Assembly: GCA_964036295.1 (NCBI GenBank)
Contig: OZ038466.1
Coordinates: 930,001-994,000, forward strand
Direction of reading: 5' to 3'
DNA length: 64,000 nucleotides
Source of the DNA: Plumapathes pennacea
Lineage: Eukaryota; Cnidaria; Anthozoa; Antipatharia; Myriopathidae
Both the position numbers and the translations under genes were made by a program. The notes beneath the pieces were generated by a model, which was not told the origin of the DNA, made no database searches, and saw only the letters and a program-made list of their open reading frames with translations. Positions 1 to 64,000 of this stretch are shown piece after piece (position 1 is the stretch's first letter; every line of letters starts with the position of its first letter).

Positions 1-82
1 TAAAGACTAACGGAAAACTATTCTACTCCTTATAAGGCAGTTCGTTCCTTATAAAGGATGCGTGCGTCGGACAAATTTAACA

Positions 83-1144
83 GATTTGAACTAAACTTTG
101 AACGAATGTCGAATTAAATGGATCATTGATTCGCTCTGCGTTAAAGAAAATGAATTTGGAAGCAGGAAAACTGAATGAAGCTCTTCATAAACGAAGAGAG
201 TATGACAGGGCAAGGCGCAAGCGTGAAACAATCGAAGAGCAGAAAATCTGTGTTGAGCAAAGACGCAAAGTACAAAGCCTTCGAAAACAAAAGCAGAGAC
301 CAAAAATTGCTGCCACAAAAGGATGATATGACAGAGAGTATCAGAAGCAAAAGCGGGTACAGCAGACAACTGAACTCCGCAAAGACAACTGCGCATGAAA
401 GCGGATCTGGGTCAGTATCATAAGCGGTTCTTTGAGGCTGAGGACAACAAACTCCCGATCGGTACTTATTTAGAAAGGACAAAAGCAAAAAAGTTCGGCA
501 GTCAGTGGAAATCGAACAATCACCGTGACAAATTGCAAGTACATTTTTATTCTATCACGTATCCTCTGACTCGATCATTCAGGAAAATAATAAAATCTGC
601 ATGCTGATCATTTTCTCTCGAAGCATTGTTTTTAATGCGCTTCTGTCGCCACGCTTCTGTCGCCAGTTTGAGCGTATTTGCTCAGCGCAATCCTGAACTT
701 GGAGTCTAGAGTGATTTAGTCAGATTGAGTTACTGTTTTCTTTAACCCTTCAGGTCTTGCTTCGATTCTTGGTAGGCTGTTTTGATGTACAAAACAATTT
801 TGTCTCATAAATATGCCTGCCCTAAACAATGCCACGGTTTAGTGCACTCCGGACTTCAAATAAATCGCACAGGAGGCTTATTTGTATTTTACTGCAAATG
901 AATGGATTCAAAGCTGGAAAACTAAAGATTTGTGTTCATTCTTCCGTACTACGGCCGGCCAAGCAAACAGCATAAATTACTTTGGTGCGACGATGTCCGT
1001 GAGAAGGCGTACGGCGTCACGCAAGGATTGTTTTTCAACGCGATATTTTTTCGCCTTTTGCGTCCTGCACTTGACTTCCAAGATGTATTTGCGTCAAAAC
1101 TTCAGTAAAACATCCATGTCAGGGTGAGGGGGAATCTGCGATTA
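83..1144 (+). repeat. R1 repeat, copy 0 (5' part missing, 3' end cut by the Harbinger relic)
   Basis: This block aligns with R1 copy 2 (7483-8733), from the AGATTTGAAC start of its coding part through the CGTACGGCGTCACGCAA stretch to GGGGGAATCTGCGATTA. The expected end ATCGTATTTCTAG is missing because the Harbinger relic begins there. Short frames at 126-326 encode an Arg/Lys/Glu-rich RRKRETIEEQ-type peptide, a remnant of the R1 ORF. Confidence 0.6.
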
Positions 1145-2183
1145 GAGACTTTAAGCACCACGACGTCGAGACACGACGGCGACGACCGGAAGTCAGATGG
1201 CCACTTTTTGGCCTTATTGCGCATGTCAGTTTGATATTGACGTCGTCGTCCTTTCGTCCACGACTTAAAAGCTTCGGTTTTGGAATCGTCGTCAATAGGT
1301 AAGGCTTTTATCGGTTTCTGTTTGAGTCTCCTATCTAGTTTAGGTCAAAGTGTGGTCTATATCTTTTAGTGAAACATTGCGTGAAGTTTATACGACGATT
1401 CCAAGGCCTTTTCTGTCATAATAAAGTGCTGAATTCTTCTTCGCTAGGGAACATCAAGATGGACGGGCACTGCAGCCCCGGAGAGGAAAAAATGTAAGTG
1501 AATCATGACAAATACAATAAATCTTTCCTGTTGTGCATTTTGGGACCCCTTGCAACTTGCTCTGCCGCCGCCGATGACCTTTTATGCCCTTGTTTGTCAA
1601 AAGCGCGTGTTTACATTTCACATGCCGCAATATAAATGTACAAATGCGCGAACGTACACGCAATACTACGGTGACCGAGTTATTTTAATTTCTATGTGAA
1701 CTGAGTTTTCCTTTTCGCCGGTTTCTCTGTTTATAGGAATAAAAATTTTCATTGGACCGATCAGCATACAGAGTCCTTCAATTCCATCACAAACGGATCG
1801 TTGTTGACATTGGAAGGTCTCCGGTATTTGTAAGAGACGTGCGTAGGAGAGGAATGTGGTGCATGTGGACACGAAACTCAGCAAAGCATTCGGAGTCTTC
1901 CACTTGGTCAAGGTCAAATGCAGGGTACGACTCGTGTGGAAAGTCGAGATTCATGCATGGACTGGTGTACGTAGCACCAGAGAAACAAATCTTGGATCTC
2001 TCTAAAATACATTTCTTGAACTGGATACTTAATAAAAACAATAAACTTTTCGGAATTCTTCTCGTCGTCGTCGTGCGAGTCGCGCCGCTTGCTTAAGCTC
2101 TTTTTTTTTCGCGCCAAGAACGAAGTCCTCGTCCCAGGCCTCTTTCAGGTTATGACGTCAGAACACGTCGTCGTGGTGCTTCT
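1145..2183. mobile_element. PIF/Harbinger relic (about 1 kb)
   Basis: The left end GAGACTTTAAGCACCACGAC and the right end CGTCGTGGTGCTT are inverted and match the terminal repeats of the larger Harbinger at 19200-22656 (GAGACCTTAAGCACCAGACG). It holds only part of a transposase on the - strand. The right end looks truncated, running directly into TCTAG, which could be the last bases of the R1 copy it interrupted (speculative). Confidence 0.65.
1666..2041 (-). pseudogene. Harbinger transposase fragment
   Basis: Two - strand frames carry pieces of one protein. One has AFDLDQVEDSECFAEFRV and HHIPLL. The other, after a frameshift near 1830-1840, has LLQIPETFQCQQRS and CDGIEGLCML. The second block matches LGLPETFRCPQRT and GGIEGLCMLL in the transposase at 19540-19640. 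No catalytic residues are retained, so it is dead. Confidence 0.7.
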
Positions 2184-2440
2184 AGTACCTTTGTTATTAC
2201 GAAAGAACATGACCGTTGGCGATTATAAAGAAATATACTAGAAATACGATAATCGCATATATCCCCTCACTCTGCCATTGATGGGACTTTTACTTTGGTA
2301 ACTCCCAACAAGAGTAGCCTTTGTTTTACCGAAATGTTGACTCAATCTTTTCTTCGAACTCAAGTGCTACACGCAAAGGAAGGAGAAAAAGAATGGTGTG
2401 TTATACTTTTTGCGTTGAAAAAAGAATCGATTGCGTGACG

Positions 2441-2618
2441 AAGTACGTATTTCCCACGGTCGGCACGTCAAATTAATTCATACAGTCTGCCAAGCACGTT
2501 CTTCGAAATTTTTAAATTTCGAGAACGTGCTTGGCAGACTGTATGAATTAATTTGACGTGCCGACCGTGAGAAATACGTACTTCAAACTTTGAGTATTAA
2601 AATACTCAAAGTTTGAAG
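2441..2618. repeat. Double foldback inside R1 copy 1
   Basis: Arms 2441-2512 and 2514-2583 are inverted with about one mismatch and one indel over 70 bases. Next to them is a perfect 38-base palindrome at 2581-2618. Copies 2 and 3 of R1 carry this sequence in single orientation, so copy 1 arose by inverted duplication. Confidence 0.75.
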
Positions 2619-3058
2619 TTGGTCGGCCGTCGTAGTACGGGAAAAAAGGAACACTGATTTTCCAATTTTGAATTCATAGGCAGTACAATTAAATAGGCTT
2701 CCTGTGCGATTTGTTTCCTGTGTGATTTCTCGAATTGTTTTGTATGTGAACCCACTCAAAACAGCAAGATTTCTCCCAGAATCAAAGCAAAACTTGAACA
2801 GTTTACTTCAAATTATACACGGGCTTCAGACCCAGTAATACTTCTAAAGGGCTTGTGAACGATCCTCGCTGCAATCACCGCGTGCCAGATTACAGAAAAA
2901 TAAGACATCTGACTAAATCATTCAAGACTCCAAGTTCCGATTGCTCTGAGCGAATACGGTAGCCGAAACTAGCGACAGAAGCGTAGTAAAACAATACTTC
3001 GAGGGAAAATGATCAGCATACAGATTTTAATACATTCTTGAAGTGATCGAGTTACAAG

Positions 3059-3511
3059 CTATACGGGATAGAATATATTTGTCACGGTGATTGTTCGATT
3101 TCCACTGACTAACCTTTGTTGCTTGTCCTTTCTAAACAAGTATCTGAGTTTAACACAAAACGGCGTCTGAAGCTCCCGATTTGCTTTCAAGCGCTGTTCC
3201 CTTTGCGGAGTTGTCTGTGTTACCCGCTTCTGTTCATGTCGCTTTTGGTCGGCATTCATGCGCTGTTGTCTTTGCGGAGTCTTCTCTTCGGCCCGCTTTT
3301 TCTCCTGAAGTTTCCGATTTGCGTTCAAGCGCTGTTCTCTTTGCGGAGTTGTCTGCGTTACCCGCTTCTGTTCATGTCGCTTTCGATCGGCATTCATGCG
3401 CTGTTGTTCGCTCGTTTCACGATTTCGCCTTGCTCGTGCCTGTTCCTTTCTCATTTGAATACGAGCTTCGCGAGACTGTTGTGTTTCAAGTTTTTCAGTT
3501 AAGTTTTCCAT
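3059..3511 (-). CDS. R1-encoded Arg/Lys/Glu/Gln-rich repeat protein
   Basis: This is an open 150-codon frame. After the start MENLTEKLETQQS it consists of roughly 23-residue repeats with a T-P-Q-R-x-Q-R-x-N-A core (for example TTPQREQRLNANRK and KTPQRQQRMNADQK). It then ends in a hydrophobic/basic segment with RYLFRKDKQQR. The protein should be strongly charged and helical. Similar RxxETxxQR repeats are known from N-terminal regions of animal Helitron-type replicase proteins, so this could be a stranded piece of such a protein. No enzyme domain is visible. Related but broken frames occur in R1 copies at 126-326 and 7727-7960. I do not assign a function. Confidence 0.45.
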   Translation of the reverse strand: MENLTEKLETQQSREARIQMRKEQARARRNRETSEQQRMNADRKRHEQKRVTQTTPQREQRLNANRKLQEKKRAEEKTPQRQQRMNADQKRHEQKRVTQTTPQREQRLKANRELQTPFCVKLRYLFRKDKQQRLVSGNRTITVTNIFYPV

Positions 3512-3829
3512 TTTCGTGAACGCAGCTACGATATATTGTTGCTTCGTTCAAATCTAAATGCTTCGTTCAAATCTAATTTCTCTAAGTTATTCCGAGTAAA
3601 ACAACAGGGCACACGTGATCGATCCGGCCTTTGTTATTGGTTAGCGGGGTAACCGCGCCTAAAGTCGTACGCCAGACAGACAGACTGACTGACAGACAAC
3701 GTTAAATTTCGAGATGGCGACAGGCTTGGAGTCCCCAAGTAGGCGCTATAACACAAGTAGACGGTATAATATTACTGCATTAGTGTCGTGAGTATTTCCC
3801 TCACTTCGTTCGGGGATTAAAGAAATATA

Positions 3830-4499
3830 TGGGGATTTTGGTCATTCGCCGAACGGCGGTCTTCGACAACTATTAAACCTAAAAACTGGCTAAATATGTT
3901 TAGGTGCGCGTTATCTTACCTCACTCCGAACATCAGCTCACTGCGCTCGCTGGAACCGAAAAATGTCGGGGCGAAGAAGATAAGAGAAAAGAAGGAAAGG
4001 CAGGACTTTGACGCGACCGAGGGTCACTCGGCGACGAAAATCTCAATCGACGAACCAGTCGCGACGAAACTCAGGCACGAGTCATCCGCATAAATATTCT
4101 TTCCATTCATCTGATACAATTGACGGTCTGTCCAGAGAATGTCGAGAAATTTGCCGAAATGATGTCTTTTCGACAGCGAAATGATGCTCGACCCCACCAA
4201 TGCGGACACGATCCCCAGCAGACTCGGCGAAACCTTTCATCAGCCCCCCAACCCAGGGCAATATTTAGCACTACCGAAAACTTCCCGGCCCTATCCCTGC
4301 AGTTAATTTTGTTGCTATCAGATGACCGGAGACCACCCAGACAAACGGCAGACAGAGTTATTTGCAATCCCTAAGCGGTATCCTCTTCTTTTCTCCCCCC
4401 CTCCTTCCCCTCCCCCTCCGCCGCTTTTTGCCAGCCGTTCTTTTTACCGCCGCCCCACGATCTGCCCCTGGGTCTCCGAGGATGCCGCATCTCAAGCTG
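3830..4499. other. Intronic or intergenic stretch without a supported gene
   Basis: Short frames exist on both strands but show no recognisable motif, splice structure or repeat match elsewhere in the window. There is a C/T-rich run at 4395-4430. Confidence 0.4.
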
Positions 4500-4645
4500 T
4501 TCGCGATCACCTTGCGTCATCGCATATCACGTGACAATGTGTATGACAATTTGTAACCCAGAAGAAAATAATAATAATATGAAGAAGACACGGCTTGTGA
4601 TTTTTAAGCTCGTCGGGCCACGCCCACGAGCAATAAAGTCGTCGT
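4500..4645 (+). repeat. End fragment of the F/H repeat family
   Basis: It contains the module ATCACGTGA ... TAACCCAGAA, an AT-rich spacer and the terminal hairpin AAGCTCGTCGGGCCACG...CGAGCAATAAA. The same module ends the copies at 28077-28250, 33272-33388, 38940-39068 and 58235-58368. Confidence 0.65.
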
Positions 4646-4846
4646 GACCATATTAATATGTAGAAGGTAGCGTCAAGTCGAAGAGCCTTTACTTTGGTCC
4701 CGTCCACACGGGTGCGTTTCCAAAAGTTTTCCCTTTTCATTTTACTGAAAATGGAACAAAAGTATTGCGTCCACACTACCCTGGTGGGGTGAAAAGTCTG
4801 AGTTGTTCGACTAACGCCCGACCCTAAAGGTACCACGTTAGAGCTG

Positions 4847-5060
4847 CGGTGGCCTCCGGTTAGCACGGTCGCCCTTTACGCCGAAGGCGCGGGTTCAGTC
4901 CCTACTGAAGACAGTGAAATTTGATGTGTAAAAACATGGCTCTCTACTCGTGGCTCGGGTGACAAAGTAAATGGCGGTCAGATAAAAGAAACACAGGGAC
5001 GTAAAAGAACCACTGAGGACGCAACCAAATCTCTGGCAGTGACCGCCTCAGTGCTAATAA
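4847..5060 (+). mobile_element. tRNA-derived SINE
   Basis: The head (4847-4920) has tRNA-like A-box (TGGCCTCCGGTTAGC) and B-box (GCGGGTTCAGTCCC) sequences. The body GTGGCTCGG...AAATGGCGGTC...GACGTAAAAGAACCACTGA...AATCTCTGGCAGTGACC is shared with the SINE at 32940-33268, whose tRNA-like head is different. Confidence 0.7.
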
Positions 5061-5361
5061 CTCAGTCATTTTCGTGTCGTACCGTATTTGGCCCAGTCGT
5101 TAAACTAAAAAAAATAAACGTTGCATAACAATGTCAGCGTTTGAGCTACGCGTATCCGTGTGTACGGGACCTTAATCACAATTCTTTGCCTTGCGTAAAA
5201 ATATGTGGTGACCATAATTCATAGCGTAGCTGGCGATCTCAGTATATACGGCAGAACAGTACTGTACGTACCGGACGTCATTTTGTGTTATGCCAGAGGA
5301 GACTGAATTGAGGAAGAGAGACAAATTTGCGAAGGGAAGGGGGTTGGGTACGATTTAAATA
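5061..5361. other. Short stretch with no supported feature
   Basis: I see no coding frame with recognisable motifs, and no repeat match here. Confidence 0.35.
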
Positions 5362-5969
5362 CAGTGGAACCTTTCGTAAGCGACCACCCTTCGTTTGTCT
5401 TTAAGTGGTTGCTTAAGGGAGGTGGTCACTTACGGGAATTTCTCGTCAAGGAAGGCCTAAGTAAAATCCAGCTTTGAGCCACAACCATGCAGTGTCAAAT
5501 AATGCACTTTTAAAGTAAAAAAAACTTGTGATTTAAAAAATCAACCTTGTGCTTTGTTGCATGTTACATTACATATGTTAGTGTTTTTCCGGTCCGATTT
5601 CTGCAAGGAAGTATACTTTGCTCGGAAGTTTGCTCTTTTGGAGCATAGAGTGATACACTGGGTGCCAGAGGTTTCTCGCCCTCGGAAGCTCCGAGCTGCG
5701 CGGCTGCGTAGGGCTGGGGGCGAACCATGGTTTCGCCTGCAGCCCTACGCGGCCGCGCAGCTCGGAGCTTCCTAGAGCGAGAAACCTCTGGCACTCAGGG
5801 TAATAGAGTGGTCGCTTACTGGAGGATAAAAAGAAAACAATAGAAAAACTCAAACGGTGAGCCTCAATGGTGGTCGCGGTCGCTTATGAAAGGTGATCAC
5901 TTACGACAGGTTTCACAAATAGAAATTTAACTGAGAGACCAGAGGTGGTTGCTCAGGGAGGTTCCACTG
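5362..5969. mobile_element. pogo/Tigger-like MITE, 608 bp
   Basis: The ends CAGTGGAACCTTTC and GGGAGGTTCCACTG are inverted and the element is flanked by TA on both sides (5360-5361 and 5970-5971). CAGTxGAACC-type ends with a TA duplication are typical of pogo/Tigger elements. There is no transposase frame. A 145-base foldback sits in its middle. Confidence 0.75.
5656..5800. repeat. Long GC-rich foldback inside the MITE
   Basis: Arms of about 70 bases are inverted around the central CCATGG at 5725-5730. They share GCCAGAGGTTTCTCG, GAAGCTCCGAGCTGCGCGG and CGTAGGGCT. This is probably a separate insertion or an inverted duplication within the host MITE. Confidence 0.8.
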
Positions 5970-7021
5970 TATACGATTACATTCTTCTCCGTCTTGAGAA
6001 CAATACTTACTTTGGTGTAGGTCGGTCATTTGCTCAAATTATTAATATTTTGGCGATGTTTGCTGACAACTAGTTGAAAAGCACTGATCGAATTGATAAA
6101 GCTATGGGAATAAACATTAAGTAATCGCCCAATTCTAAATTACCGAATACATCTCCACAGACCTGACGGCACGGGCGAAGGAGTTGACATGCAATTCTCA
6201 ACGAGAGAAAAATTTAATAAAACTCATTAAGGTCTCTAAAGGCCGATTTACATGGTGTGATTTTTGCATACGATTCGAGAACAACTGGACCAACTACGAT
6301 ATGATTATCCCCGAGCTCTGCGAGGGTAATAGTTTTTTTGAGACGCTAATGTGGTTGCTATCTTGCAATTTAACGTTCGTCAGTCTGTCAACGACCTCTG
6401 TCATGTAAAGATTGATAGAAGGTCCGTTACCAATGACAACAATTGCAATTTAAGCAACAAAACCAAGTTCTCTCGCGCGTAATTTGAATAATTGGCAAAA
6501 TTTTCATAATTTCCAGAGAAAGTAAAACAAGTGACTCGTCTTGCAGTTTCCAAACGCAACACGCGCTTGGGTCGGATGTATTCGGATACTTCTTTAGAAA
6601 GGATAAGCAAAGTTCAGTCGGTGGTTAAAACAAACAATCACCGTGACGTACACCGTTTCTGATAAAGTGATTGTGATGAGTGTTGATTTTGAGTAATTTG
6701 AATAATTACGGTCGTTTGTAGATTGTGTACTACTGACTCAGGGTATACTTCAAGAAAATATTAAAAACCTACTGACTGCGGTTGATTTATTTTTTTTATT
6801 TTTTTGTGTGAAGAATACGCGATATCCTTCGGAGAACATTATACAAATCAGGCAGTTACCTGAGATAATGCCCACAGGAAACATAAATTATTTTAGTTTA
6901 TCAGAAAAATACACTCGAGGGAAAATCGCTGCATCAGGGCGAGGGGATATCTGTGATTATCGTTTTTTTGATACTATGTGCTTGGATGTACCTCATACCC
7001 TTGTTCTTTCTTTATTTCTAG
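5970..7021. other. Intronic sequence before the first receptor exon; small R1 fragment
   Basis: Mostly unremarkable AT-rich DNA. At 6584-6655 the order CGGATACTTCTTTAGAAAGG ... AACAATCACCGTGAC matches an internal part of R1 (copy 0 at 461-531), so it is a short R1 remnant. It ends with the pyrimidine tract of the splice acceptor at 7020. Confidence 0.45.
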
Positions 7022-7303
7022 AGCCAGCCCATTTCACGGGATCTCCACTTTTAAATCAGAGCCTCACTGAAGGGCAGGACCTTATTTTGAAATGTGAAGC
7101 AGGTGGTAAACCTCAGCCAAACATCACCTGGGTGGACGTTTCCAAGGGTCAAGTTGTTCAAAAAGGAAAAGGAAGTTCCACACTCCAGATTAACAAGATC
7201 GCCCGTCCTTCTAGTTCAGCAATGAGTTACGTTTATGAGTGTCAAGCGGTGAATATTCATGGGAGAGCTGCAATAAAGAAGAAGATCTGGATTACTGTTC
7301 AGT
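7022..7303 (+). CDS. Receptor exon: Ig domain 1
   Basis: The acceptor is a pyrimidine-rich tract ending TTTCTAG, and the donor is GTAAGT at 7304. The exon is phase 1 at both ends. The translation is an I-set-like Ig domain. The first cysteine lies in LILKC, the core tryptophan in NITWV and the second cysteine in YVYEC. It aligns along its length with the partly visible first Ig exon of the opposite-strand gene (63712-64000), sharing [10 protein letters not shown]. The next coding exon is 26.5 kb downstream, an intron packed with mobile DNA. Confidence 0.88.
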
Positions 7304-10300
7304 GTAAGTACAAAAAGCCCAACTTTCATCTTGACTGTGTTATTCTAGCCTGCAAAAATAGACGGATTTTCGGCCTGTTGCTTTGCGAGGCCGAAAAATA
7401 CCACGGTATTTTTCGGCCTCGCAAAGCAACAGGCGGAAAATCCGTCTGTTTTCGCAGGCTAGTGTTATTCTGGTGTTATTCTAGTCCCCGAGCGTAAGCG
7501 AGGGTAATAATAACGATGCTAATGCAGTTGTATCGCCTTATATGGAGAGTCCAAGCGGGTCGCCATCTCAAAATTTTAAATGTTCGTCTGTCAGTCAGTC
7601 TGTCAGTCTGGCGTACGACCAGGCCCAGAATGCAGTGAGAGCACCTCACAAAGGATCGGTCACGTGTGACCGACAGAAAGAAAAGCGATTTGAACGAAGC
7701 AACAACATTGTACTGCATTCACGAAAATGAATTTGAAAACTGGAAAATTGGAAACACAACAGTCTCGCAAATCTCGTCTTCAAAAGAGAAGGGAAGACAG
7801 GCAATCGTGGGAACGATCGAACAGTCAATTCCGACTCAAGAAAAGACGACATTCATGTGGGCGACAGCGTCGTGAACAGAATCGAGCCGATGAAACGACT
7901 CCGCAAAGAGAACAGCGCATGAATGCCGATCAAGAGCGACATGAACAGAACACCACTTGAAAGGGAATTGTTAACTTCAGGGAAAAAAAGCGGGCGAAAT
8001 TGCAAGTACGCCGTCTATATTCTGTCTTGTATCTTGTAACCCGATCACTTCAAGAAAATATTAAAGTCTGCATGCTGATCATTTTCTCTCGAAGTATTGT
8101 TTTACTACCGGCTTCTGTCGCAAACTGTAACTGTCTATTCGAGAAGTGCTGCAATCTGACACACGGTTATTACAACAAGAATCATTCACAAGCCCTTTGA
8201 AGTATGATTAGATTTGAAGCCCGTGTATAATTTAAAGTAAACCGTTTAAATTTTTATTTGATTCTGGAGAAATCACGCTGTTTTGAGCGGGTTCACAAAG
8301 AAAACAACTCGATTTCATTAAATATGCATGCCTCAGAGTCCAGTGCATGCATTCCGGAGTTAATAATAAAAAAGAAAGAAAGAAAAAAAGATTTTGCACA
8401 GAAAGTCTATTTAATTTTACTGCCTATGAATTCAAAACTGGAAAATCAGTGTTCCTTTTTTCCCGTAGTAACGGCGGCCGACCAACTTCACAATTCAAGT
8501 ACTAATTTGGTATGTCGACCGTGAGAAATACGTACGGCGTCACGCAATCGATTCTTCTTTCAACGCGAAAGTATAACACACACCATATTTTTCTCCCTTC
8601 TTTGCGTGCAGCACTTGACTTCGAAGAAATGATTTCGTCAAAACTTCAGTAAAACAAAGGCTGCTCTTGTTAACCAGTACCAAAGTGATAGTCGCTAGAG
8701 CGAGGGGGGTATCTGCGATTATCGTATTTCTAGTGTTATTCTGGTAATATTTATTATATTATGGCTGGGTTTGTTTTCCGGTCCGAACGCGCGTATTCCA
8801 ACCGTTATTCGTATTCCAATTGGCCGATTTACTGCCGTACTTTCCTGTATGAACCGATATTAGATTAATTCATGCCAAACTAGACAAGTGTATATACTTG
8901 GCTGAAACAGTTTATTGAGAATCTGTAAACGTCTCAGACACAAAACCACTTCAAGGAAACAGTTTCGAGAAGGAGAATCCGCGTTGCAGAATAACATTTT
9001 GCCGTGGGTTTGTGTGCATCGTGGTTTGTCGTTAGTCTGCCGGTTTGTCTGCAGGTGCGGATCCAGCATTTTTAGTGGGTAGTTTCCGAAATTGAGCGCC
9101 GAAGGCGCCAGTATGTTAGGGGGGTCCGGGGGCATGCTCCCCCGGGGAAATTTTAAAACCTAGGAGGCCAGAAACGCCATTTCCTGCAATTTTTGACGAA
9201 GGGGCGAGAAACAAAATTGAATGAAGGTGATTTCGTAAATGCTGCGGTCAGGTATCCCGCATGTTTGATCTTCCGAGACCACATGCTGGATAACCGAGCG
9301 CAATCTGTTTGCTAAACTCTTTGTGGCTATCTAGTCCACATTCAGCAAAGAGATTGGCCGCCAATTTTTCAGCAATTCCGAATTGTCCTTCTTAAACAAA
9401 AGTCGGAGAACCGCTCGGCGCTGTGTTACAGAGAGCTCGCCTTTGTCATAGCTATAATTCAGCGTGTTGACAAGGTCAGGCCCTAGGTGACCCCAGAATC
9501 TTAAATAAAACTCAGCAGGCAAACCATCCGGACCGAGAGATTTGCAAGACTCCATTGAGCTGAGAACGTCATAACAGTCAGAAAATCATAGTCTTGAACA
9601 GCGGCGATAGGATCTTGCGATTCTTGTAAATTTGTTAGTGCTGCATCAAGTTGTCGAGCTGCTGACGGACTGGGACAGCCCGGCGTTTCATAACTTTCAC
9701 GAAGTTATCCATGGCAAGGACTGCGTAATTGCGGTTCTCGTATTAATGACAGTGTTTCTTGAATCGGCCAGTGGCGCTTGTCCAAAACGTTAGCGGCGAT
9801 TTCACCAACTTGCCCACATTGTTCGCATTTGGGCCAAATGGAACACAATGTAAACAAAATGCGCCATCCAGGTACTTAGAATAAGCCAGCCAAGGATACT
9901 GTTGCAGCCAGACTAGTTGGAACTTACGAGATTTTCCGCCACTCTCGATCGACGAAGGGAATTGAAAGAGGGGATCACCGCGTGGGCTCCAAACGCTCTC
10001 GATGTACTCTAACTTCTGGGGATCGGAAAAAGAACTAACACCGCTAAATACCACACCAGTATCAAAACGAGAACAATCCTCCTTTCGAAAAATAGGTTCT
10101 CTACGCGGCCTGTTGTCTTGATTCAATGCCATGTTCGATAAACCGCATTGTATAATACTGTTCACGAGTTCAAAATCACTCAAACGGAACAGAGGACCTC
10201 ACTGGGGTAGCCTGCCCCTTTTGTACTTTGTCAGGTAGTTTCTGAGGTAGTTTCCGGCCAAGGAGAGGCAAGCTTGGGGTGTTTCCGGCCAATGAGAGGC

Positions 10301-13300
10301 GAGTTTGGGGTGTTTCCGAATATCGCTTCAGTGGTTTCCTCCCATGGGTCCCCTCCCCGCGGTTCTCCATGCATAGAAACCGAAGAGAAGCGCATTTTTG
10401 CCGTCCAATGACACGATTAAACGCGGAGCGCGGGACGCAAAGTATTGGAAATGGCGTGAATTGGATTCCGGTACTCAGTGGAAACAAGAAAAGACTCAGT
10501 CATTTGCCAATTCATTTTTCATTTTTTATTTTTTCCCAAAAATTCAGGTAGTTTCCGGAAACTAAGGAAACTACCCTGGATCCGCCCGTGGTCTGCATAT
10601 TTTCACAGCAAGCAAATTTTGGCCGAATCGCTCAAGTACGCCAAGATATGGCGGACGGATATTTTCTCCGTGTACAGACCAAGAATCAAGAATATAAGAT
10701 ATTTATTATATGGATCACCATTCTGTGGAAATGGATATTCTATTCTATATATTTTTAGCAGGTAGCTAAGAGGTTTTCTTAGCCCACCCTCGCGCAGTAG
10801 TTTTTTCTTGTGACCCACCCCATGTCCTAGCTAAAAACTTCTTCGACCCACCCCACTCTTCTCTTCAGACTACATCAAACAAAATAAGCATTTGATGTCA
10901 CTGTGTCATGGGCAAGTCCATCGATAAAATGACTAAACATGGCTTATCAAACACTGTCCAAGTCAAACGCACCAACATCTTGTTTACAACAAGAAAAATA
11001 GGCGTGCGACTGTCCTTGGGGGCCCGGGGACATGCCCCCTCCCCCCCTGAAAAATTTAATGTTTATTACAGCCATGGCATGATATAAGAGTTTTCTGCAT
11101 AGGCCTTACTAGCATGCAATTTTTTATATTGCAGCTTTTGTGCACGCTAGATTTTTTATTTGTTTAGTTATTGCTTGTGGCTAACACAAGCTTTAAAATG
11201 GAGCGTGTTTTTTTTTTTTTTTTTTTTCTGGGTTACAAATCAGCACACGGTGATTGGTTCGCATTATCACGTGATTTGCGATGACGTTATGCAATATTGA
11301 CTTTCCTCGCGAGCGACTTGAGATGTTGGCGATTGAAACAAGAGACTGAAATTGAATTGTGGTAAAGTTAGCCTGTATCCCATCCGAAATGAACATCGGT
11401 TGGCTTTCTAGATGCACGGAAGCCATACTTTAAGAACGATTTTGGCTTGCGTTGTTTTTAAGCGTCGGAAGATTTGAAAATAGCCGTACACAAATGCTTG
11501 ATGTGTTACCAGCGGAACCCCCGTAAAGTACGAAGGGTTGTGTTTTTGCAAATGCTCGATTATAGATACCGCTTCAACCAATGTATCTGTGTTTTGAGCA
11601 ATATTTGTGTGAAAGAACATCGAATAAGTAGAAGACGTGTCAAAACTTGATAAAACTTGAACTTTTCCCTGCGGGCAGTGTCTCCCTTTGTCGGAAACTC
11701 GGGGGCTTTGTGTAACGCGCGGCGTATACGAACAGTCGGCGTTTAACTTCGTTTTGCGTGCAGTAAAGGTTCTTTGTTTATTGCCTGAGGATACTGAATT
11801 ACTAATAGGTTTGAGGCAAATATCACGCGAGATTAAGATACAAGATCTGTCAATGAAATGTCACGAGCATAATATCATAGAACGGGGAATCCCGAATCAT
11901 CAGCTACTTAGCTTTCACTCACGCCGCTTTAACAAAAGCAGGGAAGACCGGCAGGCGATTACATCGAGAACATTTGTCACTGAATACCTCGAAGTCGTCA
12001 AAAGCTCAATGTTGATATCCGACTATCCGAGTCTAATGTTCGCTCCACAAGCTTGATGCACGCCTTTGTTGTCACGGTATTCAAACGTCTGCAGCTTTCG
12101 ATAGAGATTAATTTCGTATCGACCCAAAATTTTGCATTAAAGCTTAATGCATAACAGTCTTGAACATATTAGTGTATCAGACTTGCACATGTAGGATGCG
12201 TAACTTCTGAGATGGCTTTTTCATACGAAGTAACTTCACCACAGGGCAGTGGGAAGTATCATGTTTTAATGTGCTGCAGAGGTAAGTCTAACAAGTTTTG
12301 TCGCGTGAAAACGCGACAGATGCTGGGATTCAAGTTTGGTGTTGCAAGTGTCCGCACGCACCATAAGAATTGTTGAATAAGCAATCTCTGGACTAGTGCG
12401 AGCTCCCAAGAGTGAACTTCAATTTTCTCTTTCAATTTCTCACCCGAAAAAATATTATACAGTATGGGGAACTTGGCTTTTGATTTACTCAAATGAGCAG
12501 GATTAAACTATAAGTTATAATTACAACACTCGTGCATTTGCTTCAAAAGGAGGAGAGAATCTACATTTTGAGTTTGGGAGTAATTGCGTGACTTATCTCA
12601 TTTTCATGCATAAATGTTTTGACAGTTTGACTTCGAACATTTGTTTCTAATCACAGGCCACGATTAATCTAGTTCAATAACTGGTGGCTAGCGCTTCTTT
12701 ACTTACCTGTTTTTCGTCTTCTAAATTGCGTTTCTTCTACCAGGCTTTCCAAATTTCCAGTCTGCCTGTTTGATCTCAGAGCTATTATCACCGAGGTTTT
12801 GATGAATTCACGTTTGTTTGACGAGCGTATGTTAAAGCTGAAATACCCAGCGGGGAGCCACTTCAGCTTGTCGAAATGGTATTGTTTGATTATTTTTGCT
12901 TTCCTTCGCTTAGTTTTAACCATCTGGACGAAGAAGAATGCGAAAGCGAATATAATGAACATCAAAGCAGCGTTGCCGCTGAAAACTCGCCCGTTCTTGT
13001 TGGTCGATAGGGTTCACGTGGTTTTTGTTTAAAATTCTGTTTTGCTTTTATAGTTAGTGAGACAATATTCATTTAACATCATAGAATCATAGAATCTGCT
13101 CAAAATGGTGCAGAAAGCACTCTAGTTGAACCCAGAAACTTCCAAAGAAGAATTTTTTAGGTTCACTATGTTTCTACTGTTCCACTGGTGACAAATAATT
13201 GTGTACGAAGCCAGGATTGCAGTCATGATGCTGTAAATAGTGCAGTACAAAATAATATAAATCAAAATGACACTGTTATGTTATGTTATGTTATGTTATG

Positions 13301-16300
13301 TTATGTTATGTTATGTTATGTTATGTTATGTTATGTTATGTTTGTGCAGTTAGTTGCTCAAACAACAAAGATTGTGATTCTTCAGCTCTTGAGGAACGAA
13401 AAGCTTATTTGAGAGATTATGAAAGAAAGCAAAGAATGGGTCAACAATACCTTGCTAAAGAGAAACTAATGAGAATGCACATGAAACAGAAAAAGTAATC
13501 CCAAAGTAAAACAAAAAGAAAATGAAGCCAAGAAAATATACAGAGAAGGAAACCCAGATCATGTGAAAGAAAAAGACAGACAGGCCAGAAAAAGAAAAAG
13601 GGAAAAGGACCCAGATCTTGTTAAAGGAAAAGAGAAAAGCCAAAAAAATAAAGGCAAAAAAATCCACAATTAGTGAGACTAAAAGAAAAATAGATGAAGC
13701 AAAAACAAAGAGTAAACAAATTTAAAACCATTGAGGGTCTTATTAAACAATTTCATGAAAATATTAAATGTGGACCTGAGTATGTGTGTACTTACTGTGA
13801 TCAACTTTGGTACAAAGCTGGTGTAATTAGAATGTCACGAACATTCATTCAACTCAGATCTTAATGCATCAGATCTTAATTTGAACAATTCTGAATGGAT
13901 TTGTAGAACTTGCCATCAAAACATCAAAGATGGAAAGATGCCAAGTTGTGCAAGGCCAATAAAATGACACTTCCACATAAGCCACCAGAGTTAGAATTAA
14001 CTGAGCTTGAAGAGAGACTTCTGGAAACATGGACACACTTTTACAAGAAAATTTGAGCATCAGAGAATACGCATGAAGAAACGAAGAGATGGGAATACGT
14101 TTTCTGGAGTTATTTTGATTGTTATCATTGTATTCCTTAATTGCCAGTAGATCTGTTGCACTTCAGAACCATTATCACAGAGGTTTTGGTAAATTCTCGG
14201 TTGTTTGACAAGCGCAAGTCAAAGTTGAAATACCCGTGACAACTGACAGCCCTGAGCGACTTCAGCTTGTCGAAATATTTCTACCGTTTGATTATAGTTG
14301 CTTTGCTTCGCATAGTTTTCGCCAGCAATGAAAAATGCTGTAGAGAACTGGAAGAAGAATTCGAAAATGAATTTGACCAAAACCGCAAGTAATGTCAACA
14401 AGTTATCAGATTTCACTTAAACTTATTCGACTTGAAACTCAGCCAAAAGAAGAAAGGCGTGTTTTCTTTAAGGTGATTCCATCGAAAAAGAAATAGTAAT
14501 TGAATTTTCTTAAAACTTTGCACATTTATTAATTACTTCTAGTACATTAAAAAAAATAAATAAAAATAGGGGGTCACCATGAAATAATAGGCAATTTGAT
14601 CATCTCCACGCTTGCACTGAAACGCCTAAAAACATATTGTAATAGTGATTCAATGATAGTATTTCAAAATTGAGTAAAGAATTTTTGTTTAAATTTGGAT
14701 ATATCATGGGGAGTCGTATTTTCTTAAAATACATGAAATAAAAAAGGGGGGTCACCATGCTCATTTTTGCGCAATTATCCAGGAAAGGGCGAATTCACTT
14801 CAAAATACGTCTTTCCGAGAGGGGACTGGGACGAGTTTCAACTTTCAAGGTGACTGCTTCCACAAGGAACGACAAAAAATAAAACTTATTTGCGTAACGA
14901 GTATAAAGAACTTTCGATCTTGAAATTTCGGTAGTTCTTAATGTCCACCATCTCAAAAGTGTTGTGCGCACTAAAGATGCGCAATGCAAAACTAGGGAAT
15001 CACCTTAAGCACGTATTTAGTTTGAATGCAGCCCAGGCTGGAGTATCATGGCCTCTGATGAATATGTAGATGTTGAACATAAGCTGTGCATGACATGAGT
15101 AATGAAGTCACGGATAGACTTTTTTCAGTGCGACTCCGGAAGGTCTCCTTCCGGTTCAAAGATTTGGCACTCGGTGAAGGATTTTAAATTCTCCCAATTC
15201 GAGCGTCTAAGTTTATAATTTTCACCCTCTGCCGCCTTGTAAATGAGGGTTTTCAAAACTGAGACTAAATCGAATACGCGGTTCAGCAAAAGTGGAGGCC
15301 CGCGGAGACGGATGCGAACTTCCACATACCTAAAATTGAGCAATTTTTACGATGTGGCCTTGAGCCAGTTTAATTAAATACCCACTCCCGCAAAAGTACT
15401 TTTTACAAATTCGCGAGCTTACAGCTGCCTTGCTGCGTTAATTATGTTTCGTATTTGGCCGCTGCTTACACAGATAAATATGTTTGCGAACCTTAATCTT
15501 GCTCTTATTTGCAAGCTTTACGTGCCTCGTTAGACAATAATTGACACGGGTTTCATGCTTTTTACAGCAATCGGCAAGAGCAGATGACTTGGGAAAATAT
15601 TTACTTATGTAGCGACGTACCTTTAGCCGCACGTGTTTGTTCTTTCGCAAAAGCCTTCAAACTTTGCGTAAAGGAATACGCGACGATTCTCTCGCTCGCT
15701 TCCGATTAATCTTACCCTTCCACGTAAAATGTTAACGTGACCATCCGTCAAGCATTTCACGTTCAGATGTTTCTTCCGCAACACAATCCTTGCCATTCGA
15801 TCTGGCGACGTGATAGCTTGCGTCAATCACAGCTGTAGAAGCACCCTCGTTTAACGGCTGCTCTTGGTTTACAAAACAGCACAATGTCTGCATTTCATGA
15901 TCACAGCATAACAGCCATGTCCTTTCATTAATTTTAGTGTCGCTCAATCGCAGTATAATTTCGTAATCACAGCACAATGGCCACGTAATTTCAGTGTCAC
16001 TGTAGCAGTGCCCTACATTCGTAGAAATACCCAGGCTCAATGGCCAAACAAACTTCGAATGCTTGACGACCATGACAAACAAGAATAAATTCCAGAAACA
16101 ACTTCCACATGAAGCTTTCGACGTCTTCTGTTTGAACGTATTGCGTAGCACGACCATGCCCAAATTTGTAAATTGACAAGCTCCTTCTTTGGAAATTCCT
16201 TATTTGGAAGTCCATTGTTGACACAGAAGCCTGGAAGGACACCGTGACAACTTTAAGCTCGTCCCCACTTCGTGGGGCGAGCTTAAAAAACCGCAAGAGC

Positions 16301-19300
16301 GCAAGTATACGCCAACAAAAATCTCACATTACATACTTTGAAACTCAGCCAAGAAAAGATAGGCTTCCACGCCGCTTGCACGTGAACATTATCCAATCAA
16401 AATATAGTATTTTTGCTTACACGTCAATCAAACTTCAAAATCCTGGAGGGGGGGGGGGGGGGGGGGGGACTTCTTTTACCAATTGTCATGATACCTACGC
16501 TGTGGTTTTCGGGTGAAAACAATATTATACGCTGGGCCCTTAGGCCCAGCATAAAAAGCTGTCAATTACAGCTACTTGAACATGATGCACACGCTGGGAA
16601 GATTAGCAAAGACGAGATAAGACTAAAAAGCTGTTATTACAGCTACTTGTACATGATACATTTGAAACATTCCAACATCTGCTGCAGAGATAGGCATAAA
16701 CAAGCAATATTAAAGAGAATGGCACTGAGAAAAGTTTTTTGTTGTTGCTGTTAGGGTCTTCGTTTTCACACATTTCCTAAATACTCTCTTTATTCCCTTG
16801 GTTGATTCTGAGCAAGCTTCGCTTGAGACTTACATCGTTTAGGGTTCGTTCGTAGCACGACACTCTCCTCGCTCTCTGAGCACATGTTAATATGCTAATT
16901 ACTAGTGTACCTATACGGCAGTGAGTGCTGCCTCATGGAAAAGGAACGCGTAACACTACTCAAACTCTTGTTAATCGGACAAGGGAACTGATCCACAGCT
17001 CTGCATCACCACAGCTCTGCCAAAGTTGGCTTACTGTATTTTGCGAAACAAAACGAGAATTTGCGAAACGGTGTTTTAACACCTAGTTGAACGTTTTAAA
17101 TGCTAACAAAGCCTTCAAAACAAAACAACACAAAACAAAACCAGTCTTTGTGTGAGGCCCCTGGAGAATGTTATCCCCTGGGAGTTCTATTGTTGTTTTA
17201 TTTATTTGTGAGACTGAAAATGTTTCCGGAAGCGCAGTGTCTCTTTTGAAATCAAAACATGCGAAAGGAAATATAATTAAAAACTGCGTAATCATTTTAG
17301 AGGAAGAACAAAAAGAAAATTAAGCTATAGGTGTTGTAACAGCGGATTTTTACTTGAATCTGGAATTCATCTGATTGCGCTAGAGGAACTCTGTGGGGGA
17401 TAAAATCTGTCACACACATGTCTGTCATGTCCATAACGTCTCTTTATTTTATATATTTTCTGTCTAGTTTATTTTCTAGCTCAAATCGCGTGTGTAATCA
17501 TGGCTATTTGTTGCCACTGTGTCGGTCAGCGACCAAAAGCCCACGGACCGTTTGATGCGAAAAACATGGCAGGCGAAAAGGTTTACGGAATAAAAGACGT
17601 AGTTATCTCCTTTCCTGACAAAAAAAGAAACGATTAGTCTGTCTTTGGCAGTTTCTTAAAATACTGATGCTAACAGGTTGCCCCAGGGGTACCCCCACGA
17701 GCGACGTATTGCTCCAAACATGGCGGCCAAACCCAAAGTTGTTTCTACGGCCCGCCAAACGGCCAAAAACGTGCAAAGCCACATCAAGTCATCCAGAAAT
17801 AGCCCCACGCTGCACCAGCCCAGGATGGCGTAAGGTTTCAGTGCGTAGAAAAGCTAAAACTCTAAAAACAACTAAAAATAGAACCGTTTCGCAAATTCCC
17901 GTTTCGCAAATTCTCGTTTCGCAAAATCTCGTTTCGCAAATTTTCGTTTCGTTTCGCTTCGTTTCGCAAAATACAGTAAGCCGCCAAAGCTCATTAACTC
18001 AAGCAGCGTGTATTACACTCACAGCGTGTAATACACGTTACTGCGTGTAGTTTACCTCTTGTTTATATGCATATGATTGTTTTCTGAAGTTTTCTGAGTG
18101 TAGTAAACGCAGTGCCCTAAAATAGAATATACTTTGCGTCGCCGTTTTAGCTTAAGGCTGGTTCACACGAGTAAAGCAAGCGCAAGAGAATGCGCTGGCT
18201 TTACCGTGTGAACCAGCCTTTACTTCTTTTCGCCGTTCAAAAGCGTTCTAACTGAACACACTCTTGTTTATGCGCGGCTTTCAGAGTTTTTATCGTTTTC
18301 AAATGTTTATATGCGGTCGCTTTTAAACTTTTTTATTTTATCTTTCGTCGATCATTGTTGTTTACGTCTCGGTGAAAGACGAAGCCGTGAGCAACATGAA
18401 TAAACTTTCACACGGTACAAACAAAAGAAAACCATTCAAATGCCGAGAGCGAAGTTTCTTGATCGGAGACTTTGAAGGATTGCCAAAAATCGGAGTTTAT
18501 ACAATGAGGAATTTCGTCGTTAATTTTATATACAGACACGGATGAATTATTGCAACAAAGAAGCGGTGAAGACATAAACAATTACTTCAAACCTTATATA
18601 CAGACACAACATTTCGCCGTTAATTAACGGCGAGATTTTCTGTCTGTATATAGAGAGACACAACATTTCGCCGTTAATTAACGGCGAGATTTTCTGTCTG
18701 TATATAGAGAGACACAACATTTCGCCGTTAATTAATGGCGAGATTTTCTGTCTGTATATACAGATACAACATTTCGCCGTTATTTAACGGCGAGATTTTC
18801 TGTCTGTATATAGAGAGACAACATTTCGCCGTTATTTAACGGCGAGATTTTCTGTAGTTTATCACGAAATTCGCCATATTCATAACACCCGCCAAAAATA
18901 AAGGGAGGAGCTCTTTAGCGATCGTAAATCGGAGGGTCAAGCACAGGCAGCCCAAGCGAAGGGATTAAAACGGCCGTAAACAAGAGCATTCAGGGTGAAA
19001 TTTGAAGCGTGGGTTTTCGAAACGAAGTAAAAGTTTATTAATTAGCGGCCGAAATCAGGAACGCTGGTGGTTTTTTAAGCAAAGTGAATATTCGCTCGGA
19101 CAAGTTTATAAAAGCGGCCGCGAACAAACAGAGTTCGGCATGAAACTTTAGCACTTAAGCACCTCTGTGGGGTTCGCAAGCTGTACGTGAGGCTGAATAG
19201 AGACCTTAAGCACCAGACGTCCCTGAGGTCACGAACGGCAGGGAAGTCGCGTGGGCCTGGATCGAGGACTGCGTTCTTGGCGCCAGAAACGAAGTTTAAG

Positions 19301-22300
19301 CAGCCGCGTATTTGTTGACACGAACGGCACGTGAATAAAATATGTATTCGTTTAAAGAAGCAAGAGATCTCGCTTTGATAAGCCATAGAAGAGGTATATT
19401 AACGGACGGGCAGCTTTTTTTTGCTTTTGTAAGAAAACAGGTCCAAAAATCCGGACTTTAACTACGATGTTTACGATCGCTTTGACTTGGAAGAAATGGA
19501 AGAACCAAGTGTAAATCGGAGTTCAGAATAGAGAAGCGCGATATTCCTCTCCTAGCCGAAGCTCTTGGCTTGCCAGAGACCTTCAGATGCCCACAAAGGA
19601 CGGTTGCTGGAGGTATCGAGGGCTTGTGTATGCTTTTAAAGAGAATGAGTTTCCCTTGCCGGTACAGCGACATGATCTACAGCTTTGGCAGGCCAGTTCC
19701 CGTACTCAGCATGGTCACCAATCACGTTGCTGACTACATATACGAAGCCCATGGCCACAGAATAACTCAGTGGAATAACCAGTTGCTGAATCCTGGTGCC
19801 CTTCAAATGTATGCCGATGCCATAACGAGGAAAGGAGCTGCGCTCGAGAATTGCTTTGGGTTTATTGACGGCACAGTGCGCCCCATATGCAGGCCGAACG
19901 AACACCAAAGAACCGTCTACAATGGCCACAAAAGAGTCCACTCCTTCAAGTTCCAGTCAGTCACCACACCAAATGGGCTAATTGCCAACTTGTACGGACC
20001 TATAGGTACGCACACTAACTTATATTACGTTTTCATATAATCCATCTCCACTGCAAATTTAGTAAAGTGCAAATTACTTATTTAAAATTGTTTTTCTTAT
20101 CATGGGGTTTCATTTTTGCAAAGTATAATAGTTTCAATTTCACTTTCTGTTTCTGTTTACCACATGTACTATTGGGCTGCAGTAAAATCTTCTGTCTTGT
20201 TATAACACATTTTCCAATTCTGTTTCAGAAGGGAAAAGGTACGATGCAGGTATGCTGGTAACTGGCCAGGTCATGTGCCTGTATGGGGACCCTGCATATC
20301 CACTGAGGGTGCACCTGCAGGCACCATTTAGGGGTGTAATCTTAACCCCAGATATGGAAGCTTTTAACCTGTCTATGAGTTGTGTAAGAGTCTCTGTTGA
20401 GTGGAGTTTTGGAGATGTCATCAAGTCTTTTAAATCTTTTGGATTTTAAAAGAAATTTGAAAATGGGCCTCAGCAGTATTGGAAAAATGTACGTAGTATG
20501 TGCATTAATTCAAAATGCTATAACTTGCATGTATGGAAACCAGACCTCAACGTTCTTTGATTTGGAACCTCCAACAGTTAATGAATATTTTTCCTAAGTT
20601 TAATTTACTTAAACTTTAATATGAACTGGTAGCAAATGACACCATTTTGTACTGCAGTATTGGAAAAGAATACCAAAAAGTTTCAAACTGTATGTCAGTG
20701 ATCAAAATATTAAACATCTTTTTGAAAATGAACACAATGTATGCTGTAGAATAACATCAAAAAAGTAAGTTGGCCAAAAACCACCTGGATGTAGAACATA
20801 CGATGACAATTTAGATGTGATAAAAGACTGCATTGTATCTTTGAATAAGTCTGCTGATCAAATGCATCATTGTTCATCGTTTCATCCAGCCAACTAAGGT
20901 CTATTTTGGAATAAGTCTGCCGATGAGATCCATCATCATCTGGTTTTGTTGGGCCATAATTTTCATCATATCTTCCTGCCTTTTTACTGCTGCTTCTTGT
21001 TTTTTGCTGTCTTCCTCATGTAGTTTCTTTTTCAAATCTAGCTCCTGCTTCCTGAGGTCAACATCCACTTCATTCATCTCTCTCAGATATGATATAGTGT
21101 CTCCAGAAGATCTTCTGTTTTTTTCTTTGGTTCTTCTCCTTCTTCATGAGTCTTTCGCCTTTTAGTTTCGGACAGCTTTTCCATCGCCTTTCTTCTCATA
21201 TCAAGGGCATTGGCACGGTCCTGTTCAGTTTTCTTGTTTTTTTTTTCTTCACCCTCACTCTGCCTCTCCTCTTCAGACAAATCCTCTAACCCAATTAGTT
21301 CTTCTAGTAGGGCATCCAACTCACTGACTTCGGGCACGATTCCACTGGCTTTTATCTCACTTTGCATCCACTTTCTATATTTTTCTAGCAAGAAGGGAAT
21401 ATCTGTCCCGAACAGAGCGAGCAGTTACTTTGAATTTGGACGAGTCAGACTGTTCAAGGTGTTGAGAAATGGTTTCCCACATCTTGGATCGCTGTGTTTT
21501 TTTTTTCTTGGACTGGAATGGATTTACAACCAGCATCTCCCGACAGAGCAACACATAGTGTGTTTGTGACCATTCCATTGGAGCCTTATTTCTGAAAATC
21601 ACAATGCAAAGGTCACTTACAACTTGTACCTAATTAATTTGTGTCCATCTGTGCAGTGAAATACTTGAGCCCGAGTAAATCTAAGAAACAATGTTCCTAT
21701 TATGATTGCATAATAAATGTACTATATTTTCACAAACAACAAGAACGATGCCTTTTACTAAATATGTATTAAAAAGAAAATAAGTAATTTAAATAAAATA
21801 CAAAGACATCAATAACATGCAGTCTAGCCTGCAGAACGCTGAAATTTATAATAGGACTTAACCTATTTAATTTTCGGCCTCACACAAGGAAAATCAAATC
21901 CGAACATTATGAAATATTTTTTCATGTTCAAACAAGAGCTGAAAGTCACATAATTTCAGGCTAGTTTGGGGCATTTGTGATCTTGCGCGTGGTTTCTGTT
22001 TACTTTCACATGTGGCACACAGCATTGCACGATATCAGTGAAGTTTAAAGTAAAACACACGAGGCAGTAACGAATTTCAGACCGTGATTCAAGGGCATAC
22101 GAACGAGCTGATACATTAGCAAATATATCAACGAGCCAGATAAGCCCGTACGCTCAACAAACCACAAAACAAGTACAATGCTACAACTTAAGAGGAAAAT
22201 AAGAGAAGTTGTAAACACCCGTCGTTCAATCATCCACAAGAAATACAAACCTTCAAAATTGAGGTTTGATGTGTATGTGGCAATTGAGATAAAAGAAAAT

Positions 22301-25300
22301 AGGCCGACAGGCGGTGACAGCGATCAGAGAAATGAATACTTACACAAAATTGGCGGGATGATCCGCATTTGCGTTTGCCATGATCTTTATTTTACCCTGT
22401 ATAAATAGGCTTTTTAGGTAAAAAACACAAATTAAAAGCAGGAAGATGTTTCTTCTAAACTTTGATCATTTTGGGACAAATATAGCGGATAACTCACCTT
22501 TCACTTCTCGCGTTCTGCCTTCAACCTCAAACCTCGCCTTCTGGCGTCTTTGACTTGAGCCCAAAGACGTCATGACATGCGCAGTAGATACAAACTGGTT
22601 CGAGAAGCTTCCGCCTGCCTTTCGTGACCTCACGGACGTCTGGTGCTTAAGCTCTCTAATGTCAGCTAGGTGAACGGATTTGATGACAGCGTCGTCCGAC
22701 TTGTTGATCTTTATTCAAATTGTTGAAACTGACAGTAGTTTGATGGGTTGATCTTGAACAGAAATTTGTTGAGTGTGATTCGAAGTTCCGTGCTTGATCT
22801 TGGACAGAACACGTTGAATGTGATTCGAACGGAACACGTTGAATGTGGTACGTGGAATAATATCTAGATTGCGAGGCGAAAAAGCGCTTGATCTTGACTG
22901 TGATGTGAAATGGCGCTTGACCTTGAAAGGTGTTTCTTGAATGTGGCACTAATTTTGTCCTTGAATATTACACCATTTGGCTTTCCATACCTTTCCACAC
23001 AGAGCTTAAAAGACTCATCCACTGAATAAAATGAAAACCGCCGCTCGAAGAGAATTACACCACGGAAGACACGACGGATTGTTAGTGTCACGCGCTCTCT
23101 GCTTGCTTCTCATTCGTCCAAACACAATGGCTTGACTCAGGCGAAGCTTTCTGCCTTCTTATTGGTCCAAACACAATTGCTTGCCCTTGCCCCCAGGCGC
23201 ACAATTGGCAGGGCCGCAGCCTGCAAGGGATTCTGGTTGAATAACGATTCAACCAGAATCCTTTGCAGCAACTTTCAGGAGCTCTATATATTCCTTATTG
23301 TTTCGATTAGAGAGCTGCCTTGCTCGCTCGCTCAGGCTCGCTCGCTGCGGCAGCAATAACAATATATAACGGAAGTTGATTTCCGACACCTCCACAAAAC
23401 ATGTCAGCTTGAAAATTCACTCAACAAGGTTGCCAGGTTATATAGCAAGCGTCACACCAGTACTGCCACGTGCATCGGAAAGCAAGTTCAAAATACTCCC
23501 GGCAAAAACGATCACTCAAGGCAAAAGCAAATCACTCATTGAAAATATTATTTCGTATGAAACATCATACCCGGCATGAGTCGGGAGCTATGGACGTTTG
23601 AATACCGTGACCACAAAGCCGTGTGACACGCTCGTGGCCGAACAAAAACGGTGCTTGCGTCTGAATTATAAAGTTTTCCTTCGCTAAACATTTTAAAATT
23701 GCCACTGCGAATAATTGTAAAGTAACATAACATCAAGCTGAGACGCAGATCAGCTTCATTTCATGTTTCGAGTTATGGGCCGCCAGCCCGGGGGGGGGGG
23801 GGGTTACTCAATAGGAATTTGGGTAGGGGGGTTCCGCTGACTCTATAAAATCCTGACCCTATTCAAGACACAAAAATGGAAGTTTTGCTACCCTGTCTAA
23901 GACAAAGTGCTCAAATTTGATACTCTGTTCAAGACTAAGTTTAGATAAGTTAGCCTGCGTTGCACGCGTTTCCACTGGAACATACGAAGAAATCGCGCGG
24001 AATGGCGAGAGCAAAAATGTGGTTGAGGGGGGAGGGGAAGAGGAGAAAATCTTCGGAAAATAACCCTGTTTAAGACACGAAAATTCAAAATTTGATACCC
24101 TGTTTAAGACAGAAGACCCTAAAAATGATACCCCCCCCCCCCCCCTCCCCCCCAGGGCCGCCAGTTGGTGGACAACCTTGGTGCGGCCGCTTACAAACTC
24201 TTTATCAAATTTCCAAAAGACAAATTGCTGCTTCGCCAAAATGAAGCATAAAAAATCCAAAATTGGCATCTTGACTAATTCAGGCATGCTCTGTTCAGTT
24301 CTGGAGTCAAAAAGGTACAATATGTTATTTTTGGAGGATGCTCCGGTCGCGTGACCCGTGAAAAACGAAGAATATTCCTACGGGGCCTTCGATAATTGTT
24401 TTCTCTCAATTATTATAAAACACTTTTTCGTGAATATCTGTTTGACCGAAATTAGAAGAAAAGAGGGCAAGAAAAATAAAGGGATCTCTTGGATCCGCCA
24501 TGTGCAAAAACCGACTCGGCTATAATATCTTTGCATATAAAGTCTCGACAAAAGTTCCTCTCCTGGGACCCCGCGTGTCTCTATTCATTGTACTAGTGAT
24601 GCCACAAGCGCACTGGCCACGGGCCTGTCTTGTTTATTTATTAGGCAAAGGATTAGAGCTAGATTTAGGGTTGGCTTTCGGGTTATGTTTAAAGCAATTT
24701 ACTTTTTAGATCGCGAGATACGAACTAAAAATAGATATGCAAATAATAAACTCTTATATCGTGCCAGGTCCATTTTAAAAGCAACTATGACTCACCCCCC
24801 CCCCCCCCCCCCCCACCTCCCCTTAAATAAAGAACGCTACCTTATGTCTCTGGTCGTTGATGTGATTTGTCTGCTGTGTCGTGATAGGTGGTTGGTTGTG
24901 AAGAGTCGGGTGTGTTTCGTGATTGATCAGTTGTAAAAAGTTTATTTCTTTATCCCATCGTTCGTTCGATTGCGTTTGTTGTCGGCTGGTAGCTGTTAAG
25001 AGGTTTGTGTACCATGTTTCTAGCGTGGGTCGTTGGTAGTACGTTTGTGCTGTGGCGGATACATTCAGCAGAGTACAGTACTTAATGTCGTGTTCGGTTT
25101 GTCGGATGTCGCCGTTTCCGTTTCTGTTTCGTGTTTAGTTAGTCTCATGTTTCTGTCAGTTTTTCTGATGTAGGTCGCTTTGGAGTGTGACTAAATGTCG
25201 AGGGTCGAGGGTAGATGTCAAGGGTAAAAATGTGGAGGGTACCAAAAACACTGAGGTTCACACTCGAAAAGTGAAGGAAAATAAAATGAAAGGCACTAAA

Positions 25301-28300
25301 CATTTTGTAAATCTCATTTACTATAAATCCCCGCACACAAGCAAAACAAAACAAAGCCAAGTTATCAGTCACCTACTGCACACTTTAATCGACTATCGTT
25401 AATAGTTGACTAGTAGAATATTTCCTGATTTTGAACGTTGCATTTTGAAAATGCTAATGATGTGACGTCTACGCAGGCAAAATGTTTTATACAAAAATGT
25501 GTTAGTTGAACATTATGGTAATATCTGTTTTGTTCAGATGAAACATGAGCCGTTCCACCTGTTGTGTAAAAGTCTTTTTCCTTGTGCTGAAGTACAACAA
25601 CCAAGAAAAGGGGACCATTCGTATCTTGGAAATCAAATGGACATCCTGCGGGGTTTATGATAAACTAGACTGGCCTTGCCAGTGAGCTCGCGGCGTGAGT
25701 TGGGTCGAGACCAGAATATAAAATGGAAAGTAGGGGACAAGAGCGGAACTCCCAAGAGAGACTTCCAATTTCTCACCATAAAAATATCACACAGTATAGA
25801 GAAATTGGCTTTTGACACCTTGCTCTTTTGACACCTTGATTAAACTAAAAATTATTATTACAACACTCATACACTTGCTTCTTAAAGGTTGAGCGACCCT
25901 GCATCTTGAGAATGCGTGACATATCTTTTTATGCACAATCGATTTTGACAGTTTGACCTTGACTCATATTTCTAATCAGAGGCCACGATTAATCCAGCCT
26001 TCGCTTCACTACTTATGTGTTTTCTTTTATTAACTCAATACGTTTCTTCTATCAGGCTTTCGAGTATTCGTGCTCTGTAACAAATATAAAATTGAAAGCG
26101 AGGAATGTCACACGAGAGATGTTTACAATATTATTGCGCTTTTGTTCACAGTGTGTTCAGTCCATTTGTGACTGCAAACTCAATCCTCAGAATTATTTCG
26201 GTGTATTTTTCATTTCTGGTATTTAATGAACATTGCGAAACAAAGACTACATGATCGAATGAAAGAAACACTTCAACAGGCAATGTACGATACGCAGAAG
26301 AATTTTATGAGGCAACAGATGTCATGTACAGAGTAAAGCATAAAGCGTCATTGTTTTACGGCTAAAGCTCACCGTAGCTTTGGTTTCTGTTTTCGCCCTG
26401 TTATCTTCCCAAAAGTATTTCGTGTCGCCACAGAAAGTTTCGTCGGGACTAAATACTTATCGGCGACAGAGATATTTGCAATACCCCAGAAGTACCATCA
26501 AACATTTGTTTACGGCTATTCTCAAAGCTTGTGCGGTGAACGCGAGCCAAAATCTTTTCCTAAAATCCAGTTTATCCGTGCCTATTCCACAGAGCCAAAT
26601 GGCGTTGAATTTGAATGGGATGCAGTTTACTTTTTCGCTTCACTACTTATATGTTTTCTTTTATTAACTCAATACGTTTCTTTCTATCAGGCTTTCGAGT
26701 ATTCGTGCTCTGTAACAAATATAAAATTGAAAGCGAGGAATGTCACACGAGAGATGTTTACAATATTATTGCGCTTTTGTTCACAGTGTGTTCAGTCCAT
26801 TTGTGACTGCAAACTCAATCCTCAGAATTATTTCGGTGTATTTTTCATTTCTGGTATTCACTGACCATTGCGAAACAAAGGCTACATGATCGAATGAAAG
26901 AAACACTTCAACAGGCAATGTACGATACGCAGAAGAATTTTATGAGGCAACAGATGTCATGTACAGAGTAAAGCATAAAGCGTCATTGTTTTACGGCTAA
27001 AGCTCACCGTAGCTTTGGTTTCTGCTTTCGCCCACTTCTTTTTGAACTTATAGCTTTCTCGCAGCGATGGTTTATTGATCCTAATTTTCTCTTTGCATTT
27101 CTGTGGCTCTCTATTGTTTCCATGTTGTTTACGCGCACGTTCACGGAATACATTAGCATTTTGAAGTACGTAAGCTTTGGTATAATCATGAACTTTTGAC
27201 GACTCTGGGACATTCTTTGAAATGTATTCTCGTAATAGTCGCCTGCTTTTCCTGTCCTTGTTCAGAACGCGCGAAAGTTCATTCAAAGGCACTCGGCTTG
27301 GCTCACGACTTCGTCTTGGACGAGTTCGATTTTCTTTCACATAAACATTACTGGGAATACAATAGAACTGCTCAAAGCGAGATCTACCAACGACCACTTC
27401 TTCTCCAATCATGTTCCAATTTTCAAATAATAACGCCACGTTATCTGCTGCCTGTTTGATCTTCATGGCACTGAGCCAAAATGTCGCAACAACAACACAA
27501 ATGCACAACAGAGTGAAACGTTGATTCCAAAGAAAAGTCAGATTTTCTGACGCTTTACTTGTACCAGCAAGAATAATACAAAGTAAAAGAATACAAAGTA
27601 CCTTTAAGTTCACCTTCATACTAAACAGTTCCATATACACTATCAAGCGATGGCCAAAAATCGAAGTTGCTTCGCCGTTAATATCATTCGAGTTCTGATC
27701 TTTGCATTTGGAACCCCTTCGTTCAGCTTGTTCCTTCAAGTTCTCAACGTTCTGGACGTCAGGATCTTCGTACATTTCTGTACAGTTGTGCATAGCTATG
27801 TAGTTCATTGATAAGAACATTAATATGTTCTTTGATATGTTCACTGATATATTCATTGCTTCATTTGCGGCTCTTTTCAAAGCTTTCGAGGCTTAACGGA
27901 CCGACCCAAGCCAAAACCGCTCAATGAAATTTAGTGTGGGTCTACCGCAGCCGACGTATTCGTTTGTAAGTGGGATGAGCGGTCCATAAAAGAATCCACA
28001 GAGCCAACCAAGGCAAGCAACGCACAATTCCATCGCCCACATATCTCCTTCAAAATGACGAAACTGCTCGCCCGGCAAGTCATGTGATGACAAAACGTCA
28101 TCATAAATCACGTGAAAATATGAACCAATCACCGTGTGCTGATTCGTAACCCACAAAAAAAATAAAAATAAAAATAAAAATAAAAATATGACGATGATGA
28201 AGACACGCTTTCCAATCCTAAGCTCGTCGGCTTCGCCACGAGCAATGAGATTAACAAAATGTTTGGGGCCTTTCATTTCATCGATGACGGTACCCCTTCA

Positions 28301-31300
28301 CTTTTTAACTCGTGAATGCGAAGCAATGAACGAGTTATTGTGAGTGGTGGGAAATCGCTCGCTTGCTCGATCGATCGCTCGCTCCATGGATGTAAACTTC
28401 CAGCGGAAGCGGGTTTCGCTGACCTGTGCATAACGCTGGCGCAGGCCTTGCAAACAAAATGGCGGCCAGTTTGCGACCGAGAACACTCGGCGTTCGAAAC
28501 AGAGGTTGAGAATCGCAAAAGCGATGAACTGATCTTACTTATTGGAGTCCTTTGATTCTCAAGGCACATGTTCTTAAAAATTAAATTACAGTTCGATCAA
28601 TCGAAAGCTTTTTAGCACTTAGTGAACTGTAGCGTTGGCTAAAATCACAGTACTTGTGTATGGCTTCAATGCTATATTTTCCAATGCTATATACAGAGGA
28701 TAGATCTTTAGCGTTTCTCATTCACGAGCTGGCTCACAGGAGCCTTTAATTGATTTTAGTGTGAACGGTGTTTTTGGTACCCTCGACATTTTTACCCTCG
28801 ATATATTGAATTGTGAACACTCTGTTTCCTGTTTGTCTTGTGGGTTTGTCTTTGTCCTCGAAGTTAGTCTGTACGTCCCGTGGACACACATGGGTTGTGG
28901 GCTACCCGGATGTGGCAGGTCACAAGATGCCTGCTATGGTCTCAGGTTCCTGCGATGTTAGGTTGTCGGTTGTCGGTTGTTTTGTCCGGTGCTCTTGTGA
29001 CAGTCTTGTGGGTGTTGCTATCTTCTGGTAAACGCGTTCCAGTTGTCTAGTCTCGCCAAATAAGTTGTCGGGAGAGTCATAAGATGGTAGCGGGTTTTCA
29101 CTGTAGTTGCCCTGTTTGAGGTGGGGTTGTAAGAAGACTGGCCAAGTTAAGTATGTCGGTGTGTGTCAGTTTTATGTAAACTGTTGTTCGTAAACTGTCA
29201 AACCCAACGTACCAATGCGACATATAGTTTTGTTTTGTGAGTCTCCGAAGTACGTACTCTCGAATACTTGGCGACCGTAATGAAATTGCTGACCAAAAAC
29301 TCGAAACACAAACTACAATCTACTGAGAGCTTCATCTTTTTAACGACTACTGGGTCCCATTTGAATTGTCGCCCTTGTTAGTATAAATTGTAAGAACATA
29401 AGATAGGAAATAGTATTACAGTGTAGATGTGTATGCACATTCAGCTATATTTTACAATGGAAACTCGTTTACTGATGTTGTAATCAGACGCACCAGAAGG
29501 CACCATGTTGATCACCAGCGCAGTATCTGACACAGTTGATAAAGGAGATGACGTAACACTCACGTGCGGAGCAACTGGTGCAATGCCAGCTGTAGATTAA
29601 TACAAGTTCTACTTTAAGAAAGACGGTACCTGGACGAGTATTGCTGACAGCAAACAGAAAACACATCAGATTATTCGCGTAAAAGGACTAAGGAAAGTAC
29701 AAATGTGTGCCACACAATTCTGTTGAACCTGGACAGGGGGCCACTGTTAAACTCACTGTCAAAGGTTAGTAGTTACATTGATTTGTATATACAAGTACGA
29801 ATCCTTGTTTTAATCGCTACTTGGTTGTTTATGCTGCTGTGTATGTTTTCTAGTCGTGTAATATTTTTAACGAACAGAACAAGAAATGTTAAACATGCTT
29901 ACAATAGCTGGTATCCCATGTAATTTGCTTCTTTGACTGATCATCTAGACAGTTTTATGTAGTAGTTGAGCGTTTGAACAATTGAATTGCCTGACAGTTG
30001 TCTATTAAATATTAGATTATTAGATTAATGCTTAACTGTATAATGCTTAGTAACTTCATTGTGTAATTTAGCGGCATATATTATTTATGTAAATGTGTCA
30101 AATAAATAAAGTGGAACATCTCTGCTGTGCTTATTTGAATGATGTATTAATATCTCATGAAAATTATTGTTGCTGCTCGTTTGTAGTTTCTTTACTCTAC
30201 CCCAGGCTCTGTATACAGAGTGGTGTAAAGCTTGTGCTAGAGAACAGGGATATGTTACTGTAAGAGGCAACATTATTGTCCTCGAGCAAAGCGAGGGTAA
30301 TAATCACGATGCTATTGCAGCAAAATCGCTTTATTTGAAGACTCCAAGCGTGTCGCCATCTCGAAATTTAATGTTTGTCAGTCTGTCCGTCTGTCATAGG
30401 GTGACCTTTTAGGCCAGATGCCTAAGCAACAGTGACGTAATAATTATCGATTAGCGTCTCCGCCAGTGACTGACATTCGGAAGAAAAAAGATTTGAACGA
30501 AGCAACAATTGTACGTAACTGCGTTCACGAAAATAAGTTTGAAAACTTGAAACAGAACGGTCTCGCGAAGCTCGTTTTCAAAAGAGAAGGGAACAGGCAC
30601 GGGCAAGGCGAAATTGTGAAACGATTGAAGGATTTAGTCAAATGTCTTATGTTTTCTTTCAAGACTAAAACTGTAACAAATGCTGTAATCAGAGACGCGG
30701 TGATTGCAGCATGAATCGTTCACAAGCCCTTTAAATTATGACTAGGTCTGAAGCCCGTGTATAGTTTGAAGTAAACCGTTCAAGTTTTGCTTTGATTTTG
30801 GGCGAGATCATGCTGTTTCGAGCGGGTTCACATACAAAACAATTCGAGCTCATTAAATATGCATGTCTGAGTCTGGTGCATGCAGTCCAGAGTAAAAAAA
30901 AAAGAAATCGCACAGGAAGCCTATTTAATTGTGCTGCCTATGGATTCAAAATTGGAAAATCAATGTTTCTTTTTTCCCGTACTATGGCGGCCGACCAACT
31001 TCAAAATTTAAGTATTAAATTTTGAGAACGTGCTTGGTAGACTGTATGAATTAGTTTGACGTGCCGACCGTGGGAAATGCGTACGGCGTCACGCAATCGA
31101 CTCTTTTTTTCAACGCAAAAGTATCGTTTGGAAAGCCTGGCAGTGTGTGATGACGTAATCCATCGAAAGTCTCATGCTTGTAACATCGGTGTTCTGATGG
31201 ACTCATCTCTGTCTATTGAACAACACATTACTAATACTTGCAAGTCAAGTTTCTATCATCTGAGGAATATAAGCTGAATTAGAAAATATCTTAGCCGTCA

Positions 31301-34300
31301 GCCCGCGGATTCCCTGGTTCACGCATTTGTAACATCTAGGCTTGACTTTGCAACTCGGTTTTATATGGACTCCCCGGATACCTCATAGAACGCTTGCAAA
31401 AAGTTCAGAATGCCGCAGCAAGAGTAGTTACGCTTACTGGTAAGCACGAACATATCACACCAGTGCTTTACAATCTGCACTGGCTGCCGGTCGAACAAAG
31501 GATAACGTATAAGTTGGCGCTATTGACATACAAAGCACTAAATGGATTAGCTCCTAAATATATATCAGACCTTATCAGGATTTATGTACCTAGACGTAAT
31601 CTTCGTTCTGCCAATATTAAACAACTAGTTCAACCTACCTATAACTTACGGACATATGTAGAATATATAATGTATATATTATTATCTTCATCTAGTTTTA
31701 AATATGTGTATTTTAAGAAGATTAGTTTGCAGATGATTGTAAGCCTTTTTTTTTCTTTTTTTTTTTTTTTTTTTTTGTAAGGCAGCCGTTTTTGAACGTT
31801 TGTAAAGCGCTATTGGGCAATTTATTGAAAATAGCGCTATATAAGTAAACTAGACTGGCGTTGCCAGTGAGCTCGCGGCGTAAGTTGCGTCGAGAGCAGA
31901 ATATACTAAAATGGAAAATAGGGACAAGAGTGGAACTCCCAAGAGAGACTTCTAGTTTCTCACCAGAAAAATATCACACAGTTATAGAGACCTTGGTTGT
32001 TGACACCTTGCTCAAATGAAACCTGATTAAACTATAAATTATCATTACAACACTCATACACTTGCTTCTTAAAGGTTGAGCGACCCTGCATTTTGAGAAT
32101 GCGTGACATGTCTTTTTATGGCAAATGGTAAATATCTTTTTATGCACAATCGATTTTTGACAGTTTGACTTCGACTATTATTTCTAACGAGAAGCCATGA
32201 TTAATCCAGCCTTCTCTTCAATACTTTTTTGTTTTCTTTTATTAACTGAATACGTTTCTTCTATCAGGCTTTCGAGTATTCGTGTTCTGTAACAAGCGAG
32301 GAATGTAACACGACACTTGTTTACAATATTAATGCGGTTTTGTTCACAGTGTGTTCAGTCATTTGTGAACTGCAAACTCAATGCTCAGGACTATTTCGGT
32401 GTATTTTTCATATCTGGTATACAATGACCATTGCGAAACAAAGACTACATGATCGAATGAAAGAAACATTTCAACAGGCAAAGTACGATAAGCAGAAGAA
32501 TTTTATAAGGCAAAAGATGTCATGTACAGAGAAAAGCATAAATCGCCAATGTTTTGCGGCTAAAGCTCAGCTAGCTAGCGGCTAGCTTTGGTTTCCGTTT
32601 TCGGCCTGTTATCTTCCCAGAAGTATTTCGTGCCGCCACAGAAAGTATCGTCGGGACTAAATATTTAGAGGCGACAGAGAAATTTGCAATCCCCGAGCGG
32701 TGTCCATCAAACATTTGTTTGCGGCTATTCTCAAAGCTTCCGCGGTGAACTTAAGAACGCAAGCCACAATCGTTCCCTAAAATCCAGTTTATCCGTGCAT
32801 GCTCCACAGAGCCCAATGGTGTTGAGTTTGGATGGGATGCAGTTCATTTTTACGCACAAGTAACGAGCAATTCACTGGCCACATGTCGAGTTGTTTAGCG
32901 AAGTCAATTACATACAGGCTACATACATACATACATATTTTTAGGGGCTTTTCAGCAACAATTTGGCTTCGCCATACTACTGTACAGTACAGGCACTGAG
33001 GGTGGTCACTGCCAGAGATTTGTTTACTTCCTCATCAGTGGTTCTTTTACGTCCCCCTTGTAATCAAGCATAGAAGTATAGGGAGAAGGGACCGCCATTT
33101 TACGTAGTCAGCCGAGCCACGTGAAGATCTTACCATTTGCTGATAGAAACAAAGGCAGCATCTTCTCTTCAGTTATTTGAAGACCCTTAGTGCTGGTCCG
33201 GCCGGGGTTCGAACCCGCGACCTCCCGCACGAAAGACCGGCACTCAACCAACTGAGCCAGCCGGGCGGCGATTTACGTCATCACATATCACGTGATCATA
33301 TGAACCAATCACCGTGTGCCGATTCTCGACCCAAAAGAAAAAAGACTCCATTTTTAAGCTCACCGGGGCCACGCCCCGCGAGCAATAAATATTATAAAAT
33401 ATTATTATTATACAAAACATACCATTCTTTTTGTCCTTCCTTTGCGTGTAGCACTTGACTTCGAAGAAAAGATTGAGTCAACATTCCGGTAAAACAAAGG
33501 CTGCTCTTGTTGAGCAGTACCAAAGTAAAAGTCCAATCAATGGCAGAGCGAGGGGGTATCTGCGATTATCGTATTTCTAGTATTACGATATTAGCCGAAT
33601 AACCTCTGGCATTACAAATTTCTCACCAACTGTTCCGTCTCCTAACCTATTTCTATCTTTGTTGTTGCTGTTTATTACTCCAACCATGTTTACAGTTCCA
33701 TGTGTCTGCATAGTTACGTTGTCATGTTCGTGAGATACTGATGTACTTCTTATGTGTTCGTCTTTAGCTAACTGCTAAATATACAGTATGTTAGCCTTAC
33801 AATTTTCTGATACCATTGTTTGATTTCATGGATTGATAGACAAAGCCAAGATTGTCACAGCCTCCTCCTCTGCCAATACATCCTCGTATATCGGTCAGAC
33901 GGAAGCTCTGAAATGTGTAGCAGAGGGAGTTCCCGTCCCCACCCTAGAGTGGACCAAACCTGATGGATCTCAGCTGAAACGGGGACAAAGTAAAAGCATT
34001 GCAGTTGATGTAAATTTTAAAGTAGAGGCGGACTTTGGACCCTACAAATGCAGCGCGAAGAATACAGTTGCTGATGACGTCCTAACCGTCTACATTGATC
34101 AGCTAAGTAAGTCTTCATTCAACACGCGTGCTATGCGGACTTTCGTTACCATTCTTTCCCAGTGGTACCTTGTTCGTACTAATTTTCACGGGACTTACTT
34201 TTCGCGATTTTCAAAAAATTGCGAAATTGAAGCCCTTGGGAAAAAAAGTTCCTTTTATTCGAAATTTAGTTCTTTTTAATTTTTTTTTTCTTTTGCCAAA

Positions 34301-37300
34301 TCGCGAAATTCACGAAAGTCCCGCGAAATATCCCTGTTCCATTTTCATGAAATAGGTTCCATTTTCACGAAATTAGTATGAACTAGACTGGCCTTGCCAG
34401 TGAGCTCGCGGCGTGAGTTGGGTCGAGACCAGAAAATAAAATGGAAAGTAGGGGACAAGAGCGGAACTCCCAAGAGAGACTTCCATTTTCTCACCATAAA
34501 AATATCACACAGTATAGAGAACTTGGCTTTTGACACCTTGCTCTTTTGACACCGTGATTAAACTAAAAATTATTATTACAACACTCATACACTTGCTTCT
34601 TAAAGGTTGAGCGACCCTGCATCTTGAGAATGCGTGACATATCTTTTTATGCACAATCGATTATGACAGTTTGACCTTGACTCATATTTCTAATCAGAGG
34701 CCACGATTAATCCAGCCTTCGCTTCACTACTTATGTGTTTTCTTTTGTTAACTCTATACGTTTCTTCTATCAGGCTTTCGAGTATTCGTGCTCTGTAACA
34801 AATATAAAATTGAAAGCGAGGAATGTCACACGAGAGATGTTTATAATATTATTGCGCTTTTGTTCACAGTGTGTTCAGTCCATTTGTGACTGCTAACTCA
34901 ATCCTCAGAATTATTTCGGTGTATTTTTCATTTCTGGTATTTAATGAACGTTGCGAAACAAAGACTACATGATCGATTGAAAGAAACACTTCAACAGGCA
35001 ATGTACGATACGCAGAAGAATTTTATGAGGCAACAGATGTCATGTACAGAGTAAAGCATAAAGCGTCATTGTTTTACGGCTAAAGCTCACCGTAGCTTTG
35101 GTTTCTGTTTTCGCCCTGTTATCTTCCCAAAAGTAGTTCGTGTCGCCACAGAAAGTTTCGTCGGGACTAAATACTTATCGGCGACAGACCCTTGTGAAAT
35201 AAAGCTTGGAATTCCCAGGAATTCCTAGGATATTCCTGGGAATTCCCAGGATTTTAGTACTAGGAATTCCTGGGAATTCCTAGGAATTCCTAAGAATAAA
35301 GGTGTGAATTTTCACGGTAATTTGAACATGGAATTCCTAGGAATTCCTAGGAATTCCCAGGTTTAGCATTCTGAAATAAAAACCCAAGGAATTCCTAGGA
35401 ATTCCTAGGAATTCCCAGGAATGCTTCAAAGTAGGCCATTTTACTTGGTAATCATTGGGAATTGCTGAGAATTCTCAGGAATTCCTGAGAATTCCTAGGA
35501 ATTATTGAGAATTTTTTGGGAATCCTTGGGAATCCCTGAGATGAGAATTCAGGTTGCCATAGAAACCTTAGCACCAATAATTGTGCTCCCCAAATCTACA
35601 GGATCCCTTGCCCTTAAATATCAAACAAAACACAATATTGTCATGAACATACATGTACACTGAAATAAATTTATTCTGCTATTGATAATATTCTACAATA
35701 TTTTGATTTGAAAATATAGTTTGTTTTATGAGCCTAATTGTCTGTACAGTATTAACAACAGTGTTAACAGTATTAGTTTATATTTGCCAGTGTAGATATT
35801 CCACATATTTTTTCATCCTGAAATTATTTTGCTACACATTTGAAACTTGGAAAATGGTCTAAAGTAGTATGCAGCTAACATACTGCACATGCAGTGCTTT
35901 TCGACTCAGGATAGACAAGATATGATCAGTACATATTTAAACTGGACTCAGCTGCTATAGTGTAGTGTCCAGGGCTGTTATCAGGTTCTTCATGGCTGTC
36001 TTGTATGCCTACATCACTCTCCTGTCCGTGTTTTTCCCTATAAAAAGCCAAGAAAATAACAGATCAGGTAAAGCAAATTTATACATTGTGGCAGTTACAC
36101 AAAATCAATGGCAACCAAAGTATGCAGTGAAGGGAGAAATGAATGAACATCATAATAGCTTTGTCATATTTTAGACTTTGTTATTTCTTATTTGCCATGT
36201 GAATGTATTTCTCCTTTTCCACATATGTTCATCTAAAGTTTAACAACTTGCCAAGCAAATGAATGTAGGCTATCTAAAAAAAAAAAAAAAAAGAAAACCA
36301 GTAGCAGCCAGAATATGGTTAAAATTTATATGGTGGGAGCTGGTGAATTTTAACCCCATTCACTCCCAAGAGTGATCCACTCCAATTAATTTCTCACTAA
36401 AGACATAAATATCCCTATCATTACAGTATGGAGAAGTTAGCTTTAGATAGCTTGCTGTATGGGTAGCTGATTGGAGTATTAATTCTCTCCACATCTCTCA
36501 CATTTTCTTCTTGAATTATTGGGAGAATCCGCACTTTAAACTTTGGAGTGAAAGGGTGAAATACGTACGAAGGGAAGATATTTGCTACACTGAACTGCAC
36601 TGAGTCAGTTAAATATATTTTAAAAGTCGCATCAAACCGGCCATATTCAAGCGCAAACGGGAGAACATTCAGGCAATTTAATTTAGAAACACAAAAGCGA
36701 CGGCCAACACGTGAATCACAACGGATTGAAACAAAGAATAACACGTCATTCATCTCACCTTGCTACAAGTCCTCGGGATAATTGATGCGTATAGAGAACA
36801 ACTGATCATCCAAATCTGATGTCCCAGCCACCTCTCCACACAATGTAAATGAACTTCGAATTCCAAGCTAGTAATCAACATGATTCTTGAGAACGTTATG
36901 CCTATTTTGTTATCCTCCAAGCAACACACAAGGTAAAGAATTGCACTCGAAGCGAAGAACAGGGAACAGTCCTCAAATAAAAGGCACAAATCCTGTGAAA
37001 AACGGGGCGATGTACACGCAATGATCGCTGTTCAAAAGTCCGTTAAACCGAGCGCCAAGCAACAGCGTGACGTCTTGATTGGTTTGCACGTGACAATTTT
37101 TGATTGACAAACTAGTACCCAGGCACTCAGAACGAGTTTTGTTTGCGAGTTCATCACATGGAAGAATTAAATGTTCGCCGTGGTTAATTTCGCCGAGAAG
37201 GAGTGCTTTGATTCTGAAAATGGATACATTTATGTGGCTGTGGCAAGCAGTACTTAACAGCGTACTCGGATGCAGTTGATCGTTGAGTGGTTGTTGAAGT

Positions 37301-40300
37301 CAGAGCCAGCGCGAGCATGTTCAGGTTTTGTGACCGCGGCTTGGCAAGAAGTACACTCGATCAACACGAAGGTTTCCCATTTCTTGTTTCTTTTAATTCA
37401 AACGGTTGAAACATTAGCGGTTTTCTGTATGATGTCGAACTGACCGCGAGTTAGTGATAAGAATAACTTATTCGAGAGTGCCATTGATCGTGAGTCGTGT
37501 CTTCGAATCCGCCAATCGCAAAATTTTAAGTGTTGTAATAAATTGTGGGAAAAATTGACTGGTACAATAGGTGAAAACGAATAAATAGAGATGAGGTGAA
37601 TACACTTATGGTGTCTTACTTGACCAGTTTTGTGAGTTAAATGTGTGGTGGTTTTACGACAAGAGTGTTATTTTTTTCATGGCTTAGATTAAAGTCACTG
37701 CGACACTGAAATAATTTGTATTGGTCACATCTGAAAATGAGTATGTATGAAACTACAGCAATGAATCCCTTTATTCGCATTTCCAGCTATTTCCGAGCTA
37801 TTTATATTATGTCTTATTAGGATTCTCAGGAAATCCCAGGTATTCCATTGCTTCATTTTGCTAAGATTGATTTGTATGACTGGGAACCTTTGGGAATTCC
37901 TAGGAATTCCTAAGACTTCCAAGCTTCCACAAAAAATATAATTTGTATAGTTGAGAAGAGTTGGGAATTCCCAGGAATTCCCAAGACTTCCAAGCCTGCT
38001 CTGCAAACACAATTTGCATAGCTGGGAAGAGCTGAGAATTCCTGGGAATTCCCAGGAATTCCTAGGAATTCCCAAAAAGCTGGGAATCCATTTCGCAAGG
38101 GGAGATATTTGCAATACCCCAGAAGTACCATCAAACATTTGTTTACGGCTATTCTCAAAGCTTGTGCGGTGAACGCGAGCCAAAATCTTTTCCCAAAATC
38201 CAGTTTATCCGTGCCTATTCCACAGAGCCAAATGGCGTTGAATTTGAATGGGATGCAGTTTACTTTTTCGCTTCACTACTTATGTGTTTTCTTTTATTAA
38301 CTCAATACGTTTCTTTCTATCAGGCTTTCGAGTATTCGTGCTCTGTAACAAATATAAAATTGAAAGCGAGGAATGTCACACGAGAGATGTTTACAATATT
38401 ATTGCGCTTTTGTTCACAGTGTGTTCAGTCCATTTGTGACTGCAAACTCAATCCTCAGAATTATTTCGGTGTATTTTTCATTTCTGGTATTCACTGACCA
38501 TTGCGAAACAAAGGCTACATGATCGAATGAAAGAAACACTTCAACAAGCAATGTACGATACGCAGAAGAATTTTATGAGGCAACAGATGTCATGTACAGA
38601 GTAAAGCATAAAGCGTCATTGTTTTACGGCTAAAGCTCACCGTAGCTTTGGTTTCTGCTTTCGCCCTGTTATCTTCCCAAAAGTATTTCGTGTCGCCACA
38701 GAAAGTTTCGTCGGGACTAAATATTTATCGGCGACAGCGGTACCATCAAATATTTGTTTACGGCTATTCTCAAAGCTTCCGCGGTGAACGCGAGCCAAAA
38801 TCGTTCCCGAAAATCCAGTTTATCCGTGCCTATTCCACAGAGCCAAATGGTGTTGAGTTTGGATGGGATGCAGTTAACTTTTACACACAAGTAACGAGCA
38901 ATTCACTGGCCACATCTCGAGTTGTTTAGCGAAGTCAATTACGTCATCGCCCAGCACGTGATAATATGAACCAATCACCGTGTGCTGATTCTCGACCCAC
39001 AAAAAGGAAAAAAACATAAATACAAATTCCCATTTTTAAGCTCTCGTGGGCCCCAGGCCCCCGCGAGCAATAAGGTAATCTGTTTCGACTGCTACTCGTT
39101 CACGTTCTAGTAGAATATTGTAAATCTGTATTTTTAACTTGTGAATGCGAGAGCAATGGATGAGTTACAGCAGTTGGTGAAAGTTTCACTCGCTCGATTG
39201 ATGCATGGGCTGTAAACTGTTTCTGTCAATTCCGCTGACCAGTGTTTTAAGGATTTCAATATTTTTTAAAGTGGAGGGAGCGTTTCGGGACCCATTTTTT
39301 ATACAAACTATTCAATAAAACAGGAACGAAACAAAATAATAAAAATCACTGACACGGTATTTGAGAAAAGCTCGTTCTTTACACCTCACGAAAATTTCAG
39401 CGATATCGACCAACCTGCTCAAAAGTTTTAGTTCCCGAAAGGCCTAATTTTTTCGTGAAAATCTTTCATCCCTCTGATCTAGATCGCACTCTAGCTTTAA
39501 CATGTATGAAAAACTTAATAGTAGATCTGCATTCTTCTCAGTCTCAGACCTTTACAACGATATATAACACGTGTATATCTTAAATAGCAACGCTATGATC
39601 AACACAATGATCTTTTTCTTGAATAATTTCGAGAGAGCGCGAACCTTTATCGAGACCTTTTAAGAGCGGCTCTCTGTAAATATCGAGAATCGGGCGCCAA
39701 ATGCCAAATTTCGAAATTTATTTTACCCAAAGCTCGTGTAATAAAACGGTAAACAATCTGGCCATTGCAACTCGTCAGTAATTCAAAGGACCTCTTTTTC
39801 TTTCTAAAGCACCTAAAATAACTATGGAAACTTGAACTTGTGGTAGTGTTTCGATTTTTCAAAATGACCAAGGTAAAACCTCCGAGCGGAAGGTCAAATT
39901 TTAGCCAATTTTAATTTCACCAGGAACATTTGGTACCTGTCGTTTGAGCAAAAAGCCAACGTCAGCTGAACTAATAAACATTTAGATTTCTTGTCTCAAA
40001 AGGTTTTCCGCGGCCCGCAAAAAGCCTCTCCGTTGAGGAACATAAACAGTGAGGGTAGTTTGACACAATCGGTACTGGATGCGGGAAATGGCTTCGGCTA
40101 AAACAAAGCGTCAAGTAGGTACACAGATGAGAAAATTATCAAACGCTTCACAATTTAAAACTCGATTTGCTATAATCTTTTCCATTGTGTGACTTAGAGT
40201 ATCATTTTCGCAGAAAACGGCGATGTTGTGATGAATAATGAGCACTGACAAGAACCGACGCGGGTACGGATCTCAGATTACATTTTCCGGAATTCAAGAA

Positions 40301-43300
40301 ATTCTTAATACAGAAAGTTTCAACAGTACCACTGCAGTAAAAGCAGGTGCATATTACCAAGTATTTCCACTACAAGCCATAAGAGTGACTGGGTGGAGTT
40401 AAATCAAAAGCTACAGCACGACTTTTAGATAGATTTCAGTGACTTATCCACTTACCACGGTCAACATATCTAATTTGCTAACACCAGCTAACAGTAATAC
40501 GCATTTGCAAACCGAAATCCTTGCTTTCCCATTGAGCTTATTATATCAACACACGAAAGCCCTTTAACAGAAATTTGATGTTTTCCTGAGCAATTCGATG
40601 TCCCGCAACCCAAGTGGTGGTAGTAAATCGACATTCGCTTTAGCAATTCAGTGCTGTTACCGTAAAATGTTTGATGGGGGTTTGATCACTGTTTAAACCT
40701 TCGCTATTAAATTAAATTATGATCGTCGACTTCATGTGAAATCGTATGAGTCGTGTTTTGCTGATCCGCTACATATTAGGGCCTTTTATACGAAAGAAAA
40801 TACGCCGCGGCTCACGTAAGACTTGCACGTACTATAAATGGCACGCAATCCACAAGTTCACGGCTAACACAAGGCGCAGCAGTATCCTGGCCTAGGGATT
40901 TTGAGCTGTTCTTATCTAAGCCGCGGCTTATACTTTAGTCGTGAAACCGTAAATCATTTATACGAGCAGTTCGCGTCTTGTGAAAGCCGTACTCATATGA
41001 ATGGGTCTGCACGTCTTATGTAAGCCGCGGCTTATTTTCTCTCGTATGAACGGCCCTATTGTCTCCTTTTTGACAAATATTCATGCAATAGTTTTATCAC
41101 GTTTATGCCTACTCACTTAATATGTTCGACTTTTTCCGTGAAATAATTAGTGCATCTCTGGCTAATCATTTTCGGTGAATTTTTTGAAGTATTTGAAGCA
41201 CTTCAATCTGATCTTCGACAGGCATTTGCAGTGGACATTTTAGGAGAGTGAGCGTAGTGAGCGAGTGCAGCTGATGTGTTCCTTCAGCCAGTGTTTGCTT
41301 TAGCCTCAACTTAAAAAAAAAAAATCTTAAGGCTGATTTGTAATACACGACGTAGGTTCAATACTCATAATTGAGCAATCCATTCCAGTGTGAGTACTGA
41401 TTGATTGCAGCAGTGAAAGAGACAACTCGAGAACATGCAACGTGCACTATTTACATGTGCGCGCACAATCAGACATTCAGTTCTGTAGTATCTTAAAGTC
41501 TGTCTGGAGGCTTGTAAGCTTCGGGGGATGGGGGCACTTCGTATTTGATGGGCTGTAAGGGATGGGGAGGCTCTGCCCGAATGGGCGGGTTCTTTTTAAT
41601 CAAGCCTCAGGTCATAACTAAATTTGGTACTTCAAAGGTCTGTAAGAATGTCTGGACAAAGAAAAATCGTATTGGCATCTTCTAGAGTTTCTAAAAATCA
41701 TGCTATGTGTTTTGTTGCTGGCATACAGAAACAGCTTAGTAGATCCTAACGTTTAGTAGACGGCATCCTCTGGCTTATCTGGCCGGGTGAAAGGTTTCTG
41801 CGACTGAGCGACAGATCACCGGCTGAATTCTTTCCGACAGCACTGATATGGAAATAAAATAGAACTGCTGATGACGTTTATTTTAGAACTCGGTCACAGG
41901 CCGGTTTGTTTTGCTTGCTGAGAAGTTCTTTGACGGATCTGCAAGACACGACTGTACGATTTCAAATAAAACCGCATTTCAAGAACCAATTCAACAGCAA
42001 AGGTTTTAAAGTCGAGAAATTCAAACCATTTCACGGTAACACTTGCTAAAGCGAATGTTGATTAATTTACCACCAACATTTTGCGGGACATTTAAAAGTC
42101 ACGCAAACGGCATCGAATTTCTGTTAAAGGGCTTTCGTGTGTTAAAATGACAAGCTCTTTCCAATTGTAAAGCATGGATTTCAAGTTACAAGTACGTATT
42201 ACTGTCAACTGGTGTTGGCAAATTAGATTTTATGTTGACCGCGGTACTAAAGTGGATTATTGTGTATAACTCACTGAAATCTATCTAAAAGTCGTGCTGT
42301 AGCTTTTGATTTAACTCCAACCAGTCACTCTTATGGCTTGTAGTGGAAATACTTGGTAATATACACCTGCTTTTACTGCAGTACTGTGGAAAGGCTTTCT
42401 GTATTAAGAATTTCTTGAATTCCGGAAAATCTAATCTGATCCGTACCCGCGTCGGTTCTTGTTAGTGCTCATTATTCATCACAAATAGCAAATCGAGTTT
42501 TAAATTGTCAAGCGTTTGATAATTTTCTCATCTGTGTACCTACCTGATGCTTTGTTTTAGCCGAAGTCATTTCCCGCATCCAGTACCGATTGTGTCAAAC
42601 TACCCTCACTGTTTATGTTTCTCAACGCGAGGCTTTTTGCGGGCCGCGGAAAACCTTTTGAGACAAGAAATCTAAATGTTTATTAGTTCAGTTGACGTTG
42701 GCTCAAACGACAGGTACCAAATGTTCCTGGTGAAATTAAAATTGGCTAAAATTTGTCCTGCCGCTCGAAGGTTTTACCTTGGTCATTTTGAAAAATCGAA
42801 ACACTACCACAAGTTCAAGTTTCCATAGTTATTTTAGGTGCTTTAGAAAGAAGAAGAGGTCCTTTGAATTACGGACGAGTTGCAATGGCCATGCGCCATT
42901 TTTGTGTCGGTTCGAGGGTTCGAGAGGGCATTTTAGACTTTCCCTTTTTTGTCAAAACGAAAAGGCAGTTGAACTTTTGAATATTATTTTCGAAGACAAT
43001 TCACCAAAGAGGTTCTTTAGGTAAAATAAAATGAATTTTGAAATTTGGCATTTGCCGCCCGATTGCAAAACTTTTATTAAAAAAAAACGTTTATATAATT
43101 ATTTTTACTCGCAAAGTAATTTTCTTAAAAAATGTTTCGAACCTGGCCTTGTTTTGCCTACTGTATAAATATGCGATGAACATGATCAATCATAGATCAA
43201 AGGTAATTATCGTGAAAAGCGTATATTTGGAAGACATATCATCAGGTTGAGCTATATTTACATGGTACGCTATTTAACCCCCAGAGAAACCTGGGCCTCC

Positions 43301-46300
43301 TATTATCACTTCATCTGATGAAGATATTCAGGCAACGTCCCTGACAGTTCGGTGGAACCCCCCTAATGATGACGGTGGAAGTTCTGTCACTGGGTACAGA
43401 GTCATTGTCAGGGAACAGGGATCAAAAGTTGTTAAAAATGTTTCCATTGGGAATGTGCAACAGCAGGATTTTGGGGATCTTAAAATTAGCACCAACTACA
43501 TATTGGAGGTCTCCGCAATTAACGTCGCAGGAGAAGGTCGACCAGGAACCAAAAGTATCACAACTAAATTTGAAGGTATGGGGCCTGGTTAATTTGCCTT
43601 ATATAATTTAGTATTTAGCAGGCCACCACGACTGCGTACCCTACTGTCTTCACACTTCTGGTGATGTTCATGTCGGTAACTTCCACCGTTTATTTGCGTC
43701 TCACATTATGTGATAATTTAAAACTGATTGGTTGTATCATTTTCCCGAAATTGTTTCAACACAATTAAAATTGTTGCTGTTGTTGATGATTTTTTTTTCT
43801 TTTTTGTTTTCCTCTATCCAAGGAGCACCGGAAGCAGCAGAGTTGAGCATCACAAATACTAGCGATCCTCGAAAATTTGAACTTCGATGGACCAAACCTA
43901 AAGACAATAGGTCACCCATCACAAGTTACACTATTTATACAAAGCTGATCTTGGGAAATGGGAACGAGGAAGCTTGGGTGAAGAATAAGACTGTTAGTGA
44001 AGATGTACGATCATATATGATTACTCTAGAAGCAGGGAAAACATTCAAAATCGTTGTCACTGCCAGCAACAAGCTGGGAGAAGCGAAGAAAGAAGAGAAC
44101 CGAGTCAAGACCATCATAGTACCAGAACGTAAGTATTATTGTTATTTATGTATTTTCATATATTTGTATCCATTTTTTGTTACTGTAGGTCAATGGTTTT
44201 ATATACAAGCAGTTGAGAAAATAACTTTTTTGATGTCGGAATCAATATATATATATATATATATATATAGCCCTTTGCAAAAATTTTGAGCCCTCAATAT
44301 ATATCACTATATACAAGTATCAAGTGCATTGTGGGAAGAGCTCAACTGGAAAATTTTCTTCCCCAGCCGAATAATGAGGAGGAACACGCAGTAATCACTA
44401 TATTTTGAACTTAAATACCTTTCTGGTAATATATTGTTCTGAGTTGTGTGGTTTGTGTGCAAATTTAGAACCATTACCTTCCCACAATGCACTTGATATT
44501 TGTATATAGTGATCTATATTGAGGGCTCGAAATTTTTGCAAAGGGCTATATATATATATATATATATATATATACTTCTCCAATCTTTTTAACTAAATTG
44601 TATTGTAGTTTCTAAGGCGTTTGGCGGTCTTTTCGTCTTTTTCTCCTTCTATGTTTCGCATGTACGGGTGACACGCTACTATTAATGAAAGACACACACA
44701 GAGAATGCTCCCTTGTCTTGTATTTGCACTAGCTTCGGAGGTCCATTCCGATTTAGTTTATTCAACTGAGAATTAAATAATGATACACCGATTACAAAAA
44801 GGAAAAAAATATTTAGAACTGGAAAAATAACCGACGCTGAAAACGATACTTACAATTCTGTGGGACGATGGGAGCATTTCCCTTTCGATTCGAACGGTAA
44901 AAAACATTGCACTTTTCTTAAAACTCGCACGCCCTTTGGCTTCTCGTTGCTCGCCACCCTCTCCAGTCCCCCTCACTCTCACTCTCCCCAGTCCTCACTT
45001 GATGAGAATGAACGAGAAAAATATTGGGGACGAAGTGCAAACCATTCTATTTCTTCTTTCTTTTCATTTCTTGTCGCAAATGGGCCGCGTTGCGAGGAAT
45101 GTGACTTTGAATGTGTCGAATTATTTGAAACGATGGTCATCAATGGAACATACGTTTCGCCTTCAGTGCATGAAAACGCGTTCATGTTTTTTAATTTCTG
45201 ACAAGTTTCTCAGATGGTCATTTTTAAAATCCTGCTTTTTGTTTACACTGACGAGTCCCGTCTTGTTGTCCGCTGTGAACTTGAGTATAATGCACGGTGA
45301 AAACCACATACCAGAACAAGAAGCACTATTTTTTGTGATTCGTTTTTCGTTATCCGAATGTACATGATAATTATGTATGAGTAATCCCGAAAAAGTGAAT
45401 GATCGTATAGGAATATTGGAGTGCTTTTTGTTCGCTTTCCTGGTACAAAATGTGCGTACTCATTGAAAAATAGTCACTTTGTTTCTCGGACAATATTTCG
45501 TTGTTACATATTTTCTCGTTGACCTGGGACACTTGGAGACTGCAATAATCTCCCATGCATTCGTTCACCGTTTTTACATATCTATTTTCAATGTTTCTTG
45601 CTTAGGCAGACAATTCCAATAAGTGTGAGCAGCCGTACGAATATTAAGTCGCTTCTAAGTAGCTGTTACTAACTATCCATTGCAGTGCCAACGGGTCATT
45701 TGACGTACTATTTTAAATAGTATATATTTTAACATTTGAACAGGTATGATAATTTGTTTAAAGTTTAAGTTTCCGAAATGATTTTACCAAGTCTACACAT
45801 AGATACCTTGTATTTTATACCTCAACTCCAGCAACGCCATCAACTGGAAGTAGTACCAGTGACGGTGCACCTGAAAGTACAGTTCATGCAGGGACAGTTG
45901 CCGCAGGAGGGAGTGATGAAAAGAGCACAGACCCTGTTGTTATTGGTGGAGCAGTTGGAGCCGTGATACTGGCCATTATAGCCGTTGCAATAGGAGTTCC
46001 CTTATGGAGGAGGAAACGGCAGGGGGGCAAAGGTATTGTTTGCAATAAGTGATCACTAAAAGTTAATATAACGTATGCTCAGGAGTATTTCAATTTGGTG
46101 TTGAGCTGATTACTTATCGTTTGTAACACGAAGATTCACGTTAAAGAAAGAAACCGCTTTTATATTCTGTTTAGACTTAAATTGGAGACTAAGAGAAAGT
46201 AAAATAAATGTACAACTGACTAACGGACAATCAAGGCAATGTGATCTGTGGCGTTGCGATTTCAGCAGTAAAATCTCAGGCATATTGTACGTATTTATCT

Positions 46301-46761
46301 TATCCCTCGTCCTTCTCACTGGCTCTCATTTTCACCAGGCCATGGAAGTGTTTCGTCTAGGGATGCATTGTGAGTATTACATGTTTCATAATGTTTGTTG
46401 ATTTGAATTGTAATAACTGGGCTTGTGGCCTACCTCATTATGTTGCACTATCACATTTGCTTGTGCTCTACTATTCAAGTATTCCATTCTTAAGAGTGAT
46501 CAATTTCAAGGAGAACTTGGATTTTGATACCTTGCTTAATAAAAGCTCGCTAAAGTTGTAAATTCTCACTGCATTCCTCACATTATTTCTTCTGAAAAGG
46601 CTGGGAGAATCTAGATTTTGAGCTTGGGAGTCAAATGGTTAACCTGATAATGTTTATGTAACGACCCCTTTGACAATTAAAGTTATATAGTATCCAAATC
46701 TTCTATTTTCCTGTATTGCTATTCTGCATTTTTGGTGTTTCTTAGTTTTTTGTTTTTTTGT

Positions 46762-46803
<42 letters not shown>

Positions 46804-47518
46804 TTGTTTTTAGTAATTTACTACCGTTATAATTGTTGTCGTAGTATTGTATACAAATAAGTCTTTATTATTAGCTGTCCATTTTCTTACGAATAGGTCT
46901 GCAGATAACGAGGGTTATGCTTCTGACAACCAAAGGGCTGCAGTGCAGAATCTAGGAGCCGGTGGAGAGGGCGCCTATGCTGACGTTGGCGGGAATTCGT
47001 CTCCTTACGCGCAAGTAGACAAGTCCAAGAAGAAGCCAAAGAAACCCAAGGTACATCTTGTATTCAAAATCCATACATAAAGTACAACTTTTTTTTCTTG
47101 CAGTACTCTACAAAATAACGCTCACAGAAAAAAACTAATTGTTTTTTTTTTGTGTGTGTGTGTGTTTGTATATTTTTCTCATTCACCGAGCTCCCCGTAT
47201 CGCTCGGTCTTCCGATACGTTATAGTTCGCGGGCTCATGTCAATAGTTTCAAATGTGTGTGTTTGTATTTAATATAGTATTTTCGCATTGTTATACCCAT
47301 GTGTTTTGTAGAGGAAGCCAGGCGAGCCAGGTGAATTGGTGTATGCTGATCTGGCCGACTTCTCCCGACCCAAAGGTGGCGCAGTTCCTGTGAGGCCGGA
47401 AGAGATTCAGCGATCTGACTACGCGGACATCACTCAGTTCTCCGCTCCAAAGCAGGAACCGACATACGACAACCTGCCCCGTGCTGATGCCACTTACGCA
47501 AACGTCCAAGGCATGTAA
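7022..47518 (+). CDS. Kinase-less Ig-Ig-FN3-FN3 transmembrane receptor with multi-tyrosine (ITIM/ITAM-like) tail, multi-exon, 5' end outside window
   Basis: This is a spliced gene. Exons are 7022-7303, 33840-34106, 43285-43575, 43823-44128, 45832-46032, 46339-46369, 46897-47050 and 47312-47518, each bounded by AG/GT. They add up to an uninterrupted frame of 580 codons including the stop when the first codon is completed from an upstream exon. The deduced order is Ig, Ig, FN3, FN3, a Ser/Thr/Gly-rich stalk, one transmembrane helix and a cytoplasmic tail of about 135 residues. The signal peptide must lie in an exon left of the window. Each ectodomain exon has a clear counterpart in the receptor tyrosine kinase gene on the other strand (64000-52204), so the two are paralogues. 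No kinase exon follows the transmembrane exon, and a stop codon plus an AATAAA at 47967 close the gene. The role is inferred: a ligand- or adhesion-sensing receptor that recruits SH2 proteins through phosphotyrosine. FGFRL1 is a known analogue of a kinase-less RTK relative. Confidence 0.85.
7346..7461. repeat. 116-bp near-perfect palindrome with 9-bp flanking direct repeat
   Basis: Arms TAGCCTGC...CGGCCTGTTGCTTTGCGAGG and their inverse meet at about 7403. GTGTTATTC directly repeats at 7337-7345 and 7462-7470, as expected for an inserted foldback with a 9-bp target duplication. Confidence 0.8.
7483..8733 (+). repeat. R1 repeat, copy 2, complete, 9-bp target duplication
   Basis: It runs from AGTCCCCGAGCGTAAGCGAGG to GCGATTATCGTATTTCTAG. 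TGTTATTCT repeats directly outside both ends (7474-7482 and 8734-8742). The central ORF remnant at 7727-7960 still reads MNLKTGKLETQQSRKSRLQK and ends with TPQREQRMNADQERHEQN, but is shorter than in copy 1. Confidence 0.8.
8734..9053. other. Short stretch between R1 copy 2 and the hAT relic
   Basis: No supported feature was found apart from the 8-base hAT target site at its right edge. Confidence 0.35.
9331..9555 (-). pseudogene. Non-LTR retrotransposon reverse transcriptase fragment
   Basis: The frame reads KSLGPDGLPAEFYLRFWGH, then YDKGELSVTQRRAVLRLLFK and NWRPISLLNVD. This is the fingers/template-grip start of LINE reverse transcriptases (L1/Tx1-like pattern GPDGLPAEFY...NWRPISLLNVD). The catalytic YxDD part is absent. 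It is nested inside the hAT relic. Confidence 0.8.
9743..10183 (-). pseudogene. hAT transposase N-terminal fragment with TTF-type zinc finger
   Basis: The open frame contains RKFQLVWLQQYPWLAYSKY, then GAFCLHCVPFG and VGKLVKSPLTFW. This is the TTF/ZMYM-type zinc-binding domain that precedes the RNase-H-like core in one branch of hAT transposases. The frame stops just after GRFKKHCH, where the LINE-bearing segment begins, and no DDE core is left. Confidence 0.75.
10590..11204. other. Intronic stretch with no supported gene
   Basis: The region contains short direct repeats of GACCCACCCC near 10780-10855. It is otherwise featureless. Confidence 0.35.
11205..11290 (-). repeat. Poly-T run and F/H end fragment
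   Basis: A T-run of about 20 bases is followed by CTGGGTTACAAATCAGCACACGG...TGATTGGTTCG...ATCACGTGAT, the inverse of the module ending other F/H copies. Confidence 0.55.
11370..12285 (+). repeat. Repeat P, forward copy
   Basis: This block matches, in inverse orientation, 53936-54329 plus 56478-57075. An ORF at 11688-12056 shares [18 protein letters not shown] and [20 protein letters not shown] with the inverse copy, with few substitutions. Overall DNA similarity is also high, so the shared reading frame does not by itself show coding constraint. I do not recognise the protein. Confidence 0.7.
12390..13030. repeat. Diverged F/H-family copy
   Basis: Modules such as CTCCCAAGAG, TATACAGTATGG, ATTACAACACTCGTGCATTTGC and GGCCACGATTAATC occur in the same order as in F1 (25662-26629), but with many differences. 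A - strand frame at 12699-12965 has a hydrophobic start and a basic end, loosely like the H protein. Confidence 0.5.
13276..13340. repeat. (TTATG)13 microsatellite
   Basis: Thirteen perfect copies of the pentamer TTATG lie just upstream of the Helitron relic. Confidence 0.95.
13350..14040 (+). pseudogene. Helitron-type replicase N-terminal relic
   Basis: Broken + strand frames read EERKAYLRDYERKQ, then NPDHVKEKDRQARKRKREKD. A zinc-ribbon-like block follows: GPEYVCTYCDQLWYKAG, WICRTCHQNIKDGKMPSC and KPPELELTELEERLL. This order is known from the N-terminal region of animal Helitron replicase/helicase proteins, where it precedes a RIPFMQIREL-like motif. Several frameshifts and stops are present, and the Rep and helicase domains are absent. 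Confidence 0.65.
14140..14430. repeat. Partial F/H-family copy
   Basis: The run ATTATCACAGAGGTTTTGGTAAATTC...GACTTCAGCTTGTCGAAAT repeats the segment at 12785-12880 with moderate divergence. Confidence 0.55.
14472..15004. mobile_element. TTAA-flanked MITE, 533 bp
   Basis: The ends GGTGATTCC and GGAATCACC are inverted and both are flanked by TTAA (14468-14471 and 15005-15008). TTAA duplications are typical of piggyBac and Kolobok elements. Two internal copies of GGGGGTCACCATG are present. There is no transposase. Confidence 0.75.
15430..16284 (-). pseudogene. Decayed copy of the H repeat ORF
   Basis: On the - strand, RRYISKYFPKSSALADCCKK parallels [19 protein letters not shown] of the intact H protein (26957-27880). 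A hairpin AAGCTCGTCCCCAC...GTGGGGCGAGCTT at 16253-16284 occupies the position of the H end hairpin. Stops and frameshifts break the frame. Confidence 0.45.
16300..17029. other. Stretch without a gene; poly-G run
   Basis: It contains a G-run at about 16447-16468 and a duplicated phrase AAAAGCTGT...ACAGCTACTTG...CATGAT. No supported gene. Confidence 0.4.
17030..17980. mobile_element. TIR element with subterminal GTTTCGCAAATTCTC repeats, 951 bp
   Basis: The ends CTTACTGTATTTTGCGAAAC and GTTTCGCAAAATACAGTAAG are exact inverses over 20 bases. Next to the right end are four to five tandem copies of a GTTTCGCAAATTCTC-like unit (17884-17970), and one inverse unit lies at the left end. No target duplication is obvious. 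No transposase motif. Confidence 0.7.
18155..18219. mobile_element. 65-bp foldback MITE with TTA target duplication
   Basis: AGGCTGGTTCACACG and CGTGTGAACCAGCCT are inverted, with TTA at 18152-18154 and 18220-18222. A 3-bp TTA duplication suggests mobilisation by a PIF/Harbinger transposase, relatives of which lie about 1 kb away. Confidence 0.7.
18600..18860. repeat. Five-copy tandem array of a 52-54-bp palindromic unit
   Basis: Unit starts (ACAACATTT) lie at 18606, 18660, 18714, 18766 and 18818. Each unit holds the palindrome TCGCCGTTAATTAACGGCGA or a one- to two-base variant, then GATTTTCTGTCTGTATATA. Confidence 0.9.
19452..20597 (+). pseudogene. Harbinger DDE transposase with one intron and frameshifts
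   Basis: Reading starts near FDLEEMEEPS (about 19476), needs a one-base shift near 19525, and continues IEKRDIPLLAEALGLPETF, RCPQRTVAGGIEGLCMLL and NCFGFIDGTVRPICRPNEHQ (first catalytic Asp). A donor GTACGC after YGPI (about 20006) and an acceptor TTTCAG (20228) remove a 220-base intron. The next exon has GKRYDAGML, YGDPAYPLRVHLQAPFRG (second Asp) and SVEWSFGDVIKSFKS (Glu). Compared with relatives, about 15 residues seem missing between AGML and MCLYGDPAY. A second frameshift near 20445 precedes KRNLKMGLSSIGKMYVVCA and ends at VNEYFS. The DDE triad is present but the copy is inactivated. Confidence 0.85.
21083..21602 (-). pseudogene. Harbinger-associated Myb/SANT-like DNA-binding protein, one frameshift
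   Basis: The first frame reads WSQTHYVLLCREMLVVNPF, then QRSKMWETISQHLEQ and ARSVRDRYSLLARK, a trihelix/Myb-like domain. The second frame continues YRKWMQSEIKASG and VSELDALLEELIGLED into a charged coiled-coil tail rich in Glu and Lys. The two frames join if one A is removed from the A-run near 21390. In Harbinger elements this protein helps the transposase reach the nucleus and bind the ends. Confidence 0.8.
22657..23375. other. Stretch with a strong hairpin, no supported gene
   Basis: A 22-bp stem with one mismatch and loop AACG (CTGCAAGGGATTCTGGTTG...) lies at 23221-23268. Imperfect direct repeats of GAACACGTTGAATGTG occur at 22805-22850. Confidence 0.6.
23376..24645 (+). repeat. Repeat J, forward copy, interrupted
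   Basis: The parts 23376-23473 and 24347-24645 match, in inverse orientation, 53478-53935 (CACAAAACATGTCAGCTTG, GTGCATCGGAAAGCAA, CGAAGAATATTCCTACGGGG, GTTCCTCTCCTGGGACCCCG). The middle holds other sequence including element K. Confidence 0.7.
23787..24154. mobile_element. Element K: poly-G/poly-C-ended insert with 10-bp target duplication
   Basis: GGGCCGCCAG repeats directly at 23777-23786 and 24155-24164. Between them the insert starts CCCGGGGGG and ends CCCCCCTCCCCCCCA, so its ends are inverted G/C runs. Inside, a phrase like ACCCTGTTTAAGACA recurs about five times. Confidence 0.65.
24646..25661. other. Intronic stretch, fragment also found inverted at 28.2-28.8 kb
   Basis: It contains a poly-C run near 24795-24813. 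The segment 25195-25320 (GGGTAAAAATGTGGAGGGTA, AAAGTGAAGG, ATGAAAGGCACTAAACATTT) recurs in inverse orientation at 28245-28310 and 28745-28800. No coding signal. Confidence 0.5.
25662..26629 (-). repeat. F repeat, copy F1
   Basis: It begins CTAGACTGGCCTTGCCAGTG, a small hairpin, and continues through GAATGCGTGACATATC, CGAGGAATGTCACACGAGAG and AGTTTCGTCGGGACTAAATA to CCAAATGGCGTTGAATTTG. Strand is given relative to the H ORF it usually follows. Copies lie at 31850-32910 and 34384-39068. Confidence 0.8.
26630..28255 (-). repeat. F/H composite: partial second F unit (F2) joined to H1
   Basis: At 26629 the F sequence restarts at ACTTTTTCGCTTCACTACTT, and at about 27000 it changes to the H block, starting CTTCTTTTTGAACTTATAGC. 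H1 runs through an intact 307-codon ORF, the ATCACGTGA/AACCAATCACCGTGTGCTGA module and an (AAATA)n run to the hairpin AAGCTCGTCGGCTTCGCCAC. A second H copy is at 57263-58368. Confidence 0.75.
26957..27880 (-). CDS. Intact 307-residue ORF of the H repeat, predicted two-helix membrane protein
   Basis: The frame is open from ATG to stop with no interruption. Residues about 1-90 are polar, with MHNCTEMYEDPDVQ and KEQAERRGSKCKD. Two hydrophobic helices follow: [19 protein letters not shown] (about 91-109) and [18 protein letters not shown] (about 122-140). The C-terminal half is basic, with [39 protein letters not shown] and KKWAKAETK. I do not recognise the family. The ORF belongs to a dispersed repeat; the copy at 57303-57869 is broken and 15430-16284 appears to be an older relic. 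It may be a mobile-element accessory protein or a chance frame in a young repeat. Comparison of substitution patterns between copies would decide. Confidence 0.5.
   Translation of the reverse strand: MKRAANEAMNISVNISKNILMFLSMNYIAMHNCTEMYEDPDVQNVENLKEQAERRGSKCKDQNSNDINGEATSIFGHRLIVYMELFSMKVNLKVLCILLLCIILAGTSKASENLTFLWNQRFTLLCICVVVATFWLSAMKIKQAADNVALLFENWNMIGEEVVVGRSRFEQFYCIPSNVYVKENRTRPRRSREPSRVPLNELSRVLNKDRKSRRLLREYISKNVPESSKVHDYTKAYVLQNANVFRERARKQHGNNREPQKCKEKIRINKPSLRESYKFKKKWAKAETKATVSFSRKTMTLYALLCT
28256..29487. other. Intronic stretch with segment shared with 39.1 kb
   Basis: 28303-28430 (TTTTTAACTCGTGAATGCG...GAGCAATG...GCTCGCTCCATGGATG) resembles 39127-39245, just beyond the end of another F/H copy, suggesting that flanking DNA was duplicated with the repeat. 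The remainder, to 29487, has no supported feature. Confidence 0.5.
29488..29764 (+). pseudogene. Decayed Ig-domain exon inside the large first visible intron
   Basis: A splice acceptor (TAATCAG) and donor (GTTAGT) flank a phase 1-1 exon-like segment with an Ig signature. It begins APEGTMLITSAVSD and has the first cysteine in VTLTC, then a YKFYFKKDGTW strand. A TAA stop sits at the core position just before that strand. A frameshift near 29690-29698 is needed to reach the C-terminal part YKCVPHNSVEPG. Read through, it would be a third Ig domain between the two intact ones. Because its phases match its neighbours, skipping it keeps the frame, so the gene can survive its loss. The - strand paralogue has no such exon in the equivalent intron (63373-63711). 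Confidence 0.75.
29765..30277. other. Intronic stretch without supported feature
   Basis: AT-rich sequence between the dead Ig exon and R1 copy 3. No coding or repeat signal was seen. Confidence 0.4.
31127..31848 (+). pseudogene. CR1-like LINE 3' fragment
   Basis: Broken frames read NIGVLMDSSLSIEQHITN, LVHAFVTSRLDF, ERLQKVQNAAARVVTLTGK and LYNLHWLPVEQRITYKLALL. These are the C-terminal reverse transcriptase part of CR1/Jockey-like elements. It ends in a T-run and the 3' tail TTGTAAAGCGCTATTGGGC...AAATAGCGCTATATAAGT, which forms a small hairpin. Confidence 0.8.
31850..33388 (-). repeat. F repeat, copy F3, with nested SINE
   Basis: It begins CTAGACTGGCGTTGCCAGTG, follows the F order and reaches GTTTAGCGAAGTCAATTAC at about 32910. 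It is interrupted by the SINE and resumes at ATTTACGTCATCACATATCACG, ending at the hairpin AAGCTCACCGGGGCCACG. It lacks the second F unit and the H ORF. Confidence 0.75.
32940..33268 (-). mobile_element. tRNA-derived SINE
   Basis: On the - strand the head at 33268-33193 has an A box (TGGCTCAGTTGG) and a perfect B box (GGTTCGAACCC) in a tRNA-like sequence, GCCCGGCTGGC...CCCCGGCCGGAC. The body shares its tail with the SINE at 4847-5060. Bounded by ATTAC/ATTTAC, an approximate target duplication. Confidence 0.8.
33840..34106 (+). CDS. Receptor exon: Ig domain 2
   Basis: The acceptor is GATTGATAG and the donor GTAAGTC. The exon is phase 1 at both ends. The translation contains ASSSANTSSYIGQ, the first cysteine in ALKCVAEGVPVP, tryptophan in LEWTKPDGSQLK and the second cysteine in YKCSAKN. 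The opposite-strand Ig2 exon (63103-63372) is strongly similar, sharing SNTSS, GVPVPT, GSQLK and YKCSA. It is followed by a 9.2-kb intron holding an F repeat and a large inverted repeat. Confidence 0.9.
34107..34383. other. Intron start after Ig exon 2
   Basis: The donor GTAAGTC is followed by AT-rich sequence with short inverted phrases (TTCGCGATTTTC...GAAATTTAG). No gene. Confidence 0.4.
35189..38101. mobile_element. Element I: 2.9-kb TIR insert with GGAATTCC arrays at both ends
   Basis: The ends CCCTTGTGAAAT and ATTTCGCAAGGG are inverted. The insert interrupts F4 exactly where F1 is continuous, with GA possibly duplicated (35187-35188, 38102-38103). Both subterminal zones (35208-35540 and 37830-38090) are packed with GGAATTCCTAGGAATTCCC-type palindromes in both orientations. 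The interior has no transposase-like frame; it carries a poly-A run (36274-36291) and a module-M repeat at 36363-36552. Superfamily unknown. Confidence 0.8.
36363..36552. repeat. Module M repeat
   Basis: CACTCCCAAGAGTGATCC ... TACAGTATGGAGAAGTTAGC ... GGGAGAATCCGCACTTTAAA ... TTTGGAGTG recurs at 46466-46636 and inside the F copies. The ends CACTCCCAAG and CTTTGGAGTG are inverted, so it looks like a MITE. Confidence 0.55.
39069..39688. other. Intronic stretch before the large inverted repeat
   Basis: 39127-39245 resembles 28303-28430. The rest shows no gene. Confidence 0.4.
39689..43064. repeat. 3.4-kb inverted repeat (arms about 1 kb, spacer 1.35 kb)
   Basis: The left arm 39689-40674 is inverted relative to the right arm 42021-43064 with moderate divergence. 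Paired landmarks are TTCAAAATGACCAAGG with CCTTGGTCATTTTGAA, TCGGTACTGGATGCGGGAAA with its inverse at about 42580, and TTGATTTAACTCC. The right arm has an extra block at about 42895-43020. The mirrored frames starting MVILKNRNTTTSSSF on both arms are consequences of the repeat. The spacer holds a MITE. Confidence 0.85.
40778..41057. mobile_element. 280-bp foldback MITE in the spacer
   Basis: AGGGCCTTTTATACGA and TCGTATGAACGGCCCT are inverted, as are the inner GCCGCGGCT and CACGTAAGACTTGCACGT blocks. ATT flanks both sides as a possible 3-bp duplication. Confidence 0.7.
43285..43575 (+). CDS. Receptor exon: fibronectin type III domain 1
   Basis: The acceptor is CCCCCAG and the donor GTATGG. 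The phase is 1 at both ends. The translation has the FN3 hallmarks: a KPGPPIIT start, the core tryptophan in VRWNPPNDDGGS, the tyrosine in VTGYRVIV and the leucine/tyrosine pattern in ISTNYILEVSAINVAGEG. It corresponds to the opposite-strand exon 62214-62495. Confidence 0.9.
43823..44128 (+). CDS. Receptor exon: fibronectin type III domain 2
   Basis: The acceptor is CTATCCAAG and the donor GTAAGTATT, phase 1-1. The translation begins GAPEAAELSITNT and contains FELRWTKPKDNRSPITSY and [16 protein letters not shown]. The opposite-strand exon 61590-61880 begins [11 protein letters not shown] and contains [18 protein letters not shown] and [16 protein letters not shown]. This is the clearest evidence that the two genes are duplicates. 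Confidence 0.92.
44129..45831. other. Intron before the transmembrane exon, contains a MITE
   Basis: It holds the MITE at 44269-44547. The remainder has overlapping short frames without motifs or splice support, so I regard it as non-coding. Confidence 0.5.
44269..44547. mobile_element. 279-bp MITE inserted in a (TA)n tract
   Basis: AGCCCTTTGCAAAAATTT...GAGCCCTCAATATA and its inverse form terminal repeats of about 70 bases, including TATCAAGTGCATTGTGGGAAG. (TA)n runs flank both ends, which fits a TA target. Confidence 0.8.
45832..46032 (+). CDS. Receptor exon: stalk and transmembrane helix
   Basis: The acceptor CAACTCCAG and donor GTATTG enclose 201 bases, phase 1-1. It encodes a Ser/Thr/Gly-rich stalk (TPSTGSSTSDGAPEST...), then a 24-residue hydrophobic helix around VVIGGAVGAVILAIIAVAIG. 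A basic stop-transfer run WRRKRQGGK follows. The sequence differs from the paralogue's transmembrane exon (60742-60846), so this part has diverged or been replaced. Confidence 0.85.
46339..46369 (+). CDS. Receptor micro-exon, juxtamembrane
   Basis: A 31-base exon has acceptor TTCACCAG and donor GTGAGT. It encodes GHGSVSSRDA and moves the reading frame from phase 1 to phase 2, exactly what the next exon (46897) needs. The total frame closes only if it is included, which is the main support for this short exon. Confidence 0.7.
46466..46636. repeat. Module M repeat in receptor intron
   Basis: AAGAGTGATCAATTTC ... GGGAGAATCTAGATTTTGAG ... CTTGGGAGT matches 36363-36552 and part of the F copies. 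Confidence 0.5.
46741..46815. repeat. (TTTTG)n tract
   Basis: TTTTG and T5-7G units are repeated. A similar tract lies at 48645-48717. Confidence 0.9.
46897..47050 (+). CDS. Receptor exon: cytoplasmic tail, first tyrosine cluster
   Basis: The acceptor is TACGAATAG and the donor GTACAT; phase 2 to 0. The translation has tyrosines in EGYASD, GAYADV and SPYAQV, followed by the lysine/proline stretch KSKKKPKKPK. YADV and YAQV are separated by six residues, an ITAM-like spacing. SPYAQV fits the ITIM form [S/I/V/L]xYxx[I/V/L]. Confidence 0.85.
47312..47518 (+). CDS. Receptor last exon: cytoplasmic tail with YADL, YADI, YDNL and YANV motifs
   Basis: The acceptor is GTTTTGTAG, the exon opens in phase 0, and it ends with TAA at 47516-47518. 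Four tyrosines are present: LVYADL and SDYADI both fit the ITIM consensus. YDNLPRADATYANV is a YxxL-x6-YxxV pair in which both tyrosines also have Asn at +2, the GRB2 SH2 preference. The reading ends QGM-stop. The paralogous kinase ends with the very similar [15 protein letters not shown], so this two-tyrosine end is probably ancestral to both genes. Confidence 0.88.
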   Translation, partial: RKPGEPGELVYADLADFSRPKGGAVPVRPEEIQRSDYADITQFSAPKQEPTYDNLPRADATYANVQGM

Positions 47519-50094
47519 ATGTAATGTGTTCTAAACTCTTTATTGCCTAACAGCGATCAAGGCATGTAAATGTACTGCGTCCTTAAACCCTTTGTTGCCT
47601 AACAGCGATGAATCACTTTTCGTTTTTCAAAATATAATTATAGCAAACTGTAAAAAATATTAATGCTGTTGAACTCTTCCATCAGACTTCGCATGTTGCC
47701 TCGAATCTCCAATCGTAATTGTTTAGATATGAACCGTTTAGTTCACTTAGTTCACATTATAAGTTATCTCTGTATCCATGTACGTGTGTCTGTGTCTGTG
47801 TGTTTTGACTAATTGTTACTGAAGATGTCTTGGTTGTCTTTTTCTGGTTCTGGTTGACTTTATGTTGGCCTTTTCTTTACTTTGTTACTGTCCCTGAAAC
47901 CCTTTAATCAACGTACAAACAATCCTAACCTTACAGATACACACAAGTGAGTGCTCTCACAAGTTTAATAAACACGAATGAGGAGGCCACTTGAGATCAC
48001 TGTGGTGGAAGCCACGTCGTGTGCCAACCTGAACCTCAAACCTTATCTTCTAAGCTATCTGGACAATTTTAACGGCGGGCCATTTACGAGATACCTGTTC
48101 CTCTGTTTCCAAACTAGTGCACAACCTTATGAAAATGTGTTCGAATTGCATATTGCATGACAAGGCACATGCGACTGAAATATATTTTCATGAAAAAACT
48201 AAAAGGTTTCACACTTATTTTTGCTTTGAAACAGAGGCAAGAGGCATCTGAGAAATGGATTTGATTGATTAACTGAACTGTGAAAGCTCTTAAGCATTCC
48301 TTGCAATTATCTGTGTTGTGTGTCGATAAAAATTTTGGTCAGGATAATTTTCTGATTCTGTTTTGTGCTAATACGACCAAGGAAGTAAAGCCATCAGTGA
48401 GTACTAATATGAAAACGAACTGGGTACCGCTGACTACTAATAAGAACAAGGAAGTACATAAGATAAGCATTGGACTGGCGTTTAATAGCTGCATTTAACA
48501 GCAACTAATGTTCTATTCTTAGAGTTTGTAATCTATTGACTTTCCAGAGCAAAATCTGGAATCGAGCTCACTAACAAAGTGAATTTCTCAAAATACGTTT
48601 TCTTTTCTTGACAGCAGCATGCTGAGTGATCTACGAAAGAAAGAAAGGTTTTGTTTTTGTTTTGTTTTGTTTTTATTTTTGTTTTTGTTTTAATTTTTTG
48701 TTTTTGTTTTTGTTTTTTCGGTAAGGGGAAACAAAGGAGTCCTCGGTGACTGTTTCCGTTTTGTTTTCGTTTGACTATTGAAACAAAGCTTGATTTCCTT
48801 TCTAACATATATGTCTTTCGTACAAGCAATTATACTTAGCTACAATTAGTTTATAATATATGCATTTTGCAACATGATTTTTAAAATAATTTTGATAGTT
48901 TTACTGCGGTAGCACTAGCGCTAGAACCGTGCCTACTTGCCTTGGGTTATTTGTATATGCTTAGCACATTCCAAACACGTGATCCAATGTGACGGCCTGT
49001 CGAAACAAAGTTCGTGTCCGGGCCTGTAGTGCTCTTGAGTTGTGCAAGATAAACAAATATAATAAATTTACGTGTTTCGACCAATATTGGACAGTCCACG
49101 TTTGTGGTTCGTAAGTTTCAAATCCCTTCTGTCAGAGGTTCGGAGATCAAACAACATTTTTACAGTACATTCGCTATCAAACTATGAGGTTCACACATTT
49201 TAAACACTCGCTTGGTTGACGTCACAAGCTAGCACACGCTTACTAGCACCAGTGTGACCGCAGCATTACTTTAGTACGAGAAACTTACAATATACTTGAG
49301 AATTTACATTGCAGATGATTTATAAGTTAAACGTTTGATGTTCCGTGTGAGTTGTTACTGATAATTTTTAAATATTTCTTTCAAAAAGATGCTATACATT
49401 AGCTCCACATATTTTTCCAAATGCAGAATTTGTCCGTCCTGTTTTCAAAAGAAAGGTCCATAGCATCTGATTTTCACCCAGAAAGTGTCGAAGTTATTGT
49501 ATGGGTATCAGTGAAGTAACACTGTGACTGATTGTTGCTGTCGTGATTACTGACTTAAATCAATAAGAGGAGAGCGGGTTTCATGTCCGGATTTTTTTAT
49601 CAATATGTCTGCATAAAACGGACGTTACATATTGACTCGATTCGATTGGTCAGTGAGAGATGTTGAACGTGGTTCTACTAGGAAGTTTTGAACTGGTGTG
49701 TTGCTACGCGACGAAAAGATGACAACGTGGACCACACCCAGAGGCACGTTTCCTGGTATTACCCGTAAGTCGCACTGCAGCTGTAATGCTGCAGGCGTCA
49801 AACAAGAGTCTGTAAGCTTCGAGTTTCTCATTATCAAAATTTTCACTCTGTTAAAAACCTTTCGACAAAGAAGCAGTGTTAAATGATATTGTACTGGTTC
49901 TGATTTGGTTTTGTCTTGATTTGTTTGCGGAGCTGATGAACTGAAGCAAATAACGTTTGATTTATACATTAATACCCTATAGTGGAAAGTTTTTTAACGT
50001 ACATTGTAGCGGAATATTTGCATACATGACTTTTTTTTTTTTTTTTTTTTTTTTTTGCACATTAGCCTCCGGTCGCACTCGTAACTTTAACGAC
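47519..50094. other. 3' UTR and intergenic region, left part
   Basis: This holds the presumed 3' UTR of the + receptor, with a 30-base phrase GGCATGTAAATGTA...TTGCCTAACAGCGAT tandemly duplicated just after the stop (47511-47610). A (TTTTG)n tract lies at 48645-48717 and a T-run at 50031-50056. No further coding exon could be supported. Confidence 0.55.
47967..47972 (+). terminator. Candidate polyadenylation signal of the + strand receptor gene
   Basis: AATAAA occurs about 450 bases after the stop codon of the + strand receptor, in a stretch with no other coding signal. It is placed plausibly for a 3' UTR end; there is no transcript evidence. Confidence 0.4.
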
Positions 50095-50593
50095 ATTGGT
50101 TGCGGTTCCACTTACAAAAAACAACGGTGTAACGCATGGTGTTTACAGCGTTGTAATAGCAGCGCGATCCCACTCGAAAATAAACACCGGTGTTTAGCAT
50201 GACGCGTTGACAGATCGTTGTCAAACGCGACACAAGTCAGAATTTGCATGCGCGGGGCACGTGTCTTTCAATATGCCGGACCAAGAAGAAATAATCACTG
50301 CTTTGATTGCGAGTTTGATCTTCATCTTCGCAAATTACCGGATGCTGCGAATAAGAAATTTTCTCTTGATGCAGTACATGCAAGTTCTTGGCTGCAATTA
50401 AAATTTGGTTTTTTAAACACCGATAAACCATGCTCCTGAGCGTCGTTCACACCGCTGTTAAAACTCTTTGAATTTACCGCGTAACCAGGGAGACAAACAC
50501 CAACAGCGGGAGCAAAACTTTTGCGGTTCCACTTATAACAGTGACATTTGCTGTTTACACTGGTGTTAAGGCTCCAGTGGAACCGCAACCAAT
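50095..50593. mobile_element. 499-bp TIR element between the two receptor genes
   Basis: ATTGGTTGCGGTTCCACTTA at the left end and AGTGGAACCGCAACCAAT at the right end are inverted. CGAC lies just outside on both sides. The interior has degenerate inverted phrases (GGTGTTTACAGCG, CTGTTTACACTGGTG). No coding capacity. Confidence 0.65.
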
Positions 50594-52203
50594 ATCGACA
50601 TTTGCATCATTTGAAGTGCAAACAGCGCTTGCCACCAAAACCTTATGTCAGCAAGTTAATACCAAACATTGAAGAAGACGTCGTATTGCTGTCGATGCTG
50701 AGTTATTATCGACTAAAACTCCTGGTGCGACCGTGCCCTTGTTCATTGTCGTATTTTTCACATAAAATTGTAAGCTGTGCTGCTAGTAAAACAAATATAC
50801 TTTTTTTTATCAATATCAGCTTCAGAGTACTTAGTATAGCTTGCACTATACATGCAAGCAGATTATATCGCAATCGTAGTCTATATGTAATGCTATTTTA
50901 TAACAAATATACAAATATATATATATACAAATATATGTATTTCTAAAACAGTCCTAAATGAAAATATAGCAAGAAATTATTTTTAAATTTTTTTTTACCC
51001 ATTAAAATTTGTATTAGCTTAACAAATGATTGAGACATTTGTGTTGAATATGTGTGTGTGCGTGTGTACTTGCGATGTTTTCTTTTTACTGATTCTTGAG
51101 GCTTGAAGGAGTATCACTCATAATTTTGAGTGGTCAACGCAGATTGCTAATCAATATTTTCGGAGCCGAGCTTTAAATTCATCAGAATGGAGGGATGTTT
51201 TTCTCGGGACGTCAAAAGAAAATCCCTGGGTTCATAATCGACGCAAACTGCGTTATACGTGCAATTATCAGACCACAACAATTTCATTACCTTTATTTTC
51301 TCTTCAGATACAAAATTAGTTATACAAAATAGTCTTTTCATGCAGTACTTTAAGAAATCAAGCCATAACGACGTTCTTAAAAAAAACTGCTTTCGGAGCA
51401 AATTTTATGAACAATGTTTTGACTGTGAAAGTATATATGTATATTTAACGTTTAAAATCCGATTCAGAGGAAGAGTCACTCGACGACAACCACGCGTATG
51501 GCTTTCCAAATGATCGTGGTGGAAGTGTTTTCAGCATCGCGAGAGCAGAATCGTCGCAAAATAATGAGACAGGAGACGTGGGATCACGTTTAAACGACGA
51601 TGTGAACACTGTACACAATCCTTAAAAGGAGTTAGCCAAACCGTAATTCGAGTGTCTACTCTCCCCTCTCCAGATGTTTTTTTTTTTTTTTGCACAAACA
51701 GTAAATTAGCACCATCCAAATCACTTTCACGTTCTGTAAACACGTTTGCCAAACTAATTATACAAAAATACATCACAAAGTGTGTCAGAACTACACAAAC
51801 GGCTTACGTTGGGCAAATGTTATGTATTACAAAAAAAATTCTGATTACGATTTTGGAAAATTGAAATAAGCGCTCCGTTTTCGAATAAGCGCCCCCGCCC
51901 CCCATTTCCCCGTATTACCACAAATCGCGCTTTTTCGAAAGTTTACCGTATGTGAAATTGTCATAATATCGGGGTTGTCTGAAGTCGGTGTTGCGACTTC
52001 AATTGTTGTTGCCAGGGACTAATTCAATAAAGCCTTTACAAGTGTATTTTAAAAGTCGGACCAGTTTTCCCACACGTTAAGACACACTTTAGTCCAATAA
52101 AATGGCCAAAAACTGATGTTGTGGCTGTGCACTGGTGACCTGTTTCTGTAATATTGTACAAACTTTGATTGTCAGTCCTGGGCAGTAACATGGTTCTTCA
52201 CGA
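50594..52203. other. Intergenic region, right part, and RTK 3' UTR
   Basis: AT-rich DNA with (TA)n near 50918-50940 and a T-run at 51676-51691. No gene motif was found. I did not find a close AATAAA for the RTK on the - strand; TTTATT, the complement, is nearest at about 51290. Confidence 0.45.
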
Positions 52204-52272
52204 TTACACACCACCAAGTTCATCCACATTAGCATACAAGGAACCATCATACTCCCTGAGGTTTATGTAGGT
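52204..52272 (-). CDS. RTK last exon: 22-residue tail with YINL and YANV
   Basis: The acceptor is TTTCTCCAG; phase 0; stop TAA at 52206-52204. It encodes [18 protein letters not shown] and ends LGGV. The two outer tyrosines give YxxL-x7-YxxV spacing, both with Asn at +2. This matches the end of the + strand kinase-less receptor. Confidence 0.9.
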   Translation of the reverse strand, partial: TYINLREYDGSLYANVDELGGV

Positions 52273-55200
52273 CTGGAGAAAAACAAAAAATATATAAACA
52301 AAAAAGAAATACAGGTTATTAAAACATGATATATATAATGTTAATACAACGTTTACGAGATCTCTATCTCTCATGTGTTACGAATGCAACTTACTCTGTG
52401 GTTCCTTTCCATTTTGGCAATGACGTCCTTCAGTTCATAGAAGGTTGGTCTCTCATTTGGGTGTTCTTTCCAGCAGTCAGTCATGATGCTGTAGCTAAAT
52501 AATCAATTATAATTGATTTGTACAAACGTGACTATGGACAACACAATTAGGCAGATATAGAAGGAGTTTACAAAGGTGGATGTACACCCTCCTAGAAGGG
52601 TCAAAATATACCCCCCCCCCCTCCCTTCCCCACATCCCACCTACACGTGCCGAGCGCTATATCAATCTCATAACATGGCAGCCGGTTTGAGATAGTGGAG
52701 GGTAATCTTATCTAGAGCGTTTACGTGGCCAAAAATTGTCATCAATTATCTCTAACTCACAGTCGATCTTCCAGATGTGATGGTTTCGGCATTCTATAGC
52801 CCTCTTGTAAACGAGCAGCAATACGACGACCATCCATATTAGGGTAAGGACGTCCACCTATACATTTGAAGGGAACCAGAAATTATACGCACCGTATTTT
52901 ATGATATTGTAAATAATTTCTAAAAATTACGCGTGAGATATAGTGCCTACGAAATGATCCTTGATTTTATTTGATTTTATTTTATTACTGGATTTCTGAA
53001 GTAAATAAGATATATTAAAAACGTGGGATGTCCAAACATGATATAATTTATGAAGAATTCAGTGAAAACCTGTGGCGGGTCCAGGACGGGTTTGAGGGAC
53101 TCAGTCGAACCTCCTCGCTCATTCATTAAGGAGTTTAAGAAGGCTACGACGACGACAGCAAAGCGAGTGACCTAAAAAAAGAGTATTTCTATATTCCTTT
53201 TGTCTTTGTAACTTCGCTTATACCTGGTCCTCACTAGCGCATAAGCATAAGCATAAGCGCAAGCATAAGCATAAGAATATGAGAGCGACAGTGGCGACAT
53301 AAGCATAAGCATAAGGAACGGAAGCGTTTGATACTTAGGCTTATGCTTCTGTCGCCACTCTTGATTTCTTGATGAGAAAGCAAGTTAAAATTCATCAGTT
53401 GACTTACCTATGGTAAAAATTTCATACAGCACAACTCCAAAGCTCCATCTGCAAAACAAAATGTGTAAGTGAAATACATATTAAAACAAGACAGGCCCGT
53501 GGCCAGTGCGCTTGTGACGTCATTAGTACAATGAATAGAGACACGCGGGGTCCCGGGAGAGGAACTTTTGTCGTGCGTTTATATGCAAAAGATATTATAG
53601 CCGAGTCAGTTTTTGCACATGACGGATCCAAGAGCTCCCTTTATTTTTCTTGCCCTCTTTTCTTCTAATTTCGGTCAAACAGATATTCACGAAAAAGTGT
53701 ATTATAATAATTGAGAGAAAACAATTATCGAAGGCCCCGTAGGAATATTCTTCGTTTGCAACAACCCAGTTTTCATTGCTTTCCGATGCACGTGACAGTA
53801 CTTGTGTGACGCTTGCTATACAACCTGGCAACCTTTCAAGCTGACATGTTTTGTGGAGGAACTGTGTTGTCATTTTGTAATGGGATTGACTGGGGAATAC
53901 CCGACATCTTAAGTAGCTGTAAGACAGCATAATAGCCTTATCTCATCTTCCCAGCGTGTGCATCATGTTCAAGTAGCTGTAATTGAAAGCTTTCAGACTT
54001 ATCTCTGTAGCACATTAAAACATGACACTTCCCATGATGAAATTACTTCATATGAAAAAGCCATCTCAGACGTTACTCATCCTACATGTACAAGTCTGAT
54101 CACTAATATGTTCAAGAATGCTATGCATTAAGCTTTAACGCAAAATTCTGGGTCGATACGAAATTAATCTCTATCGGAAGCTGCAGACGTTTGAATACCG
54201 TGACAACAAAGGCGTGCATCACGGGCTTGTGGAGCGAACATTACGGCTCGGATAGTCGGATATCAACCTTGAGCTTTTGAAGACTTCGAGGTATTCAGTG
54301 ACAAATATTCTCGATGTAATCGCTGCCGGTGTAAGAGTCTTTTTTGCCCCCCCTGGCAAAAATGCCTCCCCGGGCATTATTGCCCAGGCAAAAATGCCTC
54401 CCCGGGCTTTTACGCCCAGGCAAAAATGCCTCCCCGGGCATTTTTGCCCAGGCAAAAAAGCCCTCTCTGTGTAAAAATGCCCCCCATTCACAAAATCATC
54501 GATTTCGTAAGTAAGTAATTCTGATCAACAAATCCGTGCACAGCTCGTCCGTGCGTAAACATAGGATACTGAAATAATCAAATTCTAGCCAACATCTGGA
54601 TGTAATCAGTTCATACTGTCAAGTGCTGCGTGACCTGTGGTGTCTTTGATGAACTGTTTCGAAGGAGTGAGGTGGGCGGACGGACGGACGGACGGAAAGA
54701 AACGGGATGGTGGCGGGGGGGGGGAGGGGGGTGAGGAATTCCACTCGCCCTCCTCGTTTTATTCGTGCACCCCGCCCTACCTTATTCGTCACAATCCGCG
54801 TGGGACTAGAAAATAAAATAGTTTCTTTCGGGAGAATATCCCCATTTGCCAAACTTAGCGTGCGGCGGAAACAATTATCGCTGCTTTTTTGTGTTGGAAT
54901 CGTTCTCGGTTTACGGTGAATTTTGATATAACAGAGAACGCGTGGCAGAAATTAAACCTGACAGGGTTAGGGTTAACGGCGAACGTCTGCGAGGTCTCTC
55001 TCGGAAGACATTTCAGTTCAGCGATCTGGGAACTTTTCAACTAATACTGTATCGAATAATAGCTTACCCACGTTGTGCCTCTAATAGTACACTTTTACCT
55101 TTTAAATTGCGTTTAGTAACTTGACAGCCGGATACACTAATTATTCAGTGGTGGACGAGAAACAGGTACTCCAAACGTCAATATTTCACGTTCAAACTTT

Positions 55201-56013
55201 ACCCTGTACAGAATGTCATTGAAGTCGTTTGTTTCTAAATACAACGGCAAATATTTATTTGGTCTTTGTTGAAATACATTTCCAGTTAAGTGGGAAAAGC
55301 ACAAGTTGCGACCCTTAATATGATTATTGTACTTTGATTAGCAATTGTAACTTGACATATCATGTCGGATACAATTGGCTTATCATAGGCGAAAGCCAGA
55401 TTGTCCAAAACGACTCACATTTGTAACGCTTGCCGAGGGCACGGAGCAGAACGAACTCACAGGTCACTAACATAACACTTTAATTACAAACGGTCTGAAC
55501 GCTACGAAGAACCTCAGAAATCCCCTTCACAAGTCTAAAGTACACGTACAGTCATACAGTAGAACAAAGGCTATACAAAAAAGCGAAACAATAAAGAAAG
55601 GCTACTTCACAATAATAATCAAGTATTGTATTAAACGGATATTCCAAAGATATCTGAGTTGTGACTCAATAGATACAGACACGTACTGTATTGTAATCAC
55701 TAACTAAACGCAACACAGTGATCAGTGTTGGTTACAATATGATTAAACAAAATAAAAGAACGAACTTTTTAAATAATAGCTTGCCCGAAAGACTATCAAA
55801 ACAGCAATTTGAAATTTGCTGTCGAAGATGACAAAGGTTTTGCTCTCGGAAATGCCAAGACACTCAATGACAGAGAAATCGCAGGCAGCCCACAATTTAT
55901 TTTAGAAAAGTTTCAAAGCAAACCGCAAACCTGATTTCAAAGTTCTCGAAATGGAAGGGAAAGAATATAAAAAAGTGAGGAGGGTAGTACCCTCCTTCCC
56001 CCTCTCCCCTGAG

Positions 56014-56045
<32 letters not shown>

Positions 56046-59000
56046 TGCGTGTTTTCTTTTCTCTCCATTGGCCCTCCCCTTCCGTTTGAGGAGGTGTTAA
56101 ACAGACGCCGAGGTCAACCAGCGTGACGCGCGTCACGGAAGGTGCACGCTCCCTGTGGAGTAAGATAAGAAAGTCCGGAATCGGTGTCACATTTTGGCGC
56201 AACTGAATAATTCTCTTTTATGACGCCTTAGAAGAGTCCTGGTATTGTGCTAACCTTTTTGAATATGCCTTTGTTTGTATTTAAGTATCCTTGTTTGGCT
56301 AGAGTTATTAGCAACTATTGAAACGACCTTTCTGAACGCCGGGCATTTTAGCCCAGAGGGGGAAACTGTATCTACAGCATTTTTGCCTGGGCGGAAATGC
56401 CCGGAGGGCATTATCGCCTGGGATAAAATGCCCGGGGAGGCAAAATATTGGGGGGGCATTTTTGCCCACTACACCGGTCTTTCCTGCTTTTGTTAAAGCG
56501 GAAAGTGAGTGAAAGCTAAGTAGCTGATGATTCGGGATTCCCCGTTCTATGATATTATGCTCGTGACATTTCATTGACAGATCTTGTATCTTAATCTCGC
56601 GTGATATTTGCCTCAAACCTATTAGTAATTCAATATCCTCAGACAATAAACAAAGAACCTTTATTATATACATACTGAGACATACTCACGAAAAAGTTAC
56701 TGCACGCAAAACGAAGTTAAACGCCGACTGTTCGTATGCGCCGCGCGTTACATAAAGCCGCAGAGTTCCTGACAAAGGGAGACGCTCTGCCCGCAGGGAA
56801 AAGTTCAAGTTCTATCAAGTTTCGACACGTCTTCTACTACTTATTCGATGTTCTTTCATACAAATATTGCTCAGAACACAGATACATTGGTTGAAGCGGT
56901 ATCTATAATCGAGCATTTGCAAAACACAACCCTTCGTACTTTACGGGGGTCCCGCTGGTAACACATCAAGCATTTGTGTACGGCTATTTTCAAGTCTTCC
57001 GACGCTTAAAAACAATGCAAGCCAAAATCGCTCTTAAAGTATGGCTTCCGTGCATCCAGAAAGCCAACCGATGATCGTTTTGTTTGGATCAACAACTGAA
57101 GGACCGGAATTTTTTTCTATATCCCTTGACAGAGAAAACCCATTGTACTTGGTTCTGTGATTTTGATCTCTGAGTACGTCTGATCTTGCAATGCCTGTTT
57201 TTTTAACACATTTTAAAATACAAACGTATCTTAGCACCTCGGTTACTTTTGGCAATCTTCTTTTTGAGCTTCTAGCTTTCTCGCAGCGATGGTTTATTGA
57301 TCCTAATTTTCTCTTTCCATTTCCATCTGTGGCTTTTTATTGTTTACATGTTGTTTACATGCACGTTCTCGGAACGCATTAGCATTGTGAAGTACGTAAG
57401 CTCGGGTATAATCATGAACTTTTGACGACTTTGGGACATTCTTTGAAATGTATTCTTGTATTAGTCGCCTGCTTTTTCTACTCTTGTTCAAAATGCGTGA
57501 AAGGTTATTCAAGGGTACGTGGCTTGGCTCACGACTTCGTCTTGCAGGACTTCGGTTTTCTTTCACATAAACATTTGTGGGAATACAATAAAACTGAGCG
57601 AAGCGAGATCTACCAACGGTCACTTTTCCTCAGCCATTTCCCAATTTTCAAATAATAACGCCATCTGTTCCACTGATTGTTTGACCTTCATGGCACCGAG
57701 CCAAAATGTCGCAACAACAACATAAATGCACATAAATGCACAGCAGAGTGAAATTTTGATCCCAAACAAAAGCCAGATTTTCTGACGCTTTACTTGTATC
57801 AACAAGAATAATACAAAGTACCTTCAAGTTCACCCTCATACTAAACAGTTCCATATAATCCGCTATCAAGCGCTTGTCAAGAATCGCCGTCTTTACACAG
57901 GTTCTCGTCTTTGTATGTCGAGCGGCTTCGTTCAGCTTGTTCCTTCAAGTTCTCAAGGTTCTGGATGTCAAATTCTTCGTACATTTCTATACAGTTGTGC
58001 ATAGTTATGCAGTTCATTGATAAGTTCATTGCATTTGCTTTCATGGCTTTCAATATGGCTTTTGAGGCTGAACGGACCGACCCAAGCCAAAACCGCTCAA
58101 TGAAATTTAGTATGGGTCTACCGCAGCCGGCGTATGCGTTTGTAAGTAAGATGAGCGGTCCATAAAATGATCCACAGAGCCAACTAAGGCAAGCAACTTG
58201 CTGTCTTCAAAATGGCGAAACTGCTCGCCCGCCAAGTCACTTGATCACAACGTCATCACAAATCACATGATAATATGAACCAATCACCGCATGCAGATCT
58301 CTAACCCAGAAAAATAAAAAAAATAAAAAAATCGTTGCATTTTAAAGCTTGTGACGTCACAAGCAATTAACTGACCTCACTGGGCAGAATTGTATATGAT
58401 ATGTTTCACAGTAAAATATCAATACTCTTAAATTCCCATTTGATACTTTTTGTTAAACAAGTGTCAAAATCACGAGCCACTTCGGCGAGTAATTTCGAAC
58501 TCTTTCAAGTGTTTCACAATACCTCAAGTGTTTATATAAGTACAAAGGCATGAAAACGCGTGATATATTAACTTTAAAAAGTATACAAAATTTGACTTAC
58601 ACATCACTCTGAGTAGTGTATACCCCATAAAGTAAAGATTCATACGCGGTCCACTTCACAGGCAGACGACCCTGAGGAGCATAGAAAATCAGGGAATGGA
58701 AACAAAATGCAGCTTCATAAAAATGCCAAAACTTATCAGTAAGTGTGATGCTGAAAGATGCAAGGGACTAACTTTGCTTCTCTTGGTGTAGATGTCATCT
58801 TGGTGCACATCCCGCGCCATACCGAAATCCGTCACTTTGCATTTCTCTCCTTCCCCAACCAACACATTTCTGGCGGCCAAGTCGCGATGAATAACCTGGG
58901 CCAAGGAAGGTTAAATTATTTAAGGCACGATTGCCTCGAGTGACACATAAAACTTTTGATAACATTAAATCAAGTCGTAAGAAATAAAAAATTGGTCAGA

Positions 59001-62000
59001 TGATATGAGAAACCAGAAATCCAGTAATCATTTGGGTCGGAGATGGAGGGGGAATCGAAGGGGGTCGGGTAAAGTTTCAAGCAGTAGATACAGCAGCATA
59101 ATGTTATGGGCATAGTCAAGGCTCTTTCCTAAAACTCTTGTGTGTTATATTCAATATATCTCTGTTCTCTTCCTGTTACCTTCTTAGAAGCAAGATAATT
59201 CATCCCATCAGCGATCTGCCACGCAAACTTAATTAGCTGCTGTGACGTCAGGTCGGTTCTTAGCTTAACATCCGGGTTCTTGTAATAATTGTCGTTCAAT
59301 CCGCGGCTCTTCCTCAGGTATCCTAACAAGTCTCCATACGGTACATACTCAATTACCACCATGGGAGGTTCTGCCATAATAAGATTTTAAGCAATATATA
59401 CATGAATACATATAACGTAAATATCATTAGCGTGCAAGCAAGCTACCATATCAAGACTAAAACTTATCAATATGGGTTATAATATATCACAAAAATGATA
59501 ACATTTTGGCTTTTAATTGCTTTAAATTGGTTATTCTATGAGTTTGTTTCTATCTGTAATTTTAAAGGAGAGATCACATATGGCCTGCTTCCTGCTGTAT
59601 TTATTTTTGGCCGCTATTACCTGATTCAGTGACGCATCCAAGAAGTTTAATCACGTGAGGGTGAGACTCAAACGTTTTCATCAGTTCGAGTTCAGCGAGC
59701 AAGTCTCTCCTGTCTGTAGCTGGAGCTCCGTCTGTAATAACATCATGACCGATTAACATGAAAATTTGAGAGAAGGATTATCCGAGTAGCTTTCTCGTGC
59801 AGTTGAATAGATGCATGGAAGAGTTCATACATTTTCTCAGGTTATTTTTCCATTAATGGACACATTGAGCAAGTAGACTATATTTTCATCGTAGTGCTGA
59901 AATCGTTTCAAGACTAATATTTTACCTTTCAACATTTTCACTGCCACTGTTACCTCTCCTCTGACTCCACGAATACCGGACACCGTTGCCTTGCCAACTT
60001 TTGAGAACGCGCCCTTTCCAATAATCTTTAACACATTGATGTTGGATCGTTTAACTTCCCAGCTCCTAGTCCTGGGCACTAGAGGCATGTACTCACTGGG
60101 TGGCTTGGGATACTGGGTATTTTCATTGTCTACTAATGTCTCAGTGTTGGATTCGAGTGTCTCCTCATTTGTCTCAATTATAGTGTCCTAAAGTTATAAT
60201 AAACAACATAAACAAAGTTATATATAATAAGAAAACTGTATCATTATAACAATAACAAGATAACGCAGGATTTTGATTTGATTAGACATGGAGAAGTGTA
60301 GAAAAGCGCAAATAGATTTGAAACACTCACCATTTGATTTCCTTCTCCTCCACATTGACCGCATATGAATCTAGCGAAAACAGTTGTAACTATTTAATAG
60401 GAGCATTACGGCCCTTCTGAAGCAAGGCAGTCAAATTTAATTAGAGTTATTAGTTAAACTTTTGGTTCCCATATCGGTTTCAGACAATACTCTGAAGGGA
60501 TTTTTATCTGTTCAGGACTGAAAGGACAGAAAGGACTTTAATTTCAACGTGAGCAAAAATGGATACTCACCCACCAGGCTTTGGCTTTCCTAGAGATGAA
60601 ATAAAATAATAGAATCAGTAAAATGATTTTGCAATCCCTGCAGAAACATTTGAAGATGGGCCTTAAAACAATTCTGTGCCTTTGGAAAAACACAAAACAT
60701 ATTTCAAGTGCGGAATAAATGATCAACTGCTGTTCACGTACCTCGTGCTCTTCGACAGATGAAGAGAAGTTGTGCCAGGATGATGAAAACCAAGATAGCG
60801 ATTACAACTCCATAAGCGATGTGAACTGTTCCACAGTCACAGCTTCCTTCAATTTAAAATACAAGCACCGTGTTTGCAGCTGACTCATTTCAAGAAAATA
60901 TTACAATTCAACTAAGGATAGAAAATAGCTGCTGCGGTACGAGTCAGGAAAAAATATTGTTTTCTATTTTCATAATTTGACATCACCTACCAGAAGAAAT
61001 TGTTCCTCTGTGAACATCGGGAACTGTTGAGTTTCATTATATGTCATTCATAAAGCATTTAGCCCAAGAACAAAACACAAGAAAGGAAGCTATACACAAA
61101 TGTTAAAAAAATACATGAGCTACCTTGAGTAGTTTCCCCCGTGCTTCTCCGGAAACGGGCAGTATGTACTGTTAGAATTATGAAATATTCAGAAAGGAAT
61201 AAGTCAGCTAAAGAATAGGGAAACCATGCCGGATATTTTATTCGATATCAAGAAACTTTATCCAGTTACTGACTGTAGTCCACGACAAGATCAGAAGCGC
61301 CACATATTTTTTATCATAATTTCTATATAAGTATAATATATAATATATCAATATAAAGATTGCACTTCAGACGAAGTAGCTGAGCTCTGAGCTCAAAAGT
61401 TATGACAAGAACCTCAAAGAAATTAGTGCTGCTTTTCACAGCTACGGTTCAGCAAGTTGCCAATTGACTGAGCCTTCAACGACAAATTGCACCTGGGTAT
61501 CAGCTTCAATCGTTTTTATGACAAACTAAATCTATAGTATAATTAAATAGATGTGCTCTCTACAAGCAAATATGGCAAATGAGTACTACCTTCTGGTACA
61601 TAGATAATCCTGATCCGATTTTCCTTCACTGCTTCCCCAAACTTATTTGATGCCGTAACAACAATCTCGTAGTTTTTTCCAGGATTGAGAGCGATGTTAT
61701 AAGACTGAAATTCTTTCTGCACTGTATCTACATTATCCCATTCCTTTGAGCCGACCTCTCGCTTGTAGATTGTATAACTTGTGATGGCTGCCCCGTTGTT
61801 TATAGGTTCAGTCCAACGAACTTCAAATATGCAAGGATCTTCAGTGGATAATATCGTTATTACTGCTGCTTCAGGTGCACCTAAAAAAATGATGAGAAAA
61901 AACATTCAAAGTAGGGAGAAATAGAAACGGGTTATCAAGGTCAAAATGGAGCTAAGTGTAATTAGAACTTGTCCAAGTTAGTTACGTAGTGTTAGTTATG

Positions 62001-64000
62001 ACGAAAATATCGAAATTGTTCATAAACATATTATACAGTCATGCCTGCTTCATGTATTCGGTAACGTTATTTATGATTTTATCATAAACTGAACAAACAT
62101 GATTATTACATAAACATCAGTCATCCCCAAATATAAACATGGATTTGCCACTTGAATAATTAATTTGTTGTCAGCGTGGATAGATCGAGCTGTAGAGTAG
62201 ATTTGGAACTTACCTTCACTTTTTGTAGAGAAAGCCTTCCGTGCAGGTAGACCCTCTCCTGCAACATTCTTTGCATACACCTCCAATGTGTAGCTCGTAC
62301 CTTTTATCAGTGGCGTTATAACTGATCTGGTTTCTTTAGCGGCAAAAGTTTTATTGAATTCAGATTGCAGAACTGTAACTCTGTACCCAGTGATTTGACT
62401 TCCACCATTGTCGACAGGAGGAGTCCACTGAATGGTCAGGGACACAGCCTGGATGTTTTTGTTAGAAAATGTGATGATGGGTGAACCAGGCTTATCTAAA
62501 GGTAAAACATTAATTCAATAATTATCAACAATCACGAAGAACAGCTCTGTGTTTCTTTTCAATAAATATTGTAAAGCGGTGAAGGTTAGGTGGAGTGAAG
62601 AAAGTCAAGAGATAAAATTTAAAAGTATTTTTCGTTTTTGTAATTCATATGTGACATTTGTAATTTGCACGTACAGTATATAACAATAAACAAATGAGTG
62701 TCAAGAAGGTGTGTCACCATGACGCACACATTCTTCATTTATCAACCGCACAGTTCAGATCGAAAGAACTTTGTTAAAACTTGATTTATTCACAAATAAA
62801 CCGTGACTTCACTTGAGTTCACTGGAATTTTTTTTCGAGAATTACAGGACCGATATCACCTAAATTTTTTAAAACGACGGTTTATAGTCGGCACTCACAC
62901 CGTCAAATCACTGTAAGTGACGCAGTTTCTGTATGTGAGCCGACATTACTTGCGGGCAGTTACATGTAAGATATGTAAAGGAGGACAATAACCATGATAC
63001 GTTTTCAGAGTCTAACGTCCGTTTTCATCTGAATTTTTATGTACTTCCGTGAAAGTGGACTATTCATAAAGAGATAGTCTCTACAGAAAGATACAGACTT
63101 ACTTATCTGAAAAATATGAATTGCTAATACGTCTGCACGAGGAAACATATTCTCAGCACTGCACTTGTACTGCCCGAAGTCTGCTGTTTTCTTGAGATTC
63201 AATTCTAATGAACTCGTGGTACTTTTTTCTTGCTTCAGCTGCGACCCTTCAGGTGTGGTCCACGTGACAGTTGGGACAGGAACTCCACGTGCTACACATT
63301 TCAGAGTTACAATCTGTCCGATCCATGAAGATGTGTTGGACGAAGACGCAGCCCTGTCAATCACAGCTCTGTCTGTGATTAAAAGCGCACAACACCCTTC
63401 AGAATTAAAGTGGATCTAAAGACACAGTCATGACTAGTAATATAAAAAACATATCAATGTTCTCAGAACAGAACAACGCACAAACAGAACTGACGATAGC
63501 GAACTTGTTTGGGTATCTTAAAACACAGAACAAGGGAACTTTGACAGTTATATATATATATTTCCAAAAACTGCAATATTATACAAATTTTCCAGATAGG
63601 GTTCTGAAAAGTCTTTACACACTGTTTTTTGCTGTATTGTATACCTTTATTTGTTAAAACAGTCTGTGACAATTTCAGGTGATATCTTATAAAAATGTTT
63701 AACGTACTTACAATTAACAGTAATCCTTGTTTGATTTATTAATGGAGCTCTTCCAGGAATATTCCCTGCGTGGCACTCATAAATGTAGCTCACTGCTGAT
63801 CCACCAGGGCGCTTTATGTTGGTAATTTTGAGCTTGGAAGTTTGTAGTCCCCACTGAATTACCTTAAATCCATTGAAAACTTGCACCCAGGTAATGTTTG
63901 GCTGTGGTTTTCCATCTGCCGCACAGCTTAAAGTAAGATCTTCACCTTCAGTGATAGAAAGGTTGGACGGTGGTATTACTGTAAAATGGACCGGCACTAT
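52204..64000 (-). CDS. Receptor tyrosine kinase, Ig-Ig-FN3-FN3-TM-kinase, multi-exon, 5' end outside window
   Basis: The - strand exons, in transcript order, are 64000-63712, 63372-63103, 62495-62214, 61880-61590, 61168-61124, 60846-60742, 60589-60571, 60370-60331, 60187-59926, 59731-59621, 59370-59180, 58895-58773, 58671-58601, 53448-53408, 52857-52761, 52494-52395 and 52272-52204. Every junction is GT-AG, and phases close to 801 codons including stop from 63997. The kinase has the glycine loop [15 protein letters not shown] lysine, HRDLAARN catalytic loop, DFG, SDVWSFG and CW...RPTF. It is therefore predicted to be an active tyrosine kinase at the plasma membrane. The tail is only 22 residues and holds YINL and YANV. 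It is related to the FGFR/VEGFR-like RTKs; I cannot assign a vertebrate orthologue. It converges on the kinase-less paralogue, with the stop codons 4.7 kb apart. Confidence 0.9.
52395..52494 (-). CDS. RTK exon: kinase C-lobe end
   Basis: The acceptor ATTATTTAG and donor GTAAGTTGC give phase 2-0. It encodes [20 protein letters not shown], with the conserved CW and the subdomain XI arginine, and then [13 protein letters not shown]. Confidence 0.92.
52761..52857 (-). CDS. RTK exon: kinase C-lobe
   Basis: The acceptor ATGTATAG and donor GTGAGTTA give phase 1-2. It encodes [20 protein letters not shown] and [13 protein letters not shown], the standard RTK alpha-G region. Confidence 0.92.
53225..53365. 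repeat. (GCATAA)n hexanucleotide tract with hairpin end
   Basis: CATAAGCATAAGCATAAGCG units are repeated in two blocks. The flanks GTGGCGACATAAGCATAAGC and GCTTATGCTTCTGTCGCCAC are inverted. Confidence 0.8.
53408..53448 (-). CDS. RTK exon: SDVWSFG core
   Basis: A 41-base exon (acceptor GTTTTGCAG, donor GTAAGTC) completes SDV and encodes [13 protein letters not shown], the alpha-F core of the kinase C-lobe. Phase 2 to 1. Confidence 0.9.
53478..53935 (-). repeat. Repeat J, inverse copy in the RTK intron
   Basis: This is the inverse of 23376-23473 and 24347-24645. It is continuous where the forward copy is interrupted. Confidence 0.75.
53936..57075 (-). repeat. Repeat P, inverse copy, split by element G
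   Basis: 53936-54329 is the inverse of about 11940-12285, and 56478-57075 is the inverse of about 11370-11950. They join at GCCGGT in the forward copy. The gap is element G. Confidence 0.8.
54330..56473. mobile_element. Element G: 2.1-kb insert with palindromic GCCCGGGGAGGCA arrays and CCGG duplication
   Basis: The insert begins TGTAAGAGTCTTTTTTGCCC and ends GGGCATTTTTGCCCACTACA, with CCGG on both sides (54326-54329 and 56474-56477). Near each end lie repeated hairpins of the type CCCGGGCATTTTTGCCCAGG and AAAAATGCCTCCCCGGGC. The interior has a (GGAC)n run at 54672-54697 and (TA)n at 56019-56035. No transposase frame was found, so it is probably non-autonomous. Confidence 0.75.
57076..57255 (-). 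pseudogene. Retroelement or helicase ORF remnant with a damaged 2A-like motif
   Basis: The - strand frame reads [17 protein letters not shown], then SVVDPNKTI. The 2A self-separation consensus is DxExNPGP; here the first proline is serine. Such 2A motifs are known upstream of several non-LTR and related ORFs in invertebrates. Only about 60 residues remain. Confidence 0.5.
57263..58368 (-). repeat. H repeat, copy H2 (ORF broken)
   Basis: It matches 27040-28255 in order, from GCTTCTAGCTTTCTCGCAGC to the end hairpin AAGCTTGTGACGTCACAAGC. The ORF survives as two frames. 57303-57623 has [20 protein letters not shown], and 57620-57869 has [21 protein letters not shown] frameshift separates them. 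Confidence 0.75.
58601..58671 (-). CDS. RTK exon: substrate-binding P+1 loop
   Basis: The acceptor is CTCCTCAG, phase 0-2. It encodes [20 protein letters not shown] and then SD, with the valine codon split across the intron. The usual APE triplet is AYE here. The following intron is 5.15 kb and full of repeats, and the next exon begins with the rest of SDVWSFG. Confidence 0.9.
58773..58895 (-). CDS. RTK exon: catalytic and activation loops
   Basis: This 123-base phase 0-0 exon contains [14 protein letters not shown] (catalytic Asp and the AAR tyrosine-kinase signature), [11 protein letters not shown] (metal-binding DFG) and a single activation-loop tyrosine in DDIYTKRSK. The donor is GTTAGT. 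Confidence 0.95.
59180..59370 (-). CDS. RTK exon: kinase hinge, insert and alpha-E
   Basis: The acceptor ATGGCAG and donor GTAACAGG give phase 1-0. It encodes the hinge [18 protein letters not shown], a short kinase insert with [10 protein letters not shown], and alpha-[20 protein letters not shown]. Confidence 0.92.
59621..59731 (-). CDS. RTK exon: kinase alpha-C helix
   Basis: This phase 1-1 exon encodes [15 protein letters not shown], including the alpha-C glutamate that pairs with the VAVK lysine. It continues [14 protein letters not shown], the typical RTK beta-4/beta-5 approach. Confidence 0.9.
59926..60187 (-). CDS. RTK exon: juxtamembrane segment and kinase glycine loop
   Basis: This phase 0-1 exon carries an acidic juxtamembrane segment with [14 protein letters not shown] and [15 protein letters not shown]. 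The kinase start follows: GKGAFSKVG (GxGxFxxV nucleotide loop) and VTVAVKMLK, which contains the ATP-positioning lysine. Confidence 0.92.
60331..60370 (-). CDS. RTK juxtamembrane exon
   Basis: A 40-base exon (acceptor CGCTAG, donor GTGAGTG) encodes [14 protein letters not shown] and takes the frame from phase 2 to 0. The CxxC and Gly-rich sequence is not a motif I recognise. Confidence 0.6.
60571..60589 (-). CDS. RTK juxtamembrane micro-exon
   Basis: A 19-base exon (acceptor ATCTCTAG, donor GTGAGTATCC) encodes KPKPGG and shifts the frame from phase 1 to phase 2. The next exon at 60370 requires exactly this, which is the main support for it. Confidence 0.6.
60742..60846 (-). CDS. RTK exon: transmembrane helix
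   Basis: A 105-base phase 1-1 exon encodes a short cysteine-containing stretch (SCDCGTVH), then the helix [20 protein letters not shown] and the basic CRRAR stop-transfer segment. The acceptor is AATTGAAG and the donor GTACGTGA. Confidence 0.85.
61124..61168 (-). CDS. RTK short stalk exon
   Basis: A 45-base phase 1-1 exon with acceptor TTCTAACAG and donor GTAGCT encodes [15 protein letters not shown], a short extracellular stalk. A further 21-base, frame-preserving, exon-like segment lies at 60987-61007 (acceptor GTTCACAG, donor GTGATG, encoding EEQFLLV). It may be an optional exon and is not counted in the model. Confidence 0.6.
61590..61880 (-). CDS. RTK exon: fibronectin type III domain 2
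   Basis: The acceptor is TTTTTTTAG and the donor GTAGTACTC, phase 1-1. It begins GAPEAAV and has [18 protein letters not shown] and [15 protein letters not shown], ending VPEG at the splice. It is paralogous to 43823-44128. Confidence 0.92.
62214..62495 (-). CDS. RTK exon: fibronectin type III domain 1
   Basis: The acceptor is TTTACCTTTAG and the donor GTAAGTTCC, phase 1-1. FN3 hallmarks are [23 protein letters not shown] and [16 protein letters not shown]. It is paralogous to 43285-43575 on the + strand. Confidence 0.9.
63103..63372 (-). CDS. RTK exon: Ig domain 2
   Basis: The acceptor is TTTTAATCACAG and the donor GTAAGTCTG, phase 1-1. The translation contains [25 protein letters not shown] and [10 protein letters not shown]. 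It is paralogous to the + strand exon 33840-34106. Confidence 0.9.
63712..64000 (-). CDS. RTK exon: Ig domain 1 (runs off the window)
   Basis: The Ig fold is seen in [16 protein letters not shown] and [14 protein letters not shown]. The donor is GTAAGTACG, phase 1. The upstream boundary lies at or beyond the window edge; by comparison with the + gene exon at 7022, only a few bases are missing. Confidence 0.85.

Follow-up and report, generated by a model that had tools for sequence, protein, structure and literature searches.

Candidate arms of an anthozoan paired-receptor system: a receptor tyrosine kinase gene and a kinase-less receptor gene that share an ectodomain plan

Introduction

The best-known paired receptors whose ectodomains undergo gene conversion come from immune loci of vertebrates. 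Receptor tyrosine kinases (RTKs) can also have kinase-less relatives. FGFRL1 is a kinase-less paralogue of FGFR with a similar ectodomain, but it is a single conserved gene with three Ig domains, no FN3 domain and no repeated ectodomain exchange, and the FGFR ectodomain is itself Ig-only. In sponges, the sponge adhesion molecules (SAM) lack a kinase and carry Ig domains similar to those of the Geodia cydonium RTK; likening the two by description, we know of no exon-block exchange or conserved phosphotyrosine tail in the RTK/SAM couple.

That sponge RTK has an Ig-like ectodomain, according to the work cited in PMC12018476. In vertebrates, PMC5701461 describes Siglec-11/16 ectodomain exons as homogenized by gene conversion within lineages. 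Among invertebrates, Hydractinia Alr and Botryllus FcoR are receptors encoded in allorecognition gene complexes and bear ITIM/ITAM-type cytoplasmic motifs; they resemble the receptors reported here in those motifs, as compared by description, and the portion of PMC12065747 describing them mentions no partner that has both a kinase and their ectodomain.

Results

The window, the whole 64,000-nucleotide stretch of Plumapathes pennacea DNA analysed here, contains no N and carries two genes, KL1 on the + strand and RA on the - strand (Table 1). Both run past the window edges, with V-set exons outside.

Table 1 Exons and flanks of KL1 and RA. Positions are those of the window unless prefixed C5.
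Gene	Feature	Position	Strand	Remarks
KL1	V-set exon	C5:928315-928725	+	Upstream of window; open
KL1	Ig1 exon, phase 1-1	7022..7303	+	tblastn; PF13927/PF07679
KL1	Decayed third Ig exon (IgX)	29484..29766	+	In-frame TAA and frameshift
KL1	Ig2 exon, phase 1-1	33840..34106	+	tblastn, Pfam
KL1	FN3-1 exon	43285..43575	+	91% aa identity to RTK W1
KL1	FN3-2 exon	43823..44128	+	86% aa identity to RTK W1
KL1	Transmembrane exon: stalk and VIGGAVGAVILAIIAVAIGVPLW	45832..46032	+	
KL1	Short juxtamembrane exon, phase 1 to 2	46339..46369	+	101 bases, flanks included, match KL2 at 77% (DNA)
KL1	Tail exon T1	46897..47050	+	YADV, YAQV
KL1	Tail exon T2 with stop	47312..47518	+	LVYADL, SDYADI, PTYDNL, ATYANV; 97-99% aa identity in KL2, KL3
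KL1	3' flank	47519..49500	+	DNA identity 86% to KL2, 83% to KL3
RA	V-set exons, two, beyond window	C5:994965-995216 and 996598-996861	-	
RA	Ig1 exon, truncated at window edge	63712..64000	-	
RA	Ig2 exon	63103..63372	-	
RA	FN3-1 exon	62214..62495	-	
RA	FN3-2 exon	61590..61880	-	
RA	Transmembrane exon	60742..60846	-	Segment by eye
RA	Short juxtamembrane exon	60571..60589	-	
RA	Juxtamembrane exon with CxxCG motif	60331..60370	-	Aligned by eye to CPRCGDL of P0001, P0002
RA	Juxtamembrane and kinase N-lobe exon	59926..60187	-	PF07714
RA	Kinase exon 2	59621..59731	-	
RA	Kinase exon 3 (signature exon)	59180..59370	-	
RA	Kinase exon 4	58773..58895	-	
RA	Kinase exon 5	58601..58671	-	
RA	Kinase exon 6	53408..53448	-	
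RA	Kinase exon 7	52761..52857	-	
RA	Kinase exon 8	52395..52494	-	
RA	C-tail with stop	52204..52272	-	TYINL, LYANV

RA is open and encodes a receptor tyrosine kinase with an Ig-Ig-FN3-FN3 ectodomain, a transmembrane (TM) segment and a tyrosine kinase domain (PF07714, E 7.1e-93). Its two FN3 domains, identified with Pfam, set it apart from FGFR. Within the window RA has the layout of the TAM receptors (Tyro3, Axl, Mer), namely two Ig and two FN3 domains, TM and kinase. TAM kinases carry KW(I/L)A(I/L)ES, however, and RA differs from them in its extra V-set exons, in reading KWTAYES at this motif and in its kinase, which among single-kinase PDB entries matches RET best and FGFR next (among the best 60 of 2608 matches). 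The named coral RTKs found are 41-46% identical to RA; the coral RTK search scored the 7994 candidates sharing most words and may have missed RTKs of Pocillopora and Stylophora.

KL1 repeats the ectodomain exons of RA in the same phase. The first-pass annotation had reported such counterparts for four exons, and all were recovered, at identities of 56% (Ig1), 55% (Ig2), 49% (FN3-1) and 51% (FN3-2), with tblastn E values of 5.7e-25 to 2.5e-20. Every pair has GT-AG boundaries and phase 1-1, as read by eye in both genes, except at the RA Ig1 acceptor, which lies beyond the window edge. The same annotation had assigned a kinase to the - gene alone and a tyrosine-rich end to the + gene, and both assignments hold: a kinase query matched the window in RA and not in KL1, and KL1 proceeds from FN3-2 through the TM exon and a 31-base exon to T1 and T2, closing with a TAA stop. 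Six of the seven tyrosines in this tail sit within Yxx[ILV].

The absence of a kinase from KL1 is not an assembly gap, because the window contains no N; the tail exon also recurs at three loci. At the two loci other than KL1, no same-strand kinase was present in the DNA read. We likewise rejected the idea that an RTK could end alternatively in the KL tail, as the RTK loci read contain no T2-like exon.

Three kinase-less receptors (KL1, KL2 and KL3) are present in this genome, with 97-99% identity among them in T2, and each has its FN3 twin in a different RTK. Identities over Ig2, FN3-1 and FN3-2 are 77, 91 and 86% for KL1 and W1, 91, 93 and 95% for KL2 and S1, and 79, 83 and 85% for KL3 and PA, against just 40-56% between the FN3s of any two KLs. 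Ig2 is less clean, with KL1 and KL3 mutually closest there (89%). W1 lies at C5:12.60M, 12 Mb from KL1; its ectodomain (C5:12.598M and above) is linked to its TM and kinase (12.587-12.592M) by one-strand adjacency across the unread interval 12595001-12597000.

These comparisons divide an earlier claim. Linkage of an RTK to a kinase-less paralogue with one ectodomain plan is supported, while the convergent couple in the window is not supported as being itself the matched pair: the KL1 FN3s that match W1 at 91 and 86% match RA at 50 and 55%, and we reject KL1 and RA as each other's nearest relatives. The two are cousins rather than twins, with 50-56% identity across Ig2 and the two FN3s. No KL in the genome is a twin of RA or of its three R-type copies: over the same domains, none of the three KLs exceeds 58% identity to them.

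Block homology between KL and RTK genes extends into introns (positions 43159-44147 of KL1 share 90% DNA identity with W1, introns included), and KL1-3 also share their 3' flank. KL and RTK genes are thus mosaics of common ectodomain blocks together with their introns, produced by gene conversion between phase-1 exons or by their unequal exchange. The genes lie in duplicated arrays with many copies. At the RTK at C5:1147-1151k, searching 10 kb more for an ectodomain yielded a single Ig exon; at the SX gene (C2:13.811M), none was seen up to 13.825M.

Selection differs along the KL genes: simple pairwise Nei-Gojobori estimates on these short exons give omega values of 0.04-0.12 for T2 and 0.32-0.70 for FN3-1 and FN3-2 between twins. 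T2 is under purifying selection across the three copies, and the KL tail is strongly constrained. This bears on whether KL1 is a decoy or a dying gene, a kinase-less relic that would at most sequester ligand. The stop and frameshift in IgX fit such a relic, as do the repeat copies held in the large KL1 introns. However, every other KL1 exon found, the outside V-set exon included, is open with usable splice sites, and T2 is both constrained here and conserved in corals. A counterpart of IgX free of stops exists at the PA locus (C5:878826-879035), and in three coral genera one isoform of each couple compared by eye (P0082/P0084, P0086/P0087, P0091/P0092 and P0093/P0094) lacks an IgX-IgY pair of Ig domains. 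Because coral isoforms can omit this pair, KL1 transcripts could plausibly be spliced past the decayed exon. We consider a relic very improbable. No signal-peptide exon was identified among the KL1 exons.

Receptors with the KL tail occur in seven coral species of five genera, and none of the 14 coral KL-tail rows contains a kinase Pfam domain. Six tyrosines are invariant in six aligned tails, from five coral genera and KL1. As in this genome, some coral KLs resemble RTKs outside the cell: Montipora foliosa P0083 (KL) and P0003 (RTK), and Porites lutea P0088 (KL) and Porites lobata P0004 (RTK), are 76-90% identical through the ectodomain and 18-27% identical past the TM, each range being joint for the two pairs. 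In Montipora and in Oculina, KL and RTK probably share a chromosome, as judged solely by their contigs being of equal length. Montipora P0008, a candidate kinase-less relative, was rejected; it ends within the kinase N-lobe and has no KL tail.

In a tree of ectodomains, KLs mostly cluster with RTKs of their own genome or genus and not with one another. A single KL clade is rejected (p-AU 1.3e-35), although the gap in log-likelihood, 928, is very wide and part of it may stem from incomplete searching of the constrained tree. The exception is the Oculina KL: a branch with 85/69 support excludes it from a sister position to the Oculina RTKs. The tree omits P0005 (Ig2 followed by a different FN3), the hemicentin-like P0095, the shorter isoforms P0082, P0083, P0086, P0092 and P0094, and own-genome loci not read for both Ig2 and FN3-1 (PB, C2:6.228M and others). 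The domain-tree test proposed in the first-pass annotation is thus positive, but for partners other than KL1 and RA.

Several coral KLs carry the NCBI name 'neural cell adhesion molecule-like', and the family could consist of NCAM-like adhesion receptors with no functional pairing, their ectodomain sharing being passive recombination among duplicates. Arrays with many copies would suit this account, and twin FN3 omega values of 0.3-0.7 fit relaxed constraint. Yet the shared sequence stops near the membrane in this genome, Montipora and Porites, and the tail tyrosines are invariant, a combination that passive exchange does not predict. We judge the adhesion account unlikely.

The tails are rich in signalling motifs. 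Yxx[ILV] exceeds expectation from composition in all eight KL tails tested (p up to 0.002). With [SILV]xYxx[ILV] or TxYxx[VI] as the ITIM/ITSM consensus, every tail has at least one ITIM match and seven of eight an ITSM match; at p<0.05, uncorrected for multiple tests, these exceed composition in six and five of the eight, respectively, which leaves two tails without a significant ITIM count on its own and three without a significant ITSM count. By this consensus, the KL tails have the motif content of ITIM-bearing receptors. All eight also contain at least two YxN motifs, and RTK tails too end in YxNL and YAN.

Such YxN motifs are what one would expect of a co-receptor or substrate, with each KL joining its RTK twin in a complex and offering its tail as a docking platform (YxN for Grb2-type proteins, YxxV/L for other SH2 proteins); the RTK signal would then be strengthened or rerouted, not opposed. 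The P-type RTKs PA and PB have a KL-like TM and T1 exon ahead of the kinase, so this segment is compatible with RTK signalling. The conservation of ITIM-like and ITSM-like motifs as well argues the other way, and we think a co-receptor or substrate role rather unlikely.

Discussion

We favour, at a probability of roughly one half, the reading that RA and KL1 represent the two arms of a paired-receptor system with many copies, RA being the RTK arm and KL1 the arm with the ITIM/ITSM/YxN tail. The likeness to paired receptors proposed in the first-pass annotation is borne out by the KL and RTK ectodomains: they are near-alike (up to 95% per domain) with unrelated tails, KL1 and RA aside (50-56%), and the similarity is kept within lineages, as mosaic blocks and the rejected KL clade indicate, the Oculina KL excepted.

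These type I receptors are assembled from V-set/I-set Ig and FN3 exons in two signalling forms: the RTKs combine a full tyrosine kinase domain with a short YxNL/YANV tail, and the KLs end in a conserved run of YxxV/L/I motifs. Under the paired-receptor reading, exon exchange or gene conversion keeps the ectodomains alike, so that each of the three KLs has an RTK with near-same FN3s. Twins would recognize one shared ligand, or interact with one another, whether in trans or in cis. Either the partner RTK or a Src-type kinase would phosphorylate the KL tyrosines; the ITIM-like (LxYAxL), ITSM-like (TxYADI) and YxN motifs would then recruit SH2 proteins, and KL output would oppose or modulate that of the RTK.

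Like the vertebrate paired receptors Siglec-11/16, and also CEACAM, CD300A/C and KIR, these are IgSF proteins with near-identical ectodomains and different cytoplasmic outputs. Unlike in vertebrates, one arm is a full RTK and the other a multi-tyrosine tail, and shared ligand and opposed output are putative. RA and its R-type copies, lacking a KL twin, and the dead Ig exon of KL1 count against our reading, and duplicated arrays may generate ectodomain exchange neutrally, as a side effect.

More tentatively, the system could serve anthozoan recognition, immune or allogeneic, with germ-line recombination copying specificities between RTK and ITIM/ITSM-tailed arms, each wirable to either output; RTK-joined paired receptors would then have arisen outside vertebrates. 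If so, anthozoans bear the same evolutionary signature, in which an RTK arm is matched by an arm ending in a conserved ITIM/ITSM-like tail, signalling output is swapped while specificity is kept, and these genes become a candidate system for self/non-self or symbiont recognition. The scheme predicts a shared ligand and trans-phosphorylation of the KL tail.

Two window genes share a plan but are not twins

The window (G000:C5:930001-994000, in a genome of 290 Mb and 24 contigs) holds a receptor tyrosine kinase (RTK) gene, RA, and a kinase-less receptor (KL) gene, KL1. RA comprises Ig1, Ig2, FN3-1, FN3-2, transmembrane (TM), two short juxtamembrane, eight kinase and short C-tail exons; its frame is open from end to end, its splice sites are usable, and its Pfam domains are two Ig, two FN3 and PF07714 (E 7.1e-93). 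With [12 protein letters not shown] and DFG both in place, its kinase is predicted to be active. KL1 runs Ig1, a decayed Ig exon, Ig2, FN3-1, FN3-2, TM, a 31-base exon and tail exons T1 and T2, the last with the stop. As the first-pass annotation had proposed, the four ectodomain exons have same-phase counterparts on opposite strands (1-1 in both genes, insofar as the window shows), kinase exons occur in the minus-strand gene only, and the plus-strand gene, which lacks a kinase within the window, ends in a tyrosine-rich tail. Outside the window, RA has two V-set exons (C5:994965 and C5:996598) and KL1 has one (C5:928315-928725), which brings the length of KL1 to 49 kb or more.

Just inside the membrane, RA carries a CxxCG motif (window 60331-60370, minus strand), found also in coral RTKs (CPRCGDL), that is possibly a metal or lipid site. 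The KL1 intron between FN3-2 and TM contains a long inverted repeat with (TA)n, MITE-like by eye (44270-44550). Large KL1 introns hold several repeat copies (25.6-26.9k, 31.9-35.2k and 38.0-38.9k, plus strand; translated stretches ~75-100% identical) and fragments at 19486-20037 and 31346-31777 that we take to be transposase- or reverse-transcriptase-like.

We collected family members by genome searches with FN3-2, Ig2, KL tail and kinase, and from the DNA of the loci. The kinase search gave at least 135 exon matches; by our own count from the match list, the third kinase exon recurs at >=60% identity in at least 31 places, at least 24 on C5 and at least 16 of these at 0.8-1.75 Mb. FN3-2 is 94-99% identical across RA, RB, RC and RD. 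In PB, FN3 exons were not found between Ig2 and TM. RD has in-frame stops in Ig1 and one V-set exon; this copy may be a pseudogene.

Receptor and tail loci of the family in the Plumapathes pennacea genome
Locus	Place	Strand	Type
KL1	window	+	kinase-less
KL2	C5:1135-1143k	+	kinase-less
KL3	C2:13.777-13.789M	+	kinase-less
RA	window	-	RTK, R-type
RB	C5:12.57M		RTK, R-type copy
RC	C2:20.38M (C2:20383724-20392186)		RTK, R-type copy
RD	C2:13.80M (C2:13805353-13808539)		RTK, R-type copy
S1	C5:1003-1014k		RTK
W1	C5:12.587-12.607M		RTK
PA	C5:868-880k (C5:868185-880431)		RTK
PB	C2:20.369M (C2:20369335-20378618)		RTK
SX	C2:13.811M		kinase
L035	C5:1560001-1566000		further tyrosine-rich tail locus
L036	C5:1725001-1731000		further tyrosine-rich tail locus
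L037	C5:1781001-1786000		further tyrosine-rich tail locus

Identities over Ig2/FN3-1/FN3-2 are 77/91/86% for KL1-W1, 91/93/95% for KL2-S1 and 79/83/85% for KL3-PA, so the FN3 twin of every KL is a different RTK. KL1 and RA, initially read as a matched pair, reach only 56/50/55%, and the window couple is therefore not a twin pair. Among the KLs themselves, FN3 identity is 40-56%; Ig2 identity is 89% for KL1-KL3, above KL1-W1 (77%) and KL3-W1 (82%), and 40% in pairs involving KL2; and 66-67 of the 68 T2 residues are identical.

Each of the three KL genes has an RTK-family kinase facing it from the other strand: RA lies 4.7 kb from the end of KL1, a more distant kinase (C5:1147k) 4.2 kb from that of KL2, and RD 8.8 kb from that of KL3. 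Two of three further tail exons (C5:1564k, C5:1729k, C5:1784k) have a converging RTK-family kinase within 18 kb and 12 kb; none converges on the third among the kinase matches listed. Since the arrays include mutual duplicates, these convergent cases are not five independent events.

Mosaic exon blocks and a constrained tail

The sequences show mosaic exon blocks, open reading frames and a conserved KL tail. KL1 DNA is 90% identical to W1 across the FN3s and their introns (43159-44147). In a comparison with 12 family loci, its V and Ig1 best match KL3, PA and RC (86-92%), and its TM reaches only 70-73%, to KL2, PB and KL3. From T1 onward, only KL2 and KL3 give long matches (85% and 72% over T1, 92% and 94% over T2 and its flanks, 86% and 83% over the 3' flank), with two short matches of 53 and 48 bases at the RD locus. 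KL2 is S1-like from Ig2 to FN3-2 (83-93%, introns partly within) and its TM lies nearer to PA (79%) and KL3 (81%); KL3 resembles PA both at Ig2 and from FN3-1 through TM (87%). In PA and PB, KL-type TM and T1 precede a complete kinase. As judged from sequence, mosaicism extends to kinase-bearing genes, as in RC, where V and Ig1 of KL/PA type join R-type Ig2, FN3 and kinase.

Synonymous divergence is similar in twin FN3 exons (0.07-0.13) and T2 (0.11-0.18), whereas omega is 0.32-0.70 in the former and 0.04-0.12 in the latter. This gap at like synonymous divergence indicates that the KL tail is constrained and the ectodomain much less so.

The crossover recurs in other corals

The RTK query matched 81 proteins at E<=0.001, with the best 7994 candidates scored. 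RTKs P0001-P0007 (P0002-P0007 from Montipora, Porites lobata and Oculina) are 41-46% identical to it; P0008, also matched, ends within the kinase. A KL-tail query returned 4 proteins and a Montipora-tail query 14. None of the 14 has a kinase Pfam domain; one of them, P0095, is a receptor of hemicentin-like type whose tail is related. KL receptors occur in Montipora capricornis, M. foliosa, Porites lutea, P. harrisoni, Oculina patagonica, Pocillopora verrucosa and Stylophora pistillata. The P. harrisoni protein P0089, with a KL tail, bears the source label '39S ribosomal protein L41', evidently a misnomer.

Identities counted per ~50-residue block reveal the same crossover, ectodomain alike and tail unlike. 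M. foliosa KL P0083 matches RTK P0003 at 41-45/50 over residues 251-600, 23/49 in 601-650 and 9-11 of 49-50 afterwards; Porites KL P0088 matches RTK P0004, from a different species, at 38-45/50 over 201-600, then 11-13 of 44-50; and M. foliosa KL P0087 matches M. capricornis RTK P0002 at 27-40/50 over 401-750, 20/49 in 751-800, then 6-9 of 31-50. Two KLs from different genera, P0088 and P0083, follow the opposite trend, with 21-30/50 over 201-600 and 35/50 and 40/50 in tail blocks 701-800.

In a tree of the ectodomain segments Ig2 and FN3-1 (25 rows, 11 KL), most KLs group with RTKs. KL1+W1 (100/99), KL2+S1 (100/99), KL3+PA (92/86) and KL_Plut+RTK_Plob (100/100) group together, as do two Montipora KLs with RTK_Mfol_a (100/100) and a third with RTK_Mcap and P0008 (98/96). 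A single clade of all 11 KL rows is rejected (p-AU 1.3e-35). An exception to the grouping with RTKs is the Oculina KL, which is not sister to the RTKs of its genus (85/69). The KL of P. harrisoni forms a long branch whose placement is uncertain, and for the Pocillopora and Stylophora KLs the set was without RTKs of their own genus.

Tail motifs and a possible signalling role

Six aligned tails have 35 invariant columns, with invariant tyrosines in YAxV, YA(Q/E)VDKSK, GELxYAxL, YADI, PTYxN and Y(S/A)N; P0087, a second Montipora KL outside this alignment, has NEL in place of GEL. We scored eight tails (KL1 and seven coral proteins, leaving out KL2, KL3 and shorter isoforms) against shuffled composition, using ITIM and ITSM consensus patterns and p-values uncorrected for multiple tests. 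Yxx[ILV] was elevated in 8/8 (p up to 0.002), YxN in 7/8 (p<0.05), ITIM in 6/8 and ITSM in 5/8, with no ITSM in the KL1 tail. Every one of the eight tails has ELxYAxL, which matches the ITIM consensus; ahead of YADI, seven have Tx, which is ITSM-like, and KL1 has Sx.

We give roughly even odds to a scheme in which twins would recognise the same ligand or have the same homophilic specificity, the KL tail, once phosphorylated, would recruit SH2 proteins, KL and RTK outputs would be different or opposed, and equal-phase exon exchange would open either output to any ectodomain. Ranking next are that KLs act as co-receptors and that the exchange is passive.

One account (PMC5701461) defines paired receptors by homologous ectodomains, overlapping expression and opposite signalling. 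At the sequence level, the KL/RTK family resembles them in ectodomain homology and lineage-wise homogenisation. Hydractinia and Botryllus allorecognition receptors are reported to have ITIM/ITAM-type tails (PMC12065747). We found no report of the RTK/KL arrangement in the open-access text consulted, which included a study of tyrosine kinomes (PMC8662651) and one of tandem duplication in corals (PMC10236652); the main text of the latter does not contain the word 'kinase'.

The two Ig and two FN3 domains give the RTK a look in common with TAM receptors, but among PDB single-kinase chains its kinase is nearest RET, then FGFR, not TAM; the PDB matches are headed by a chain that contains two stretches of EGFR kinase.

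The tails of L035-L037 contain SVDQSKKKK/AVDQSKKKK, GELFYADLSEF and YADIS, and Ig-like exons occur in two of these three stretches. The tail module seems common to more than one Ig receptor type; the last tail exon at these loci best matches P0095, a hemicentin-2-like Montipora protein.
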